From contig NC_088789.1 of the NCBI RefSeq assembly GCF_949628265.1, positions 31,489,883-31,553,882 of the forward strand: a stretch of DNA of 64,000 bases. Direction: 5' to 3'. This DNA is from Cloeon dipterum (lineage: Eukaryota > Arthropoda > Insecta > Ephemeroptera > Baetidae). Positions within the stretch are counted from its first letter, which is position 1, and every line of letters begins with the position of its first letter. The translations under genes were made by a program, and so were the position numbers. This document shows, piece by piece, positions 1-64,000 of this stretch. Under the pieces are notes generated by a model. That model did not search any database. It was not told the origin of the DNA and saw only the letters and a program-made list of their open reading frames with translations.

Positions 1-953
1 TATATTCCACATTGAAGTTGTTGAGGCTGCACATGAAACGCCTCCATCCGGAATTTTCCATGCGGTGCTCGCGTGTTGGCTGCCAAGAGTTTTTCAAATC
101 CAAGTCTGAGATGGTTGCCCATATTAACACTTGGCACAAACGAGGACAAAAACAGCGTGTTCTCCAGTGCAAGCAGTGCGAGTATTTCACCAGGCACGAC
201 GAGCACATTTTGAGACGACACGTCGAGTCGAAGCACATGCCCAAGACCTTCAAATGCGACAATTGCGACGCCAAATTCGGCTCGAAAGCGGCAGTGGATA
301 AGCACTTCATACATTATCACACGTTTGTAAACTGCAAAACTTGTGGCCAGGACGTGGCTCTCGGACACAAACCATACCACGGAAAGCCATCGGTTTGCTA
401 CAGATGCAAACTCAGATTCAAGTGCTCGGGTTTGTACCAATCGCATCGGGAAAAATGCAAGCAAACCCTCCTTACTTGCAAAGAGTGTGGAAAATCGTTC
501 CCTGTGGATTCGAGGTTGAAAAATCACGTGAAAAACGTTCACACCAAAACTTTGATTTTTCGCTGCGAGCATTGCGACCATTCTACCCATGACAAGATCC
601 ACATGCAGGGGCACATGCAACGCAAACATCTTCCAAAGACGGTTAAGTGTGAATTGTGCGACAAATTGTTTGCCACGGAATCTCTTGTCAATATTCACAA
701 GTCGGCGGCGCACTCGTTCATTCACTGCGCTGAGTGCGCGCAGCAAATTCTGCGCGTTCACAAGTCTACACACATGAGCGTCAAGACTTGCCGCCGCTGC
801 AAGTGCGAGTTCAAGTGCCAGGGACTTCTTGAAATTCATAGCAAGAGCTGCCAAAATAATAATTACTGTTGCGACATGTGCCAGAAATATTTCAAAAATA
901 AGGCTGATTTGTATACTCACGTGGTTAACAATCACATTCGTGTGTATAAATAA
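1..953 (+). CDS. Unit 1: multi-zinc-finger protein, 3' part only
   Basis: This is the exon 3 reading frame of a ZAD-like/C2H2 family gene, cut by the left edge of the window. It is open from base 3 and starts inside finger 3 (LHMKRLHPEF). It continues through finger 4 (C-x4-C type, CSRVGCQEFF), fingers 5 and 6, the first CxxC-H-CxxC-C-H-C module, fingers 7-9, the second such module and the last finger (CDMCQKYFKNKADLYTHVVNNH), and stops at 951-953. All zinc ligands visible in this part are kept, so it looks functional. The ZAD-like exons and the promoter lie outside the window. AATAAA at about 1012-1017 is the likely polyadenylation signal. Family membership is certain from the neighbouring units; the cellular targets are unknown. 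Confidence 0.88.
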   Translation, partial: YSTLKLLRLHMKRLHPEFSMRCSRVGCQEFFKSKSEMVAHINTWHKRGQKQRVLQCKQCEYFTRHDEHILRRHVESKHMPKTFKCDNCDAKFGSKAAVDKHFIHYHTFVNCKTCGQDVALGHKPYHGKPSVCYRCKLRFKCSGLYQSHREKCKQTLLTCKECGKSFPVDSRLKNHVKNVHTKTLIFRCEHCDHSTHDKIHMQGHMQRKHLPKTVKCELCDKLFATESLVNIHKSAAHSFIHCAECAQQILRVHKSTHMSVKTCRRCKCEFKCQGLLEIHSKSCQNNNYCCDMCQKYFKNKADLYTHVVNNHIRVYK

Positions 954-1462
954 ATTGTCCCTTTTACAGTTATTTTGCTTAAATTTAAGATTTGGGTGGT
1001 GTTTTGTGTCAAATAAAATGAAAAATTTGATTAATTATTGTTTCTTAATTTTAAAGGAGTTTAGATTATTTGAAATATAAAGCTTTCCAACGAAAATATT
1101 GCAAAATCTTATTTTCAACACTAAAGCAAGCAATTTCTCAGGTTACCATTTAAATTTTTGAGAAAATTGGCAAGAAAGCATGCTAATAAAAATTTCCTGA
1201 GTCTAAAACCATGTTTTGTTTCACAATTTTAGGAATTTATCTTAAAAAAGATGTGAATTTTTTATTTTCAGTAAAAATGCATTCTTTGTTTCGGAAAAAT
1301 GCTGCTTAATGCGAACCCTGACACCATATATATTGATGTTTAATAAATATATCATTGTATTCTGGCTAAATTGATTAAAATCATATCCTTAGAAATATAG
1401 AAATTTCAGATTCAATTAATTAAACTATGATTTACACCATTCTAATTTAAATTAATTTAATT
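954..1462. other. 3' flank of unit 1, AT-rich spacer
   Basis: It begins with a piece conserved after most units (attgtcccttttacagttat) and AATAAA near 1012. The rest is AT-rich and shows no coding potential that I can support. Confidence 0.6.
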
Positions 1463-2495
1463 CCGGCCCTCTTGGGCCCTCCAGACGCCAAAGTGGCGCT
1501 GACTAAACCTTAAAATATTCAATTTACTTGAAAAGGTCGGTGCGGAACTGCGGAGAATCAAATAACCGACCGGCCGTCGCCGAGCATCACCAGCTTGAAA
1601 TTACTGAAAATCAGCCTTCGAGCGGATTTCAGGTCGAGATTTACCCTGAGAAAGGTCGTGAGTGTACCGCAGGTCAAAGCCCCGTCCAAGACCTGTCTGT
1701 TGAGGGTTCGTGCTGGGCGACGATCAGACCAACGGCTGAATTTTAAGACAAATAAAACCATTTTCGCTTGTGAACATCACTTGTCGTAAAGCCAAAAGAC
1801 AAAAAAAAAATTTAATTTTTCTATGCGTGCAAAAATTCTGGAAATCGGTTTCCAGTCTGGGAGTATTCCTGCGTTTGCGATGAAGTCGGTAAAATAATCT
1901 CGAATTTTGAAATTTCCATGTTATCCATATGGAGAAAGTGCAAAAATAAATAACGTTTTCAAATTTCCGAAATTTCAAAAAATATCTCGTAAGATTTTGA
2001 TCGGATCGCCCCGAATTTGGTCTCAAAATGATCCCAGACGAATTACGATTGAGGCGGATATATTAAAATCGCACATCAACTTTGTCAAAACTCCGGCTGA
2101 AAAAATCTTAACACCTCGAAACTGAATGTATTTTGAAAACTTCGGACCCGGGTGGACGCACCTCAACGAAGGATGTTGATTTTGGTACCAAAATCGGTGC
2201 TGTCCTGCCCGCATAAAGCCCCAAAAACAGAAGTTTGAAAGGTCGCAAATCACGTTTTTTGGAATTGAAAAATCAACAACTATTGGTTGCAAACATTACG
2301 GCCATAGATTAGAAGGTTGCAAAATGCATAAATCTAGAAAAAAACCATTATTTTGTATTTTGAAAATCACTCAAATAATTTTCAGTTTTAATTCCTGCAG
2401 CCTCTTTGATCCCATCAGCCTGTGCACTCACACGTACTTGGGCCGCCAAAATTAAGAATCAAACCCGTGAATTCTTCGAAAAGAGTCCAGCTGAT
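1463..2495. repeat. Composite dispersed repeat region
   Basis: Bases about 1600-1840 match 55090-55275 in the same orientation (shared words accgcaggtcaaagcccgtc-like and ttttaagacaaataaaacca-like). Bases about 1965-2055 match the inverse of about 40205-40300 (aattcgtctgggat core). Bases about 2437-2495 resemble the right end of the hAT-like element at 57455-59788 (gggccgccaaaattaagaat). No protein is preserved. The region is an accumulation of old transposon fragments between units 1 and 2. Confidence 0.55.
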
Positions 2496-2624
2496 CCAGC
2501 TCTGACGTTATGCGTCGAAACCGCGGACATTTTATACACTTTTAGGTTTGCCCGATTTACCTTTTGACAGATTATGCAAAATCATACATACACATTTTCC
2601 CATTCTTAAAAAGTCAAGAGCAGT

Positions 2625-2903
2625 ACGCCAATCAGATCGCGGCAATAAAACAGTGCTGGACGCTGATTGGTTGCTTCTAGGATCCCTAGGGAGTAACGAC
2701 AAGGAGCCATAATAATAACACGACATAAATTTTTAAATAATTGAAGTATAAATCTAAAGCCTTCTTCTAAGATCATGATCATATTAAATATACAATTTAA
2801 CTTTAATTTAAAAAACAAATAAATAAAGAAAGCCTGGACAAACAGAAAACAGCTAAAAGTTTTCTTCTCCTTGTCGCACACACCACTGCAAAAGGGGGCG
2901 GGG
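2625..2903 (+). promoter_or_regulatory. Unit 2 promoter cassette
   Basis: CCAAT at 2628-2632 and its inverse ATTGG at 2666-2670 enclose a conserved spacer. About 190 bp further on is the core block (TTCTTCTCCTTGTCGCACAC, then CCACTG and GGGGGCGGGG, about 2860-2903). Inverted CCAAT boxes fit NF-Y and the GC box fits an Sp/KLF factor; both assignments come from general knowledge. Confidence 0.65.
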
Positions 2904-3041
2904 ATGTTGAAACTTGAAAGCAGCTGAAGACACAGGACTTCACACCTTCGACACCTTCACAGTATATGCAAGAAGTAAGATCCGCGTATAACGAAAAGCA
3001 CTTCTTGGGAAAAGCTTTCTTCGAAGGAAACTAGTCGAGAG

Positions 3042-4793
3042 ATGCAGCCGCCGAAAGTCAGAAAAGGAAAAACACCCATTCAAAAGCCGTTGTGCAGACT
3101 GTGCGAGTGCCCGACGTCGGACGGCCACGTCCTCGCGTCGCAGGTGGACAGGTTCAAGTTGAGGAAATGGGCCATGGAGGTCATGAACCTGACGGAAGAA
3201 GACGAAAACTTGCCAGACGTGGTCGAAGAAGACGCTTTGATCTGCTATTTTTGCATCTGGCAGGCAGAGTGAGTTTTTTTCAAGAATTTTAATTTATTAT
3301 TTTAATTTTGACGCGTGTTCTAGGTTTGGGGATGAGTCTGGAGACGAGGCTGTCGCTTGGTGGCCGAAAAACCTTGATTTGGAAGAAAACGCTAGAGTGC
3401 TGCGGGAGAATTATTCAGGTATTTGGGAATATTTAATAAAAAAATTCATCAGAGTAATTTATATTGTTTAAATGTTACAGTCGGAGAAGTAGAACAGTGT
3501 TGGGTGCAGTTGGAAGAGGTTAATCTGGCAAAATATGAAAAGAAAATATCTAAGAAGAGAAAATTGGACATTGACCTGGCAAAATACGAAAAGGAAATCC
3601 CTAAAAAGAGGAAATACGTCAGTGGAGTGTGTATTTACTGCGGCAACAGATACGGCCGACTGATGGTGCACGTCAAGCAGATGCACAAAGAAGCAATCAA
3701 ATGCGGAATTCTGGGCTGCACGACTTACTTTCACACCGAGGTGGAAAAAGAGCAGCATATGCAGCAGGACATACACGAGAAAGCTAACAAACCACGAAAA
3801 TGCAGCAAAATTTACTGCAAATATTGTCAAATGAGCAAATTGTATTCCTCATTGGTTTCGTGGAAGTGGCACATGAAAAGCGTCCATCCGGAACTTCTGG
3901 TGGCGTGCACGCGTAAAGGCTGCCAAGAGTATTTCAAATCCAAGTCTGAAATGATTCTCCACTTCAACTCGTCCCATAAACAATGCATAAAACGAGATCT
4001 TCTGCTATGCAAGCATTGCGAGTTTTTCGCCACGGATAAGTTTAATTTGCGAAAACACATTGAGGGGAGGCACATGCCAAAGATCTTCAAATGCGACAGT
4101 TGCGACGCCAAATTCGGCTCAACAATGTTAGTGAATAGACACTTCAAACAATATCACACATTCCACAGGTGCAAATCTTGTGGCCAGGACGTGACTCTCG
4201 GATACAAGGCGTTCCACACAAAGCCATCGGTTTGCTCCAGATGCAAACTCAGTTTTGTGTGCTCGGGTTTGTACCAATCACATAGGAAGAAATGCAAACA
4301 AACCCTCCTTAGTTGCAAAGAGTGTGGGAAATCGTTCTCCATGAACCACTTGTTGAATCACCACCTATTAACTGTTCACAGCAAAACTGAGATTTGTCGC
4401 TGCGACCATTGCGACTATTCTACATTTGACATGAGATGCATGCAGAATCACATGAAACGCAAACATCTTCCCAAGACAATGAAGTGTGAATTTTGCAACA
4501 AATTGTATGGCTCGGAACCAATTCTCAAGCATCACATATCCGAGGTGCACAGATTCCTTCGCTGCGTCGAATGTGATCAGAAGATACGCCATCGATACAT
4601 GATTAAACACCAGACCGTCAGGACTTGCCGCCGCTGCGAGTGCAAGTTCAAGTGCCGAGGACTTCTTGACAGGCATATCAAGAGCTGTGTGCATGAAAAT
4701 AATAATTATTTCTATTGTGACAAGTGCCCGAAAATGTATGTAAAAAAGTTATCTTTGTATCTCCATATTGTCTCGAAGCACATTGAAATATAA
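3042..4793 (+). CDS. Unit 2: ZAD-like multi-C2H2 zinc-finger protein, intact
   Basis: Three exons: 3042-3268, 3324-3418 and 3481-4793, giving 544 aa. Donors are GTGAGT and GTATTT, and acceptors are CTAG and ACAG. Splice phases (2, then 1) keep the frame across both joins. Exon 1 starts MQPPKVRKGK and carries CRLC and CYFC, 46 residues apart; exon 2 carries AWWPKNL. Exon 3 starts VGEVEQCWVQL. The linker before finger 1 is duplicated (LAKYEKKISKKRK followed by LAKYEKEIPKKRK). All ten C2H2 fingers and both CxxC-H-CxxC-C-H-C modules keep their ligands, and the protein ends shortly after the last finger (SLYLHIVSKHIEI). It is probably a nuclear DNA-binding regulator. An insertion lies just downstream. 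Confidence 0.9.
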
Positions 4794-4837
4794 AATGTGC
4801 CAAACTGAGATGAACAGCTGTATTCTGAAAAAATTGC

Positions 4838-5212
4838 TCTTTTTATCCCTGTCCGCGGACCGGGAAGAGCAGGAATGCTGAAACCCGTGTCCCAATAACA
4901 CCGCGAACGGATATTATGGGCGCACCAGGCCGCATAGGGACCCAGCCCACTTCAAGGACCACTTGCCTCCGCACCGAGGACTGCATTGAAACGCTAGACA
5001 TTCGTCCCGTGAAGCCAAATCACGCATGCTGGAAAGGTGCAAAGCAGCCCGTTGAGCAATTTGAGCATTTCGAGTCACTAAACTAACCACTTTTTGCCAT
5101 TTCTGACATTCAGGTAGCCAGTATTAGATCTCCCAACTGCTCAAATACCTCCCATTGCTTTGACACTCCTGAGAATGCCTTAACAATGCAAGCCAACGGG
5201 TTCGCATTTCGA
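4838..5212. other. Insertion of about 375 bp in the unit 2 3' flank
   Basis: The 3' flank of other units runs directly from 'cagctgtattctgaaaa' to 'gaattatgacctt'. Here those parts are separated by GC-richer sequence without similarity elsewhere in the window. I see no clear terminal inverted repeats, tRNA-like head or coding frame. The boundaries are approximate and its class is unknown; a short retroposon is possible. Confidence 0.4.
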
Positions 5213-5455
5213 ATTATCTTATTATGACCTTGTAGAATAGTGTCCCTTTACGGGTATTTTACTTCACTTTCCGTTTAGGATGGTGTTTTGTGTAAATTTC
5301 TTTTCCAATCTAATACATTGCAATATTTACAATTTATTCTAAGTTTAAAGGTTTTTTTATTATATACATATTTAAATATTAAGGAATATACACAAAAATC
5401 ATGATTATAAAAGGCTCTTGACAAAAGCATATTAAGATCTGTGTGCTTGTATATA

Positions 5456-5545
5456 ATAATGATTTCCATCGTGACATGTGTCCTAAAATTTTTAGGAAAA
5501 AGAAAATTTTGTATAGTCATATTGTCAGGTATCACTTTGTAAAAT
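5456..5545 (+). pseudogene. Orphan last-finger relic of a lost unit
   Basis: This short stretch encodes a recognisable but degraded copy of the family's last finger (DMCPKIFRKKKILYSHIV) and ends in TAA, with no upstream finger exon. It is followed at about 5620 by another copy of the conserved 3' flank. It is best read as the 3' tail of a deleted unit between units 2 and 3. Confidence 0.7.
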
Positions 5546-6152
5546 AAATTTGTGACGGATTAAAATGAAAAGCGGATTATGAAATTTTTTCGTTATAAAT
5601 TTAAAAAATCCACCAGAAAATTTGTCCCACTTATAGTTATTTTATTTCAGCTTTGAATGAGTTTTGTGAAATTCCAATAGTTTAGTTTTCAATCTAAAAA
5701 TATATTTAATTAAATTTTCATTAAATTATAAGGTCCTTTGAATAAATATTTTAAAATTAAAGCTTTATACAGAAAAGTTGTAAAATCCAAGTGATTAATT
5801 TTCCAAAAAAGTCCAAAAAACGTGATTTGTTACATTACAATCTTTTGTTTTCGGGGTCTTGGCGGGGCCCAATTTTCGTCAGTTATTTAAGTCGCGCCGT
5901 GAGCCAAAGTATTAACAAAAATTATATGCGGCTCAGAGACCTGTACATTTGGCCGAAAAAAATTTAATATGTACCCCAGTAAATTATTCAGTACTATTAG
6001 TTCAGCCCTGAAGTTATGCGTCTTAAGCGAGCGCATAATATGTCGTATTAAAATTTTTTCCCGATTTACCTTTTAACAGACGCATATAGAGCGTACCCAC
6101 TTTCCTGACGCGTAACGAAATACAAAAATAACACGATTCTTAAATCTTGAGT
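5546..6152. other. AT-rich spacer before unit 3
   Basis: It holds a copy of the conserved 3' flank near 5620-5660, then AT-rich sequence. The last part (about 6030-6150) matches the spacer upstream of units 19, 21 and 22. I see no gene. Confidence 0.5.
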
Positions 6153-6154
6153 GC

Positions 6155-6427
6155 GCCAATCAGAATGAAGCAATCAAAGAGTGCTGAACGCTGATTGGTT
6201 GTCTCTGGAAACATGAATGTTAAGACAAAGGAGTTAGTAACACAACAAAAATGTTTAGGCATAAAAGTATTAATCTAAAGCTCTGTAAGTTCATGATATC
6301 ATTAAATTAATAATTCAATTTAAAAGGTAATAAAAGATGAATAAAACAAGGAAATAAAGACACCGACCAGTTACTAATTTTCTTCTCTTTGTCGCACACA
6401 CCACTGAGAACGGGGGCGGAGTTGTTG
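6155..6427 (+). promoter_or_regulatory. Unit 3 promoter cassette
   Basis: The CCAAT/ATTGG pair lies at about 6156-6198. The core block (TCTTCTCTTTGTCGCACACA, CCACTG, GGGGGCGGAG) lies at 6380-6427. It is closest to the cassettes of units 19, 21 and 22. Confidence 0.68.
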
Positions 6428-6620
6428 AAAGCAGCTGACCAGCTGTTAGCTTGTAAACACTCGACTCGACTTGAGAGGACAATGCAAGCAGCGAGATCCG
6501 CGTGACAAATTTTGTTTGTTTGCGACCACCAACTCAAGAAGAGCCTGGGCATTGAAATTCAACGAACATAAATTTTTGCGAGAATTATTTTGGATAGAGA
6601 GTCACTAAAGGAGTCAAGAG

Positions 6621-8237
6621 ATGCAGCCGCCGAGAGTCAAAGAAGGAAAAATTCTCATTCAAAAGCCGCTGTGCCGATTGTGCGAGTGTCCGACGTCGGA
6701 CGGCCATGTCCTCGCGTGGCAGGTGGACAGGTTCAAGCTGAGGAAATGGGCCATGAAGATCATGAACCTGACGGAAGAAGACGAAAACTTGCCGGACGTG
6801 GTCGGAGAAGACGCTTTGATCTGCTATTTTTGCATCTGGCAGGCCGAGTTAGTTATTTTTACGAGCTTAAAAATTGCAGTTTATTAATTTTGACTCGTGT
6901 TTTAGGTTTGGGGATGAGTCTGGTGACGAGGCTGTTGCTTGGTGGCCGAAAAACCTTGAATTGGAAGAAAACGCTAAGGTCCTGCGGGAGAATTATTCAG
7001 GTACTTGTGAATTTTTAATATAAATATTAAACACCTTCATTTCTTCTGTTTAAATTTTCCAGTTGGAGAAGTAGAACAGTGTTGGGTGCAGTTGGAAGAG
7101 GTTGATCTGGCAAAATACACAAAGCAATCCCCTAAGAAGAGAAAATTCGTCAGTGGAGTGTGTATTTACTGCGGCAACAGATTAAACGATCTTAGGCAGC
7201 ACATCAGACTGATGCACAAAGAAGCAATCAAATGTGGAGTTCGGGGCTGCGCGTCTTACTTTCACACCGAGGAGGAAAAAGAGCAGCACATGCAGCAGAA
7301 TTTGCACGGGGAATACAACAAATCACGGGAAAGCCGGGAAATATATTCCGAAGAATGTAAAAAAGTCACATTGTTACCCTCGGTGGAATCGTGGAGTTGG
7401 AAATTGAATCGCAACCAGCCTGAACTTCCAGTCGCGTGCACGCATTTCGGCTGCAATGAGTATTTCAAATCCAAGTCTGAGATGATTCTCCATGTCAACT
7501 CGTCGCACAAACAAGCCATAAATCAAGATCTTCTGCAGTGCAAGCATTGCGAGTTTTTCACCACAAAGCAGTATGAGTTGCGAAAACACGAAGAGGCGAG
7601 ACACCTGCCAAAAATTTTCAAATGCGGCAGTTGCGATGCCAAATTCGGCTCGAAACGGAGAGTGAATTCGCATTACAAAAGTTATCACACGTTCGACAAG
7701 TGCAAATCTTGTGTCCAGGACGTGGTTCACGGATATATATCACAACACAGAAAGCCATCGGTTTGCTCCTATTGCAAAAAAAGATTCAAGTGCTTGGGTT
7801 TGTATCGGACGCATAGGAAGAGTTGCCGACAAAACGGTCGCAAATGCAAAGATTGCGGACAATTGTTCACTTCGGGCTGGAAGTTAAGAGACCACATGAG
7901 ACTCGTTCACTCCAAAAAATCGAAAGTGGAGATTTTTTTCTGCAGCCATTGTGACTTTTGTTCTTTCCGTAAAGATAGCTTCCGAGTGCACATACTAAGC
8001 ATCCATCTTCCAAAGACGGTCAAGTGTGCAGAGTGCAACAATTTGTTTGCCGCGGAATCTCTTCTCAAGATTCACAAGTACAAGTCGCACGAAGACGTTC
8101 GCTGCTCCGAGTGTAATGTTGAGTTGTGCCGCGCATCCATGTTTAAACACCGCGCCGTCAAGACTTGCCCCCGCTGCAATTGCAAGTTTAAGTGCTCAGA
8201 ATTATTTGCAAATCATTTAGAGAGCTGCCAGAATTAA
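6621..8237 (+). CDS. Unit 3: ZAD-like multi-zinc-finger protein, finger 3 and last finger lost
   Basis: Exons are 6621-6847, 6906-7000 and 7063-8237, giving 498 aa. The first donor is GTTAGT. The ZAD-like part is standard (CRLC, CYFC, WWP). In exon 3, finger 1 (CIYCGNRLNDLRQH) and finger 2 are normal. Finger 3 is destroyed: the first cysteine is gone (IYSEEC where paralogues have RCKYC) and both histidines are missing. Fingers 4-9 and both CxxC-H-CxxC-C-H-C modules are kept. The protein ends at HLESCQN, so the last finger is absent; degraded sequence for it follows the stop. It may still be functional, because nine fingers and the N-terminal domain remain. Confidence 0.85.
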
Positions 8238-8448
8238 GATTTTTACATTGACTGCCTGAAAATGTTTGTTTTCTCGTTCATCCTCAGAACTTTGCACAAT
8301 GATCAACGGATTAATTTGGTTAAATAAAATTAACTGCTTCAAAAAATTCTTTGCGTATACTTAATTATGACAGCCTACCAGAATTAATTTCCTTTGTTAT
8401 GTATTTTGCGATACATCAAATAACAGTTTAAATAAATGAGGAGAATCT

Positions 8449-8742
8449 ACGCCAATAAGGTTGCAGCAATCGAAGAACGTTGAACGCTGATTGGTTGCTT
8501 CAAGAAATACAACTACGAGAGAGTAACGGAAAGGAGATAATGATATCCCAATTTAAATTTTTGCTTAATTGTGTCTGAACATAATGCTATCATTGACCTT
8601 TATCATTTTTGAGAAAATGATTATTTTAAAAAGGTCAACAAAATCATTAAAGACGGGGCAATTCTGGCCAGATGCTGACTGTCCGGCTTCAAATTATCTT
8701 CTCCTTGTTTTACTACCCACTGCAAAAAGGGGCGGAGCTGTT
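8449..8742 (+). promoter_or_regulatory. Unit 4 promoter cassette
   Basis: The CCAAT/ATTGG pair lies at about 8452-8494. The core block at 8698-8742 is altered (TGTTTTACTACCCACTG in place of TGTCGCACACACCACTG) but keeps GGGGCGGAG. Confidence 0.6.
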
Positions 8743-8933
8743 TTCAACTTCCATGCGTCACGCGTCACGCACAGGACCATAAAAACCGCGTAAAGGGGGT
8801 TGGGGGTCTATTTTGTATCGATTTTACGTCTACAAGCCCAAAGCTGAATGCGGCTATGAGCATTTAAAATTGGCGAAAAACCTTTTTTTGGGAAAGATTT
8901 TCTTGGATAGGGAGTCGCTTGAGGAGTCAAGAG

Positions 8934-10616
8934 ATGCAGCTGCGAGGCAAAGCAGGAAAAACACCCATTCAAAAGCCGCTGTGCAGACTGTGCGAGTGTC
9001 CGACGTCGGACGGCTACGTCCTCGCGTCGCAGGTGGACAGGTTCAAGCTGAGGAAATGGGCCATGAAGGTCATGAACCTGACGGAAGACGACGAAAACTT
9101 GCCGGAAGTGGTCGAAGAAGACGCTTTGATCTGCTATTTTTGCATCTGGCAGGCAGAGTGAGTTTTTCACGAGATTAAAAATTTAATTTTGATTTTGACT
9201 CGTGTTTTAGGTTTGGGGATGAGTCCGGAGACGAGGCTGTCGCTTGGTGGCCGAAAAATCTTGATTTGGAAGAAAACGCTAAGGTTCTTCGGGAGAATTA
9301 TTCAGGTACTTGAGTATTTTTATTAAAAATAATAAATACCTTTTTTCTATTGTTTAAATTTTACAGTTGGAGAAGTAGAACAGTGTTGGGTACAGTTAGT
9401 GGAGATTGATCTGCCCAAATACACAAAGAAAATATCCACAAAATGGACACACGTCAGCGGAGTGTGTTTTTACTGCGGCAACAGTTACAACAAGCTGAGT
9501 CAGCACGTCAAACTGATGCACAAAGAAGCCATCAAATGCGGAATTCGGGGCTGCGTGACTTACTTTCACACCGAGGAGGAAAAAGAGCAGCACATGCAGC
9601 AGGTTTTACACGAGAAACCCTACAGACCACGGGGAAGCAGCAAAATTGGTTGCAAATTTTGTGAAAACGACAAATTATATTCCACAATTAAAATTTGGAG
9701 ACAACATATGAAATGCGTCCATCCGGAACTGTCAGCGCGATGCACGCGTTTAGGCTGCAACGAGTACTTTAAATCCAAGCCCGAAATGATGCTCCACTTC
9801 AATTCGCACAAACGAGCCATAAATGAAGATCTTTTCGAGTGCAAGCATTGCGAGTATTTCGCCACGAGTGAGTACAGGTTGAGAGAACACGAAGAGGCGA
9901 GGCACATGCCAAAGATCTTCAAATGCGACCTTTGCGACGCCAAATTAGGCTCGAAGCGGGTCATTGAAAAACACTATATCAGTGCACACACGCTTAGCAA
10001 GTGCAAATCTTGTGGCCTTGACGTTTCTCTGGAATGCAAGTCACGCCACTTCAAGCCAACGTTTTGCTCCAAATGCAAAGTGAGTTTTGAGTGCTCAGGT
10101 TTGTACCAATTGCATAGGAAGAAATGCAAACAAACCCTCTTTAGTTGCAAAGAGTGTGGAAAACTGTTTCCCTTGCCTAGCAGGTTGAACCAACATGTGA
10201 GACAAGCTCACACCAAATCTGAGATTTTTCACTGCGAACATTGCGACCATTCTTTATATGGGAAGAACCTCATGTCGTTGCACGTGCAACGCAAACATTT
10301 TCCAAAGACGATTAAGTGTGGAGAGTGCAACAAATTTTTTGCCTCTGAATGTATTCTCAAGATTCACAAATACAGTTCGCACTCATTCCTTCGCTGCGCT
10401 GAGTGTGCTCAGGAGGTCGGCCGTCAAAAGTTGTCTTCTCACCAGGCCGTCAAGACTTGCTTCCACTGCAAGTGCAAGTTCAAGTGCCGTGGACTTCTTG
10501 AAAAGCATATGAAAAGCTGCGACATTAAGAATTACTTTTGTGACCAGTGCCCGAAAATTTATTGGAAAAAGAAAAGTTTGTATTATCATATTTTAAGGAA
10601 GCATGTTGAAAAATAA
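8934..10616 (+). CDS. Unit 4: ZAD-like multi-C2H2 zinc-finger protein, intact (reference copy)
   Basis: Exons are 8934-9157, 9211-9305 and 9367-10616, giving 522 aa. The start MQLRGKAGK is the first in-frame ATG. Residues 17-20 are CRLC, 67-70 CYFC and 87-88 WW; C113 follows in GEVEQCWVQL. This resembles the insect ZAD fold (four cysteines, dimerising), but the spacing and WWP segment are unusual. From about residue 140 come fingers 1-6, where fingers 2 and 4 are C-x4-C. A CxxC-H-CxxC-C-H-C module follows (CKSCGLDV ... CSKCKVSFECSGLYQLH). Then come fingers 7-9, a second such module (CAECAQEV ... CFHCKCKFKCRGLLEKH) and the last finger (CDQCPKIYWKKKSLYYH). All ligands are present. It is probably a nuclear sequence-specific DNA-binding factor; the target is unknown. 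Confidence 0.9.
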
Positions 10617-11035
10617 ATTGTGCCAAACCGAGATGAACAGCTGATTTCTGAAAATCTGTTGCGAATTATGACCTTCCAGAGGTTGTTGTAAGTTGTGCAA
10701 TTTTTTCGGTGTACCAGAGGATGAATATATGCAAATACTACTTCTTTTATCTCATTATCTGAAAATTTAATTGCTCCTTAGTCCTAAAATGTAAACTGAA
10801 ATTTTGGCGATCACGGCACGGAGCTAAAACACAAAAGCCGTCAATCAAACATCAAAATGTGGGCGGATCGAATGTCTACATTTGACAGATAAATAATTAT
10901 GTTGAAGTACACCAAAATATATATTTACTCCCGCTGTTGAATTCTCAAGCAATTTCTCTAAGATCCGGCGCCGGCGCTTAACGAAATACAAAAGAATATC
11001 GGTTAATTTTTTTTAAAAAAAAAAAAAATACAGAA
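10617..11035. other. Spacer between units 4 and 5
   Basis: AT-rich. Bases about 10805-10870 match about 13325-13395 downstream of unit 5 (ggagctaaaa, agccgtcaatcaa), so the spacer was duplicated together with the units. No gene seen. Confidence 0.5.
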
Positions 11036-11310
11036 TCCACCAATCAGATCACAGCAATCTAAGAGTGCTGCACGCTGATTATTGGTTGCCTCCAGAAGCA
11101 TGATAGGGTTAAGATAAGGAGTTAATGTCATAACTTGAAATTTTACGTACAAGAGAAAAAATCTAAAGCTTTTTAAGAACGTTATCAAATTAAAGTTGCA
11201 ATTTAAGTAAATAGGTATGTAATCAAATATTGAAAAGATATAAAATGTAGAAGATACCACCTTCAAATTTTCTTCTCCTTGTCGAACAGACCACTGCGAA
11301 TGCGGAGCTG
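11036..11310 (+). promoter_or_regulatory. Unit 5 promoter cassette
   Basis: CCAAT lies at about 11039-11043. The inverse box is at about 11082-11086, where a small TTA duplication gives GATTATTGG. The core block at 11270-11310 has TTCTCCTTGTCGAACAGACC and only a partial GC box (TGCGGAG). Confidence 0.58.
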
Positions 11311-11522
11311 TAAAAAGATGATCGATGATTATTGATTATGAGTTAGCTTGCAAACACGCGACTCCACAGGTCCAAAGACAGGACAATGCAAGCAGAAAGA
11401 TCAGCGGGAAAAGATTGTTTCTTCACGTCCACCTGCTCAAGAAGAGTCTGGGCATTGAAATTCAGCGAAAATCAGTGTATGAGAAATTATTTTGGATAGC
11501 GAGTCACTTGAGGAGTCGAGAC

Positions 11523-13211
11523 ATGAAGCCGAAAGAAGGAAAAAAACCCATTCAAAAGCCGCTTTGCAGACTGTGCCAGTGTCCGACGTCGGACGGCCAC
11601 GTCCTCGCGTCGCAGGTGGACAGGATCAAGCTGCGGAAATGGGCCATGGAGGCCTCGAACTTGACGGAAGAAGATGAAAACTTGCCAGTGATTGTCGAAA
11701 AAGATGCGTTGATCTGCTATTTTTGCATCTGGCTGGCCGAGTGAGTTTTTCCGAATTTATGAAGTCGCAGTTTATTTAAAATTTGACGTGTCTTTCAGGT
11801 TTGAGGATGAGCCTGGAGATGATTCTGTTCATTGGTGGCCAAAAAACCTTGATTTGGATGAAAACGCAAGGTTGCTTCGGGAGAATTATTCAGGTACTTG
11901 GGTATTTCAAATAACAATATAAGCCAGCGTAATTCATTTTGTTTTAATTTAACAGCTGGAGAAGTGGATCAGTGTTGGGTCCAGTTGGAGAAATTTGATC
12001 TGACCAAATATGAAAAGGAAATCCCTAAAAAGAGGAAATACGTCAGTGGAGTGTGTTTTTACTGCGGAAACAGATTCGACAAACTGATGCAGCACATCAG
12101 ACAGATGCACAAAGAAGCAATCAAATGCGGATTTTGGGGCTGCAGAACTTACTTTCACACCGAGGAGGATAAAGAGCAGCACATGCAGCAGGTTATCCAC
12201 GAGAGACCTTTCAAGCCCCGGGGAAGCAACAAAGTTGGTTGCAAATTTTGTGAAATCGGAAAATTGTATTCCTCAGTAAATTTGTGGAGGAAGCACATGA
12301 AATGCGATCATCCAGAACTTCCGGTGGCGTGCATGCACGTAGGCTGCAAAGAGTACTTTAAATCCAAGTCTAAAATGACCCTCCACTACAACTCGGCGCA
12401 CAGCCGAGGCAAAGACCTTTACCAATGCAAGCAGTGCGAGTATTTCACCTTGTGGAAGTCACTGTTTAAACGACACATAGAGGTGAAGCACATGCCAAAG
12501 ATCTTCAAATGCGACGATTGCGTCGCAAAATATGGCTCGAAACGACTGCTTGAAGAACACTTCATCAAATGTCACACGTTCGTCAAGTGCGAATCTTGTG
12601 GCCTGGACGTGGCTTCCTCATGCAAGTCACGCCACGGAAAGCCAATGGCTTGCTCCAGATGCAAACTCGGTTTCAAGTGCTTGGGTTTGTACCAACTGCA
12701 TAGGAATAGCTGCAAACAAACCCTCCTTCATTGCAAAGAGTGTGGAAAAACATTCACTCGGATCATTGATGTCAATAGGCACTTGAATGAAATTCACACC
12801 AAATCCGCGATTTTGCAGTGCGAACATTGCGACCATTCTACAGTTTACAAGAACAAATTGTGGGTGCACATTCAACGCAAACATCTTCCAAAGACGATCA
12901 AGTGTGGAGAATGCAACAAATTGTTTGCCTCCGAATTTGTTCTCGATATTCATAAGCAAAAGTCGCACTCATTTCTTCGCTGCGCTGAGTGTGCTCAGGA
13001 ATTCAGCCGTAGTAAGTTGCCATATCACCAGATCGTCAAGACTTGTCGCCACTGCAAGTGCAAGTTCAAGTGCCAAGGACTTCTTGACAAGCATAAGAAG
13101 AGCTGTGTGCTGACCATGAGTAATGCTTACATTTGTGACATGTGCCCGAAAACTTATAGTCACAAGATACGTTTGTATTATCACATTATCTCGAAGCACA
13201 TTGAAAAATAA
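11523..13211 (+). CDS. Unit 5: ZAD-like multi-C2H2 zinc-finger protein, intact
   Basis: Exons are 11523-11740, 11799-11893 and 11956-13211, giving 522 aa. The ATG of MKPKEGKKP was chosen; the frame is open further upstream, but that part lines up with the 5'UTR of paralogues. The ZAD-like part has diverged somewhat: CRLCQCP, CYFCIWLAE and FEDEPGDDSVHWWP. Exon 3 begins AGEVDQCWVQL. All ten fingers and both CxxC-H-CxxC-C-H-C modules are intact, ending CDMCPKTYSHKIRLYYHIISKHIEK. It has a single copy of the pre-finger linker. Confidence 0.9.
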
Positions 13212-13512
13212 ATTTTGCCAAACTGACGATGAACAGCTCTATTCTGAAAATTTGTTGTGAATTTTTTATGACCTTTTAGAATATAGTTCTGCCAACAAGA
13301 TTTTGCTAAAGAGCCGTCGACGTCTGTATATTCACGGCATGGAGCTAAAAAGCAAAAGCCATCAATCAAAATGTGGGTGGAAAAGATATCCCTTTTGACA
13401 GATTGGTATGTTAAAGAGTACCAAAAAACATTCCTGCGCTGTTGAATATATTACCATGTTCCGGCGCCGGCGCAAAACGAAATATAAAACATAATTTTTA
13501 AATCTCAGGAGT
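13212..13512. other. Spacer between units 5 and 6
   Basis: This is 3' flank plus spacer similar to that after unit 4. No gene seen. Confidence 0.5.
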
Positions 13513-13800
13513 ACGCCAATCAGATTGCAGCAATCTAAGCGCGGTGAACGCCGATTGGTTACCACCAGAAACATGAGGGGGTAAAGATAAGGAGTAAAAA
13601 TGGCATAACTGAAACCTTAACATATTTAGGCATACATCCAAAGCATTTTGAGAACATTATCAAACTGAAGTAACAAGAATTCAATTAAAAGGGTATGTAA
13701 ACAAATAATTAAAAAAGTTGGAAAGTATAAAATATACAAAACACCTCCAAGTTTCTTCTCCTTGTCGCACAATGCACTCCGAATCGGACCGGAGTTGTTG
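13513..13800 (+). promoter_or_regulatory. Promoter cassette of decayed unit 6
   Basis: The CCAAT pair (13516-13559) and the core block (TTCTTCTCCTTGTCGCACAA, 13753-13772) are well kept. The GC box is altered to GGACCGGAG. The gene behind it is broken. Confidence 0.6.
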
Positions 13801-13885
13801 ATAGCAGCTGTTTTGTATTGCAAAGACACGAGGACACACGAGGAGCAAGAAACGCCTGACGCCACAGAAACAGAAAGCCGATTAA

Positions 13886-14515
13886 GCGGAAAGCCAACGG
13901 TTTGCTCCAGACGTAGTCTCAGCTTCAAGTGCTCGGGTTTGTGTCAATTGCACGAGAAGAAGAGCTGCCAAGAATCCTTCTGTGCGTGGAAATTCGGTCA
14001 CGAAGCCTTCGAAGTGTGATATCCAGGTGAGAAGAGCTCACGCAAAACCGCGAACCGCGATTTGTTTACTGCGTGCTCATTGAAACTATTCTGCATCCAG
14101 CAAGATGTTTATGCGGGAGCAGTTGCAACCCCAACACCTTCCAGAGACGATTAGGTGCGATCAGTGCAATGAATTGTTTGCAACGCAATCCCTTCTCGAG
14201 CATCACCAACGCAACAGTCACGAATGCGTTAGATGCACAGAGTGCGCACTGGAAGTCCGGCGTCAAAACATTCGTCTACACCGGCGCGTCAAGACTTGCA
14301 ACCGCTGCGAGCGCAATTTCAGGTGCTCAGGGTCGTATCAGCAGCATATGGAGATCTGCCAATAAGAGCCAGTGTAGTGTTGCTAAAAGTTCAAGGGCCG
14401 TGGACTTCTTGGAAAATATATGAAGACCGATTCAATTGTGACAATAAGTGCCCGAACTTTTACAGGAAAAACATCAACTTTTGAATTTTCATATTCTCAA
14501 AAAGCGCATTGATGT
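13886..14515 (+). pseudogene. Unit 6: decayed zinc-finger unit without ZAD-like exons
   Basis: Behind an intact-looking promoter there is no exon 1 or 2. Sequence resumes within the first CxxC-H-CxxC-C-H-C module (CSRRSLSFKCSGLCQLH, second ligand pair damaged). It then degrades and resumes as an open stretch (14105-14365) with finger 9 (CDQCNELFATQSLLEHH) and the second module (CTECALEV ... CNRCERNFRCSGSYQQH). A degraded last finger lies at about 14435-14500. Most of the gene, including fingers 1-6, has been deleted. Host gene relic; probably not translated as a family protein. Confidence 0.8.
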
Positions 14516-14921
14516 ATCAATAAAATAAAAATGTTCTGAAAAAAGCTGCTATTTAATTATAAAAAATAACAGAATTTGGTCTCTTTTACAGATACTTTTT
14601 TTGCTTTTACTTTCAGTTTCTTGGAATTTAAATAATTAATTTTACAATTTGAAGTAAATTTAACTAACAATTTCTTTTAAATTTGAAGGTTCTCTGATTA
14701 TATTTAACGTTATTTATTGGAATTTTTTTTAAAATAAACGCGGTTTAGTTGCCTTTACAAAGAGTAAAGATAAGGAGTTAAAAACATGACTCAAATTTTT
14801 AAGTATTGAAGCATATATCTAATAATATTTAAGATAATTATCAAATGCAAGTGAAATTATACAATTTTCAAAGTCAAAAAGCAAATTTGATAGAAAAGAA
14901 ACACAAAATCTAGTTTCAAGT
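14516..14921. other. Spacer between units 6 and 7
   Basis: AT-rich 3' flank. At about 14740 the sequence passes directly into the part that normally follows ATTGG (gcggtttagttgcctttac), so the CCAAT pair of unit 7 appears deleted. Confidence 0.5.
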
Positions 14922-14965
14922 TTTACACTCCTTGTCACACACTCCACTGAAAACGCGGCGGTGGA
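14922..14965 (+). promoter_or_regulatory. Unit 7 core block, CCAAT pair missing
   Basis: ACACTCCTTGTCACACACTC and CCACTG are recognisable, but the GC box is changed (ACGCGGCGGTGG). No CCAAT/ATTGG pair precedes it. Confidence 0.5.
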
Positions 14966-15110
14966 CTTGATAACAACAACACCTGAGCTGACAACAAACA
15001 ACAGTGACAAAAAGTAATAGTTTATTATTATCACTGCCAACACCGACGGGACAGTTTTCAGGAACAGACAACATTGAGAATTAAAGCTTGAAACCATTTT
15101 GGGTGGAGAT

Positions 15111-16820
15111 ATGGAAAGCATACGGAGGCACGAGATGCAGCCGAGAGAAGGAAAAACACCCATTCAAAAGCCGCTGTGTAGACTGTGCGAGTGTCCGACG
15201 TCGGACGGCCACGTCCTCGCGTCGCAGGTGGACAGGCTCAAGCTGAGGAAATGGGCCATGGAGGTCATGAACCTGACGGAAGAAGACGAAAACTTGCCGG
15301 ACGTGGTCGAAGAAGACGCTTTGATCTGCTATTTTTGCATCTGGCAGGCAGAGTGAGTTTTTTCACGAGATTAAAAATTGCGATTATTTATTATTGACCT
15401 GTGTTTTAGGTTTGGGGATGAGTCGGGAGACGAGGCTGTTGCTTGGTGGCCGAAAAACCTTGATTTGGAAGAAAACGCAAAGGTGCTTCGGGAGAATTAT
15501 TCAAGTATGGAGCTTTTATACAAATAATCGACGGCGTATAATTTCTATTGTTTAAAATTTACAGTTGGAGAGGTAGAACAGTGTTGGGTGCAGTTGGAAG
15601 AGGTTGATCTGGCCGAGTACGAAAAGGAAATCCCTAAAAAGAAGAAATGCGTCAGTGGAGTGTGTATTTACTGCGGCAAGAGCTACAACCATCTGATGAA
15701 CCACGTCAATTATATGCACAAAAAGGCCATCAAATGCGGAATTCGGGGCTGCGTGACTTACTTTCACACCGAGGAGGAAAAAGAGCAGCACATGCAGCAG
15801 GTTTCACACGAGAAACAGAACAAACCACAAGAAAGCAGGAAAATTCGTTGTAAATATTGTGAAACCGTCCTTTTTCTTTCCTCGTCGAGTAATTTGAAGA
15901 AGCACATGTTTCGCAAGCATCCGGAATTTCCGGTGGTGTGCACGCGTCCAGGCTGCAACGAGTACTTCAAAACCAAGTCCGAAATGATGAACCATTTCAA
16001 CTCGTCGCACAAACAAGCCGTAAATCAAGATCTTTACCTATGCAAGCATTGCGAGTATTTCACTCCGATGAAGTACAGGTTGAGAGAACACGAAGAGGCG
16101 AGGCACATGCCAAAGATCTTCAAATGCGGCAGTTGCGACGCCAAATTCGGTGCGAAACGGCTAGTTGGTATGCACTACAAGGAATTTCACACGTTCGACA
16201 AGTGCAAAACTTGTGGCCAGGACGTTTCTCTCTCATACAAGGCAGTCCACAGAAAGCCATCGGTTTGCTGCAGATGCAAACTAAGTTTCGGGTGCTCGGG
16301 TTTGTATCAGTTGCATTGGAAAAGCTGCAAAAAATCCCTCTTTAGTTGCAAAGAGTGTGGGAAAACGTTCCCCGTGCTTTGGAAGTTGAATAAACACGTG
16401 AGAAAAGCCCACACCAAAACCTCGATTGTTTACTGCGACCATTGCAACCATTCTACACTTGACAAGAGCAAAATGTCGATGCACATGCAACGCAAACATT
16501 TACCAAAGACGATTAAGTGTGGAGAGTGCAACAAATTTTTTGCATCTGAATGTATTCTCAAGAATCACAAGTACGAGTCGCACTCATTCCTGCGCTGCGC
16601 TGAGTGTGCTCAGGAATTAAGCCGTTGTAAGTTGTCATATCACCAGACCGTCAAGACTTGCCGCCACTGCGAGTGCAAGTTCAAGTGCCAAGGACTTCTT
16701 GAAAAGCATATGAAATGCTGCGACAGTAATAATTATTACTTTTGTGACAAGTGCCCGAAAATTTATGACAAAAAGTCAAGTTTGTATTATCATATTTTGC
16801 GGAACCATATTGAAAAATAA
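15111..16820 (+). CDS. Unit 7: ZAD-like multi-C2H2 zinc-finger protein, intact
   Basis: Exons are 15111-15352, 15410-15504 and 15565-16820, giving 530 aa. The start MESIRRHEM belongs to the subfamily whose exon 1 begins MES; an internal ATG at 15135 (MQPREGK) is an alternative start. Exon 2 ends TCA-A|GTATGG, so the joint codon is ATT (I) instead of GTT (V). All fingers and both CxxC-H-CxxC-C-H-C modules are intact, ending CDKCPKIYDKKSSLYYHILRNHIEK. Although the coding frame is whole, its promoter lacks the usual CCAAT pair, so expression may differ. Confidence 0.9.
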
Positions 16821-17854
16821 ATTGTGCTGAACTGAGATGAACAGTTGTATTGTAAAAATTTGTTCGAATTGTATTATTATGACTTATGACCTTTTAGAAT
16901 TTTTCCCTCTCTTACAGTTACTTTGCTTCACTTTTAAAGTACAATTTTGTCTAAAATTTAAGCTTCTTTGAGTCACGTATTTTAAAAATTAAGCTTCTCA
17001 CAGAAAATTAGCAAAATCTCTTCAACCTAAAAATGAAATTTTTAGCGAAAATCGACAAACAAAAGCCTGAATTATAAAAGCATGTTTTTTTAAAACCATT
17101 ATTTTCCCTTTTGAAATTTGGCAAAATATTAAATTAAACTTAATCACGGTCTTGATTTTATTACAACATTTTTTCTAGATTAATTATTGCTTAGTTAATT
17201 TCTAGAGCAATGAATTTCTTACAACAGTCAACGGTGCGAAAAGTATTTTATTGTTGTTCTGTTTCGTTCTTCAGAATTCCTCAATCATTTACATTTAAAA
17301 ATTACACAAAATTTGTCTTTCGAATATATACACTCTGCCTAAAATAATTAAAATCCTGTACTTTAAAATTTCAATAACAGATTATATTATTTTTTACATA
17401 ATTCAATTAGATATGCAATCAAGCAAGTGGCTTCCTCCCCTTGCCGCCAACAGTTGGGATAACGTTCCGTTGAAGTGACGAAATTGACGAAAATATAAGT
17501 GACACTGCGCCGACAAATCCGGAAAAATTCACGAGACTTTTGGAATGGAAGGTCGGTGAAGGTTTCAAAAATAATTAATTACTGAGTATCGCCAAAATGT
17601 GCTTAGTAGCCACTAGCCAGCCACCGACGTCTGAAATGACGGCTCGGATCAGCAAAGCCAGCCGCAAATCTAAATTAGGGCAGCTTGGATCTGATGTCTA
17701 CTTTGACAGATTTATAATATGTACGTATTTTGGGTTGAAGTGAAAAGTTTCGTGCCATAATACCCGCTGTTGGCTGTTCAATTCAAGTCCCGGCGCCGGC
17801 GCGTCATGAAATACAAAAAAAAAAAATCAAAATTTTTAAAATACAGGAGTACAG
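16821..17854. other. Long spacer between units 7 and 8
   Basis: It holds a conserved 3' flank copy near 16895-16940. Bases 17435-17530 resemble spacers before units 10 and 11 (cgttgaagtg, cgacaaatcc). Bases 17660-17810 resemble the spacers before units 5 and 6. No gene seen. Confidence 0.5.
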
Positions 17855-18125
17855 TACGCCAATCGGATTGCAGCAATCAAAGAGCGCTGAACGCTGGTTG
17901 GTTGCCGTTAAAATCACGAGAGAGTTAAGTTAAGGAGTTATAAACAAGAACAATATTTTTACATTTTAAATCATACAAATCTAATCAATCTAATTCATTG
18001 TTATTTTTAAATAACAGTTCGATTGAAAAAAATACAAAAACATAATGAAAAATGTGGAAAAACTAAAAAAAAACCTTCAAGCTTTCTTCTCCTTGTCGCA
18101 CACCCCACTAAAATGGGGGGGAGTG
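17855..18125 (+). promoter_or_regulatory. Unit 8 promoter cassette
   Basis: CCAAT lies at about 17858-17862, and the inverse box is changed to GGTTGG. The core block lies at 18083-18125 (CTTCTCCTTGTCGCACACCC). The GC box is eroded to GGGGGGGAG. Confidence 0.55.
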
Positions 18126-18356
18126 GCTGGCAAAATCTGCCTATCATATCATGCAAACACATGGCAAAGTACTTCACATTCACAACACACAAACACGCGA
18201 CTTCACAGGACAATGAAAGCAAATAGATCCGCGTGAAACGGATTGTTTCTCTACGTCTACGTCCACCAGCTCAAGACAAGTCTGGGCATTGAAATTCAGT
18301 GAAAATATCTTTCTGGGAAATTCTTTTGGATAGTGAGTGACTTGCGGTGTCAAGAG

Positions 18357-19705
18357 ATGAAGCTGCGAGGCAAAGAAGGAAAAATTCCCATTCAAAAGCC
18401 GCTGTGCCGTCTGTGCGAGTGTCCGACGTCGGACGGCCACGTCCTCGCGTCGCAGGTGGACAGGTTCAAGCTGAGAAAATGGGCCATGAAGATCATGAAC
18501 CTGACGGAAAATGACGAAAACTTGCCGGAGGTGGTCGGAGAAGACGCTTTGATCTGCTATTTTTGCATCTGGCAGGCAGAGTGAGTTTTTTTACGAGCTA
18601 AAAATTGCAGTTTATTAATTTTGACACGTGTTTTAGGTTCGGGGATGAGTCTGGAGACGAGACTGTTGCTTGGTGGCCTAGAAATCTTGATTTGGAAGAA
18701 AACGCTAGGGTGCTGCGGAAGAATTACTCAGGTACTTGGGAACCTTTAATAGAAATAATTAAACACCTTCATTTCAATTGTTTAAATTTTACAGTTGGAG
18801 AAGTAGAGCAGTGTTGGGTGCAGTTGGAAGAGGTTGATCTTGCAAAATACACAAAGGAATCCCCTAAGAAGAGAAAATTCGACATTGATCTCGCCAAATA
18901 CAAAAAGGAAATCCCTAAGAGGAGGAATCGCAGTGGAGTGTGTTTTTACTGCGGCAGAAGATTCAATGGTCTGATGGAGCACATAAAATCTAAGCACAAA
19001 AAAGCCATCAAATGCGGAATTCGGGGCTGCGCGACTTACTTTCACACCGAGAAGGAAAAAGAGCAGCACATGAAGCAGAATTTCCACGAGAAAGGGAACA
19101 AACCACAAGAAAGCAAGAAAATTCGTTGTAAATATTGTGAAACCGTCTATTTTTTTTCCTCATCGATGACTAGGAGGAGGCACATGAATCGCATGCATCC
19201 GGAACTTCCGGTTCCTTGCACGCGTGTAGGCTGCAAAGAGTATTTCAAATCCAAGTCTGAAATGATTCTCCATATCAACTCGTTGCACAAACAAGCCGTA
19301 AATCAAGATCTTTACCTATGCAAGCATTGCGAGTATTTCACCACGAAGAAGAAAATGTTGAGACGACACGAAGAGGCCAAGCACATGCCAAAAATCTTCA
19401 AATGCGACAGTTGCGACGCCAAATTTGGCGCCAAATGGATAGTGAATAAGCACTTCAAACGATTTCACACGTTCGAAAAGTGCAAATGTTGTGGCCAGAA
19501 CGTGACTCGCGGACTCATGGAAAACCACAGAAAACCATCGTTTTGCTGCAGATGCAAACTCAGATTCAAGTGCTCGGGTTTGTATAAATTACATTGGAAG
19601 AAATGCAAACAAACCCTCTTTAGTTGCAAAGAGTGTGGCGAAGCATTCAACAAGCGTAGGATTTTGGATGGCCACGTGAAAAGATTTCACACCAAAAGTG
19701 TATGA
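18357..19705 (+). CDS. Unit 8: ZAD-like zinc-finger protein, C-terminus truncated after finger 7
   Basis: Exons are 18357-18580, 18637-18731 and 18795-19705, giving 409 aa. The ZAD-like part is standard. The linker before finger 1 is duplicated (LAKYTKESPKKRKFDI followed by LAKYKKEIPKRR). Fingers 1-6, the first CxxC-H-CxxC-C-H-C module and finger 7 (CKECGEAFNKRRILDGHVKRFH) are intact. A deletion then joins finger 7 to the middle of the second module and shifts the frame, so the protein ends at HTKSV. Fingers 8, 9 and the last finger are lost. It may encode a shortened protein or be a recent pseudogene. Confidence 0.82.
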
Positions 19706-19863
19706 ACACTGGCGCGTCAAGATTTGCCGCCGCTGCGAGTGCAGGACTTTAGTAAAGCCAATTAAGAGCTGCCAGGAAAATAATTACTATTGTGACAATG
19801 CATATTTATAGGAACAAGAAAAGTTTCCATGCTCATATTATCAGGAAGCAAATTGGAAAATAA
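19706..19863 (+). pseudogene. Out-of-frame 3' remnant of unit 8
   Basis: Remnants of the second CxxC-H-CxxC-C-H-C module (aagatttgccgccgctgcga) and the last finger, with several small deletions, run to the ancestral stop near 19860. AATAAA-like signals follow. Confidence 0.7.
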
Positions 19864-20417
19864 ATCGAGCCAAAATAAAATGAATAGTGGCATTCGGAAA
19901 ATTGTTGCGTATTCATTTATAAAAACCTACCAGAATTTTGTCCCTTTTACAGTTACTTACAGTGTCAGATTGCGCTGTGCAAATATATTGTTGAAATTCG
20001 ATGAATTTGAGTGTCGATTTCTTTTAAATTTTAATATTTTCTGATTATATGCATTTAATTTTATAAAAAATTTAAAAAAGGACATAAATTTAGCAAATTT
20101 TCTTTCAATGCAAAAATTTGAAATAAAGCATAAAATTTTTCCAGAGGTTACACCATTAAAATGTTGAAAATATTTTGTGATTTGCATAAGCATGCTTGTT
20201 AAAAATTTTGTCCTTGCAGAATAAGCACGATTTTATTCAAAATCACAAAACTTGAGAAAGATTGCGACCAGAGGGACTGAAATACAGCGAAATATCTTCA
20301 ATTTTTTCTTATTTGGCAACATCTTAATTTAACTCATTAAATTTAAGTGCTCAAATAATAATAAGTGACGCGGCGGTCGCGGCACTGACAGAGCCGCAAA
20401 AAACACATCTGCCTCTA
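19864..20417. other. Spacer between units 8 and 9
   Basis: A conserved 3' flank copy lies at 19925-19960 (ctaccagaattttgtccctt). The rest is AT-rich spacer with no coding signal. Confidence 0.5.
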
Positions 20418-20688
20418 CGCCAATCAAATCGCTGAAATCAAGGAGCGCTGAACGCTGATTGGTTGGCTTTACAAACATTAAAGAGTAAAGATAAAGAGTT
20501 CAAAACATAACTCAAATTTTAAGTACTGAAGTATATATCTAATAATATTTAAGAATATTTTCAAATTTAAATTAAATTACATAATTTGCAAAGTAAAAAA
20601 TCAATTTTGAGAAACGAGAAATACAGAATCTAGTTTCAAATATTCATCTCCTTGTCACACACTCCACTGAAAACGGGGGCGGATTTGA
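20418..20688 (+). promoter_or_regulatory. Unit 9 promoter cassette
   Basis: CCAAT at about 20420-20424 and ATTGG at 20458-20462. The core block (CATCTCCTTGTCACACACTC, CCACTG, GGGGGCGGA) lies at 20643-20688. Confidence 0.65.
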
Positions 20689-20863
20689 TAACAACACCTG
20701 AGCATGAGCATGAGCACTTGACTGACAACGCAGTAACAATGAGTGACAAGACAAAGCAAAAAATAATTGTTTATCACTGCCAACGACGACGGGACGACAG
20801 TATTCAGGAACAGACGGCATTGAGAATTATCGCTAAAAGCTTTAAACCATTTTGAGTGGAGAC

Positions 20864-22571
20864 ATGGAGAGACATTCAAGGAGCTTAAGGAGTCGACTAG
20901 GAAAAACTCCGATTCAGAAGCCGCTGTGCAGACTGTGCGAGTGTCCGACGTCGGACGGCCACGTCCTCGCGTCGCAGGTGGACAGGTTCAAGCTGAGAAA
21001 ATGGGCCATGGAGGTCATGAACCTGACGGAAGAAGACGAAAACTTGCCGGACGTGGTCGAAGAAGACGCTTTGATCTGCTATTTTTGCATCTGGCAGGCC
21101 GAGTGAGTTTTTTTACGAGTTTAAAAATTGCGATTATTTATTATTGACCCGTGTTTTAGGTTCGGGGATGAGTCCGGAGATGAAGCTGTTGCTTGGTGGC
21201 CGAAAAACCTTGATTTGGAAGAAAACGCAAGAGTGCTGCGGGAGAATTACTCAGGTACTTGGGTGTTTTTAATAAAATTAAATTCATCAGAGTGATATCT
21301 ATTGCTTAAATTTCACAGTCGGAGAAGTAGAACAGTGTTGGGTGCAGTTGGAGGAGATTGATCTCGGCAAATACACGAAGAAAATATCTACAAAATGGAC
21401 ACACGTCAGCGGAGTGTGTATTTACTGCGGAAACAGATTCATCAAACTGATGGATCACGTCAGACTGATGCACAAAGAAGCCATCAAATGCGGGATTCGG
21501 GGCTGCACGACTTACTTTCACACCGAGGAGGAAAAAGAGCAGCACATGCAGCAGGACATTCACGCAAACCAATGCGAAAGCAGGGATAAAATACGTTGCA
21601 AATTTTGTAAAAACTGCAAAATTTTTTCCTCGCGGAGAAATTTGAGGAGGCACATGAAACTCAACCATCCGGAACTTCCGTTTGTTTGCACGCGTGTAGG
21701 CTGCGAAGAGTACTTCAAATTCCAGTCCGAGAAGATTCTCCATATTAACTCGTTTCACAGAAAAAAAGGCACAAATCAAGATCTCTTACAGTGCAAGCAT
21801 TGCGAGTATTTCACAAAGATTTATTCTAATTTGAGACGACATGAAGAGGCGAAGCACATGCCAAAGACCTTCAATTGCGACCTTTGTGATGCCAAATTTT
21901 TTGGCTCCAAGTGTTTAGTGAAAGATCACTATATCAAAGTACACACGTTTAAAAAGTGCAAATCTTGCAGGCAGAACGTTGCTCTCGCAAACAAGGGACG
22001 CCACAGAAGACCAAACGTTTGCTCCAGATGCAAACTCAGTTTCGAGTGCTCGGGTTTGTACCAATTGCACGGGAAGAAATGCCAAGAATCCTTCTGTAGA
22101 TGCAAAGAGTGCGGAAAATCGTTCACCAAGCCTGTGATGTGTAATCTTCACGTGAGACGCGTTCACACCAAAACCGTGCCGCTAAGCTGCGACCTTTGCT
22201 ACCATTCCACATTTATCAAGAGGAGTTTGCTGGAGCACATTGAACGCATCCATTTTCCAAAGACGATTCAGTGCGGAGAGTGCGACAATTTGTTTGCCTC
22301 GACATCATTGCTCAATACGCACAAACACATGCGACATGAATACGTTCGTTGCGCAGAATGTTCTCAGGAGATTTGCCGTCAATACTTTTTTCACCATCAG
22401 ACCGCCAAGACTTGCCGCCGCTGCAAGAGCAAGTTCAAGTGCCGAGGACTTCTTGAGAAGCATAATGAAAGCTGCCAGAGTAATAATGTCTATTGTGACA
22501 TGTGCCCGAATATTTATACGGCAAAGAAATATTTGTATTCCCATATTGTCAAGAAGCACATCGATGTCTAA
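20864..22571 (+). CDS. Unit 9: ZAD-like multi-C2H2 zinc-finger protein, intact
   Basis: Exons are 20864-21102, 21160-21254 and 21319-22571, giving 528 aa. The start is MERHSRSLRSRLGK (MES-type subfamily). It has a single linker (LGKYTKKISTKW, shared with units 4 and 16). Finger 6 has one extra residue between the second cysteine and the helix (CDLCDAKFFGSKCLVKDH), which changes its spacing. The other fingers and both CxxC-H-CxxC-C-H-C modules keep their ligands. It ends CDMCPNIYTAKKYLYSHIVKKHIDV. Confidence 0.9.
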
Positions 22572-22599
22572 ATATCAGAAATTCCGGCATACTGAGAAA

Positions 22600-23124
22600 T
22601 ATTTGCGCATTAGAATTGAGCGGGAGCTAGCGGGACTTTCCTGTCCTCCCGGTAAACCGCGGGATCCTCCTTCTTTGTCCTGGAGCGGGACAGGAAAGTA
22701 CTGGGAGTGTTGAGGCAAACGCAATCGGGACTGACGGGAGAGCTCTGAAATCGACACAATTATTTAACATTTTGTTTTAATTTTATATGTTCTGATGGTT
22801 AGAACCCGAGATCTGGAGTTGCAAAAATTACGAAATGTTTCGATTCTTGAAAATAAAAATCCAATTTGAAAAGATCGGGAGTGAATTTTTCCATCATTTC
22901 GCAAACAATGAGAATTACTTGGAATAGTCACCAATGCGGAATTTCTTATATGAAATTTAATTAATCGTGTAAATAACCAAATTGCTTCCGCCTCTTGGCG
23001 CAAGCACGTGCGACAACTGTAACTGTACGTTGAAGTGGTGAAAATGTCCAAAATTCTCTAAATGAATATTAAGCGGATCATTGTCAGCGCTGAAAAAACC
23101 GCAGAAATCAAATCTGACCCTCTA
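22600..23124. repeat. Spacer with old repeat fragments
   Basis: Bases 22621-22720 hold an imperfect inverted repeat (ggactttcctgtcc against ggacaggaaagt). Bases 22795-22840 (ggttagaacccgagatctgg) match parts of the element at 57455-59788 (for example near 58143 and 58630). Bases about 22975-23050 resemble 25710-25780. Probably transposon debris; no gene. Confidence 0.45.
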
Positions 23125-23397
23125 CGCCAATCAAATTGCAGGAAACAAGGAGTGCTGAACGCTGATTGGTTGTCTTAACAAACTCAAAAGAGTTAAGATA
23201 AGGAGTTAAAAACACAACTTGATTTTTTTGTATTTAAGTATAAATCTTAAGTAATTTAAGAACATTACTAAAATAAAAGAATTTTATCCAAAAATTGAAA
23301 AAAACATATAAAATAACAACGTGGAAAATATAGATATATCAGCTTAGATTTTTCTTCTCCTTGTCGCACACTGCAAATTGAAAGGGGCCGGAACGGT
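23125..23397 (+). promoter_or_regulatory. Unit 10 promoter cassette
   Basis: CCAAT at about 23127-23131 and ATTGG at 23165-23169. The core block at 23351-23397 keeps TTCTTCTCCTTGTCGCACAC, but CCACTG is degraded and the GC box is altered (GGGGCCGGAA). Confidence 0.6.
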
Positions 23398-23574
23398 GTT
23401 GATGTTGACATTTTTTGCTTTTCGCTTTTGTTTCACGGGCAAAGGCTTGAAGGAAGAAAGGAAATCCGCATGAAAAGAGTTATTATTTATGACTGCCAAC
23501 CCATTCGGGAATAGACGACATTGAAAACTAACTCTTAAAACCTTTTCGGGATAACGACTTTCTTGAGTGGAGAC

Positions 23575-25150
23575 ATGGAGAGCCATTCAAGGAGCTTAAG
23601 GAGTAAAGAAGGAAAATCTCCCATTCAAAAGCCGCTTTGCAGACTGTGCGAGTGTCCGACGTCGGACGGCCACGTCCTCGCGTCGCAGGTGGACAGAATC
23701 AAGCTGAGGAAATGGGCCATGGAGGTCATGAACCTGACGGAAGAAGACGAGAATTTGCCGGAGGTGGTCGAAGAAGACGCTTTGATCTGCTATTTTTGCA
23801 TCTGGCAGGCAGAGTATGTTATTTACGATTGATTAAATTGCAGTTATTTAATATTCATGCGTGTTTTTAGGTTTGGGGATGAGTCTGGAGACGAGGCTGT
23901 TGCTTGGTGGCCGAAAAATCTTGATTTGGAAGAAAACGCTAAGGTTCTTCGGGAGAATTATTCAGGTACTTGCGATTTTTTGCTAAAAAAATTAATGCCT
24001 TCATTTCTATTCTTTAAATTTTACAGTTGGAGAAGTAGAGCAGTGTTGGGTGCAGTTGGAAGAGATTGATCTGGCAAAATATGAAAAGAAAATCCCTAAG
24101 AAGAGGAAATTCGTCAGTGGAGTGTGTATTTACTGCGGCAACAGATACGACCGACTGATGAAGCACGTCAAACGGATGCACAAAAAAGCCATCAAATGCG
24201 GAATTTGGGGCTGCACAACTTACTTTCACACCGAGGAGGAAAAAGAGCAGCACATGCAGCACGATTTTCACGGGAAACGGGACAAACCACGAGAAAGCAG
24301 GAAAATTCGTTGCAAATTTTGTGGAATCATCCGTTTTTATTCCTCATGGGAATCGTGGAGACAGCACATGACTCGGGACCATCCAGAACTCCCGGTGGTG
24401 TGTGCGCATCATGGCTGCAAAGAGTATTTCAAATCCAAGTCTGAAATGATTCTACACTTCAACTCGCACAAACGAGGCTTAAATCAAGATCTTTTCCAGT
24501 GCGAGCATTGCGAATATTTCACAAAGTTTGATTGTAATTTCAGAAAACACGTAGAGGCGAAGCACATGCCAAAGATCTTCAAATGTGACAGATGCGACGC
24601 CAAATTCGGCTCAACAATGTTAGTGAATAGACACTTCAAACAATATCACACATTCCACAGGTGCAAATCTTGTGGCCAGGACGTGGCTCACGGATTCAGC
24701 TCAAGCCACAGAAGGCCAGTAGTTTGTTCTGAATGCAATCTGAAATCCAAGTGCTTGGGTTTGCATCAATTACACAGGAAGAGCTGTCAAGAAATTGTCA
24801 GTAGATGCGAAGAGTGTGGAAAAACTTTCAAAAGTTGGATTTTGGATCAACACGTGAGAAATTTCCACACCAAAAAACCGAGTGGAATCGTCAAAAGCGT
24901 GAAATTTCGCTGCGACCATTGCGACTACTCTACAATTAATAAATTTGTCATTGAGCGGCACTTGCAATGCGCACATTTTCCAAAGACGATTAAGTGTGGA
25001 GAGTGCAACAAACTGTTTCCCTCGAAAGCTATTCTCTCTATTCACAAGTCCAGGTGGCACAAATTCGTTCGCTGCGCTGAATGTTCTCAGGAGATGTGCT
25101 ATCAAAACATTTATAAACATCAGCTAATCAAGACTTTGCCGCCGCTGTAA
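23575..25150 (+). CDS. Unit 10: ZAD-like zinc-finger protein, frameshifted near the 3' end
   Basis: Exons are 23575-23813, 23871-23965 and 24027-25150, giving 485 aa. The first donor is GTATGT. The start is MESHSRSLRSKEGK. Fingers 1-9 and the first CxxC-H-CxxC-C-H-C module are intact; the linker before finger 8 is longer than in paralogues (HTKKPSGIVKSVKFRC). In the second module one extra T (aagactttgccgccgctg, where paralogues have gacttgccg) shifts the frame, so the protein ends HQLIKTLPPL and loses the rest of the module and the last finger. Part of finger 6 (about 24600-24670) is nearly identical to unit 2 (4100-4170), which suggests sequence exchange. Confidence 0.86.
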
Positions 25151-25296
25151 GTACAAGTTCAAGTGCCGAGGACTTCTTGAGAAGCATAATGAGAGCTGCC
25201 AGAGTAATAATTTTTATTGTGACATGTGCCCGAATACTTATTTGACAAGGCAATGTTTGTATTGCCATATTGTCAGGAAGCACATTGTTGGCTGAT
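25151..25296 (+). pseudogene. Out-of-frame 3' remnant of unit 10
   Basis: The rest of the second CxxC-H-CxxC-C-H-C module and the whole last finger remain readable in the other frame, to the ancestral stop near 25296. Little further decay suggests that the frameshift is recent. Confidence 0.75.
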
Positions 25297-25827
25297 GTGA
25301 GGTTTTGCCAAAAATTAAAATTAATACTGACGTTATGAAAAATTAATGCGTACGTGTTAAATTATAATAATGAACCAAAATATCCTCTCTTCTACAGTTA
25401 TTTTGTTTCAGTTTTGGTAGGAGTTTTGTGTAAAAAATATTTAAATTTAAAATTTGTTCAAATTAAAATTTCTTTAACTCCTTTGTTGGCCGGGAGCAAG
25501 ACTGGAAAGTCCTGGGAGGGTTAATTCACAAACAGCGAATAGTGGAAAATTCCTGTTTTTCGATAAAAGACCGGGATTAAATTTTTGCTTGAAATCACTA
25601 ATAATGAGAACTAAAAAGAGTCAACAATGCGGAATATCAATTGTTGGCTGGTAAAGCTCCCTATTAAAAACAATTAAGAAATATTTTATCGTTCTTGCAA
25701 TAGATATGATCAAATGGCTTCCACCCCTTGGGACAACTGTCTGTTGAAAGGGTGAAATTGTCCACAATACTCTATAAAAGAAATGACGCTGCACGGACAA
25801 ATCCGCAAAAATCAAATCTATAACTCT
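25297..25827. other. Spacer between units 10 and 11
   Basis: A 3' flank copy lies at 25380-25415. Bases 25488-25525 (gccgggagcaagactggaaa) resemble the repeat at 22621-22720. The following bases to 25800 parallel 22900-23100. Units 9-11 therefore share a common ancestral spacer. No gene. Confidence 0.5.
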
Positions 25828-26102
25828 ACGCCAATCAAATCCCAGCAATCAATGAGCGCTGAACGCTGATTGGTTGCCTTTACAAACTCAGAAGTGTTAA
25901 GATAAGGAGTTAACAACACACCTCGAATTTTGGAATATTAAAAAGTCAATCTAAAACTATTTAAGAAATTTATGTATCGAAAACAATAATAGAATAAAAA
26001 AAAACCAACAAACCAATAATAAATGACGTGGAAAAACAGATACCAGCTTCGAGTTTTCTTCTCCTTGTCTCACTCTCCACTGCAAACGGGGGCGGAGTTG
26101 TT
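25828..26102 (+). promoter_or_regulatory. Unit 11 promoter cassette
   Basis: CCAAT at about 25831-25835 and ATTGG at 25869-25873. The core block (TTCTTCTCCTTGTCTCACTC, CCACTG, GGGGGCGGAG) lies at 26054-26102. Confidence 0.65.
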
Positions 26103-26265
26103 TACGTTGACATTAATTGGTTTTCGCTTTTGTTTCACAGAGCAAGAAGGAAGATCCGCGTGAAAAAAAAGTTATTATTTATGTCTGCCAATCCATTCGA
26201 GAATAAACGACATTGAAAATTAACACTTAAAACCTTTTTGGGATATAACTTTATTGAGTGGAGAC

Positions 26266-27975
26266 ATGGAGAGCCATTCAAGGAGCTTAAGGAGTAAAGA
26301 AGGAAAAACACCCATTCAAAAGCCGCTGTGCCGACTGTGCGAGTGTCCGACGTCGGACGGCCACGTCCTCGCGTCGCAGGTGGACAGGTTCAAGCTGAGG
26401 AAATGGGCCATGGAGGTCATGAACCTGACGGAAGAAGACGAAAACCTGCCGGACGTGGTCGAAGAAGACGCTTTGATATGCTATTTTTGCATCTGGCAGG
26501 CCGAGTGAGTTTTTTTACGAGCTTAAAAATTGCAGTTTATTAATTTTGACACGTGTTTTTAGGTTTGGTGATGAGTCTGGAGACGAGGCTGTTGCTTGGT
26601 GGCCGAAAAACCTTGAATTGGAAGAAAACGCTAAGGTACTGCGTGAGAATTATTCAGGTACTTTGGAATTTTTAATCTTAATAATGTCCAATTAATTTTA
26701 TATTATTCAAATTTTCCAGTTGGTGAAGTAGAACAGTGTTGGGTGCAGTTGGAAGAGGTTGATCTGGCCGAATACACCAAGAAAATCCCCGAGACGAGGA
26801 AATTTTTCAGTGGAGAGTGTATTTACTGCGGAAACAGATTCAACAAACTGATGGACCACGTCAGACTGATGCACAAAGACGCCATCAAATGCGGAATTCG
26901 GGGCTGCATGACTTACTTTCACACCGAGGAGGAAAAAGAGCAGCACATGCAGCAAAATTTACACGCGAAACGGAACAAGCCAAGGGAGAGCAGTATAGTT
27001 GTTTGCGAATTTTGTCAAAACGTCAAATTTTGCTCCTCACTGGACGCTTGGAGGCATCACATGAAACGCGTTCATCCAGATTTTCCTGTGCGGTGCCCGC
27101 AATTAAGGTGCATCGAGTACTTCAAAACCAAGTCCGAGATGATTGTCCACGTCAACTCGTGGCACAAGCGAGGCATAAATCAAGAAATCTTCGAGTGCAA
27201 GCATTGCGAGTATTACTCAAGAGTTGAATCTCATTTAAGACAACATGAACAGCGGAGGCACATGCCAAAGATCTTCAAATGCGACATTTGCGACGCCAAA
27301 TTCGGCTCGAAGCGGCTATTGAAAACACACTACAGTTTATCTCACACGTTCGACAAGTGCAAATCTTGTGGCCTTGACGTTTCTCTGGAAAGCAAGTCAC
27401 GCCACAGGAAGCCGTTGGTTTGCCCCAAATGCAATCTCAGTCTCGAGTGCTCCGGTTTGTACCAATTGCATAGGAAGAGCTGCCGAGAAACCGTTAGTAG
27501 ATGCGAAGAGTGCGGAAAAACGTTCAACACGAGCAGGCAGTTGAATCACCACTCGAGAAAAGTTCACACCAAAACCGCGATTGTTTTCTGCGAGCATTGC
27601 AACCATTCTACTTACATTAAACGACGCATGAGGTTGCACATGGAACGCAAGCATCTTCCAAAGACGATTAAGTGTGAAGATTGCAACAAATTGTATGGCT
27701 CTGAATATTTTCTCAAGGATCACAAGTCCAAGGTGCACTCTTTCCTTCGCTGCGCTGAGTGTGCGCGGGAGATAGGCCGTCACAAAATGTATAAACACCA
27801 AACCGTCAAGACCTGCCACCGTTGTAAGTGCAAATTTAAGTGCCTAGGACTGCTTGAAAATCATAGGAGGAGCTGCTGGAAGATTAATTTTCAGTGTGAC
27901 AAGTGCCCGAATATTTATATAACAAAGAAAGGATTGTTTAACCATATTGTCAGGACTCACAATGATGCATCCTGA
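26266..27975 (+). CDS. Unit 11: ZAD-like multi-C2H2 zinc-finger protein, intact
   Basis: Exons are 26266-26504, 26563-26657 and 26720-27975, giving 529 aa. The start is MESHSRSLRSKEGK, as in unit 10. Finger 1 is CIYCGNRFNKLMDH and finger 4 is CPQLRCIEYF (C-x4-C). All ten fingers and both CxxC-H-CxxC-C-H-C modules keep their ligands. It ends CDKCPNIYITKKGLFNHIVRTHNDAS. The linker is single (LAEYTKKIPETRK). It looks functional. Confidence 0.9.
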
Positions 27976-28537
27976 AAAATTGTCGCCTATCTATTCTATC
28001 TAATTATAAAAACCTTCCTTTTAAGGTTGTTTTTCTACACTTTCAGTTTAGGAAGGTGTTTTGTGAACATTGTTTCTGAAAATAAATTTTATTTTTCAAG
28101 CCTAAAATATATTTCAATTTATTTCAGTTTCTTGGATTAAATATTTTAAAAATAAGCACCAAAGGTAATTTGAAAACTCTATTTCGACATAACAAATTGG
28201 AAAAAACTAACATTTTCCCAGGTCAACGTTTAAATTATAGAAAAAATCAGCTTAAATAAGCATTTAAATAAAAATTTGTCTTTCTTCTCTAAAACCACGA
28301 TTTATTTTACAATTTAGTAAATTTGTAAACCGTTAGAAAGATCGCGACGAGAGAGAGAGAGAAAATTTATTCTTTGAAGGTTCGATCTCCTCTTGGGTTA
28401 ATCCAGGAACAATCCCGATTTGATTTTTTAGTAAATATTTGTGGATTCTCCCCATTTATACCATTATAATATGACAGGCCACCAGTTTCCCGCTGACAGT
28501 TAAAAACGAAATACAAAAATCCCGAGACGCTACACGC
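27976..28537. other. Spacer between units 11 and 12
   Basis: A degraded 3' flank copy lies at 28008-28060 and a short GA run at about 28348-28362. The rest is AT-rich; no gene. Confidence 0.5.
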
Positions 28538-28790
28538 TGATTGGTTGCCGCCTGGTTGCCGCGTAAAACACGGGCGCGGTCAGAAAAGGAGTTAATAACT
28601 TAACTTGTATTTTTACCTAATCAAGTAAAAATCTAAAGCTTTCTAAGATCATGATTACGTGATTTAGTGATTTCATTTCAAAAGCATGCAACAAAGTAAA
28701 GAAAACCAGGAAAAACAGATTATATCGGCTTCTAATTTTCTTCTCCTCATCGCACGCACCTCAGCGAAATCAGAAATCTGACTCCGGCAG
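28538..28790 (+). promoter_or_regulatory. Unit 12 promoter cassette, half CCAAT pair
   Basis: Only the inverse box ATTGG (28540-28544) is present; the upstream CCAAT is missing. The core block is degraded (TTCTTCTCCTCATCGCACGC, 28738-28757), with no clear GC box. Confidence 0.45.
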
Positions 28791-28996
28791 TCAGTCAGAT
28801 GTTATTGTTATACCCACGCTGCCGCCACGAGGGACGACTGACGACGCCGACGCGCGACTTCACATCACAAGGCTGAAAAAATTTGTTTTTGTGCGGCTGC
28901 TCAGCTCACTCAAGAACAATCTTGGCATTGCTATTGAACGAACACCTCTGTTTGGGAAAGTTTTCTTTTATTGGAAGTCACTAAAGCAGTGCAGAG

Positions 28997-31900
28997 ATGA
29001 ACGGAACAAAGCAACCCATTCAAAAGCCGCTGTGCCATCTGTGCGAGTGTCCGACGTCGGACGGCCACGTCCTCGCATCGCAGGTGGACAGGATCAAGCT
29101 GAGGAAATGGGCCATGAAGGTCATGAACCTGACGGAAGAAGACGAAAACTTGCCGGAGGTGTTCGAAAAAGACGATTTGATCTGCTATTTTTGCATCTGG
29201 CTGGCTGAGTGAGTTTTTCAGAGTTAATTTAAAGACAGGGTTCCAAAAAACCCGGGTTTTTTACATTTTGCCCGACCCGCCTGGGTTTTATTGGGGAGTA
29301 ATATGGTTTTTTTCGTTTTTTTTCCAAATTTGCTATTCACTGCATTTTTTCAAGAATCGAAGAAATTTAGGCCTCACCTCACGCCCCGAGACTTACTAAA
29401 AAGGGTTATTTTAAAAACACAGACGATCCGTGTATTTGTCAAAATTTTGTGCATATTTGTTATTTGCACAGACGATCTGTGTACTTGAATTGCGTGTTTT
29501 CTAGTTGCACAGACCGCAGAGACGTTCTAGGGATTTGATACGATGACGTCGGTCATAATATTATCCATATTATCCGTGAAACGAGGAGCGTTTGGCGGTA
29601 AATTTTTGCAAGAAAATGCTATTCACACCATATCTGGTGCGAATAAGAACTCAATTTGCTATTCGCACCAGGTCCTAGTGCCAACTGCCCTCCCAGGTAA
29701 CTATTCGCACCAGGTCGTAGTTGTGCATTTGAAGCACGTGTTGGCGCACCTGGTGCGAATAATTTTGCTCAGGTGTCTGCTCGCACCATATTTGAGAGGG
29801 AAATTAGATACGATGACGTCATAATATTATTCGTGTAACGAGGAACATTCAGCTTCCTTTTGACGGTGAATTTTTACAAAATGGCGGACGAACGGAAACG
29901 GCGTAGTGACGCTCCTCGCTTTCCCAGGTCATAGTCAGCCTTTTCAGGGTGGCAATCGCGTTTATTTAATCGTTTATTTAAGGGTTAGTTCGAATACACA
30001 GACGATCCGTGTATATATCAAAATTTTGTGCATATTTGTTATTTGCACAGACGATCTGAGTGACAAGAATGCGTGTATTTGTTATTTGCACAGACGACAG
30101 AGACGCTAAAGGGATTTGATACGATGACGTCGGTCATAATATTACCCGTGAAACGAGGAGCGTTTGGCGGTGAATTTTTACAAAATTGCGGACGAACGGA
30201 AATGGCGTAGTGACGCTCATCGCTTTCCCGGGTCATAGTCAGCCTTTTCAGGGTGGCAATCGCGCCTAAAGCGACCTAAATAAGTGTCATCATGAGCGTC
30301 GGTTAGGGTGGACACAAGAAAGGTAACAAACTTTTTCTTTTTTTGACCAATGATGAAAACTGTAGCTAATATTCAACCATGTACGCTGTTCCCAAATATT
30401 ATGCTAATTCGCTGCAATAATATGCGTGATGAGCATGGGCAGGCGCCACTTCGCAGATTCCTGAGAGCAGAACGACGCCAAGCTCGATGGTCAGGCAGGC
30501 GCCGCCATGCATATTCAGCAGCGCGACGGCGTAGCGGATGGGCAGGCGCTGCCATGCAGATTATGGCCATGCGCCGCTGTGGCTGATGGGCCGGCGCCGC
30601 CATGAATATTCTCCAGAGCATAGTGACGCCGAGCTTTAAGAGCTCGTGCCCATCAGCTACGCCGTCGCGCTGCCCCGGAGAATGTGCATGGCGGCGCCTG
30701 CCTGCCAATCGAGCTTGGCATCGTTCAGCTCTCAGGAATCTGCGAAGTGGCGCCTGCCCGTGCTCATCACGCATATTATTGCAGCGATTTAGCATAATAT
30801 TTGGGAACTGCGAATGACATATTTGAATATTAGCTACAATTTTCATCATTGGTCAAATAAAGATAAACGTTTCGTACCTTTCTTGTGTCCACCCTACCCG
30901 ACGCTCATGATGACCCTTATTTAGGTCGCTTTAGGCGCGATTGCCACCCTGAAAAGGCTGACCATGACCTGGGAAAGCGATGGGCGTCACTACGCCATTT
31001 CCGTTCGTGCACTATTTTGTAAAAATTCACCGCCAAACGCTCCTCGTTTCACGGGTAATATTATGACGTCACCGTATCAAATCCCTTAAGCGTCTCTGTG
31101 GTCTGTGCAAATAACAAATATGCACAAAATTTTGATAAATACCGTTCGTGCCGCGGAAAAATGACCGACGCCCACTTTTTCAACCGGGTTTTTAGTGCGG
31201 AAGGAGTGGTCTTATCGGCTTGAAGTTAGCTCCTGGGAATGTGCCCCGCTGCATATTACACGGATAGAGTGATTTCACTCCGGTCACGTGACTCAGCTGG
31301 GTGATGGGGAGGGATTTTCAAGTCGTCGGCGGACTTTTTTCCGCGGCACGAACGATACACGGATCGTCTTTGTATTTCAAGTTACCCTTAAATAAACGGT
31401 TAAAATTACGACATTTTTTATTTTTCACCCTATTTTATTTTTGATACTAAGAGGGTTGGAGCCTTTGGTAAAATAGTGGGTTTTATTGGGTTTTTTAGCC
31501 TGGTTAAACCGGATAAAACCCGGGTGGGGAAAATTCGGAACCCTGTATAAATATGCTGTTAATTTTAAATTTGACGCGTTTTTAGGCAAGAATGTGATAC
31601 TGCAGACGAGTCTGAGGCTTGGTGGCCGAAAAACCTGGATTATTTGGACAAAAACGCTAAGGTGCTTCGGGAAAATTTTAGAGGTACTAGGGTATTTTAA
31701 GTAATAATATTAGCCAGCGTAATTCATTTTGTTTTATTTTTTCAGCCTATGAAGTGGATCAGTGTTGGGTGCAGTTGGAGAAGATTGATGTTGCCAAATA
31801 TCAAGGGGCAACTCCATTGAAGAGGAAAGCTGGCCGTGGTACGTGTCTTTACTGCGGCAAGACCTACAACCAGCTGGTGGAGCACGTAAAAAAGAAGCAC

Positions 31901-32770
31901 AGTGGAGGCATCAAATGCGGAGTGTGGGGCTGCTCGACTTACTTCCACACCGAGGAAGAAAAAGAGCGGCACATGCAAGAGGACTTTCACGAAAAACGTG
32001 ACAAACCACAGAAATGCGTGGAAGTTCGCTGCAAATTTTGCAAACAAGCCGTTTTCACCTCTGTCACAGCGTGGAAGCATCACATTACCCGCAAGCATCC
32101 GAAACTGGTGGCTTGCATGCATAAAGGCTGCAACGAGTTCTTCAAATCCAAGCCTGAAATGATACGCCACGTCAACTCGTTGCACAAGCGCGGCACAAAT
32201 CGAGACATCTTCCAGTGCGAGCATTGCGAGTACTACACAAAGAACGAGTGTAACTTGCAAAGACACGAAGAGGCGATCCACATGCCGAAGCTCTTCAAAT
32301 GCGACACTTGCGACTCCACGTTCGGCTCCAAACGCCTGGTGGCTCAACATTACATCAGGAATCACACGTTCGTCAAGTGCACATCTTGTGACGAGGACGT
32401 GCCTCACGGCTACAAGTCTCCCCACGCAAAGCAAATTGTCTGCTCCAAATGCAAAGTCACATTCAAGTGCTTGGGTTTGTACCAAGTGCACAAGAAGAGC
32501 TGCAAGAAAATCCTCCGTACTTGCAAAGAGTGTGAAAAGTCGTTCAACTACAGTTACGAGTTGAATTTGCACGTGAGAAAGGTCCACGCCAACGCCCCGG
32601 CTTTTTACTGCAACCACTGCACCCATTCCACCTTTAAAAAGGGCAACATGGTCGAGCACATGCTGTGCAAACATCTGCCAAAGATGCTCAGCTGTATTGT
32701 CTGCAAAAAAATGTTTTCTCTGCCAGCCAGCCTCAAGCGTCACATCTACGCCTTTCACAAGACTGCATGA
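28997..32770 (+). CDS. Unit 12: divergent ZAD-like zinc-finger protein with a transposon-filled intron
   Basis: Exons are 28997-29208, 31586-31683 and 31746-32770, giving 444 aa. Intron 1 is 2377 bp instead of about 60 because it contains a nested transposon complex; its donor (GTGAGT) and acceptor (TTTTTAG) survive, and the frame is maintained across it. Exon 2 is one codon longer and diverged (QECDTADESEAWWPKNLDY) but keeps WWP. The N-terminus is shortened (MNGTKQPIQKPLCHLC). Fingers 1-9 and the first CxxC-H-CxxC-C-H-C module keep their ligands. The protein stops after finger 9 (SLKRHIYAFHKTA), so the second module and last finger are missing. It is the most divergent copy in the array yet has an open frame, so it may be under selection. 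Confidence 0.82.
29398..29967. repeat. Partial extra copies of the fold-back arm and a short sub-repeat
   Basis: Bases 29405-29611 repeat the left arm sequence found at about 29990-30190 (acagacgatccgtgtat, gatacgatgacgtcggtcat). Between them, 29615-29800 carries several copies of the word attcgcaccaggt and its inverse, perhaps a separate small insertion. A further partial copy of the arm runs 29805-29965. Confidence 0.6.
29968..31402. repeat. Large fold-back palindrome
   Basis: The left arm (about 29968-30575) and right arm (about 30600-31402, minus the nested MITE) are inverted copies close to 600 bp each. Examples: cgtttatttaaggg at 29973 against cccttaaataaacg near 31390, and gcctaaagcgacctaaata at 30266 against its inverse near 30920. 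The centre is near 30590 and is GC-rich. This is a Foldback-type structure with no coding frame that I can support. Confidence 0.75.
31143..31354. mobile_element. 212-bp MITE nested in the fold-back right arm
   Basis: Terminal inverted repeats CGTTCGTGCCGCGGAAAAA and the inverse at the right end are near perfect over about 19 bp. ATAC is present on both sides (31139-31142 and 31355-31358) but only once at the matching site in the left arm, which shows a 4-bp target duplication. It contains no coding frame. Confidence 0.8.
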
Positions 32771-32925
32771 ATGCCTGATCTTCAAGACTTGCCGCCGCTT
32801 TCAGTACAAATTCAAGTTCCTACGACTTCTTTAGAAGTATATCTAGAGTTCCTAAGTAATAATTTCTATTGTGCCAAGTGCCCGAGAATTTTTTCCATGT
32901 CAGGAAGCTCCTTGATGTGTAAATA
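32771..32925 (+). pseudogene. Decayed 3' remnant of unit 12
   Basis: After the stop, a degraded second CxxC-H-CxxC-C-H-C module (caagacttgccgccgctttc) and last finger are still recognisable to about 32925. Confidence 0.7.
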
Positions 32926-32958
32926 TAATGAATGGCAGCATTAAAAAGATTGCAGCGT

Positions 32959-33370
32959 ATTGACCAGTCGAATCAACCCTTAGTGTTTGAAGCCGCCAAC
33001 AGATGGCGCCACCGTAGGCCTTCCATTTTAAGGCATTTCCGCTGTGATTTCAGTCTGAATCTAGCTATTTTGTATTCTTTAATTAAATTGCTTTATTTTG
33101 ACGTGCTGAAAACCAAAATCGGTTCAGCCATTCGCCGTAGAAACGTTGGAAATGATTTTTTTATTTCAAATAATAGTTTTTCACGATTCTACGGTGATTG
33201 GCTGAACCGATTTTGGTTTTCAGCACGTCAAAAAATAGAAAATTAATTGAAGAATGCACAGTGGCTAGATTGAGTCTGAAATCGCAGCGGAAGTGCCTTA
33301 AAATCGAAAGTCTACGGTGGCGCCATCTGTTGGTGGCTTCGAACACTTAGGGTTTATGCAACTGGTCAAT
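32959..33370. mobile_element. Palindromic MITE of about 411 bp, copy 1
   Basis: The ends are ATTGACCAG and CTGGTCAAT, and the two arms of about 200 bp are inverted copies. The arms contain tagtgttTGAAGCC, GATGGCGCCACCGTAG and CTGAAAACCAAAATCGGTTC-type words and meet near 33165. There is no coding content. The same family occurs at 39594-40004 and at the right edge. Confidence 0.8.
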
Positions 33371-34659
33371 TTAATTGTTTAAACCTACCAGGAGCGGGAG
33401 CCAGGTGAGCGATCAAATTGGTTCGCACTGCGAATATCCAAGATGGCGTCTGAATGTGGGAATCAAAAAGCTCCCTTTGGATTGCCGGACGAGTGTCTAG
33501 AGTTTGTTTTTACGATCCGAAAGACGCGATTAATGCCAATTGTGTCACAATATTGACCAAAACTTGCTTCCTTTCGCGCATTTTTACTAGAATATTTTTT
33601 CGCACTTTACTCCACCGGACGCCATATCTGCGCGTGGCACGAATCTGGCCCCCGCTGCCTCCCAGTATTATTTAGAGCGTTTTCAAGAAGATCATGTTCA
33701 GGGAAAAAATTCTCATGGTGTCCTGTTCCTGTTCTAAAATTGGATTTTCCGGTTATGTCCTGTTCCGTCGGCTATGTTCCTGTTTTACCTGTTTTTTATC
33801 TTTCAGTTCCTTTAACAAAATGGTATTTTTTAAATGTTTTTACGTGTCTGAAGGCAAATAAATAGTTAATATATATACTCTTATCAGGATTTGCCAACTC
33901 TGCAATGCTTAAAAGTGCAATATTAAGTTACATTTAAGAGAGTAAGCGATGTTAAACATAATCAAAATGAAAATTTTTAATACTCTTGTCCTTTATTGAG
34001 ATTATATTTGATATGAATTCGGCCAACAATATAATTGTTCTGAAGCAAATTTTATGTATCGACTTGTACCTGAAAAATATTTTCCTCTCCTGCCGGAATC
34101 CCAGGAAAAATAAGGATCTCTTGTTTCCAATCCGTCTTTGGAATCTGCTCAAATATAATTATTGTCTTATTTGCAATGAATTTGCTTAACTTTTGGTGTT
34201 GGGTGGTTTTTGGGGGAAATTTTTTAGGGAATTTAAAGAGATGCATCTTTTGACTTAAAAACGCATTTATTTTGAAATTCGTTTCAAAGGTTGGGGTTCT
34301 TTAGATTGTATGTATCACAACAAATCTTTCAAAAATAAAATTGAACAATTTCTTTCAACTTGATATTCCTTTAATTTTTCCTTTTTTTCAGAAAAAAACA
34401 GGCTTCAAAGCATTCTAATAACATTTTTGATCAACTGTATTCACGCGAATTTTCTTTGATTAAGTTGCATTAACCCTGGTAAATTTGCGTCGAAAGCGTG
34501 TACTTATGTCGTATCTATACTGGCTGCCCGATTTTCCTTTTGACAGAAAGGTATGTATATATACCATTCTCCCGCTGACGCCTAAAAAGCATTTTAAATT
34601 ATACTTTTTCCCATGCAGAACGATGTACAAAAAAAGATGACTAAAAAAAATACAAGAAC
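33371..34659. other. Gene-free region before unit 13
   Basis: It begins with a GC-richer piece (33385-33680). Then come words with repeated CCTGTTCC/CCGGTT (33710-33800) that resemble the inverse of about 59165-59350, and then AT-rich DNA. These are probably transposon fragments. I see no gene. Confidence 0.4.
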
Positions 34660-34968
34660 GCCGATCAGATCGAGCGATCAAAGATTTCTGACTGCTGATT
34701 GGTTGCCTCTGGTGACACACCCCCCTGGTTGCCTCTAGAAACAGAAGAATGCGAAGACAAGGATTTAGAAAAAACAACTCGTATTTTATGAATTTACTGT
34801 ATAAAACTGAATCAAACTAAGACTATTATCATACGTAAATAGTTATTTTGCTTTTTAATTAAACAAAACACAAAAAATACTAAGAAATTCAGTTAAACCA
34901 GCGTCAAGTACTTTTATCCTTGTCGCACTCTCCACTCTATCTCCACCGCTAATGTGGGCGGAGTTGTT
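34660..34968 (+). promoter_or_regulatory. Unit 13 promoter cassette, degraded CCAAT
   Basis: The upstream box is changed to CCGAT (about 34661-34665); the inverse ATTGG lies at 34698-34702. The core block at 34911-34968 has TATCCTTGTCGCACTCTCC and a GC box TGGGCGGAG displaced about 15 bp by an inserted piece. Confidence 0.55.
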
Positions 34969-35160
34969 GTTTACAGCTAACAGCTGACTTTGAATCGCTT
35001 GCTTAACAGGACACAGGACCACGCACGAAGCAAGGTCCGCGTGTTAACGTGAACAAAGTTTTTTTCCAACCCAGGGAGAATCTGTGCCTTGAAAAGTATC
35101 ACAGGACCCTTTTTTTGTAAAGATTATCTCGGTTAGGGTGTCAATTTGAGGAGTCGAGAG

Positions 35161-36901
35161 ATGAAGCTGCGAGGCAAGGAAGGAAAAGCACCCATTCAAA
35201 AGCCGCTGTGCAGACTGTGCGAGTGTCCGACGTCGGACGGGCACGTCCTCGCGTCGCAGGTGGACAGGTTCAAGCTGAGGAAATGGGCCATGGAGGTCAT
35301 GAACCTGACGGAAGAAGACGAAAACTTGCCGGATGTGGTCGAAGAAGACGCTTTGATCTGCTATTTTTGCATTTGGCAGGCCGAGTGAGTTTTTTCCATG
35401 AATTTAATTTATTATTTTAATATTGACACGTGCATTTTAGGTTTGGGGATGAGTCTGGAGATGAATCTGTGGCTTGGTGGCCGAAAAAACTTGATTTGGA
35501 AGAAAACGCTAGGGTGCTGCGGGAGAATTATTCAGGTAATTCGGTATTTTTAATGAAAATAATATCCAATTTAATTTATATTATTCAAATTTTCCAGTTG
35601 GTGAAGTAGAGCAGTGTTGGGTGCAGTTGGAAGAGGTTGATCTGGCAAAATATACAAAGGAATCCCCTAAGAAGAGAAAATTCGACATTGATCTGGCCAA
35701 ATACGAAAAGGAAATCCCTCTGAAGGGGAAATACGGCAGTGGAGTGTGTTCTTACTGTGGCAAGAGATGCAACGATCTGAGACAGCACGTCAGAGGGCAT
35801 CACAAAGAAGCAATCAAATGTGGAATTCGGGGCTTCATGACTTTCTTTCACACCGAGGAGGAAAAAGAGCAGCACATGCAAGAGGATCTTCACTCGATAC
35901 ACAAAAACCCACGCAGGGAAATATGTTGTGAATATTGTGAAAAGGTCAATATTTTTTCCTCACTCAAATCTTGGAGGATGCACATGAATCGCAAGCATCC
36001 GGAACTGGTGGCGTGCACGCATCGTGGTTGCAAAGAGTTCTTCAAATCTAAGTCTGAAATGATTCTCCATATCAACTCGCACAAACAAGCCATAAATAAA
36101 AATCTTTACCTATGCAAGCATTGCGAGTATTTCGCCACAAGGAAGAACAGGTTGAGACAACATGAAGAGGCGAAGCATATGCCAAAGATCTTCAAATGCG
36201 ACAGTTGCGGCGCCAGTTTTGGCTCGAAATTGATGGTGAAAAGACATTTCAAACAATGTAACATTCTCGACAAGTGCAAATCTTGCAGCAAGGACGTGGC
36301 TCTCAAATACAAAGCACGCCACAGAAAGTCATCAGTTTGCTCGAAGTGCAAACTCAGTTTCGAGTGCGCGGGTTTGTACCAATTGCATCGGGAAAAATGC
36401 AAACAACCCCTCTTTAGTTGCGAAGAGTGTGGAAAATCATTCAACGAGCGTTGGAAGTTGAATCGTCATGTGAGACAATTTCACACCAAATCTGCGACCT
36501 TTCGCTGCGACCATTGCGACTATTCTGCATTTTATAAGGCATACATGGCGGACCACATCCAATGGAATCATTTTCCAAAGACGATTAGGTGTGAAGAGTG
36601 CAACACATTTTATGCTTCTGAACGAATTTTAAAAATACACAAGCGCAGGTGGCACGAATACATTCGGTGCGCAGAATGTGGTCAGGAGGAGCGCCGTCAC
36701 AACATGACGAGACACCGGCGCGTCAAGACTTGCCGCCACTGCAAATGCAAGTTGAAGTGCTCAGGACTCCTTCAAAAGCACATTAATAAGTGCTATGTGC
36801 ACGCAAATCGTAATAATTTCTATTGTGACAAGTGCCCGAGAATATTTTGCCACAAGAGACAATTGTTTTCTCATTTTGTCAGGATGCATAATGATGTATA
36901 A
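35161..36901 (+). CDS. Unit 13: ZAD-like multi-zinc-finger protein, two fingers damaged
   Basis: Exons are 35161-35384, 35441-35535 and 35598-36901, giving 540 aa. The start is MKLRGKEGK. The linker is duplicated (LAKYTKESPKKRKFDI, LAKYEKEIPLKGK). Finger 2 has lost its second cysteine (CGIRGFMTFF instead of CGIRGCMTYF). Finger 6 has lost its last histidine (HFKQCN where others have HFKQYH). The remaining fingers, both CxxC-H-CxxC-C-H-C modules and the last finger (CDKCPRIFCHKRQLFSHFVRMHNDV) are intact. The frame is fully open, so it probably makes a protein with eight working C2H2 fingers. Confidence 0.88.
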
Positions 36902-37212
36902 ATAAAATGAATACTGGCACTCTAAAAAATGCTTGCTTCTTACCAGAATATTTTTCCTTTTTACGGTTATTTTGCGTCCAATCCATAGAGACCAGTTAAA
37001 AGATTTTAAAATCAAATTTTGTAAAATTTTTCTTACCCTAAACTTTATTTCAATAATGAAAAACAAAAACGTGGTGCGTCAAAAGCACGTTTATACCGAT
37101 TGCCTCTCTTTTACCTTTTGACAAAAAGTGTAGAGATCTATTACTTTCCCGCTAACGCATAAAGAGCGCCTACTTTTATCTCGACGCGTAAAGAAATAAA
37201 AAAACCACGAGT
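36902..37212. other. Spacer between units 13 and 14
   Basis: AATAAA directly after the stop (36901-36906 region), then the 3' flank copy at 36942-36975. No gene. Confidence 0.55.
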
Positions 37213-37489
37213 ACGCCAATCAGAGCGCAGCAATCAAAGAGCGCTGAACGCTGATTGGTTGCCTTTACGAACTTGAAGGAGATAAGACAAAGGAGTTAAT
37301 AACAAAAAACTAATTGTTACGTCTTTAAGTAAAAATCTACTGCTATCTAAGATTAAAATAATAATAAACCAGAGAAGTTAAATTAAAAATGAACAAGAGT
37401 TATTTAAAAGCTTGAACAAGAAGGTACCAGCTTCATAAATTCTCTTCTCCTTATCGTACATACCAATGCAAACGGGGGCGGAGTTGTTC
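37213..37489 (+). promoter_or_regulatory. Unit 14 promoter cassette
   Basis: CCAAT at 37216-37220 and ATTGG at about 37254-37258. The core block (CTCTTCTCCTTATCGTACAT, CCAATG, GGGGGCGGAG) lies at 37441-37489. Confidence 0.65.
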
Positions 37490-37677
37490 CAAATAGCTTG
37501 CAAACAAACTCAAACACACACATGGCTTCACAGGACAATGAAAAAGAACCAAGATCCGCGTGAATAATTTTGTTTGTTTACGACCACCAACTCAAGAAGA
37601 GTCTGGACATTGAAATTCAACGAACATCACTTTAAGGGAAAATCTTTTGGATAGCGAGTCACTTGAGGAGTCGAGAG

Positions 37678-39371
37678 ATGAAGCTGCGAGGAAAAGAAGC
37701 AAAAATTCCCATTCAAAAGCCGCTGTGCCATCTGTGCGAGTGTCCGACGTCGGACGGCCACGTCCTCGCGTCGCAGGTGGACAGGTTCAAGCTGAGGAAA
37801 TGGGCCATGAAGGTCATGAACCTGACGGAAGAAGACGAAAACCTGCCGGAAGTGGTCGGAGAAGACGCTTTGATCTGCTATTTTTGCATCTGGCAGGCCG
37901 AGTGGGTTTTTTCACGAGTTTAAAAATTGCGATTATTTATTATTGACCCGTGTTTTAGGTTCGGGGATGAGTCCGGAGACGAGGCTGTTGCTTGGTGGCC
38001 GAAAAATCTCGATTTGGAAGAAAACGCTAGAGTGCTGCGGGAGAATTATTCAGGTATTTGGGAATTTTTATTAAAAATATTCATCAGAGTGATATCTATT
38101 GTTTAAATTTTACAGTTGGAGAAGTGGAACAGTGTTGGGTGCAGTTGGAAGAGGTTGAACTTGCTAAAAACACCAAGAAAATCGCTAAGAAGAGGAAATA
38201 CTTCAGTGGAGACTGTATTTATTGCGGCAACAGTTACAACCATCTGATGGAGCACGTCAAATATATGCACAAAGAAGCAATCAAATGCGGATTTCCGGGC
38301 TGCAGAACCTACTTTCACACCGAGGAGGATAAAGAGCAGCACATGCAGCAGGTTTCACACGAGAAACGTTCCAAACCACGCCGGGAAATCAGGAAAATTC
38401 TTTGTAAATATTGTGAAAAAGGCAAATTGTATTCCACAGTGGAGTTGTGGAGGCGGCATATGGATAGCAAGCATCCAGAACAGGTTCTTTGTACTCAGTA
38501 CGGCTGCAACGAGTACTTCAAATCGAAGCCTGAAATGATTCTCCACGTCAACTCGGCGCACAAACGAGGCTTAAATCAAGATCTTTTCCAGTGCAAGCAT
38601 TGCGATCATTTCGCAACTCTTGAATATAATTTGAGACGACACGAAGAGTCGAAGCACATGCCAAAGATCTTCAAATGCGACAAGTGCGACGCCAAATTCG
38701 GCTCCAAGGTATTAGTGAAACTGCACTCTAACAAATACCACACGATCGACAAGTGCAAAACTTGCGGCCAGGACGTTTTTCACGGACACAAGGCGTTCCA
38801 CCGAAAGGCATCGGTTTGCTCCAAATGCAAAGTGAGTTTCAAGTGCTTGGGTTTGTATCAACTGCATGGCGAGAGTTGCAAACAAACCCCATTCACTTGC
38901 AAAGAGTGTGGAAAAGCATTCAAATTTATCAAGGGGTTGAATCGCCATGTGAAAACAGTTCACACCAAATCTGTCAGGAATTTCGGCTGCGAGCACTGCG
39001 ACTATTCTGCATCTAACAAGTATTACATGCTGAACCACATGACACGCCAACATCTTCCAAAGACGATTAAGTGTGAAAAGTGCAGCAAAATGTTTCCCAC
39101 GAAATGTCTACTCAAGAATCACAAGTCCAAGGCGCACTCGTTCGTCCGCTGCGCCGAGTGTTCGCGGAAGTTGCGCCGCGATAGCATGTACAAACACCGG
39201 CGCGCGCAGACCTGCGGCCGCTGCGAGTGCAAACTCAAGTGCCAAGGACTTCTTGACATGCACATCTGTCCGCGGAGTAATAATATTTTCTGTTGTGACA
39301 TGTGTCCAGATATATTTGGGAAAAAGAGAAGTTTGTATGCTCACATTGTCAAGGAGCACTTTAATTTGTAA
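37678..39371 (+). CDS. Unit 14: ZAD-like multi-C2H2 zinc-finger protein, intact
   Basis: Exons are 37678-37901, 37959-38053 and 38116-39371, giving 524 aa. The first donor is GTGGGT. The start is MKLRGKEAK, and the first ligand pair is CHLC, as in unit 12. Exon 3 has a lysine-rich single linker (LAKNTKKIAKKRK). All C2H2 ligands are present. In the second CxxC-H-CxxC-C-H-C module the last part is shorter (GLLDMHICPRS), with the cysteine closer to the histidine. It ends CDMCPDIFGKKRSLYAHIVKEHFNL. Confidence 0.89.
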
Positions 39372-39593
39372 ATAAAATTAATCACAGAATTGTGAATAAA
39401 TATTGTGTTTAAAAACCTACCAGAATATTGTCTTTTTTTGTTTCAGTTTCAGTTTTGTACGGTGTTTTGCGTAAAAATATTATTTAAATTTAATTAATTA
39501 TTTTCACAATCTAAACTATGTCAGAGGGAAGTTACAAATTCTTCTAATTTTTTTTAAACATACATTTATTTTGAAAGCTCCAGAAGTCCAGCC

Positions 39594-40004
39594 AATTCAC
39601 CAGTTGCATAAACCCTAAGTGTTGGAAGCCGCCAATAGATGGCGCCACCGTAGACTTTCGATTTTAAGGCACTTTCCGCTGCGATTTCAGACTCAATCTA
39701 GCTACTGTGCATTCTTCAATTAATTTGCTAATTTTTGACGTGCTGAAAACCAAAATCGGTTCAGCCATTCGCCGTAGAAAAGATTTTTTTATTTCAAAAA
39801 ATAGTTTTTCACAATTCCACGGCGATTGGCTGAACCGATTTTGGTTTTCAGCACGTCAAAAAATATAAAATTAATTCAAGAATGCACAGTAGCTAGATTG
39901 AGTCTGAAATCGGAGCGGAAGTGCCTTAAAATCGAAAGTCTACGGTGGCGCCATCTGTTAATTGGCGGCTTCGAACACTTAAGGATTTATGCAACTGGTG
40001 AATT
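39594..40004. mobile_element. Palindromic MITE of about 411 bp, copy 2
   Basis: The ends are AATTCACCAG and CTGGTGAATT. The interior is highly similar to the copy at 32959-33370 (gatggcgccaccgtagactt, gcacgtcaaaaaat). It sits in the 3' flank of unit 14. Confidence 0.8.
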
Positions 40005-40012
40005 TTGACATC

Positions 40013-40520
40013 TTTAATTTTGGTGCCAAGGGCCCAGCAGGCCCCTAATGGCCAAACGGCGCTAATTCTGGTACCAGTCGTAGCTTCTTTTGGTAAGTCG
40101 TGTCCACCTCTGTGTGCAGTTTTTCAAATTTGAATCATTTCTCGTGTATTCAAGAATTTTTTTCTGTCGGGTTTTCAAAAAAGTAGAAAATTTTCATAAA
40201 TTTGTCCTCTATCAACGAGAAATTCGTCTGGGATTGTTTTGAGATCATCAAATTCAGGCCGATGCGATCAATTTTCTTGGACTTTCTCGTAAATTCGCAA
40301 TTTCCCCGATTAGTTTAGTTTCCACCGGTTCGATCGCCGTTCCTGGGAACCAATTTATAAATTTTTCAACCCAAAGAAAAATTAAAAATAATTTGTTTTC
40401 CGATTTTTCTCTCCGCACAAGTGGATATATGTGCTTTTATTTATCTGAAAATTCGGCAGCTCTTCCGATTTTTGCGACCACGACCCCTCATCGGAAAAAT
40501 TTGACCTTGTGAAATGAGAA
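40013..40520. repeat. Dispersed repeat, copy shared with 45655-46170
   Basis: The shared order is tttggtgccaagggcc, ggcgctaatt, tgtgcagtttttcaaa, cgagaaattcgtctgggat and ccaccggttcgatcgcc, each with counterparts at 45670-46170. Both copies lie 3' of a minus-strand unit (15 and 17), in line with duplication of the whole block. No coding frame. Confidence 0.6.
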
Positions 40521-40639
40521 TTAATTCTTTAAGAAATATCCAAAACTGAAAGTGAAGCAAAGTGTAACCGTAAAAGGGACGATATTCTGGTAAATTTTTG
40601 TAATTAACCGCGAATTTTTTTTCGTAATACAGCTATTTT

Positions 40640-40925
40640 ATTTATGCATCAATACAAACTATACGAACGTGTCTCTTGCCTAAACAATTTGAGGCACTTG
40701 TCACAATTATTATTTTGGTAACTCTTCCTATTATGCTTTTCAAGAAGTCCCTGATTGGCACTAAACTTTTGCACTCACAGCGGCGGCAAGTCTTTTATTG
40801 GTCCGATGTCTAAATATTGTTTGACGGCGAATCTCCTGATTGTGAGCACATTGTGCCGCCTGTGCTTGTGACGCTTAAAAATATTCCCTGGAAAACAATT
40901 GCTGCACTTTCAACACCTAACAGTC
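40640..40925 (-). pseudogene. Decayed 3' fingers behind the unit 15 stop
   Basis: Read on the minus strand after the unit 15 stop, the sequence still resembles finger 9, the second CxxC-H-CxxC-C-H-C module (gacttgccgccgctgtgagt) and the last finger, with many small gaps. A conserved 3' flank copy follows at about 40545-40600. Confidence 0.7.
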
Positions 40926-42728
40926 TTACGGAAAATGTACGATTTGAATGTGCCTTTCCATTAGGCTCTTGTTAAATGTAGAGAAGTCACAATGGTCGCA
41001 GAGAAAAATCGCACTTTTATTGTGAACTTGTTTCACGTGGCAATTCAACTTCCAGCACTTGTTGAACGTTTTTCCACACTCTTTGCAACTTAAATTTAAA
41101 AGGGTTGGATTGCAGCTCTTTTTATGCTTTTGAAGAAGTCCCGAGCACTTCAACTTGCAATCGCAGTGGCAGCAAGTCTTGGCAGTTCGATGTTTAAGCA
41201 TGGTTTCATGGCATATCTCCTGAGCACATTCTGCACAACGAACGTATTTGTGCCACCTCTGTTTGTGGATCTTGAGAAATGATTCAGAGGCAAACCATTT
41301 GTCGCACTCATCACACTTAACAGTCTTTGGAACATGTTTGCGTCGCAAGTGCTCCCGCATATTGCTCTTTTCACATGCCGAATAGTCGCAATGTTCGCAG
41401 TGAAAAATCTCAGTTTTGGTGTGAACTCGTCTCACGTGTAGATTCAACCTGCAAGGCAATGGGAACTGTTTTCCACACTCTTTGCAACTTAGGAGGGTTT
41501 GTTTGCAGCCCTTCCTATGCGATTGGTACAAACCCAAGCACTCAAAACGGAGTTTGCATCTGGAGCAAACCGATGGCTCTCTGTGGGGTGCTTTGTATTT
41601 GAGAGCCTCGTCCTGGCCGCAAGATTTGCACCTGTAGAATGTGTGATATTGTTTGTAGTGAGAATTGACCAACACTTTTGACCCGAATTTTGCGTCGCAA
41701 TTGTCGCATTTGAAGATCTTTGGCTTGTGCCTCGACTGTTCGTGTTTTCTCAAATTATATTCCAACGTTGTGAAATACTCGCAATGCTTGCACTGGAAAA
41801 GAACTTGATTTATGTCTTGTTTGTGGATCGAATTCACGTGGAGAACCATCTTGGGCTTGGATTTGAAGTACTCCTTGCAGCCGTGATGCCTGCATGCCAC
41901 CGACAATTCCGGATGATAACGTTTCATGTGCTTTCTCCACGTTGTCCATGAGGAAAATATATTAACATCTTCACAAAATTTGCAACGAATTTCCGTGCTT
42001 TCGCTTGGTTTGCTATGTTTCTTGTAACAATAGTTCTGCATGTGCTGCTCTTTTTCCTCCTCAGTGTGAAAATATGTCGTGCAGTCCCGAATTCCGCATT
42101 TGATGGCTTCTTTGTGTTGCCTTCTGACGTGCTGTCTCAGATCGTTGTATCTCTTGCTGCAGTAAAGACACACTCCACTGACGTATTTCCTCTTCTTAGC
42201 GATTTCCTTGGTGTTTTTAGCAAGTTCAACCTCTTCCAACTGCACCCAACACTGTTCTACTTCTCCAACTGTAAAATTTAAATAGTGTGAATTAAATTTG
42301 ATATTATATTTCCATTAAAAATACCGAAGTACCTGAATAATTCTCCCGAAGCACCTTAGCGTTTTCTTCCAATTCAAGGTTTTTCGGCCACCAAGCCACA
42401 GCCTCGTCACCAGACTCATCCCCAAACCTAAAACACGAGTCAAAATTAATAAACTGCAATTTTTAATTTCGTGAAAAACTCACTCTGCCTGCCAGATGCA
42501 AAAATAGCAGATCAAAGCGTCTTCTCCGACCACCTCCGGCAGGTTTTCGTTCTCTTCCGTAAGGTTCATGGCCTTCATGGCCCATTTCCTCAGCTTGAAC
42601 CTGTCCACCTGCGACGCGAGGACGTGGCCGTCCGACGTCGGACACTCGCACAGTCTGCAAAGCGGCTTTTGAATGGGTTTTTTTCCTTCTCTCTGCTGCC
42701 TCCTTAAGCTCCTTGAATGATTCTCCAT
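40926..42728 (-). CDS. Unit 15: ZAD-like zinc-finger protein with chimeric C-terminus
   Basis: On the minus strand the exons are 42728-42484, 42427-42333 and 42268-40926, giving 560 aa. The start is MENHSRSLRRQQREGK. Fingers 1-9 and both CxxC-H-CxxC-C-H-C modules are intact. In place of the usual last finger, the second module (GLLQKHKKSC) is followed by an added pair of fingers resembling fingers 7-8 (LSCKECGKTFNKCWKLNCH and FLCDHCDFSTFNKSLMERH). The protein then stops at IVHFP. Units 17 and 19 share this ending. The gene is divergent from unit 16, with start codons 917 bp apart. Confidence 0.88.
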
Positions 42729-42936
42729 GTCTCCGTCTCCACTCGAAAGTGTTTTCCCCCACAAAGGGTTTAAGCGTTGATATTAATGCCGTCTGCTCCT
42801 GAATAATGGATTGGGAAAAGTTTGATAAGTAATAAATTTCACGCTGATTCTTCCCTCTTACATTGAACCGTTAATATGCGAATGCGAGTCACTTAAAGTC
42901 GGGTTGAGTCAGGTCTGGTGATTATGTCAACATTGT

Positions 42937-43486
42937 CAACAACTCCGCCTTTTCGTTCCGAGTGGCATGTGCGACAGGGAGATAAAAACTCGACGCTGGT
43001 TTAAGAGATTTAACGTTTCCATGTTAATGTTAACCCAAACAATTCAATGGATTAAAAAATTTTAATGAATTTAAAACGTATATGTCCCATTTATATTTGC
43101 CAAATTTACCGTTTGACAGATTTAGATGTACCAAGTTCCTCCTGGCCTTTTTTTGGCCCTAATGTGAATGAGGAATAGCAAATCAGATTTTATATTTAAA
43201 AACAATGAATACGCCAAACAGCGTTCGGCAACCAAAAACTGCTGAACGCTGATTGGTTGGCTCGAAAACTCGGGAGAGTTTAGACAAGGAGGTAATAACA
43301 CATCTCCAAAATTTTACGGATTAGCATCCAAGTAGAAATCTAAAGCATTTTAATTGTAATTCCATAAATAAATTAAAGTAGTTTGAAATTAACAAGTACG
43401 TAGGAAAACAGAAAAAGGAGCAATATGAACTTTGAAATTTCTTCTCCTTGTCTCACTTGCCATTGCTAACGGGGGCAGAGTTGTTG
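42937..43486. promoter_or_regulatory. Shared divergent promoter of units 15 and 16
   Basis: One CCAAT-type pair (CCAAA at about 43213, ATTGG at 43252-43256) lies between two core blocks. One core block is inverted for unit 15 (GCGACAGGGAGA and CTCCGCC, 42937-42989). The other is forward for unit 16 (CTTCTCCTTGTCTCACTTGC, GGGGGCAGAG, 43438-43486). The pair is about 180-220 bp from each. Confidence 0.62.
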
Positions 43487-43645
43487 ACAACAACACAGCT
43501 GATTATAATTTCGCATTTCGCACGTTTCACAAATAACAGACATTGCAAAAAGGAAGATCTGTGTGAATATATTATTGTTTACGACTGCCAACGTGCAAAC
43601 CCATTCTCAGAAACAGAGAGCATTGAAAATTAACTGAGTGGCGAC

Positions 43646-45370
43646 ATGGAGAGCCATTCAAGGAGCATAAGGAGGCAGAAGATGCAGCCGAGAGAAGGAA
43701 AGAAACCCATTCAAAAGCCGCTGTGCAGACTGTGCGAGTGTCCGACGTCGGACGGCCACGTCCTCGCGTCGAAGGTGGACAGGTTCAAGCTGAGGAAATG
43801 GGCCATGGAGGTCATGAACCTGACGGAAGAAGACGAAAACCTGCCGGAGGTGGTCGAAGAAGACGCTTTGATCTGCTATTTTTGCATCTGGCAGGCAGAG
43901 TGAGTTTTTTTCAAGAATTTTAATTTATTATTTTAATTTTGACTCGTGTTCTAGGTTTGGGGATGAGTCTGGAGACGAGGCTGTTGCTTGGTGGCCGAAA
44001 AACCTTGAATTGGAAGAAAACGCCAGGGTGCTGCGGGAGAATTATTCAGGTACTTCGGTATTTTTAATGGAAATAATATCCAATTTAATTTATATTATTA
44101 AAATTTTACAGTTGGAGAAGTAGAACAGTGTTGGGTGCAGTTGGAGGAGATTGATCTCGGCAAATACACGAAGAAAATATCTACAAAATGGACACCCGTC
44201 AGCGGAGTGTGTCTTTACTGCGGCAAGAGCTACAACCATCTGATGAACCACGTCAATTATATGCACAAAAAGGCCATCAAATGCGGAATTAAGGGCTGCA
44301 CAACTTACTTTCACACCCAGAAGGAAAAAGAGCAGCACATGCAGCAGGTTTCACACGAGAAACGGAAAATTCCATGTGAAAGCATAAAAATTCGTTGCAA
44401 ATGTTGTCCAAATGGAAAGTTGTTTTCCACAGTGGAATTGTGGAGGCAGCACATGAGACGCGTGCATCCAGAACTGGTGGCATGCACGCATCATGGCTGC
44501 AAAGTGTACTTCAGATCCAAGACTAAAATGATTGTCCATATTAACTCGTGCCACAAGCAAGGCATAAATCAAGATCGTTACCTATGCAAGCATTGCGAGT
44601 ATTTCACAAACAAAGATTCTTATTTGAGACGACACGAAGAGGCCAAGCACATGCCAAAGATCTTCAAATGCGACAGATGCGACGCAAAATTCGGCTCAAA
44701 ATTGTTAGTGGAATGGCACTACAAAAAATTTCACACGTTCGACAAGTGCAAATCTTGTGGCCAGGACGTTTCTCTCTCATACAAGGCAGTCCACAGAAGA
44801 CCATCGGTTTGCCGCGGATGCAAACTGAGTTTTGAGTGCTCAGGTTTGTACCAATCACATAGGAAGAAATGCAAACAAACCCTCTTTAGTTGCAAAGAGT
44901 GTGGAAAATCATTCAACAAGCGTTGGAAGTTGAATCACCACGTGAAAGAAGTTCACACCAAATCCGCGATTTTTCGCTGCGACCATTGCGACTATTCTGC
45001 ATTTATTAAGCGGTACATGCAGTGGCACATGCAATGTAAACATCTTCCAAAGACGATTAAGTGTGAAGAGTGCAAGAAACTATGTTCCACGAAATCGACA
45101 CTCAGGGTTCACAAGTCCAGGTCGCACTCATTCATTCGCTGCGCTGAGTGTGCTCGGGAGATGCGCCATCAAAACATGTCGAAACATCAGATTGCCAAGA
45201 CTTGCCGCCGCTGCGAGAGCAAGTTCAAGTGCCGCGGACTTCTTGCAAATCATACTAAGAGTTGTGTGCCTTTAAATAGTAATTATTTCTGTTGTGACAA
45301 GTGCCCGAGATCATACGGGAAAAAGATATGTTTGTATGCTCATATTGTCAAGAAGCACATTGATCGATAA
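43646..45370 (+). CDS. Unit 16: ZAD-like multi-C2H2 zinc-finger protein, intact
   Basis: Exons are 43646-43899, 43955-44049 and 44112-45370, giving 535 aa. The start is MESHSRSIRRQKMQPREGKK, the longest N-terminus in the window; it looks like the MES- and MQP-type starts in one. The linker LGKYTKKISTKW is shared with units 4 and 9. Finger 3 is CKCCPNGKLFSTVELWRQH, with ligands kept. All other fingers and both CxxC-H-CxxC-C-H-C modules are intact. It ends CDKCPRSYGKKICLYAHIVKKHIDR. Divergent partner of unit 15. Confidence 0.9.
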
Positions 45371-45654
45371 ATAAAATGAATAACGGCATTTGCGATTGGG
45401 GAAAAATTCGACAATCCCCACGCGGTAAATCAATGTGCGTGGAACCGCGGAACGGTGTGTCGAACGGTCAAAATGTAAACAAGCCCATTGGCGATTTTTA
45501 AAAATAAAAACGAATATCTTCTAGGGCGGCAGCTAAAAATAATCTTAATTGGATGCAGAATTTTACGGCGATTCTAACGAACCTTGCATTTTTACCCTAC
45601 GGCCCATACGAACAGAGTTAATAATTTTTAATGCAAAATAATTAAACGAGAATT
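45371..45654. other. 3' flank of unit 16
   Basis: AATAAA immediately after the stop, then moderately GC-rich sequence without similarity that I recognise. No gene. Confidence 0.45.
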
Positions 45655-46170
45655 TTGTTGTTTCAAATTTTGGTATCCAGGGCCAAATGGCGCTGATTTT
45701 GATATCAATCGAAGCTTCTTCCATCTATGTGCAGTTTTTTAAAAGTAGACCATTTTTCGATTTTTCAAGAATTTCTTTTTTCAGACGGATTTTCGAAAAA
45801 GAAAATATTCATGATTATGTGCTTCTTGATATATCGACGCGAAATTCATCTAGGATCATTTAGAGACTAAATACGAGCCGACCTAATTAATATTTTTGGA
45901 TTAAATGGATTTTAAATTTTGAAAAACGAGACTCGTATAATTTCTCCAAATCCGCAATTTTTTTTTTTTTTTTGAACAATAAAAGGGCTAATAATGAATT
46001 CCCACCGGATCCAACGCCGTATGTACTCTATGAACCAATTTATATATTTTTCAAACCCATGGAAAAATTAAAAATAATTGTTTCCCAAATTTTTCCCTCC
46101 GCACGATCGAATATATATTAATTTAAAAATACTACCGTTCTTTCGATTGGCGAACACGACCCTTCATCCA
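45655..46170. repeat. Dispersed repeat, copy shared with 40013-40520
   Basis: The order of words is the same as at 40013-40520 (ccagggccaaatggcgctga, tgtgcagttttttaaaa, cgcgaaattcatctaggat, cccaccggatccaacgcc). The divergence between the copies is considerable. A run of T lies at about 45960-45975. Confidence 0.58.
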
Positions 46171-46669
46171 ACAGGTCTTGGACAGGGCGCTTTTTGACTT
46201 GTGGTACGCGCTTAAGACCTTTTTCAGGGTTACCCTCTATTATCTACTAGAAAAATTGAAAGATTTTTCACTTGAATCGAATCTCTCTTGCCGCGATCTA
46301 TTTCATACGTTTTGCGAATTTTCGGGAAAAATTTCCTCAATAGGAAAAATAAATTGTAGTTTGCTATTTGTTGATTTTTCTAAAAGAAATTAAAGATTTT
46401 GCTTGTTCCTAATTTTTTAATATAATTTCAATTAAGAAGAAATTTTGCACAAATTTTCTGTGTAAATCCGGATGGAAAAAAAAGAATCCAAGGGCATGGA
46501 AATTTAATGAAAATTGTGTTTGAAAATATTTGTAGATAAAAAATTATTTATTGCTATATATTTTAGAAAAAAACCCTTTCCCAAACTATAAAAGTGAAGC
46601 AATATAACCGTAAAAGGAGCAATATTCTGGTTAATTTGTCTAATTTTTCATAATACTGCTGCACATTTC
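46171..46669. other. AT-rich spacer, 3' side of unit 17
   Basis: It includes an inverted conserved 3' flank copy at about 46593-46640 (gtgaagcaatataaccgtaa). A 71-codon frame at 46178 has no family similarity and was not called. Confidence 0.45.
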
Positions 46670-46869
46670 ATTTACACATCAATGTGCTTCTCGCGACAGT
46701 ATGAAAATTTAGGCTCTCGTCACAATAAAAATTATTATTCTGGCAGCTCTTAAAATGCTTTTCAAGGACGGCGAATCATCTCCTGAGCACATTGTGCCGC
46801 CTGTGCTTTTGACGCTTGAGAAAATATTTCCTGGCAAACAATTGCTGCACTTTCAACACCTAAACAGTC
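46670..46869 (-). pseudogene. Decayed 3' fingers behind the unit 17 stop
   Basis: On the minus strand, remnants of finger 9 and the last finger follow the unit 17 stop. This parallels the remnant behind unit 15 but is shorter; the second CxxC-H-CxxC-C-H-C module is mostly deleted. Confidence 0.68.
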
Positions 46870-48716
46870 TTACGGAAAATGTTTGTATTGAATGTGCCTT
46901 TCTATTAGGTTCTTCTTAAATGCAGAAAATTCGCAATGGTCGCAGCGAAAAATCGCACTTTTGTTGTGAACTTGTTTCACGTGGCAATTCAACTTCCAAC
47001 GCACGTTGAATGCTTTTCCACACACTTTGCAACTAAGGAGGGCAGTTTCTTCGCAACTCTTCTTATGCTTTTCGAGAAATCCCTGGCACTTGAAATTGCA
47101 ATTGCAGCGGCGACAATTCTTTACGGTCCGGTGAATCGGCATGTTTTGACGGCGTACCTCCTGACCACATTCTGCACAACGAACGTATTCGTGCCACCTC
47201 TGTTTGTGGTACTTGAGAAATGATTCGGAGGAATACAATTTGTCGCACTCATCACACTTGATCGTCTTTGGAAAATGTTTGCGTTGCATGTGCTTTATTA
47301 TTTGGTGTTTTTCATATAAAATTTGGTCGCAATGGCCGCAGCGAAAAATCGTACTTTTGGTGTGAACGATTTTCACGTGGCGATTCAACTGCTTATTCAA
47401 GGTGAACGGTTTCCCACATTCTGTGCATTTAAGAAGAACTGATTTGCAGCTTTTCTTATGTAATTGATTCAAACCCGAGCAATCAAAACTAACTTTGCAT
47501 CTGGAGCAAACCGATGGCTTTGTGTGAAATGGCTTGTATCCGAGAGTCACGACCTGACCACAAGACTTGCAATTTTCGAACGTGTGACATCGTTTGAAGT
47601 GCTTATTCACCAACACTTTTGAGCCGAATTTGGCGTCGCAACTGTCGCATTTGAAGATCTTTGGCTTGTGCTTTGCCTGTTCGTGCTTTCTCAACAGAAA
47701 CTCATGCGTAGTGAAAAACTCGCAATGCTCGCATAAGTAAAGGTCATGATTTATCCCTTCTTTGTGCGACAGGTTAATGTGGAGAATCCACTCGGACCTG
47801 GATTTGAAGGACTCTTTGCAGCCGTAATGTGTGCACGTCACCGGAAGTTCTGGATGATAACGTTTCATGTGATATCTCAACATTTGGTTTGAGGAAAATG
47901 TTGTGAAATTTTCACAAAATTTGCAGCATATGTTTTTCTTTTCACACGTTTTGTTTAGTTTCTCATGTAAATCCTCTATCATGTGCTGCTCTTTTTCCTC
48001 CTCTGTGTGAAAGTAAGTCCTGCAACCCCGAATTCCGCATTTGATGGCTTCTTTGTGCATCAGCTTGACGTGATGCCTCAGACTGTTGTACATCTTGCCG
48101 CAGTAAAAACACACTCCACTGCCGTATTTCCACTTCTTAGGGATTTTCTTTTCGTATTTGGCCAGATCAATGTCGAATTTTCTCTTCTTAGGGGATTCCT
48201 TTGTGCATTTTGCCAGATCAACCTCTTCCAACTGCACCCAACACTGTTCTACTTCACCAACTGGAAAATTTGAATAATATAAATTAAATTGGATATTATT
48301 CCCATTAAAAATACCCAAGTACCTGAATAATTCTCGCGCAACACCTTAGCGTTTTCTTCCAAATCAAGATTTTTCGGCCACCAAGCGACAGCCTCGTCTC
48401 CAGACTCATCCCCAAACCTAAAACACGGGTCAATAATAAATAATCGCAATGTTTAAACTCATGAAAAAACTCACTCTGCCTGCCAGATGCAAAAATAGCA
48501 GATCAAAGCGTCTTCTCCGACCACGTCCGGCAAGTTTTCGTCTTCTTCCGTCAGGTTCATGACCTCCATGGCCCATTTCCTCAGCTTCCACCTGTCCACC
48601 TGCGACGCGAGGACGTGGCCGTCCGACGTCGGACACTCGCACAGTCGGCACAGCGGCTTTTGAATTGGTGTTTTTCCTACTTGACTCCTTAGGCTCCTGG
48701 AATGTCGACTCTCCAT
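46870..48716 (-). CDS. Unit 17: ZAD-like zinc-finger protein with chimeric C-terminus
   Basis: On the minus strand the exons are 48716-48475, 48417-48323 and 48260-46870, giving 575 aa, the longest in the window. The start is MESRHSRSLRSQVGK. The linker is duplicated (LAKCTKESPKKRKFDI, LAKYEKKIPKKWK). Finger 4 is CTHYGCKESFKSRSEWILH. Fingers 1-9 and both CxxC-H-CxxC-C-H-C modules keep their ligands. The added finger 7-8 type block (LSCKVCGKAFNVRWKLNCH, FRCDHCEFSAFKKNLIERH) precedes the stop at YKHFP, as in unit 15. Unit 18 lies head-to-head, with start codons 829 bp apart. Confidence 0.88.
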
Positions 48717-48932
48717 GTCTCCACTCAAAAGTGTTCTTCGTTCTTCCCACAAAGGTTAAAAGCGTTGATTTTCAATACCCTCGCCCCTGCTCCCTCTGTT
48801 TCTACGAATGTGTTGGGCGCGTTGGCAGTCACAAGAAATAATTTAACGCTGATCCTCTTCCTTCCTTTTTCTTACAATGTACCGTTAAAAATATTAGAGT
48901 ATGCAAATCGTAGTCTCTGCAGTGAGGCGATG

Positions 48933-49348
48933 TCAACAACTTCGCCTTCGTTCGGAGTGGTATAACATGTGCGACAAGCGACAAGGAGGAGAAAACGAAT
49001 AAAGCTCGAAGCTGGTTAATTGTACGAGTATAAACATAAACATACAAAAATCACGAGTGCGCCAATCAGATCGCAGCAATCAAAGAACGCTGAACGCTGA
49101 TTGGTTGCCCTTACAAACTCGAGAAGGTTAAGTTAAGGAGTTATGGAGTTAATAATACAACACAAATTTTTACGTATATAGAGTTATTTATCGAAAGAAT
49201 GTAAGGTTATGAGAACAATAACTTAGTAATTTTATTTAAAAAGTAAACAAAATTTATATAAATAAAAAAGAGGGGAAAAAATCTTTTTAAAGTTTCTTCT
49301 CCTTGTCGCACACTACACGACTACACGACGAACGGGGGCGGAGTTGTT
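48933..49348. promoter_or_regulatory. Shared divergent promoter of units 17 and 18
   Basis: A single CCAAT/ATTGG pair (49062-49104) lies between an inverted core block for unit 17 (GTGCGACAAGCGACAAGGAG, 48933-48996) and a forward one for unit 18 (TTCTTCTCCTTGTCGCACAC, GGGGGCGGAG, 49293-49348). The arrangement matches that of units 15/16, but with a better preserved CCAAT pair. Confidence 0.65.
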
Positions 49349-49545
49349 GATAGCAGCCGATTGTGAGTTAGCTTTAGCTAAATAGCTAACGCTTCACACA
49401 GGTATAGTGGGTCAAGTTTCCCGTGAAAAGGAATTTTTCTTTACGACCACCAGGCACCAACTCAAGAAGAGTCTGGGCATTGAAATTCAACACATCACTT
49501 TACGGGAAAATCTTTTGGATAGCGAGTCACTTGAGGAGTCGAGAG

Positions 49546-51141
49546 ATGAAGCTGCGAGGCAAAGAAGGAAAAACACCCATTCAAAAGCCGCTGTGCCGTC
49601 TGTGCGAGTGTCCGACGTCGGACGGCCACGTCCTCGCGTCGCAGGTTGACAGAATCAAGTTGAGGAAATGGGCCATGGAGGTCATGAACCTGACGGAAGG
49701 AGACGAAAACCTGCCGGAGGTGGTCGGAGAAGACGATTTGATCTGCTATTTTTGCATCTGGCAGGCCGAGTGAGTTTTTTCATGATTAAAAATTGCATAG
49801 TTATTTAATTTTGACCCGTGTTTTAGGTTTGGGGATGAGTCCGGAGACGAGGCTGTCGCTTGGTGGCCGAAAAACCTTGATTTGGAGGAAAACGCTAAGG
49901 TGTTGCGCGAGAATTATTCAAGTAGGGAACTTTTTTATAAAAATAATCCACGGCGTAACTTCTGTTGTTTAAATTTTTCAGTTGGAGAAGTAGAACAGTG
50001 TTGGGTGCAGTTGGATGAGATTGATCTGGCCGAGTACGAGAAGGAAATCCCTAAAAAGAAGAAACGTGTCAGTGGAGTGTGTTTTTATTGCGGCAACAGT
50101 TTCAACCATCTGTTGCATCACGTCAGAAATGTGCACAAAGAAGCCATCAAATGCGGAATTCGGGGCTGCGCGACGTACTTTCACACCCAGGAGGAAAAAG
50201 AGCGGCACATGCAAGGGGATCTTCACAAACCACGGGAAAGGATGAAAATTCGTTGCAAATATTGTGAAATAATCAAGTTGTATTCCTCAGTGGAATCATG
50301 GAGAAAGCACATGAATCGCGACCATCCAGAACTCCCGGTGGCGTGCGCGCATTACGGCTGCAACGAGTATTTCAAATCCAAGTCTGAAATGATTCTACAC
50401 TTCAACTCGCACAAGCGAGCCTTAAATCAAGATCTTTTTGAGTGCAAGCACTGCGAGTATTTCGCAACGAGTGATTCTAATTTGAGACGACACGAAGAGG
50501 CCAAGCACATGCCAAAGATCTTCAAATGCGACAGATGCGACGCCAAATTCGGCTCGAAATTTTTAGTGGAATCGCACTACAAAAATTATCACACGTACGA
50601 AAAGTGCAAATCTTGTGTCCAGGACGTGGCTTTCGGGATCAAAGCACGCCACAGAAGACAATATGTTTGCCCCAAATGCAAACTGAGATTCAAGTGCTTG
50701 GGTTTGTATCAGTTGCATTGGAAGAGCTGCAAAAAAATGAACCTTGTTAGTTGCAAAGAGAGTAGAAAACAGTTCGCCTTGACTTCCAGGTTGAATCAAC
50801 ACGTGAAAAAAGTTCACACTAAAACTGCGACTTTTCGCTGCGACCATTGCGACTATTTTGCATTTAGTAGGCCGTACATGCGAAAACACATACAATGCAA
50901 ACATCTTCCAAAGACAATTAAGTGTGAAGAGTGCAAGAAACTGTATTCCACGGAATCTACACTAAATGATCACAAGTCCAGGTGCCACTCATTCATTCGC
51001 TGCGATGAGTGCGCGCAGGAAATTAGCCGCCATAAAATGCGGATACACCGGACCATTAAGACTTGCGGCCGCTGCGAGTGCAAGTTCCAGTGCCGTGGAC
51101 TTCTTGCAAATCATATTAAAGAGTTGTGTGCATATAAATAG
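49546..51141 (+). CDS. Unit 18: ZAD-like zinc-finger protein, last finger lost by frameshift
   Basis: Exons are 49546-49769, 49827-49921 and 49982-51141, giving 492 aa. The start is MKLRGKEGK. Exon 2 ends TCA-A, as in unit 7, giving I at the join. Finger 7 has lost its second cysteine (CKESRKQF where others have CKECGKQF). The end of the second CxxC-H-CxxC-C-H-C module has an extra A (attaaagagttgtg), so the protein ends NHIKELCAYK and the last finger is out of frame. Finger 9 and the second module are nearly identical to unit 20, which reflects a later duplication. Confidence 0.86.
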
Positions 51142-51233
51142 TAATCATTTTCTATTGCGACAAGTGCCCGAGATCATACGGGAAAAAGAGAAGTTTGTAT
51201 GCTCATAATGCCAGGAAGCACATTGATCGATAA
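51142..51233 (+). pseudogene. Out-of-frame last finger of unit 18
   Basis: The last finger is still complete in the shifted frame (CDKCPRSYGKKRSLYAH), with its ancestral TAA and AATAAA at about 51231-51237. The frameshift is therefore young. Confidence 0.78.
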
Positions 51234-51978
51234 ATAAAATGAAAACAGTCACTCTAAAAAATTGTTGCTTATTTAATTGTAATAACCAACCAAAATATTG
51301 TCTTTTGTACGGTTATTTTGCTTCACTTTAAATTTTGATTGTTGATTTGTTTAAAATATATTGGATAAATTTCATAACAATTACTTTTATCTGATCTAAA
51401 AATATTTTCAAATTAATTTTTTCTAAATATCCAAGTCCTTTAAATACAGCTTTATACAATATATTTCTGCAAAATTTCTTCAAATTCCATCTAAAAATAA
51501 GGAACAAGCAAAATATTTCCAAGTTACCGTTAAAAAGTATGAGAAAAGCATAATTATGTGGTGCTCGCCGCTCAATGGTCTCAAGTCCTCCAGACATGCT
51601 AAATGCTAATCTGAATTTATTACAATTTATAAACATGCACACGGGCAGTTTCCGCCCCACGTGGGCCCTCCAGACGTACGCTTTCGCGACAAACCTGGGG
51701 GTAAACTCATTATCATTATGTTGAGAGTCTGGCAATGAAAATGGTTTTTTTCCTATTTTAGAAGTCAGGTCGCTGTGATGCCCTGTTAATTCTGACCAAA
51801 AACTTTATTTCATTAGTGCAAAGCAAAGCAAAAACGTTATTCGTCAAAAGCGCGCTTCTTATACCATTTTTTGCCTGATTTTCCTTTTGAATATAAGTCT
51901 ACGTGTACCATTATTTTGCATAAAAAGCGGGTACTTTAATTTCCCCCGATGCGTAACGAAATTCAAAAATCGCGAGTA
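51234..51978. repeat. Spacer duplicated at about 59810-60524
   Basis: The sequence is almost collinear and highly similar to the spacer downstream of unit 20: 3' flank at 51290-51330, cacacgggcagtttccgccc near 51640, ccctccagacgtacgctttc near 51667, and tattttgcataaaaagcggg near 51913. It marks a recent segmental duplication of the unit 18-19 junction as the unit 20-21 junction. No gene. Confidence 0.75.
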
Positions 51979-52257
51979 CGCCAATCAGAAAGAAAAGCAA
52001 TCAAAATCTGCTGAACGCTGATTGGTTGCTTTTAGAAACTCGAGGGAGATAACACAAAGGAGTTAATAACTCAACAAAAAATGTGTACGCATTAAAGTAT
52101 TAATCTAAAGCTCTGTAAGTTCATGATAACATTTAATTAGTAATTTACTTGAACAGGTAACATAAGATGGTTAAAACGAGGAAATAAAGACATCGACCAG
52201 CTTGGAATTTTCTTCTCTATGTCGCACACACCACTGAGAACGGGGGCGGAGTTGTTG
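51979..52257 (+). promoter_or_regulatory. Unit 19 promoter cassette
   Basis: CCAAT at about 51981-51985 and ATTGG at 52021-52025. The core block (TCTTCTCTATGTCGCACACA, CCACTG, GGGGGCGGAG) lies at 52210-52257. Confidence 0.68.
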
Positions 52258-52474
52258 ATAGCACTGAAATCAGCTGTGTTAGCTTGTAAACACGCGACCA
52301 CGCGCACGCGACTCGACTGGAGAGAACAAAGGACAATGCAAGCAGCGAGATCCGCGTGACAAATTTGGTTTGTTTACGACCACCAACTCAAGAAGAGTCT
52401 GGGCATTGAAATTCAACGAACATCACTTTTTGCGAGAGTTATTTTGGATAGAGAGTCTCTTAAGGAGTCGAGAG

Positions 52475-54287
52475 ATGAAGCTGCGAGGCAAAGAAGAAAA
52501 AACACCCATTCAAAAGCCGCTGTGCCGACTGTGCGAGTGTCCGACGTCGGACGGCTACGTCCTCGCGTCGCAGGTGGACAGGTTCAAGCTTAGGAAATGG
52601 GCCATGGAGGTCATGAACCTTACGGAAGAAGACGAAAACTTGCCAGACGTGGTCGAAGAAGACGCTTTGATCTGCTATTTTTGCATCTGGCAGGCAGAGT
52701 GAGTTTTCTTACGAGCCCTAAATATTTTATTTTGATTTTGACACTTATTGTTTTTAGATTTGGGGACGAGTCTGGAGACGAGGCTGTGGCTTGGTGGCCA
52801 AAAAATCTTGATTTGGAAGAAAACGCTAAGGTGCTGCGGGAGAATTATTCAGGTACTTAGGAATTTTTATTAAAAATATTCATCAGATTAATTTATATTG
52901 TTTAAAATTTACAGTTGGAGAAGTAGAACAGTGTTGGGTGCAGTTGGAGGAGATTGATCTGGCCAAATACACAAAGAAATCGAAAGAGGTTGATCTGGGC
53001 AAAAAAACAGATGAAATTCCTAAGAAGAAAGGTGGCAGTAGAGTGTGTTTTTACTGCAGCAAGAGATACATTAATCTGAGACAGCACATCAAATTTCATC
53101 ACAAAGAAGCCATCAAATGCGGAATTAAGGGCTGCACAACTTACTTTCACACCCAGAAGGAGAAAGAGCAGCACATGCAGCAGGTTTCACACGAGAAACG
53201 TTCCAAACCACGCGAAAAGAGGGAAATTCGTTGCGCCTTCTGTGAAAATTTCACATCGTTTTCCTCTGAACAAAGGTGGAGGCGGCACATGAAACGCGAT
53301 CATCCAGAACTTCCTGTGATGTGCGCGCGTAAAGGCTGCAAAGAGTTCTTCAAATGCAAGTCTGAAATGATTCTCCACATCAACTCGTTCCACAAAAAAG
53401 CCGTAAATCAAGATCTTTACCAATGCAAGAATTGCGAGTATTACACCAGACTTAAGGGTGATTTGAAAATACACGAAGAGGCGAAGCACAATCCAAAGAT
53501 CTTCAAATGCGACGGTTGCGGCGCCAAATACGGCTCGAAAATCCTGGTGAATAATCACTATATCAGAGTTCACACGTTCGACAAGTGCAAATCTTGTGAC
53601 CAGGACGTGGCTGTTGGATGTACGAGAAATCACAGAAAGCCATCGATTTGCTTAAAATGCAAACTCAGTTTCGAGTGTTTGGGTTTGAATCAATTACATT
53701 GGAAGAAATGCAAACAAACCCCTTTAACTTGCAAAGAGTGTGGAAAAACGTTCACCGCGAATTTGAGGTTGAATTGGCACGTGAATAAAGTTCACACCAA
53801 AAGTGTGATTTTTCGGTGCGACCACTGCGACCAAATTATTTATGACAGAAACCAAATGATGGCGCACATGCAACGCAATCATTTTCCAAAGACGTTTAAG
53901 TGTGATGAGTGCGACAAATCGTATCCCTCCAAATCATTTCTCAAGGTTCACAAACAGAATTTGCACGAAAACGTTCGCTGCGGAGAATGTGCTCAGGAGA
54001 TGTGCCGCGATATCATGAGGAGACACCGGACCAGTAAGATTTGCCGCAAATGCAAGTGCAAGTTGAAGTGCTCAGGACTTCTTCGAAAGCATAAGAAAAG
54101 CTGCGAAGAATTTGCCCCTTTTATTTGCAAAGAGTGTGGAAAAGTATTCAACGTGCGAATGGTATTGAATCGGCACGTGAAACAAGTTCACAACAAAGGG
54201 GTGATTTCTCGCTGCGACCAATGTGAATTTTCGACATTTAACAAGAGCCTAATGGAAAGGCACATTCAAATCGTACACTTACCGTAA
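52475..54287 (+). CDS. Unit 19: ZAD-like zinc-finger protein with chimeric C-terminus
   Basis: Exons are 52475-52698, 52758-52852 and 52915-54287, giving 563 aa. The start is MKLRGKEEK. Exon 2 begins ATTTGGGG instead of GTTTGGGG (still E at the join), a mark shared only with unit 21. The linker is a rearranged double (LAKYTKKSKEVDL, GKKTDEIPKKK). Fingers 1-9 and both CxxC-H-CxxC-C-H-C modules keep their ligands. The extra finger 7-8 type block (FICKECGKVFNVRMVLNRH, SRCDQCEFSTFNKSLMERH) leads to the stop at IVHLP, homologous to units 15 and 17. Confidence 0.88.
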
Positions 54288-54512
54288 GACGGTCTTAGGA
54301 GTGGAGAGTGCAACAAATTTGTTCGCCACGGAATAAAAGCGTCTCAAGCACAGGCGGCACAATGTGCTCAGGAGATGATTCGCCGGTTGTCCTCGGAAAG
54401 CATTTTAAGAGCTGCCAGAATAATAATTTTTATTGTGACGAGAGCCAAAATTGGACAGGCGCAAGTCACGTTTGTATTTTCATACTGTCGCGAGAAGCAT
54501 ATTGATGTGTAA
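54288..54512 (+). pseudogene. Decayed 3' fingers behind the unit 19 stop
   Basis: Fragments of finger 9 (ggagagtgcaacaaatttgt), of the second CxxC-H-CxxC-C-H-C module and of the last finger remain, with deletions, up to an ancestral stop near 54510. Units 15 and 17 have equivalent remnants. Confidence 0.72.
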
Positions 54513-55089
54513 ATGAAATGTACAGCAGTATTATGAAAAATTAGAAAAATTTACCGGAATATTGTCCCTTTATTTACGGTTATATTGCTTCGCTTTTAAT
54601 GTTTTGGAAAGGGTTTTTTCTGTAAAATATATTTAATAATAAATAATTTTTTATCTACTAATATTTTCAAATACAACTTTTTTTCTAAATTTCCACGTCC
54701 TTGAATTTTTGAGAATTATGCCAATCAAAATTTTATTTCCCTCCTTTAAAAGCACGTATTGTTTCCTTTTATCTTTGGACATTTTTCACATTATTCATGC
54801 AACTTAAAGAAAGATCGCGATTCAATTCTATCTAGCGAAAATTCTGTTATTTTTTTGGATGTTTACCATGCATACATAATCTTAAATTTAACTGTTCCAT
54901 GGTCCTGATTTCATAAATCATTGCTTAATTTCTCAAATAAGGAACTACATGCAACGGTTTACAATTCAAAAAGTCCTTTTAATTGTTTGGTCTGTGTAGT
55001 GCTCCATTAAAACTGTATTCTTGCATCTGTATAATTTGTCTTTTGACTAAATTCAGGTTAAAAATAAATAAATTCTTGCTCAAAATCAC
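54513..55089. other. Spacer after unit 19
   Basis: A conserved 3' flank copy lies at 54548-54605, then AT-rich DNA. No gene seen. Confidence 0.5.
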
Positions 55090-55275
55090 TGAAAACAGGC
55101 ATTTGAGTTAATCTCAGGGCACGGGATGCCCTGAAAAGGACGTCAGGATACCGCAGGTCAAAGCCCTGTCTGACACTTGGACGATCGGCCGAATTTTAAG
55201 AAAAATAAAACCATTTTCACTCGTGCAGAGGGAATAATCGGAAAAAATTTACTTTTAATTTTTCAATGGGTGTGA
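55090..55275. repeat. Dispersed repeat fragment
   Basis: It matches about 1600-1840 in the same orientation (taccgcaggtcaaagccc, cgaattttaagaaaaataaa, aatttttcaatgggtg). It ends directly at the half CCAAT module of unit 20, so it may have removed the upstream CCAAT box. Confidence 0.6.
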
Positions 55276-55285
55276 ACGCTGAACG

Positions 55286-55531
55286 CTGATTGGTTGAAAT
55301 TAGAAACACTTGGGAGAGCTATGACAAGGAGTTAAGAACGCAACTTACGCAACTAGAATTTTTACGTATTGAAGCATAAATCTTAAGCTATTTAAGATCG
55401 TGTAAACAACTAACTATAGCAATTAATTTAAAAAGTCAACAAAAATAATAAAAAACGTGGAAAAAAGGATAGAGTCTTAAAATTTTCCTCTCCTTGTTGC
55501 ACTCACCATTACGAACGGGGGCGGAGTTGTT
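55286..55531 (+). promoter_or_regulatory. Unit 20 promoter cassette, half CCAAT pair
   Basis: Only the inverse box (GATTGGTTG, about 55287-55295) remains. The core block (TTCCTCTCCTTGTTGCACTC, GGGGGCGGAG) lies at 55483-55531. Confidence 0.6.
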
Positions 55532-55779
55532 AGCAGCTGATGAACAACAATAATCAATAATATTTCTAAACACATTCGACTTCGAAGCGCTTCAAAGCAG
55601 CTTCAAAGTGAAATGCAAAAAGCAAAATTCGCTTGGGCGGGCGTGTGATTTGTTTGTATACGACTGCAAATCGAAGCAGCTAGTAACTGGGCATGGAAAA
55701 TTGACGAAAACCCTCTCTGGGGAAGACTTTCATGGATGGAGAGACATTCAGCAAAAGGAGCTGAAAGAGACATCAAGAG

Positions 55780-57571
55780 ATGCAGCCGCCAAGTGTAAAA
55801 GAAGGAAAAATTCCCATTCAAAAGCCGCTGTGCAGACTGTGCGAGTGTCCGACGTCGGACGGGCACGTCCTCGCCTCGCAGGTGGACAGGATGAAGCTGA
55901 GGAAATGGGCCATGGAGGTCATGAACCTTACGGAAGAAGACGAAAACTTGCCGGACGTGGTGGAAGAAGACGCTTTGATCTGCTTTTTTTGCATCTGGCA
56001 GGCCGAGTGAGCTATTTTTACGAGCTTAAAAATTGCGATTTTTATTATTGACCCGTGTTTTAGGTTTGGGGATGAATCCGGAGACGAGGCTGTTGCTTGG
56101 TGGCCGAAAAATCTCGATTTGGAACAAAACGCCAGGGTGCTTCGGGAGAATTATTCAGGTATTGAGAAATTTTAATATAAATAATAAACACCTTCATTTC
56201 AATTGTTTAAATTTTCCAGTTGGAGAAGTAGAGCAGTGTTGGGTGCAGTTGGAAGAGGTTGATCTGGCCAAATACGAGAAGAAAATTCCTTTGAAAAGCA
56301 AAGAAGGCCAAAGATTGTGTTTATACTGCGGCAAAAGTTTCAACCATCTGTTGGATCACGTCAGAGTGTATCACAAAGAAGCCATCAAATGCGGAATTCG
56401 GGGCTGCTGGACATTCTTTCACACCCAGGAGGAAAAAGAGCAGCACATGCAAGGGGATCTTCACAAACCACGGGAAAGGATGAAAATTCGTTGCAAATAT
56501 TGTGAAATTGGCAAATTGCATTCCTCAGTGGAATCGTGGAGACAGCACGTGAATCGCATCCACCCAGAACTCCCAGTGGCGTGCACGCGTTTGGGCTGCA
56601 AAGAGTATTTCAAATCCAAGTCCGAAATGATCCTCCATATCAGCTCGTCGCACAGGCAAGACATAAACCAAGATCTTTACTTATGCAAGCATTGCGAGTT
56701 TTTCGCCACGAGGAAATCCATTTTGAGTCGACACGTAGAGGGGAGGCACATACCAAAGATCTTCAAATGCGACAGTTGCGACGCCAAATTCGGCTCGAAA
56801 TGGAAAGTGAATTACCACGTCAAACAAATTCACACGCTCGACAAGTGCAAATCTTGTGGCCAGGACGTGGCTCTCATGTACAAGAAACGCCACAGAAAGC
56901 CATCGGTTTGCTCCAGATGCAAACTCAGTTTCGTGTGCTCGGGTTTGTATCAATTACATAGGAAGAGCTTCAAACAAACTCTTCTTAATTGCGAAGAGTG
57001 TGGAAAATCGTTCGCCACATCGCCGAATATGAAATGTCACGTTCAAACTTTCCACAAATCCGCGATTTATCGCTGCGACCATTGCAACTATTCTGCATTT
57101 AATAAGCGGTACATGCTGTGGCACATGCAATGTCAACATCTTCTAAAGACGATTATGTGTGAACAGTGCAAGAAACTATTTTCCACGGAATCGACACTCA
57201 AGGCTCACATGTCCAGGTGCCACTCATTCATTTCCTGCGATGAGTGTGCGCAGGAAATTAGCCGCCATAAAATGCGGATACACCGGACCATTAAGACTTG
57301 CGGCCGCTGCGAGTGCAAGTTCAAGTGCCAAGGACTTCTTGAAAATCATATTAAGAGTTGTTTTCCTTTAAATAGTAATAATTTCTGTTGTTACAACTGC
57401 CCGAAATCATACGGGACAAAGAAAAGTTTGTATGCTCATAATGCCAGGAAGCACCAGGCCCGGATAGCCCATCGGGCGAATCGGGCAATGCCCTGGTGGG
57501 CCGCCGGGCCGGCCACCAGACCGGCCGCAGGACTAGTCGCCCGCCGACACTTGATTAACTCGATTCCTTAA
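55780..57571 (+). CDS. Unit 20: ZAD-like zinc-finger protein, tail replaced by a transposon
   Basis: Exons are 55780-56006, 56064-56158 and 56220-57571, giving 557 aa as read. The start is MQPPSVKEGK. The first CxxC-H-CxxC-C-H-C module has lost its last cysteine (LHRKSFKQ instead of LHRKSCKQ). The last finger is complete (CYNCPKSYGTKKSLYAHNARKH). Immediately after its final histidine a hAT-like element begins at 57455, so the ancestral ending I-D-R-stop (stranded at 59797-59808) is replaced by about 38 arginine- and alanine-rich residues encoded by the transposon, stopping at 57569-57571. All fingers upstream are unaffected. The 3'UTR and polyadenylation signal are displaced by 2.3 kb, so expression may be changed. 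Confidence 0.85.
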
Positions 57572-59788
57572 AATAGCACGTTTCGTTGTGCGCCCCACGA
57601 TCTGGGTACACAAACACCCAGACTGAAAATTTCAGCGTTGTTTTTTTTTATTAATTTTGAGAAATTCTTCAAATCAAAAATGAAAAAAATTACATAATTT
57701 TTTTATTTTTCGCCAGGTTCTTTGCAAATCTAAATCTCGGATTCTAACCATCAGAAATGCATAAACTACCCACCGTTAGACTTGGCCCAACCTCCACTAA
57801 CCAGCCAAACTGCCTAGGGGGAGCTTTCCCTCATCCCCTTTCAACCCCATTGCTATAATTTTGAAAAAAAAATATTTTAGCATGCTTCCTCTGAGCTTAA
57901 ACATAGTTTAAATTGCCTATAACTCGTTCTTAACTACCACTACGTCCTTTCTTTTAAAATTAAAACAGACAAATATATATTTTACAATACAAATTAATAA
58001 ATTAATTTTGAGTTAAAAAGTTTTACTTTTTCGAAGGTTTTTTTATGTATTACCACTTACAATAATTAGGGGTGCAGGGAAACCCATTAGCTTGTCAGGG
58101 GAGGTGGAGATTAGTCCAACGGTGTTAATAATAGCAATTTTAATGGTTAAACCCCGAGATTTCGAGTGTGCAAAATTCGAAAAGTCAAGAAATTATAGTG
58201 CTTTTTTTGTTTTGTGCCAACATTTCAAACTCCAAAATCTCGAGTTCTAACCATCAGAATTGCAAAAAGTACCCACTGTTAGACTCGTATCGACCTCCAC
58301 TAACCAGCAAAAGTATTTGGGGGTGCTTATCAACATCACCTTTCAACCCCATTGCTATAATTTTGATTCAATTTTTTTTAGCTTGCTTCTTCAGGGCTTA
58401 AAAATATTTTAGTGTATCTTAAATTCTTTTCTTTCAAAATTTCAACAGAAAAATACTTTTAAGTTAAATTGTTAATTAATACAAAAATCCAGAGTGCATA
58501 AAAATTGTTTACTTTTTCGAGGGAGAAGAAGTATTGCAACTTATGGATGGAGGGTAAGCACCTCTAAATCCTTCAGCTGGTCAAGGGAGGTCGGGTCTAG
58601 TTCAATTGTGTTTAGTTTTTGAAATTCTGATCGTTAAAAACCGAGATATGGAGTTGCGAAAGTACCAATTTTTGAAAATTTTCTACTTTTTCGACCTTTC
58701 AAGAGAATTTACTTATTCATAAATATTCCATCTCTATGAAATTTTCCGCCTGCAAAGTTCGGAATTGTCATGGGACTACTTTTAAACACTTTTTCTAATT
58801 TTCAAAAGAAAATTCTAGAATACACTTTGATTTTTTTTAATTATTTGAACCTTCCTATTTGTTTGATTTTCAAAGTTTTTGTAACTATAAAAAAAATTAA
58901 ATTAACCTCTCTTTGAATAAATTACGTGTTTAACCAAGACTTAAGCCAATTAACCTCTATGCAACGCTAAAATTTATGAAAGCTATAATTCCTATTTGTT
59001 AACTAAATGGAAAAAGATTGGATAAAATTACATCCACAAACTTAAATGCCCATAAAAATATTCATTTTTGTCGAAACGCATATAAACAACTGCAAAAATG
59101 CCATAAAACCCGCAAAAACAGTGTTTTTGCAATACAGTGTTTTTTTTCGAAAAATGTGATTTTTTGCGAACCCTGATCCCAAGAACCGGAATCCGGTTTA
59201 TCCGGTTTTTCACACGGAACCGGAAATATTTTTACCGGAACAGGACCGGACAGGACTTTTTGTAAATAGTTGAAACAAGAACCGGAAACAACCGGAATAA
59301 TTTTTTCCGGAACTGGAAAGACAGGATTGGAAAATCTGTTCTTGTATACGCTCTAGTTGCAATGCACAAAAATGCACCACTGTTTTTTTGCGCAAAAAAT
59401 CAGCAGAAAAAACACGAGTTTTGGTTTTTTTCACATTAATTTTTCTGAATTTAACCCCAAAAAGGTCACATTCCACGCAAAAAGCGCCAGAAAATTTGGA
59501 AAAATTCGACTAGTGCTAGAATTTTTAGTCTTTGGTGAAACCAGTGGCATAGTTTTCTGATTTTTAAAGATCCCCATTATTTTATTTTCTATAAAAATTC
59601 ATTTGTTTTGGAAAAATGCGCAAATTTTCAGAAAAAAACAGTTTTTGCAATTTATTCGGTTTTTTTCCGGAAAAATCCGGGTTTCTGGCTTGCGAACCCC
59701 GGATGGAGGGGGGGGGGGCCGCTGCGGTCTCGTGGGCCGCCAAAATTAAGAATGCCCCGGTGAATTTTTCGATACCAGTCCGGCCCTG
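57455..59788. mobile_element. Non-autonomous hAT-like element in unit 20
   Basis: The target duplication is a perfect 8 bp, GGAAGCAC, at 57447-57454 and 59789-59796. The ends are CAGGCCCGGA and the inverse of CAGGGCCGGA. These are hAT hallmarks. The length is 2334 bp and no transposase frame is seen, so it would need another element's enzyme. The left 110 bp is very GC-rich and the rest is AT-rich. The duplicated relative of this site (after unit 18, about 51220) has no insertion, so the element arrived after that duplication. Confidence 0.85.
57735..58640. repeat. Two diverged tandem copies inside the hAT-like element
   Basis: Bases about 57735-57860 and 58236-58365 share ttctaaccatcagaa, cctccactaaccagc and aaccccattgctataatttt. 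Bases about 58095-58150 and 58580-58640 share caggggaggt-like and ggttaaaccccgagat-like words. The period is about 480-500 bp. The second set also resembles 22795-22840. Confidence 0.65.
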
Positions 59789-59796
59789 GGAAGCAC

Positions 59797-60524
59797 ATTG
59801 ATCGATAAATAAAATGAATACTGTCACTCTCAAAAATTGTTGCTAATTTAATTGTAAAAACCTACCAAAATATTGTCTTTTTACGGTTATTTTGCTTCAC
59901 TTTAATTTTTGATTGTTGATTTGTCTAAAATATATTGGATAAATTTAATAACAATTTTATCTGATCTAAAAATATTTTCAAATTAATTTTATCTAAATTT
60001 CCAAGTTCTAACAATTTTTTAAATATGGCTTTATACAATATATTTCTGCAAAATTTCTTCAAATTCCATCTAAAAATAAGGAACAAGCAAAATATTACCG
60101 TTAAAAAGTATGAGAAAAAGCATAAATATGTGGTGCTCGCCGCTCAATGGTCTCAAGTCATCCAGACATGCTTATCTGAATTTATTATAATTAAAAAACT
60201 TGCACACGGGCAGTTTCCGCCCCCACGTGGGCCCTCCAGACGTACGCTTTCGCGACAAACCTTGGGAAAAACTCATTATCATTATGTTAAGAGTCTGGCA
60301 ATGAAAATTTATTGTTTTTTTCCTATTTTAGAAGTCAGAACGCTGTGATGCCCTGTTAATTCTGACCAAAACAAAAACGTTACTCGTCAAAAGCGCGTTT
60401 TTACCATTTTTTGCCTGATTTTACTTTTGACTATAAGTGTACGTGTACATGAACAATTATTTTGCATAAAAAGCGGGTACTTTACTTTTCCCCCGGTGCG
60501 TAACGAAACTCAAAAATCGCGAGT
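59797..60524. repeat. Displaced 3' flank of unit 20, duplicate of 51234-51978
   Basis: It begins with the stranded ancestral end of unit 20 (att gat cga taa, 59797-59808) and AATAAA, then runs collinear with the spacer after unit 18. There are a few small gaps, for example near 60085 and 60370. No gene. Confidence 0.75.
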
Positions 60525-60800
60525 ACGCCAATCAGATTGCAGCAATCAAAGAGTGTTAAACGCTGATTGGTTGCCATTAGAATCTCGGGAGAGTGAAGAC
60601 AAGGAGTTGATAACACAGCTCAAATTTTTACGCATTAAAGTATTCATTTAAAGCTCTGTAAGTTCATGATATCATTTAATTAGTAACTTTCTTGAAAAGG
60701 TAACATAAGATGGTTAAAACAAGGAAATAAAAACACCGACCAGCTTGGAATTTTCTTCTCTTTGTCGCACACGCCACTGAGAACAGGGGCGGAGTTGTTG
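60525..60800 (+). promoter_or_regulatory. Unit 21 promoter cassette
   Basis: CCAAT at about 60528-60532 and ATTGG at 60566-60570. The core block (TTCTTCTCTTTGTCGCACAC, CCACTG, AGGGGCGGAG) lies at 60751-60800. Confidence 0.68.
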
Positions 60801-60993
60801 AAAGCAGCTGTGTCAGCTTGTAAACACGCGACTCGACTTGAGAGGACAATGCAAGCAGCGAGATCAGCGTGACCTTTTTTGTTTGTTTACGATCACCAAC
60901 TCAAGAAGAGTCTGGACATTGAAATTCAACGAACATCAATTTTTGCGAGAATTATTTTGGATAGCGAGTCTCTAACTCTAAAGGAGTCGACAG

Positions 60994-62614
60994 ATGAAGC
61001 TGCGAGGCAAAGAAGCAAAAATTCCCACTCAAAAGCCGCTTTGCAGACTATGCGAGTGTCCGACGTCGGACGGCCACGTCCTCGCGTCGCAGGTGGACAG
61101 GTTCAAGCTGAGGAAATGGGCCATGAAGGTGATGAACCTGACGGAAGAAGACGAAAACCTGCCGGAGGTGGTCGGAGAAGAAGATTTGATCTGCTATTTT
61201 TGCATCTGGCAGGCAGAGTGAGTTTTCTTACGAGCCCTAAATATTTTATTTTGATTTTGACACTTATTGTTTTTTAGATTTGGGGACGAGTCTGGAGACG
61301 AGGCTGTGGCTTGGTGGCCGAAAAACCTTGATTTGGAAGAAAGCGCTAAGGTGCTTCGCGAGAATTATTCAGGTACTTTGGGAATTAAAAAAAAATAATC
61401 AGGGCAATTTTTAATATTTAAATTTTTCAGTTGGAGAAGTAGAACAGTGTTGGGTCCAGTTGGATGAGATTGATCTGCCCGAATATGAAAAGGAAATCCC
61501 TAAAAAGAAGAAATGCGTCAGCGGAGTGTGTCTTTACTGTGGAAAGAGCTACAACCATCTGATGAACCACGTCAATTATATGCACAAAAAAGCCATCAAA
61601 TGCGAAATTAAGGGCTGCACGACTTACTTTCACACCCAGAAGGAAAAAGAGCTGCACATGCAAGAGGATCTTCACAAGAAACGTAATAAACCACGGGAAA
61701 GCAAGAGAATTCGTTGCAAATATTGTGAAAGCGTTCATTTTTTTTCCTCGGGGCAATCGTGGAGACAGCACATGAAATACGTCCATTCAAAACTTTCAGT
61801 GCGATGCTCGCGTGTAGGCTGCAAGGAGTACTTCAAATCCAAGTCTGAATTGATTCTCCACTTCAACTCGCACAAACAAGCCGTAAATCAAGATCTTTTT
61901 GAGTGCAAGCATTGCGAGTATTTCACAACGGTTGAATTTAATTTGAGAAAGCACGAACAGTCGAAGCACATGCCAAAGATCTTCAAATGCGACGGTTGCG
62001 ACGCCAAATTCGGCTCGGAAATGTTAGTGAATAAGCACTTCAAACGATGTCACACGTTCGAAAAGTGCAAATCTTGTGGCCAGGAAGTGGCTCTCATGAG
62101 TATTGCACGCCACATAAAGCCATCGGTTTGCCAGAAATGCAAACTCAGTTTGGAGTGCTCGGGTGTGTATCAATTGCATAGGAAGAAATGCAAACAAACC
62201 CTCCTTAGTTGCAAAGAGTGTGGGAAATCTTTCAGCTGGAGCTATGATTTAAATATCCACTTGAATAAAGTTCACACCAAAACAGTGATTTTTTGCTGCG
62301 AACACTGCGACTTTTCCACATATTTCGGAAAGGGCCAAATGTCGGTGCACATGCAACGCAAACATTTACCAAAGACGATCAAGTGTGGAGAATGCAACAA
62401 ATTGTTTGCTTCTGAACGTATTCTCAAGCATCACAAATACAGTTCGCACGAATACGTTCGCTGTGCTGAGTGTGCTCAGGAGGTCGGCCGTCGAAAGATG
62501 TATTATCACCAGACCGTCAAGACTTGCCGCCGCTGCGAGTGCAAGTTCAAGTGCCGTGGACTTCTTAAAAAGCATATGAAAAGCTGCGACAATAAGAATT
62601 ACTTTTGTGACTAG
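60994..62614 (+). CDS. Unit 21: ZAD-like zinc-finger protein, stop codon in the last finger
   Basis: Exons are 60994-61217, 61278-61372 and 61431-62614, giving 500 aa. The start is MKLRGKEAK. Introns 1 of units 21 and 19 are almost identical. Exon 3, however, resembles units 4 and 7 at its 3' end (CAECAQEVGRRKMYYHQTVK), so the unit is a mosaic. Fingers 1-9 and both CxxC-H-CxxC-C-H-C modules are intact. The last finger is cut after its first cysteine (NYFCD then TAG, where unit 4 has CAG). Confidence 0.86.
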
Positions 62615-62680
62615 TGCCCGAATATTTATAGGAAAAAGTTTTGTCATATTGTCAGGAATCACATTGAAAAAAATTCTACA
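62615..62680 (+). pseudogene. Remnant of the unit 21 last finger
   Basis: The in-frame continuation after TAG encodes CPNIYRKK and then a version of the helix shortened by deletion (CHIVRNHIEK), so this finger was damaged twice. Confidence 0.7.
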
Positions 62681-63354
62681 AAAATAAAAATAATAGCGGC
62701 ATTTTGAAAAAAGTTTGCGTAAAAATTTTTACAAACCTACTTGAATATTTGGTCTTTTTTACGGTTATTTTGGTTCAGTTTTGGAAGCTGATGTCTGTAA
62801 GAATAGTTAGGTAATTTAATTTTTTCTGTCAAAAATAGATAAAACGACAGTTTCCTTTAAATTTCAGCGTTCGGAATTATTATTTTTTTAAATAATAATA
62901 ATAAATAAATGTTTTGACACTCTTTGGCCTGTCACTGACCTTAAGAGGCGCCAATATCGACAGTCAAGAGCACCGTATATTTTACAGAATTGGCATTTTT
63001 GTTGAAAGCTTAAGACGAGCACTGTTTATTTTTTTGTATTTTCGCGCCCTCAGCATTTAATTGTCTGAGTCTGAACTAACCACTTCACCACTTGCTGACG
63101 CGTAAAACTGACAGACAAATGCACCCTCTACCCCGAGTTATCGGAGAGGCTGCATATTTGGGCCGTGTTTATTCTAATCCAAAACTTTATTTCAATGGTG
63201 CAAAACGTAAACGTTTTGCGTTAAAAGCACGTTATTTGTGCCATTTGCCTATGATTTTCCTTTTGACGGGAAGTGTAGATGTATTATTTTCCCACTGAGA
63301 CGCATAAAAAGCGCGTACTTTTTCCCGAAGCGTAACAAAATACGAAAATCACGA
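62681..63354. other. Spacer between units 21 and 22
   Basis: A 3' flank copy lies at 62740-62785. From about 63175 the sequence is similar to the spacers before units 3, 19 and 21. No gene. Confidence 0.5.
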
Positions 63355-63632
63355 GTACGCCAATCAGATTGCAGCAATCAAAGAGCGCTGAACGCTGATT
63401 GGTTGCCATTTGAAACTCGAGAGAGTTAAGACAAGGAGTTGATAACACAACTGAAATGTTTACGCTTTAAAGTATTAATCTAAAGCTCTCTAAGTTTATG
63501 ATATCATTTAATTAATAATTTAATTTAAAACGTAACATAAGATGGTTAAAACAAGGCAATAAAGACACCAACCAGCTTGGAGTTTTCTTCTCTTTGTCGC
63601 ACACACCACTGAGAACGGGGGCGGAGTTGTTG
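63355..63632 (+). promoter_or_regulatory. Unit 22 promoter cassette
   Basis: CCAAT at about 63359-63363 and ATTGG at 63397-63401. The core block (TTCTTCTCTTTGTCGCACAC, CCACTG, GGGGGCGGAG) lies at 63582-63632. This is one of the best-kept cassettes, yet no exon 1 follows inside the window. Confidence 0.65.
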
Positions 63633-63664
63633 AAAGCAGCTGTGTTAGCTTGTAAACACAAACT

Positions 63665-63910
63665 CGCGACTAGACATGGTCAAAATTTTTAAGGCATCGC
63701 GATATTTTCGATGTCGATGTTTTCAAAAAATATCGATAAAAATCGATATTTATCGTGCAAAAAAAATATCGCCGGAAAATATCGCCGATATTTTTTTAAA
63801 ATTTGCGGATTTCGTTTAAAACTGCTACCAAGGCCAAAAAATAACGAAAATTGGCTGCAAAGTTGCTGTGCACGCCCCCAACCACAACTATACTGCGTTG
63901 TGGAGCAGCT
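63665..63910. mobile_element. Insertion interrupting the unit 22 5' region
   Basis: The unit-typical 5'UTR ends at about 63665 (aacacaaactcgcgact). It is replaced by sequence rich in ATATCG/CGATAT words (63690-63800), unlike any other unit. The element class is not determined and its right end is unclear, because a MITE copy starts at about 63911. Confidence 0.45.
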
Positions 63911-64000
63911 ATTGACTGCAGTTGCATAAACCTTAGTGTTCAAAGCTGTCAACAGATGTCGCCACCATATACTTTCATAATAATTTTTATTTTATGACAC
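63911..64000. mobile_element. Palindromic MITE of about 411 bp, copy 3 (partial)
   Basis: ATTGACTGCAGTTGCATAAA starts a sequence matching the left ends of the copies at 32959 and 39594 (cttagtgttcaaagctg, cagatgtcgccacca). It is more diverged and is cut by the window edge. Confidence 0.68.

Follow-up and report, generated by a model that had tools for sequence, protein, structure and literature searches.

Vertebrate KRAB-ZNF genes occur in tandem clusters and share one conserved front domain, and the DNA-contact residues of their fingers change fast. FiNZ-ZNF genes of cyprinid fish are described as a large family under positive selection with an anti-transposon role in the early embryo. In insects, the closest described systems are the ZAD-ZNF genes (grauzone, M1BP, the Oddjob-Nicknack cluster), clustered genes with turnover whose products carry an N-terminal CxxC...CxxC arrangement ahead of C2H2 fingers. 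In Drosophila, orthologue tests reportedly place positive selection on these genes for the most part in the linker rather than the fingers, and genes of this type are reported to have acquired heterochromatin functions (Kasinathan 2020). They apparently do not target transposons in general, and zinc-finger number in dipterans reportedly does not track transposon load (Wells 2023; Kasinathan 2020). The ZF271-like/APEZ genes of Hemiptera are described as rapidly diversifying tandem clusters, of 4-8 genes in the case of Oncopeltus, with long C2H2 repeats, a conserved penta-peptide linker and a variable exon structure (Panfilio 2019). Expanded C2H2 families are also mentioned in a thrips genome paper (PMC7570057), without detail in the available part of its text.

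Here, a 64-kb stretch of Cloeon dipterum DNA, referred to as the window, was found to contain 19 complete three-exon genes of one family, together with a gene truncated at the left edge and a remnant lying inside the array. Searches of the whole window by tblastn with pieces of the family consensus recovered 19 exon-1, 19 exon-2 and 19 exon-3 starts; beyond these 19, they returned an exon 3 at the left edge, the start of which is missing, and a remnant of exon 3 at about 13.9-14.4 kb. The tandem zinc-finger gene array is real, and its 19 genes, one edge gene and one remnant therefore add up to the at least 21 units of the initial annotation, although the remnant is broken and the edge gene truncated. 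The array was also said to run off both edges, which holds on the left; on the right, homology stops after an extra copy of the upstream/promoter region (63162-63660, plus strand, 82% identity in 477 columns to the upstream region of unit 19), and between this copy and position 64000 no exon 1 can be read. The spliced models of all 19 genes are open (409-588 aa), whereas none of 950 simulated copies with 10% random substitutions kept an open frame. Intron 1 is spliced after ...IWQA-E in phase 2 and intron 2 after ...ENYS in phase 1, in agreement among the units. The introns measure 53-64 bp with the sole exception of intron 1 of unit 10 (29209-31585), which has a length of 2377 bp and harbours a foldback insertion; apart from this intron, the proposed common layout stands, with three exons and the same splice phases in 19/19 genes.

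Except for two inverted genes, all units lie on the plus strand. Unit 0 enters at the left edge with exon 3 (1-953); its visible part starts inside the F2 finger and stays open for 316 codons until the stop. It is followed by the spliced models of unit 1 (3042-4793, 544 aa), unit 2 (6621-8237, 498 aa, without the last finger), unit 3 (8934-10616, 522 aa) and unit 4 (11325-13211), which has at most 588 aa if read from the first ATG of its open frame and whose true start, judged by homology, probably lies further in. The internal remnant (13332-14495) comprises a copy of the upstream region (13332-13828) and two fragments of a broken exon 3 (13887-14367 and 14387-14495); neither exon 1 nor exon 2 was found within it. 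Next are unit 5 (15111-16820, 530 aa), unit 6 (18357-19705, 409 aa), which stops past the ninth finger unit (F8), unit 7 (20864-22571, 528 aa) and unit 8 (23575-25150, 485 aa), in which a frame change removes the C-terminus and the last finger is still readable in another frame at 25218. Unit 9 (26266-27975, 529 aa) supplied exon 1 for structure modelling, and unit 10 (28997-32770, 444 aa) has a divergent exon 2. Units 11 (35161-36901, 540 aa) and 12 (37678-39371, 524 aa) precede the first inverted gene, unit 13 (40926-42728, minus strand, 560 aa), the C-terminal block of which goes on into F8-like and F9-like fingers. Unit 14 (43646-45370, 535 aa), the source of the exon 3 used for structure modelling, separates it from the second inverted gene, unit 15 (46870-48716, minus strand, 575 aa). 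In unit 16 (49546-51141, 492 aa) a frame change again removes the C-terminus, and the last finger is still readable in another frame at 51156. The array continues with unit 17 (52475-54287, 563 aa), a chimera, unit 18 (55780-57571, 557 aa), which ends in an unrelated C-terminal tail, and unit 19 (60994-62614, 500 aa), which has a stop within its last finger. The longer C-terminus is common to units 13, 15 and 17. The C-terminal finger is missing in six of the 19 genes (units 2, 6, 8, 10, 16 and 19), for which decay is another possible meaning.

The product of exon 1 is a CxxC-x46-CxxC domain that hardly varies among the units. Both CxxC pairs are invariant in 19/19 genes, as is a fifth cysteine two residues past the first pair, and judging from this pattern, which is ZAD-like, the domain contains a putative zinc site. 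The 46 residues between the pairs fall within the 42-48 residues observed in four solved ZADs. Intron 1 is located five residues after the last cysteine; the domain is followed by a conserved stretch formed by the acidic exon 2 and the beginning of exon 3. In contrast to the known ZAD-ZNF proteins, no match to Pfam zf-AD (PF07776) was obtained at E up to 10 with any of the 19 exon-1 sequences, nor with the N-terminus of unit 9 or that of unit 10 in correctly spliced form, while the grauzone ZAD as positive control was matched at 4.3e-16. The profile-profile score of exon 1 against the ZAD was reached by 36 of 200 cysteine-fixed shuffles, which corresponds to chance level, and a PDB sequence search with the exon-1 domain found no ZAD. 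The structure model of unit 9 exon 1 (mean pLDDT 65.6, with the exon-2/3 part left out) had one PDB fold match at E up to 10, the M1BP ZAD (7po9_B), which at E 2.6 is not significant (TM 0.43, 21% identity). Compared with M1BP itself, the array has six more residues between LP and IC (LPDVVEEDALIC vs. LPDQIC in M1BP), and the position of the intron, the acidic exon 2 and the five-finger block further set it apart from ZAD-ZNF genes. The cysteine pattern and spacing agree with the proposed likeness to a ZAD, and the sole fold match is a ZAD; since this match is non-significant and the comparisons with sequence profiles are negative, the likeness amounts to a resemblance, and the domain is not counted as a member of the ZAD family. 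KRAB was not matched at E up to 10 by the 19 exon-1 sequences or the two spliced N-termini, and none of the titles and abstracts on related insect expansions that searches of open-licence papers listed describes the exon-1 domain. A front domain without known relatives in a large family is shared, as are signs of positive selection, with the FiNZ-ZNF genes, in which, by description only, the domain comprises 28 glutamate-rich residues instead of a cysteine domain.

The proteins of the array are C2H2 zinc-finger proteins. Exon 3 encodes 9-15 finger units arranged as repeats of one five-finger block, which is present in at most two and a half copies, with 5-10 canonical C2H2 motifs per protein, and all five exon-3 proteins scanned exceeded the cut-off of zf-C2H2_4. 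The model of unit 14 exon 3 is a chain of beta-beta-alpha fingers, with DNA-bound CTCF and ZFP568 as top PDB matches (Foldseek). None of the 19 proteins contains a TGEKP-type linker or an HP1-type PxVxL motif. The array resembles the vertebrate KRAB-ZNF genes in its tandem arrangement, fixed front and fast-changing DNA contacts, and differs from them in lacking KRAB matches and TGEKP linkers. With the ZF271-like/APEZ clusters, as far as these are described, it shares the tandem arrangement in an insect and the rapid diversification, but not the linker or the variable exon structure, one three-exon layout being present in 19/19 genes.

Amino-acid change is distributed unevenly along the proteins. 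Over all 171 pairs, dN/dS was 0.24 in the exon-1 core, 0.15 in exon 2, 0.38 in the exon-3 start and linker, 0.62 in the fingers and 0.013 at the zinc ligands; the front domain and the zinc ligands are strongly constrained. In ten canonical fingers, the contact columns (-1, 2, 3, 6) had an entropy of 1.80 vs. 1.24 for the other finger columns, a value reached in 10 of 20000 permutations. In sister pairs, which cover 18 of the 19 units, contact dN/dS exceeded that of other finger sites in 9/9 cases and, with finger-wide dS, was above 1 in 8/9. With finger-wide dS, the contact ratio was 2.5 in the six most variable fingers (picked on some pairs and measured on others) and 1.22 in the ten unselected fingers (bootstrap 0.86-1.65, spanning 1). 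With local dS from the contact codons, it amounted to 0.84 over all 171 pairs and 0.99 in sister pairs for ten fingers, and to 1.06 and 1.39, respectively, for six fingers chosen post hoc. These estimates are simple counts on recombining paralogues and not site models on orthologues. Positive selection at the DNA contacts is likely from these sequence comparisons, and it is not proven, because the local-dS ratios range from 0.84 to 1.39 and the unselected bootstrap spans 1. The gene models, the dN/dS partition and the contact-site excess together support the initial annotation where it describes a cluster of fast-evolving C2H2 genes that have a single N-terminal domain in common. That the array is largely relaxed or decaying, its copies arising by unequal crossing-over and drifting with the fold alone kept, is very improbable: it would fit the missing last fingers, the broken remnant and the finger dN/dS of 0.62-0.84 across all pairs, but not the open frames in 19/19 genes, the constraint on the zinc ligands or the contact-site concentration in 9/9 sister pairs, which is not expected from drift alone.

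Recombination among the units was evident from the PHI test (0 of 2000 permutations as low) and from unit 17, whose 5' part is unit-19-like and whose 3' part is unit-15-like; similarity did not correlate with array order (rho -0.02). Frequent short gene conversion, and not protein function alone, may keep exon 1 uniform, an explanation that falls somewhat short of being the probable one. Besides the recombination, it is favoured by a dS of 0.17 in the exon-1 core vs. 0.40-0.47 in the later exons (all 171 pairs) and by a synonymous difference at near-invariant codons of 0.10 vs. 0.16 (95 of 10000 permutations). Against this, the borders of exon 1 are sharp, with a mean difference of 0.24 in intron 1 and 0.40 in the upstream DNA (18 units), so that conversion tracts would need to be very short, and a constraint acting on the DNA sequence as such is just as possible. 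A tracking of neighbour variability by synonymous change at conserved codons was discarded because the correlation is weak, with a rho of 0.18 overall, of 0.24 for the fingers and of 0.03 without exon 1.

The upstream DNA is alignable over about 500 bp across units, and the claim of a common promoter is broadly upheld. An inverted CCAAT...ATTGG pair with a distance of 38-41 bp is found upstream of 12 of the 19 genes and not of all; these are 11 distinct pairs because the inverted unit 15 and unit 16 have one in common. In total 15 pairs are present, compared with a mean of 6.4 and a maximum of 15 in 200 shuffles; the pair count is unremarkable by itself and the fixed spacing is remarkable. No tRNAs or Rfam families were detected in the window, and none of ten intergenic open frames, out of many, encoded a mobile-element protein above the Pfam cut-off. 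Searches for relatives of exons 1 and 3 in viral contigs, and of unit 14 exon 3 in prokaryote contigs, gave pattern matches of which none was confirmed.

The reading favoured here, held with a little more confidence than doubt, is that the array constitutes a target-specific DNA-binding repertoire of KRAB-ZNF-like mode, most likely of repressors of repeats. The front domain, common to all members, would mediate dimerisation or recruit a cofactor, and the fingers behind it would supply varied DNA addresses; the proteins would form a set of target-specific regulators, most likely repressing repeated sequence (transposons or satellites), and selection on target recognition would keep the fingers changing. 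An arms race gains plausibility from the concentration of change at the DNA contacts, and transposon silencing would be a plausible role. Chromatin or architectural proteins of the ZAD-ZNF type, with heterochromatin, insulator or developmental roles and a turnover following satellites or heterochromatin instead of transposons, are an unlikely though serious alternative. The N-terminal CxxC...CxxC domain with its ZAD-like spacing, the non-significant fold match to the M1BP ZAD and the heterochromatin functions reported for such genes in Drosophila (Kasinathan 2020) speak for it, and the absence of zf-AD matches (0/19) against it. Moreover, the array changes fastest at the DNA contacts and has a constrained linker, unlike the reported Drosophila pattern, a contrast that is not strictly comparable because the Drosophila figures are orthologue tests.

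Beyond the preferred reading of a target-specific repertoire, the array might, as a tentative and rather doubtful proposal, represent a new invertebrate class. It would combine a far-diverged ZAD or an independent look-alike front with evolution in the manner of KRAB-ZNF genes, in which the front stays fixed, the DNA contacts are positively selected and blocks are shuffled. Such a class would be a system of separate origin for tracking genomic parasites, and its finger block would be of a new type: a short C-x2-C-x11-H unit would take its fourth zinc ligand from an invariant cysteine in the C2HC finger that follows. In the F6-F7 block, an invariant cysteine is located at helix position -1 of F7. 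The ZAD-ZNFs of Drosophila reportedly differ from KRAB-ZNFs in the site of selection, which is the linker and not the DNA contacts; a ZAD-like front together with contact-site change would point to a second origin of the KRAB-like mode, with another effector domain. With some twenty paralogues behind one front end, the array would offer a direct testing ground for target choice.

The window (G+C 40.6%; no N) was searched with pieces of the family consensus. Exon 1, exon 2 and the exon-3 start were each recovered 19 times; in addition, the left edge truncates one further exon 3, and a remnant is located at about 13.9-14.4 kb. The initial annotation had counted at least 21 units; this number was recovered as the 19 genes, the left-edge gene and the remnant, although the last of these is a broken copy (13332-14495, plus strand). 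Continuation of the array beyond the window was confirmed at the left edge, where exon 3 is cut, but not at the right, where an upstream copy (63162-63660, plus strand) is followed by no readable exon 1 within the window. The genes contain spliceosomal introns, and after GT-AG joining of the exons all 19 reading frames were open, encoding proteins of 409-588 aa. Intron 1 (phase 2) measures 53-60 bp, with the exception of unit 10 (2377 bp), and intron 2 (phase 1) 58-64 bp; units 13 and 15 lie in inverted orientation.

The long intron 1 of unit 10 (29209-31585) holds an insertion that starts with CAGGGTTCC and finishes with GGAACCCTG, includes a big imperfect palindrome (30076-31120, 87% against its own reverse complement) as well as internal direct repeats, and by its looks would be a foldback-type mobile element. 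Short dispersed repeats of 83-84% identity lie between genes at 33306-33370, 39601-39659 and 63911-63976. Similar translated stretches are located between genes at 32.9 and 39.7 kb (32932-33243 and 39668-39865), the former giving no match in a Pfam search.

The exon-1 core comprises 65 residues (CRLC-x46-CYFC), 44 columns being invariant in all 19 sequences, including five cysteines, four of which form two CxxC pairs. The label ZAD-like given initially is supported by the spacing of these pairs (46 residues, compared with 42, 44, 45 and 48 in four solved ZADs), but not by the profile tests: the zf-AD profile (PF07776), for which grauzone served as positive control (4.3e-16), matched none of the 19 exon-1 sequences and neither of two spliced N-termini scanned, and hhalign aligned only eight columns of exon 1 with the four ZADs, at a score reached by 36 of 200 cysteine-fixed shuffles. 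An AlphaFold2 model of exon 1 alone was modest (mean pLDDT 65.6), and its sole Foldseek match in the PDB was the ZAD of M1BP (E 2.6, TM 0.43), found with a model to which exons 2 and 3 did not contribute. The last helix of a ZAD sits in the part corresponding to these two exons. Compared with M1BP, the array front differs in having LPDVVEEDALIC at the place of LPDQIC and, past the last cysteine pair, an acidic exon 2 (FGDESGDEAVAWWPKNLDLEENARVLRENYS). The front domain is best described as ZAD-like, its membership of the ZAD family not being established.

Exon 3 encodes up to 14 finger units (F0-F13); in units 13, 15 and 17 the terminal F13 is replaced by an F8-like and an F9-like finger, and unit 6 has F0-F8 only. 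A five-finger block occurs in two copies (F3-F7 and F8-F12), each in the order of three C2H2 fingers, a short C-x2-C-x11-H unit and a C-x2-C-x12-H-x3-C finger, and the second block was recovered by a search with the first (25-37% identity, E down to 9e-29). The equivalent of helix position -1 is a cysteine in F7 (19/19) and F12 (16/16); because the preceding short unit itself supplies just three zinc ligands, we infer that the fourth ligand of its site is this cysteine. TGEKP-type linkers were absent from the 19 proteins. The exon-3 model is a chain of beta-beta-alpha fingers (mean pLDDT 71.3; 70-90 over F5-F12, in blocks of ten) with DNA-bound CTCF and ZFP568 as best PDB matches, at low overall TM-scores (0.15-0.19) that are expected because the chain is flexible. 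The tail of unit 18 after the last finger (57389-57571) is arginine/alanine-rich and unrelated. In only five units (1, 6, 11, 15 and 17) is a lysine-rich linker segment repeated at the exon-3 start; it spans up to 17 residues, fewer in unit 17, and this patchy spread would fit exchange between units.

Rates were obtained as Nei-Gojobori counts for all 171 pairs of the 19 units; as with the trees, they derive from recombining paralogues. The dN/dS was 0.24 for the exon-1 core, 0.15 for exon 2, 0.38 for the exon-3 start and linker, 0.62 for the fingers and 0.013 for the zinc ligands, and within the ten canonical fingers 0.84 at contact positions (helix -1, 2, 3 and 6) versus 0.67 elsewhere. Mean entropy was 1.80 in contact columns versus 1.24 in other finger columns (equalled or exceeded in 10 of 20000 permutations), the contacts being variable in F4, F5, F8, F9, F10 and F13 and barely so in F1, F3, F7 and F12. 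Nine sister pairs were taken from the unit tree (18 of 19 units; pair 11-18 with a support of only 0.39), and contact sites exceeded other finger sites in all nine. With finger-wide dS as yardstick the contact ratio was above 1 in eight of nine pairs and 1.22 for the ten fingers pooled (bootstrap 0.86-1.65); for the six most variable fingers, picked on four sister pairs and measured on the remaining five, it was 2.5 (5-95% range 2.2-2.8, 50 splits). With local dS, from the contact codons themselves, the ratio was 0.99 for ten fingers in sister pairs and, for six fingers, 1.39 in sister pairs and 1.06 in all pairs. Therefore, the partition of change is firm, and positive selection at contact positions is likely, not proven.

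Over the same 171 pairs dS was 0.17 in the exon-1 core, 0.40 in exon 2, 0.45 in the exon-3 start and 0.47 in the fingers. Synonymous divergence of the core is about three times below that of exons 2 and 3 and changes sharply at the borders (e.g. core 26311-26505). Synonymous difference was 0.10 in near-invariant codons versus 0.16 elsewhere (95 of 10000 permutations), and the flanks of exon 1 differed on average by 0.24 (intron 1) and 0.40 (upstream DNA) across 18 units, unit 10 being omitted. The uniformity of exon 1 exceeds what protein constraint accounts for and could result from local gene conversion or from constraint on the nucleotide sequence itself. Recombination among units is clear (PHI 0.773 for 368 gap-free codons from 19 units; none of 2000 permutations gave so low a value). 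Unit 17 (52475-54287) combines a 5′ part like unit 19 (60994-62614; upstream DNA 82-94%, intron 1 98%) with a 3′ end like unit 15 (46870-48716), to which it shows 72-94% where unit 19 gives 36-75%. Array order was no predictor of similarity between units.

About 500 bp 5′ of exon 1 could be aligned in most units. An inverted CCAAT...ATTGG pair with 38-41 bp spacing precedes 12 of the 19 genes as 11 distinct pairs, since the divergent units 15 and 16 have one in common; further pairs lie beside the remnant (one) and near the right edge (two). The number of pairs in the window (15) is not above the shuffle range (mean 6.4, maximum 15); it is the spacing that stands out, being exactly 38 bp in 12 of 15, among them 2628-2666, 6156-6194, 8452-8490 and 49062-49100. 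This fixed spacing is owed in part to shared descent, yet divergence of the upstream DNA around the pairs is 0.40. The pair is embedded in a longer inverted repeat, CCAATCAG...CTGATTGG, and in most units is followed by a CTTCTC stretch and a GC-rich stretch; these upstream elements presumably resemble NF-Y and Sp1 sites. A 38-bp pair directly past unit 19 (62951-62989), with no family gene behind it within the window, is perhaps another promoter remnant.

According to the consulted parts of three studies, retroelements and zinc-finger genes correlate across animals except in dipterans (Wells 2023), selection on Drosophila ZAD-ZNFs falls mainly in the linkers by orthologue tests (Kasinathan 2020), and other insects show expansions, with repeat content uncorrelated in Hemiptera (Panfilio 2019). 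Compared with the linker selection in Drosophila, the array combines a ZAD-like front with change at DNA contacts, a combination of which those parts contain no description. Its design is probably that of a repertoire, with a common front module, many DNA addresses and a single promoter type. A role against transposons is a good hypothesis, no more. Most likely the units serve to recruit a shared partner, probably a repressive one, whose destinations would be repeated targets in the genome that the fingers recognise by their sequence; every step after DNA binding is conjectural.
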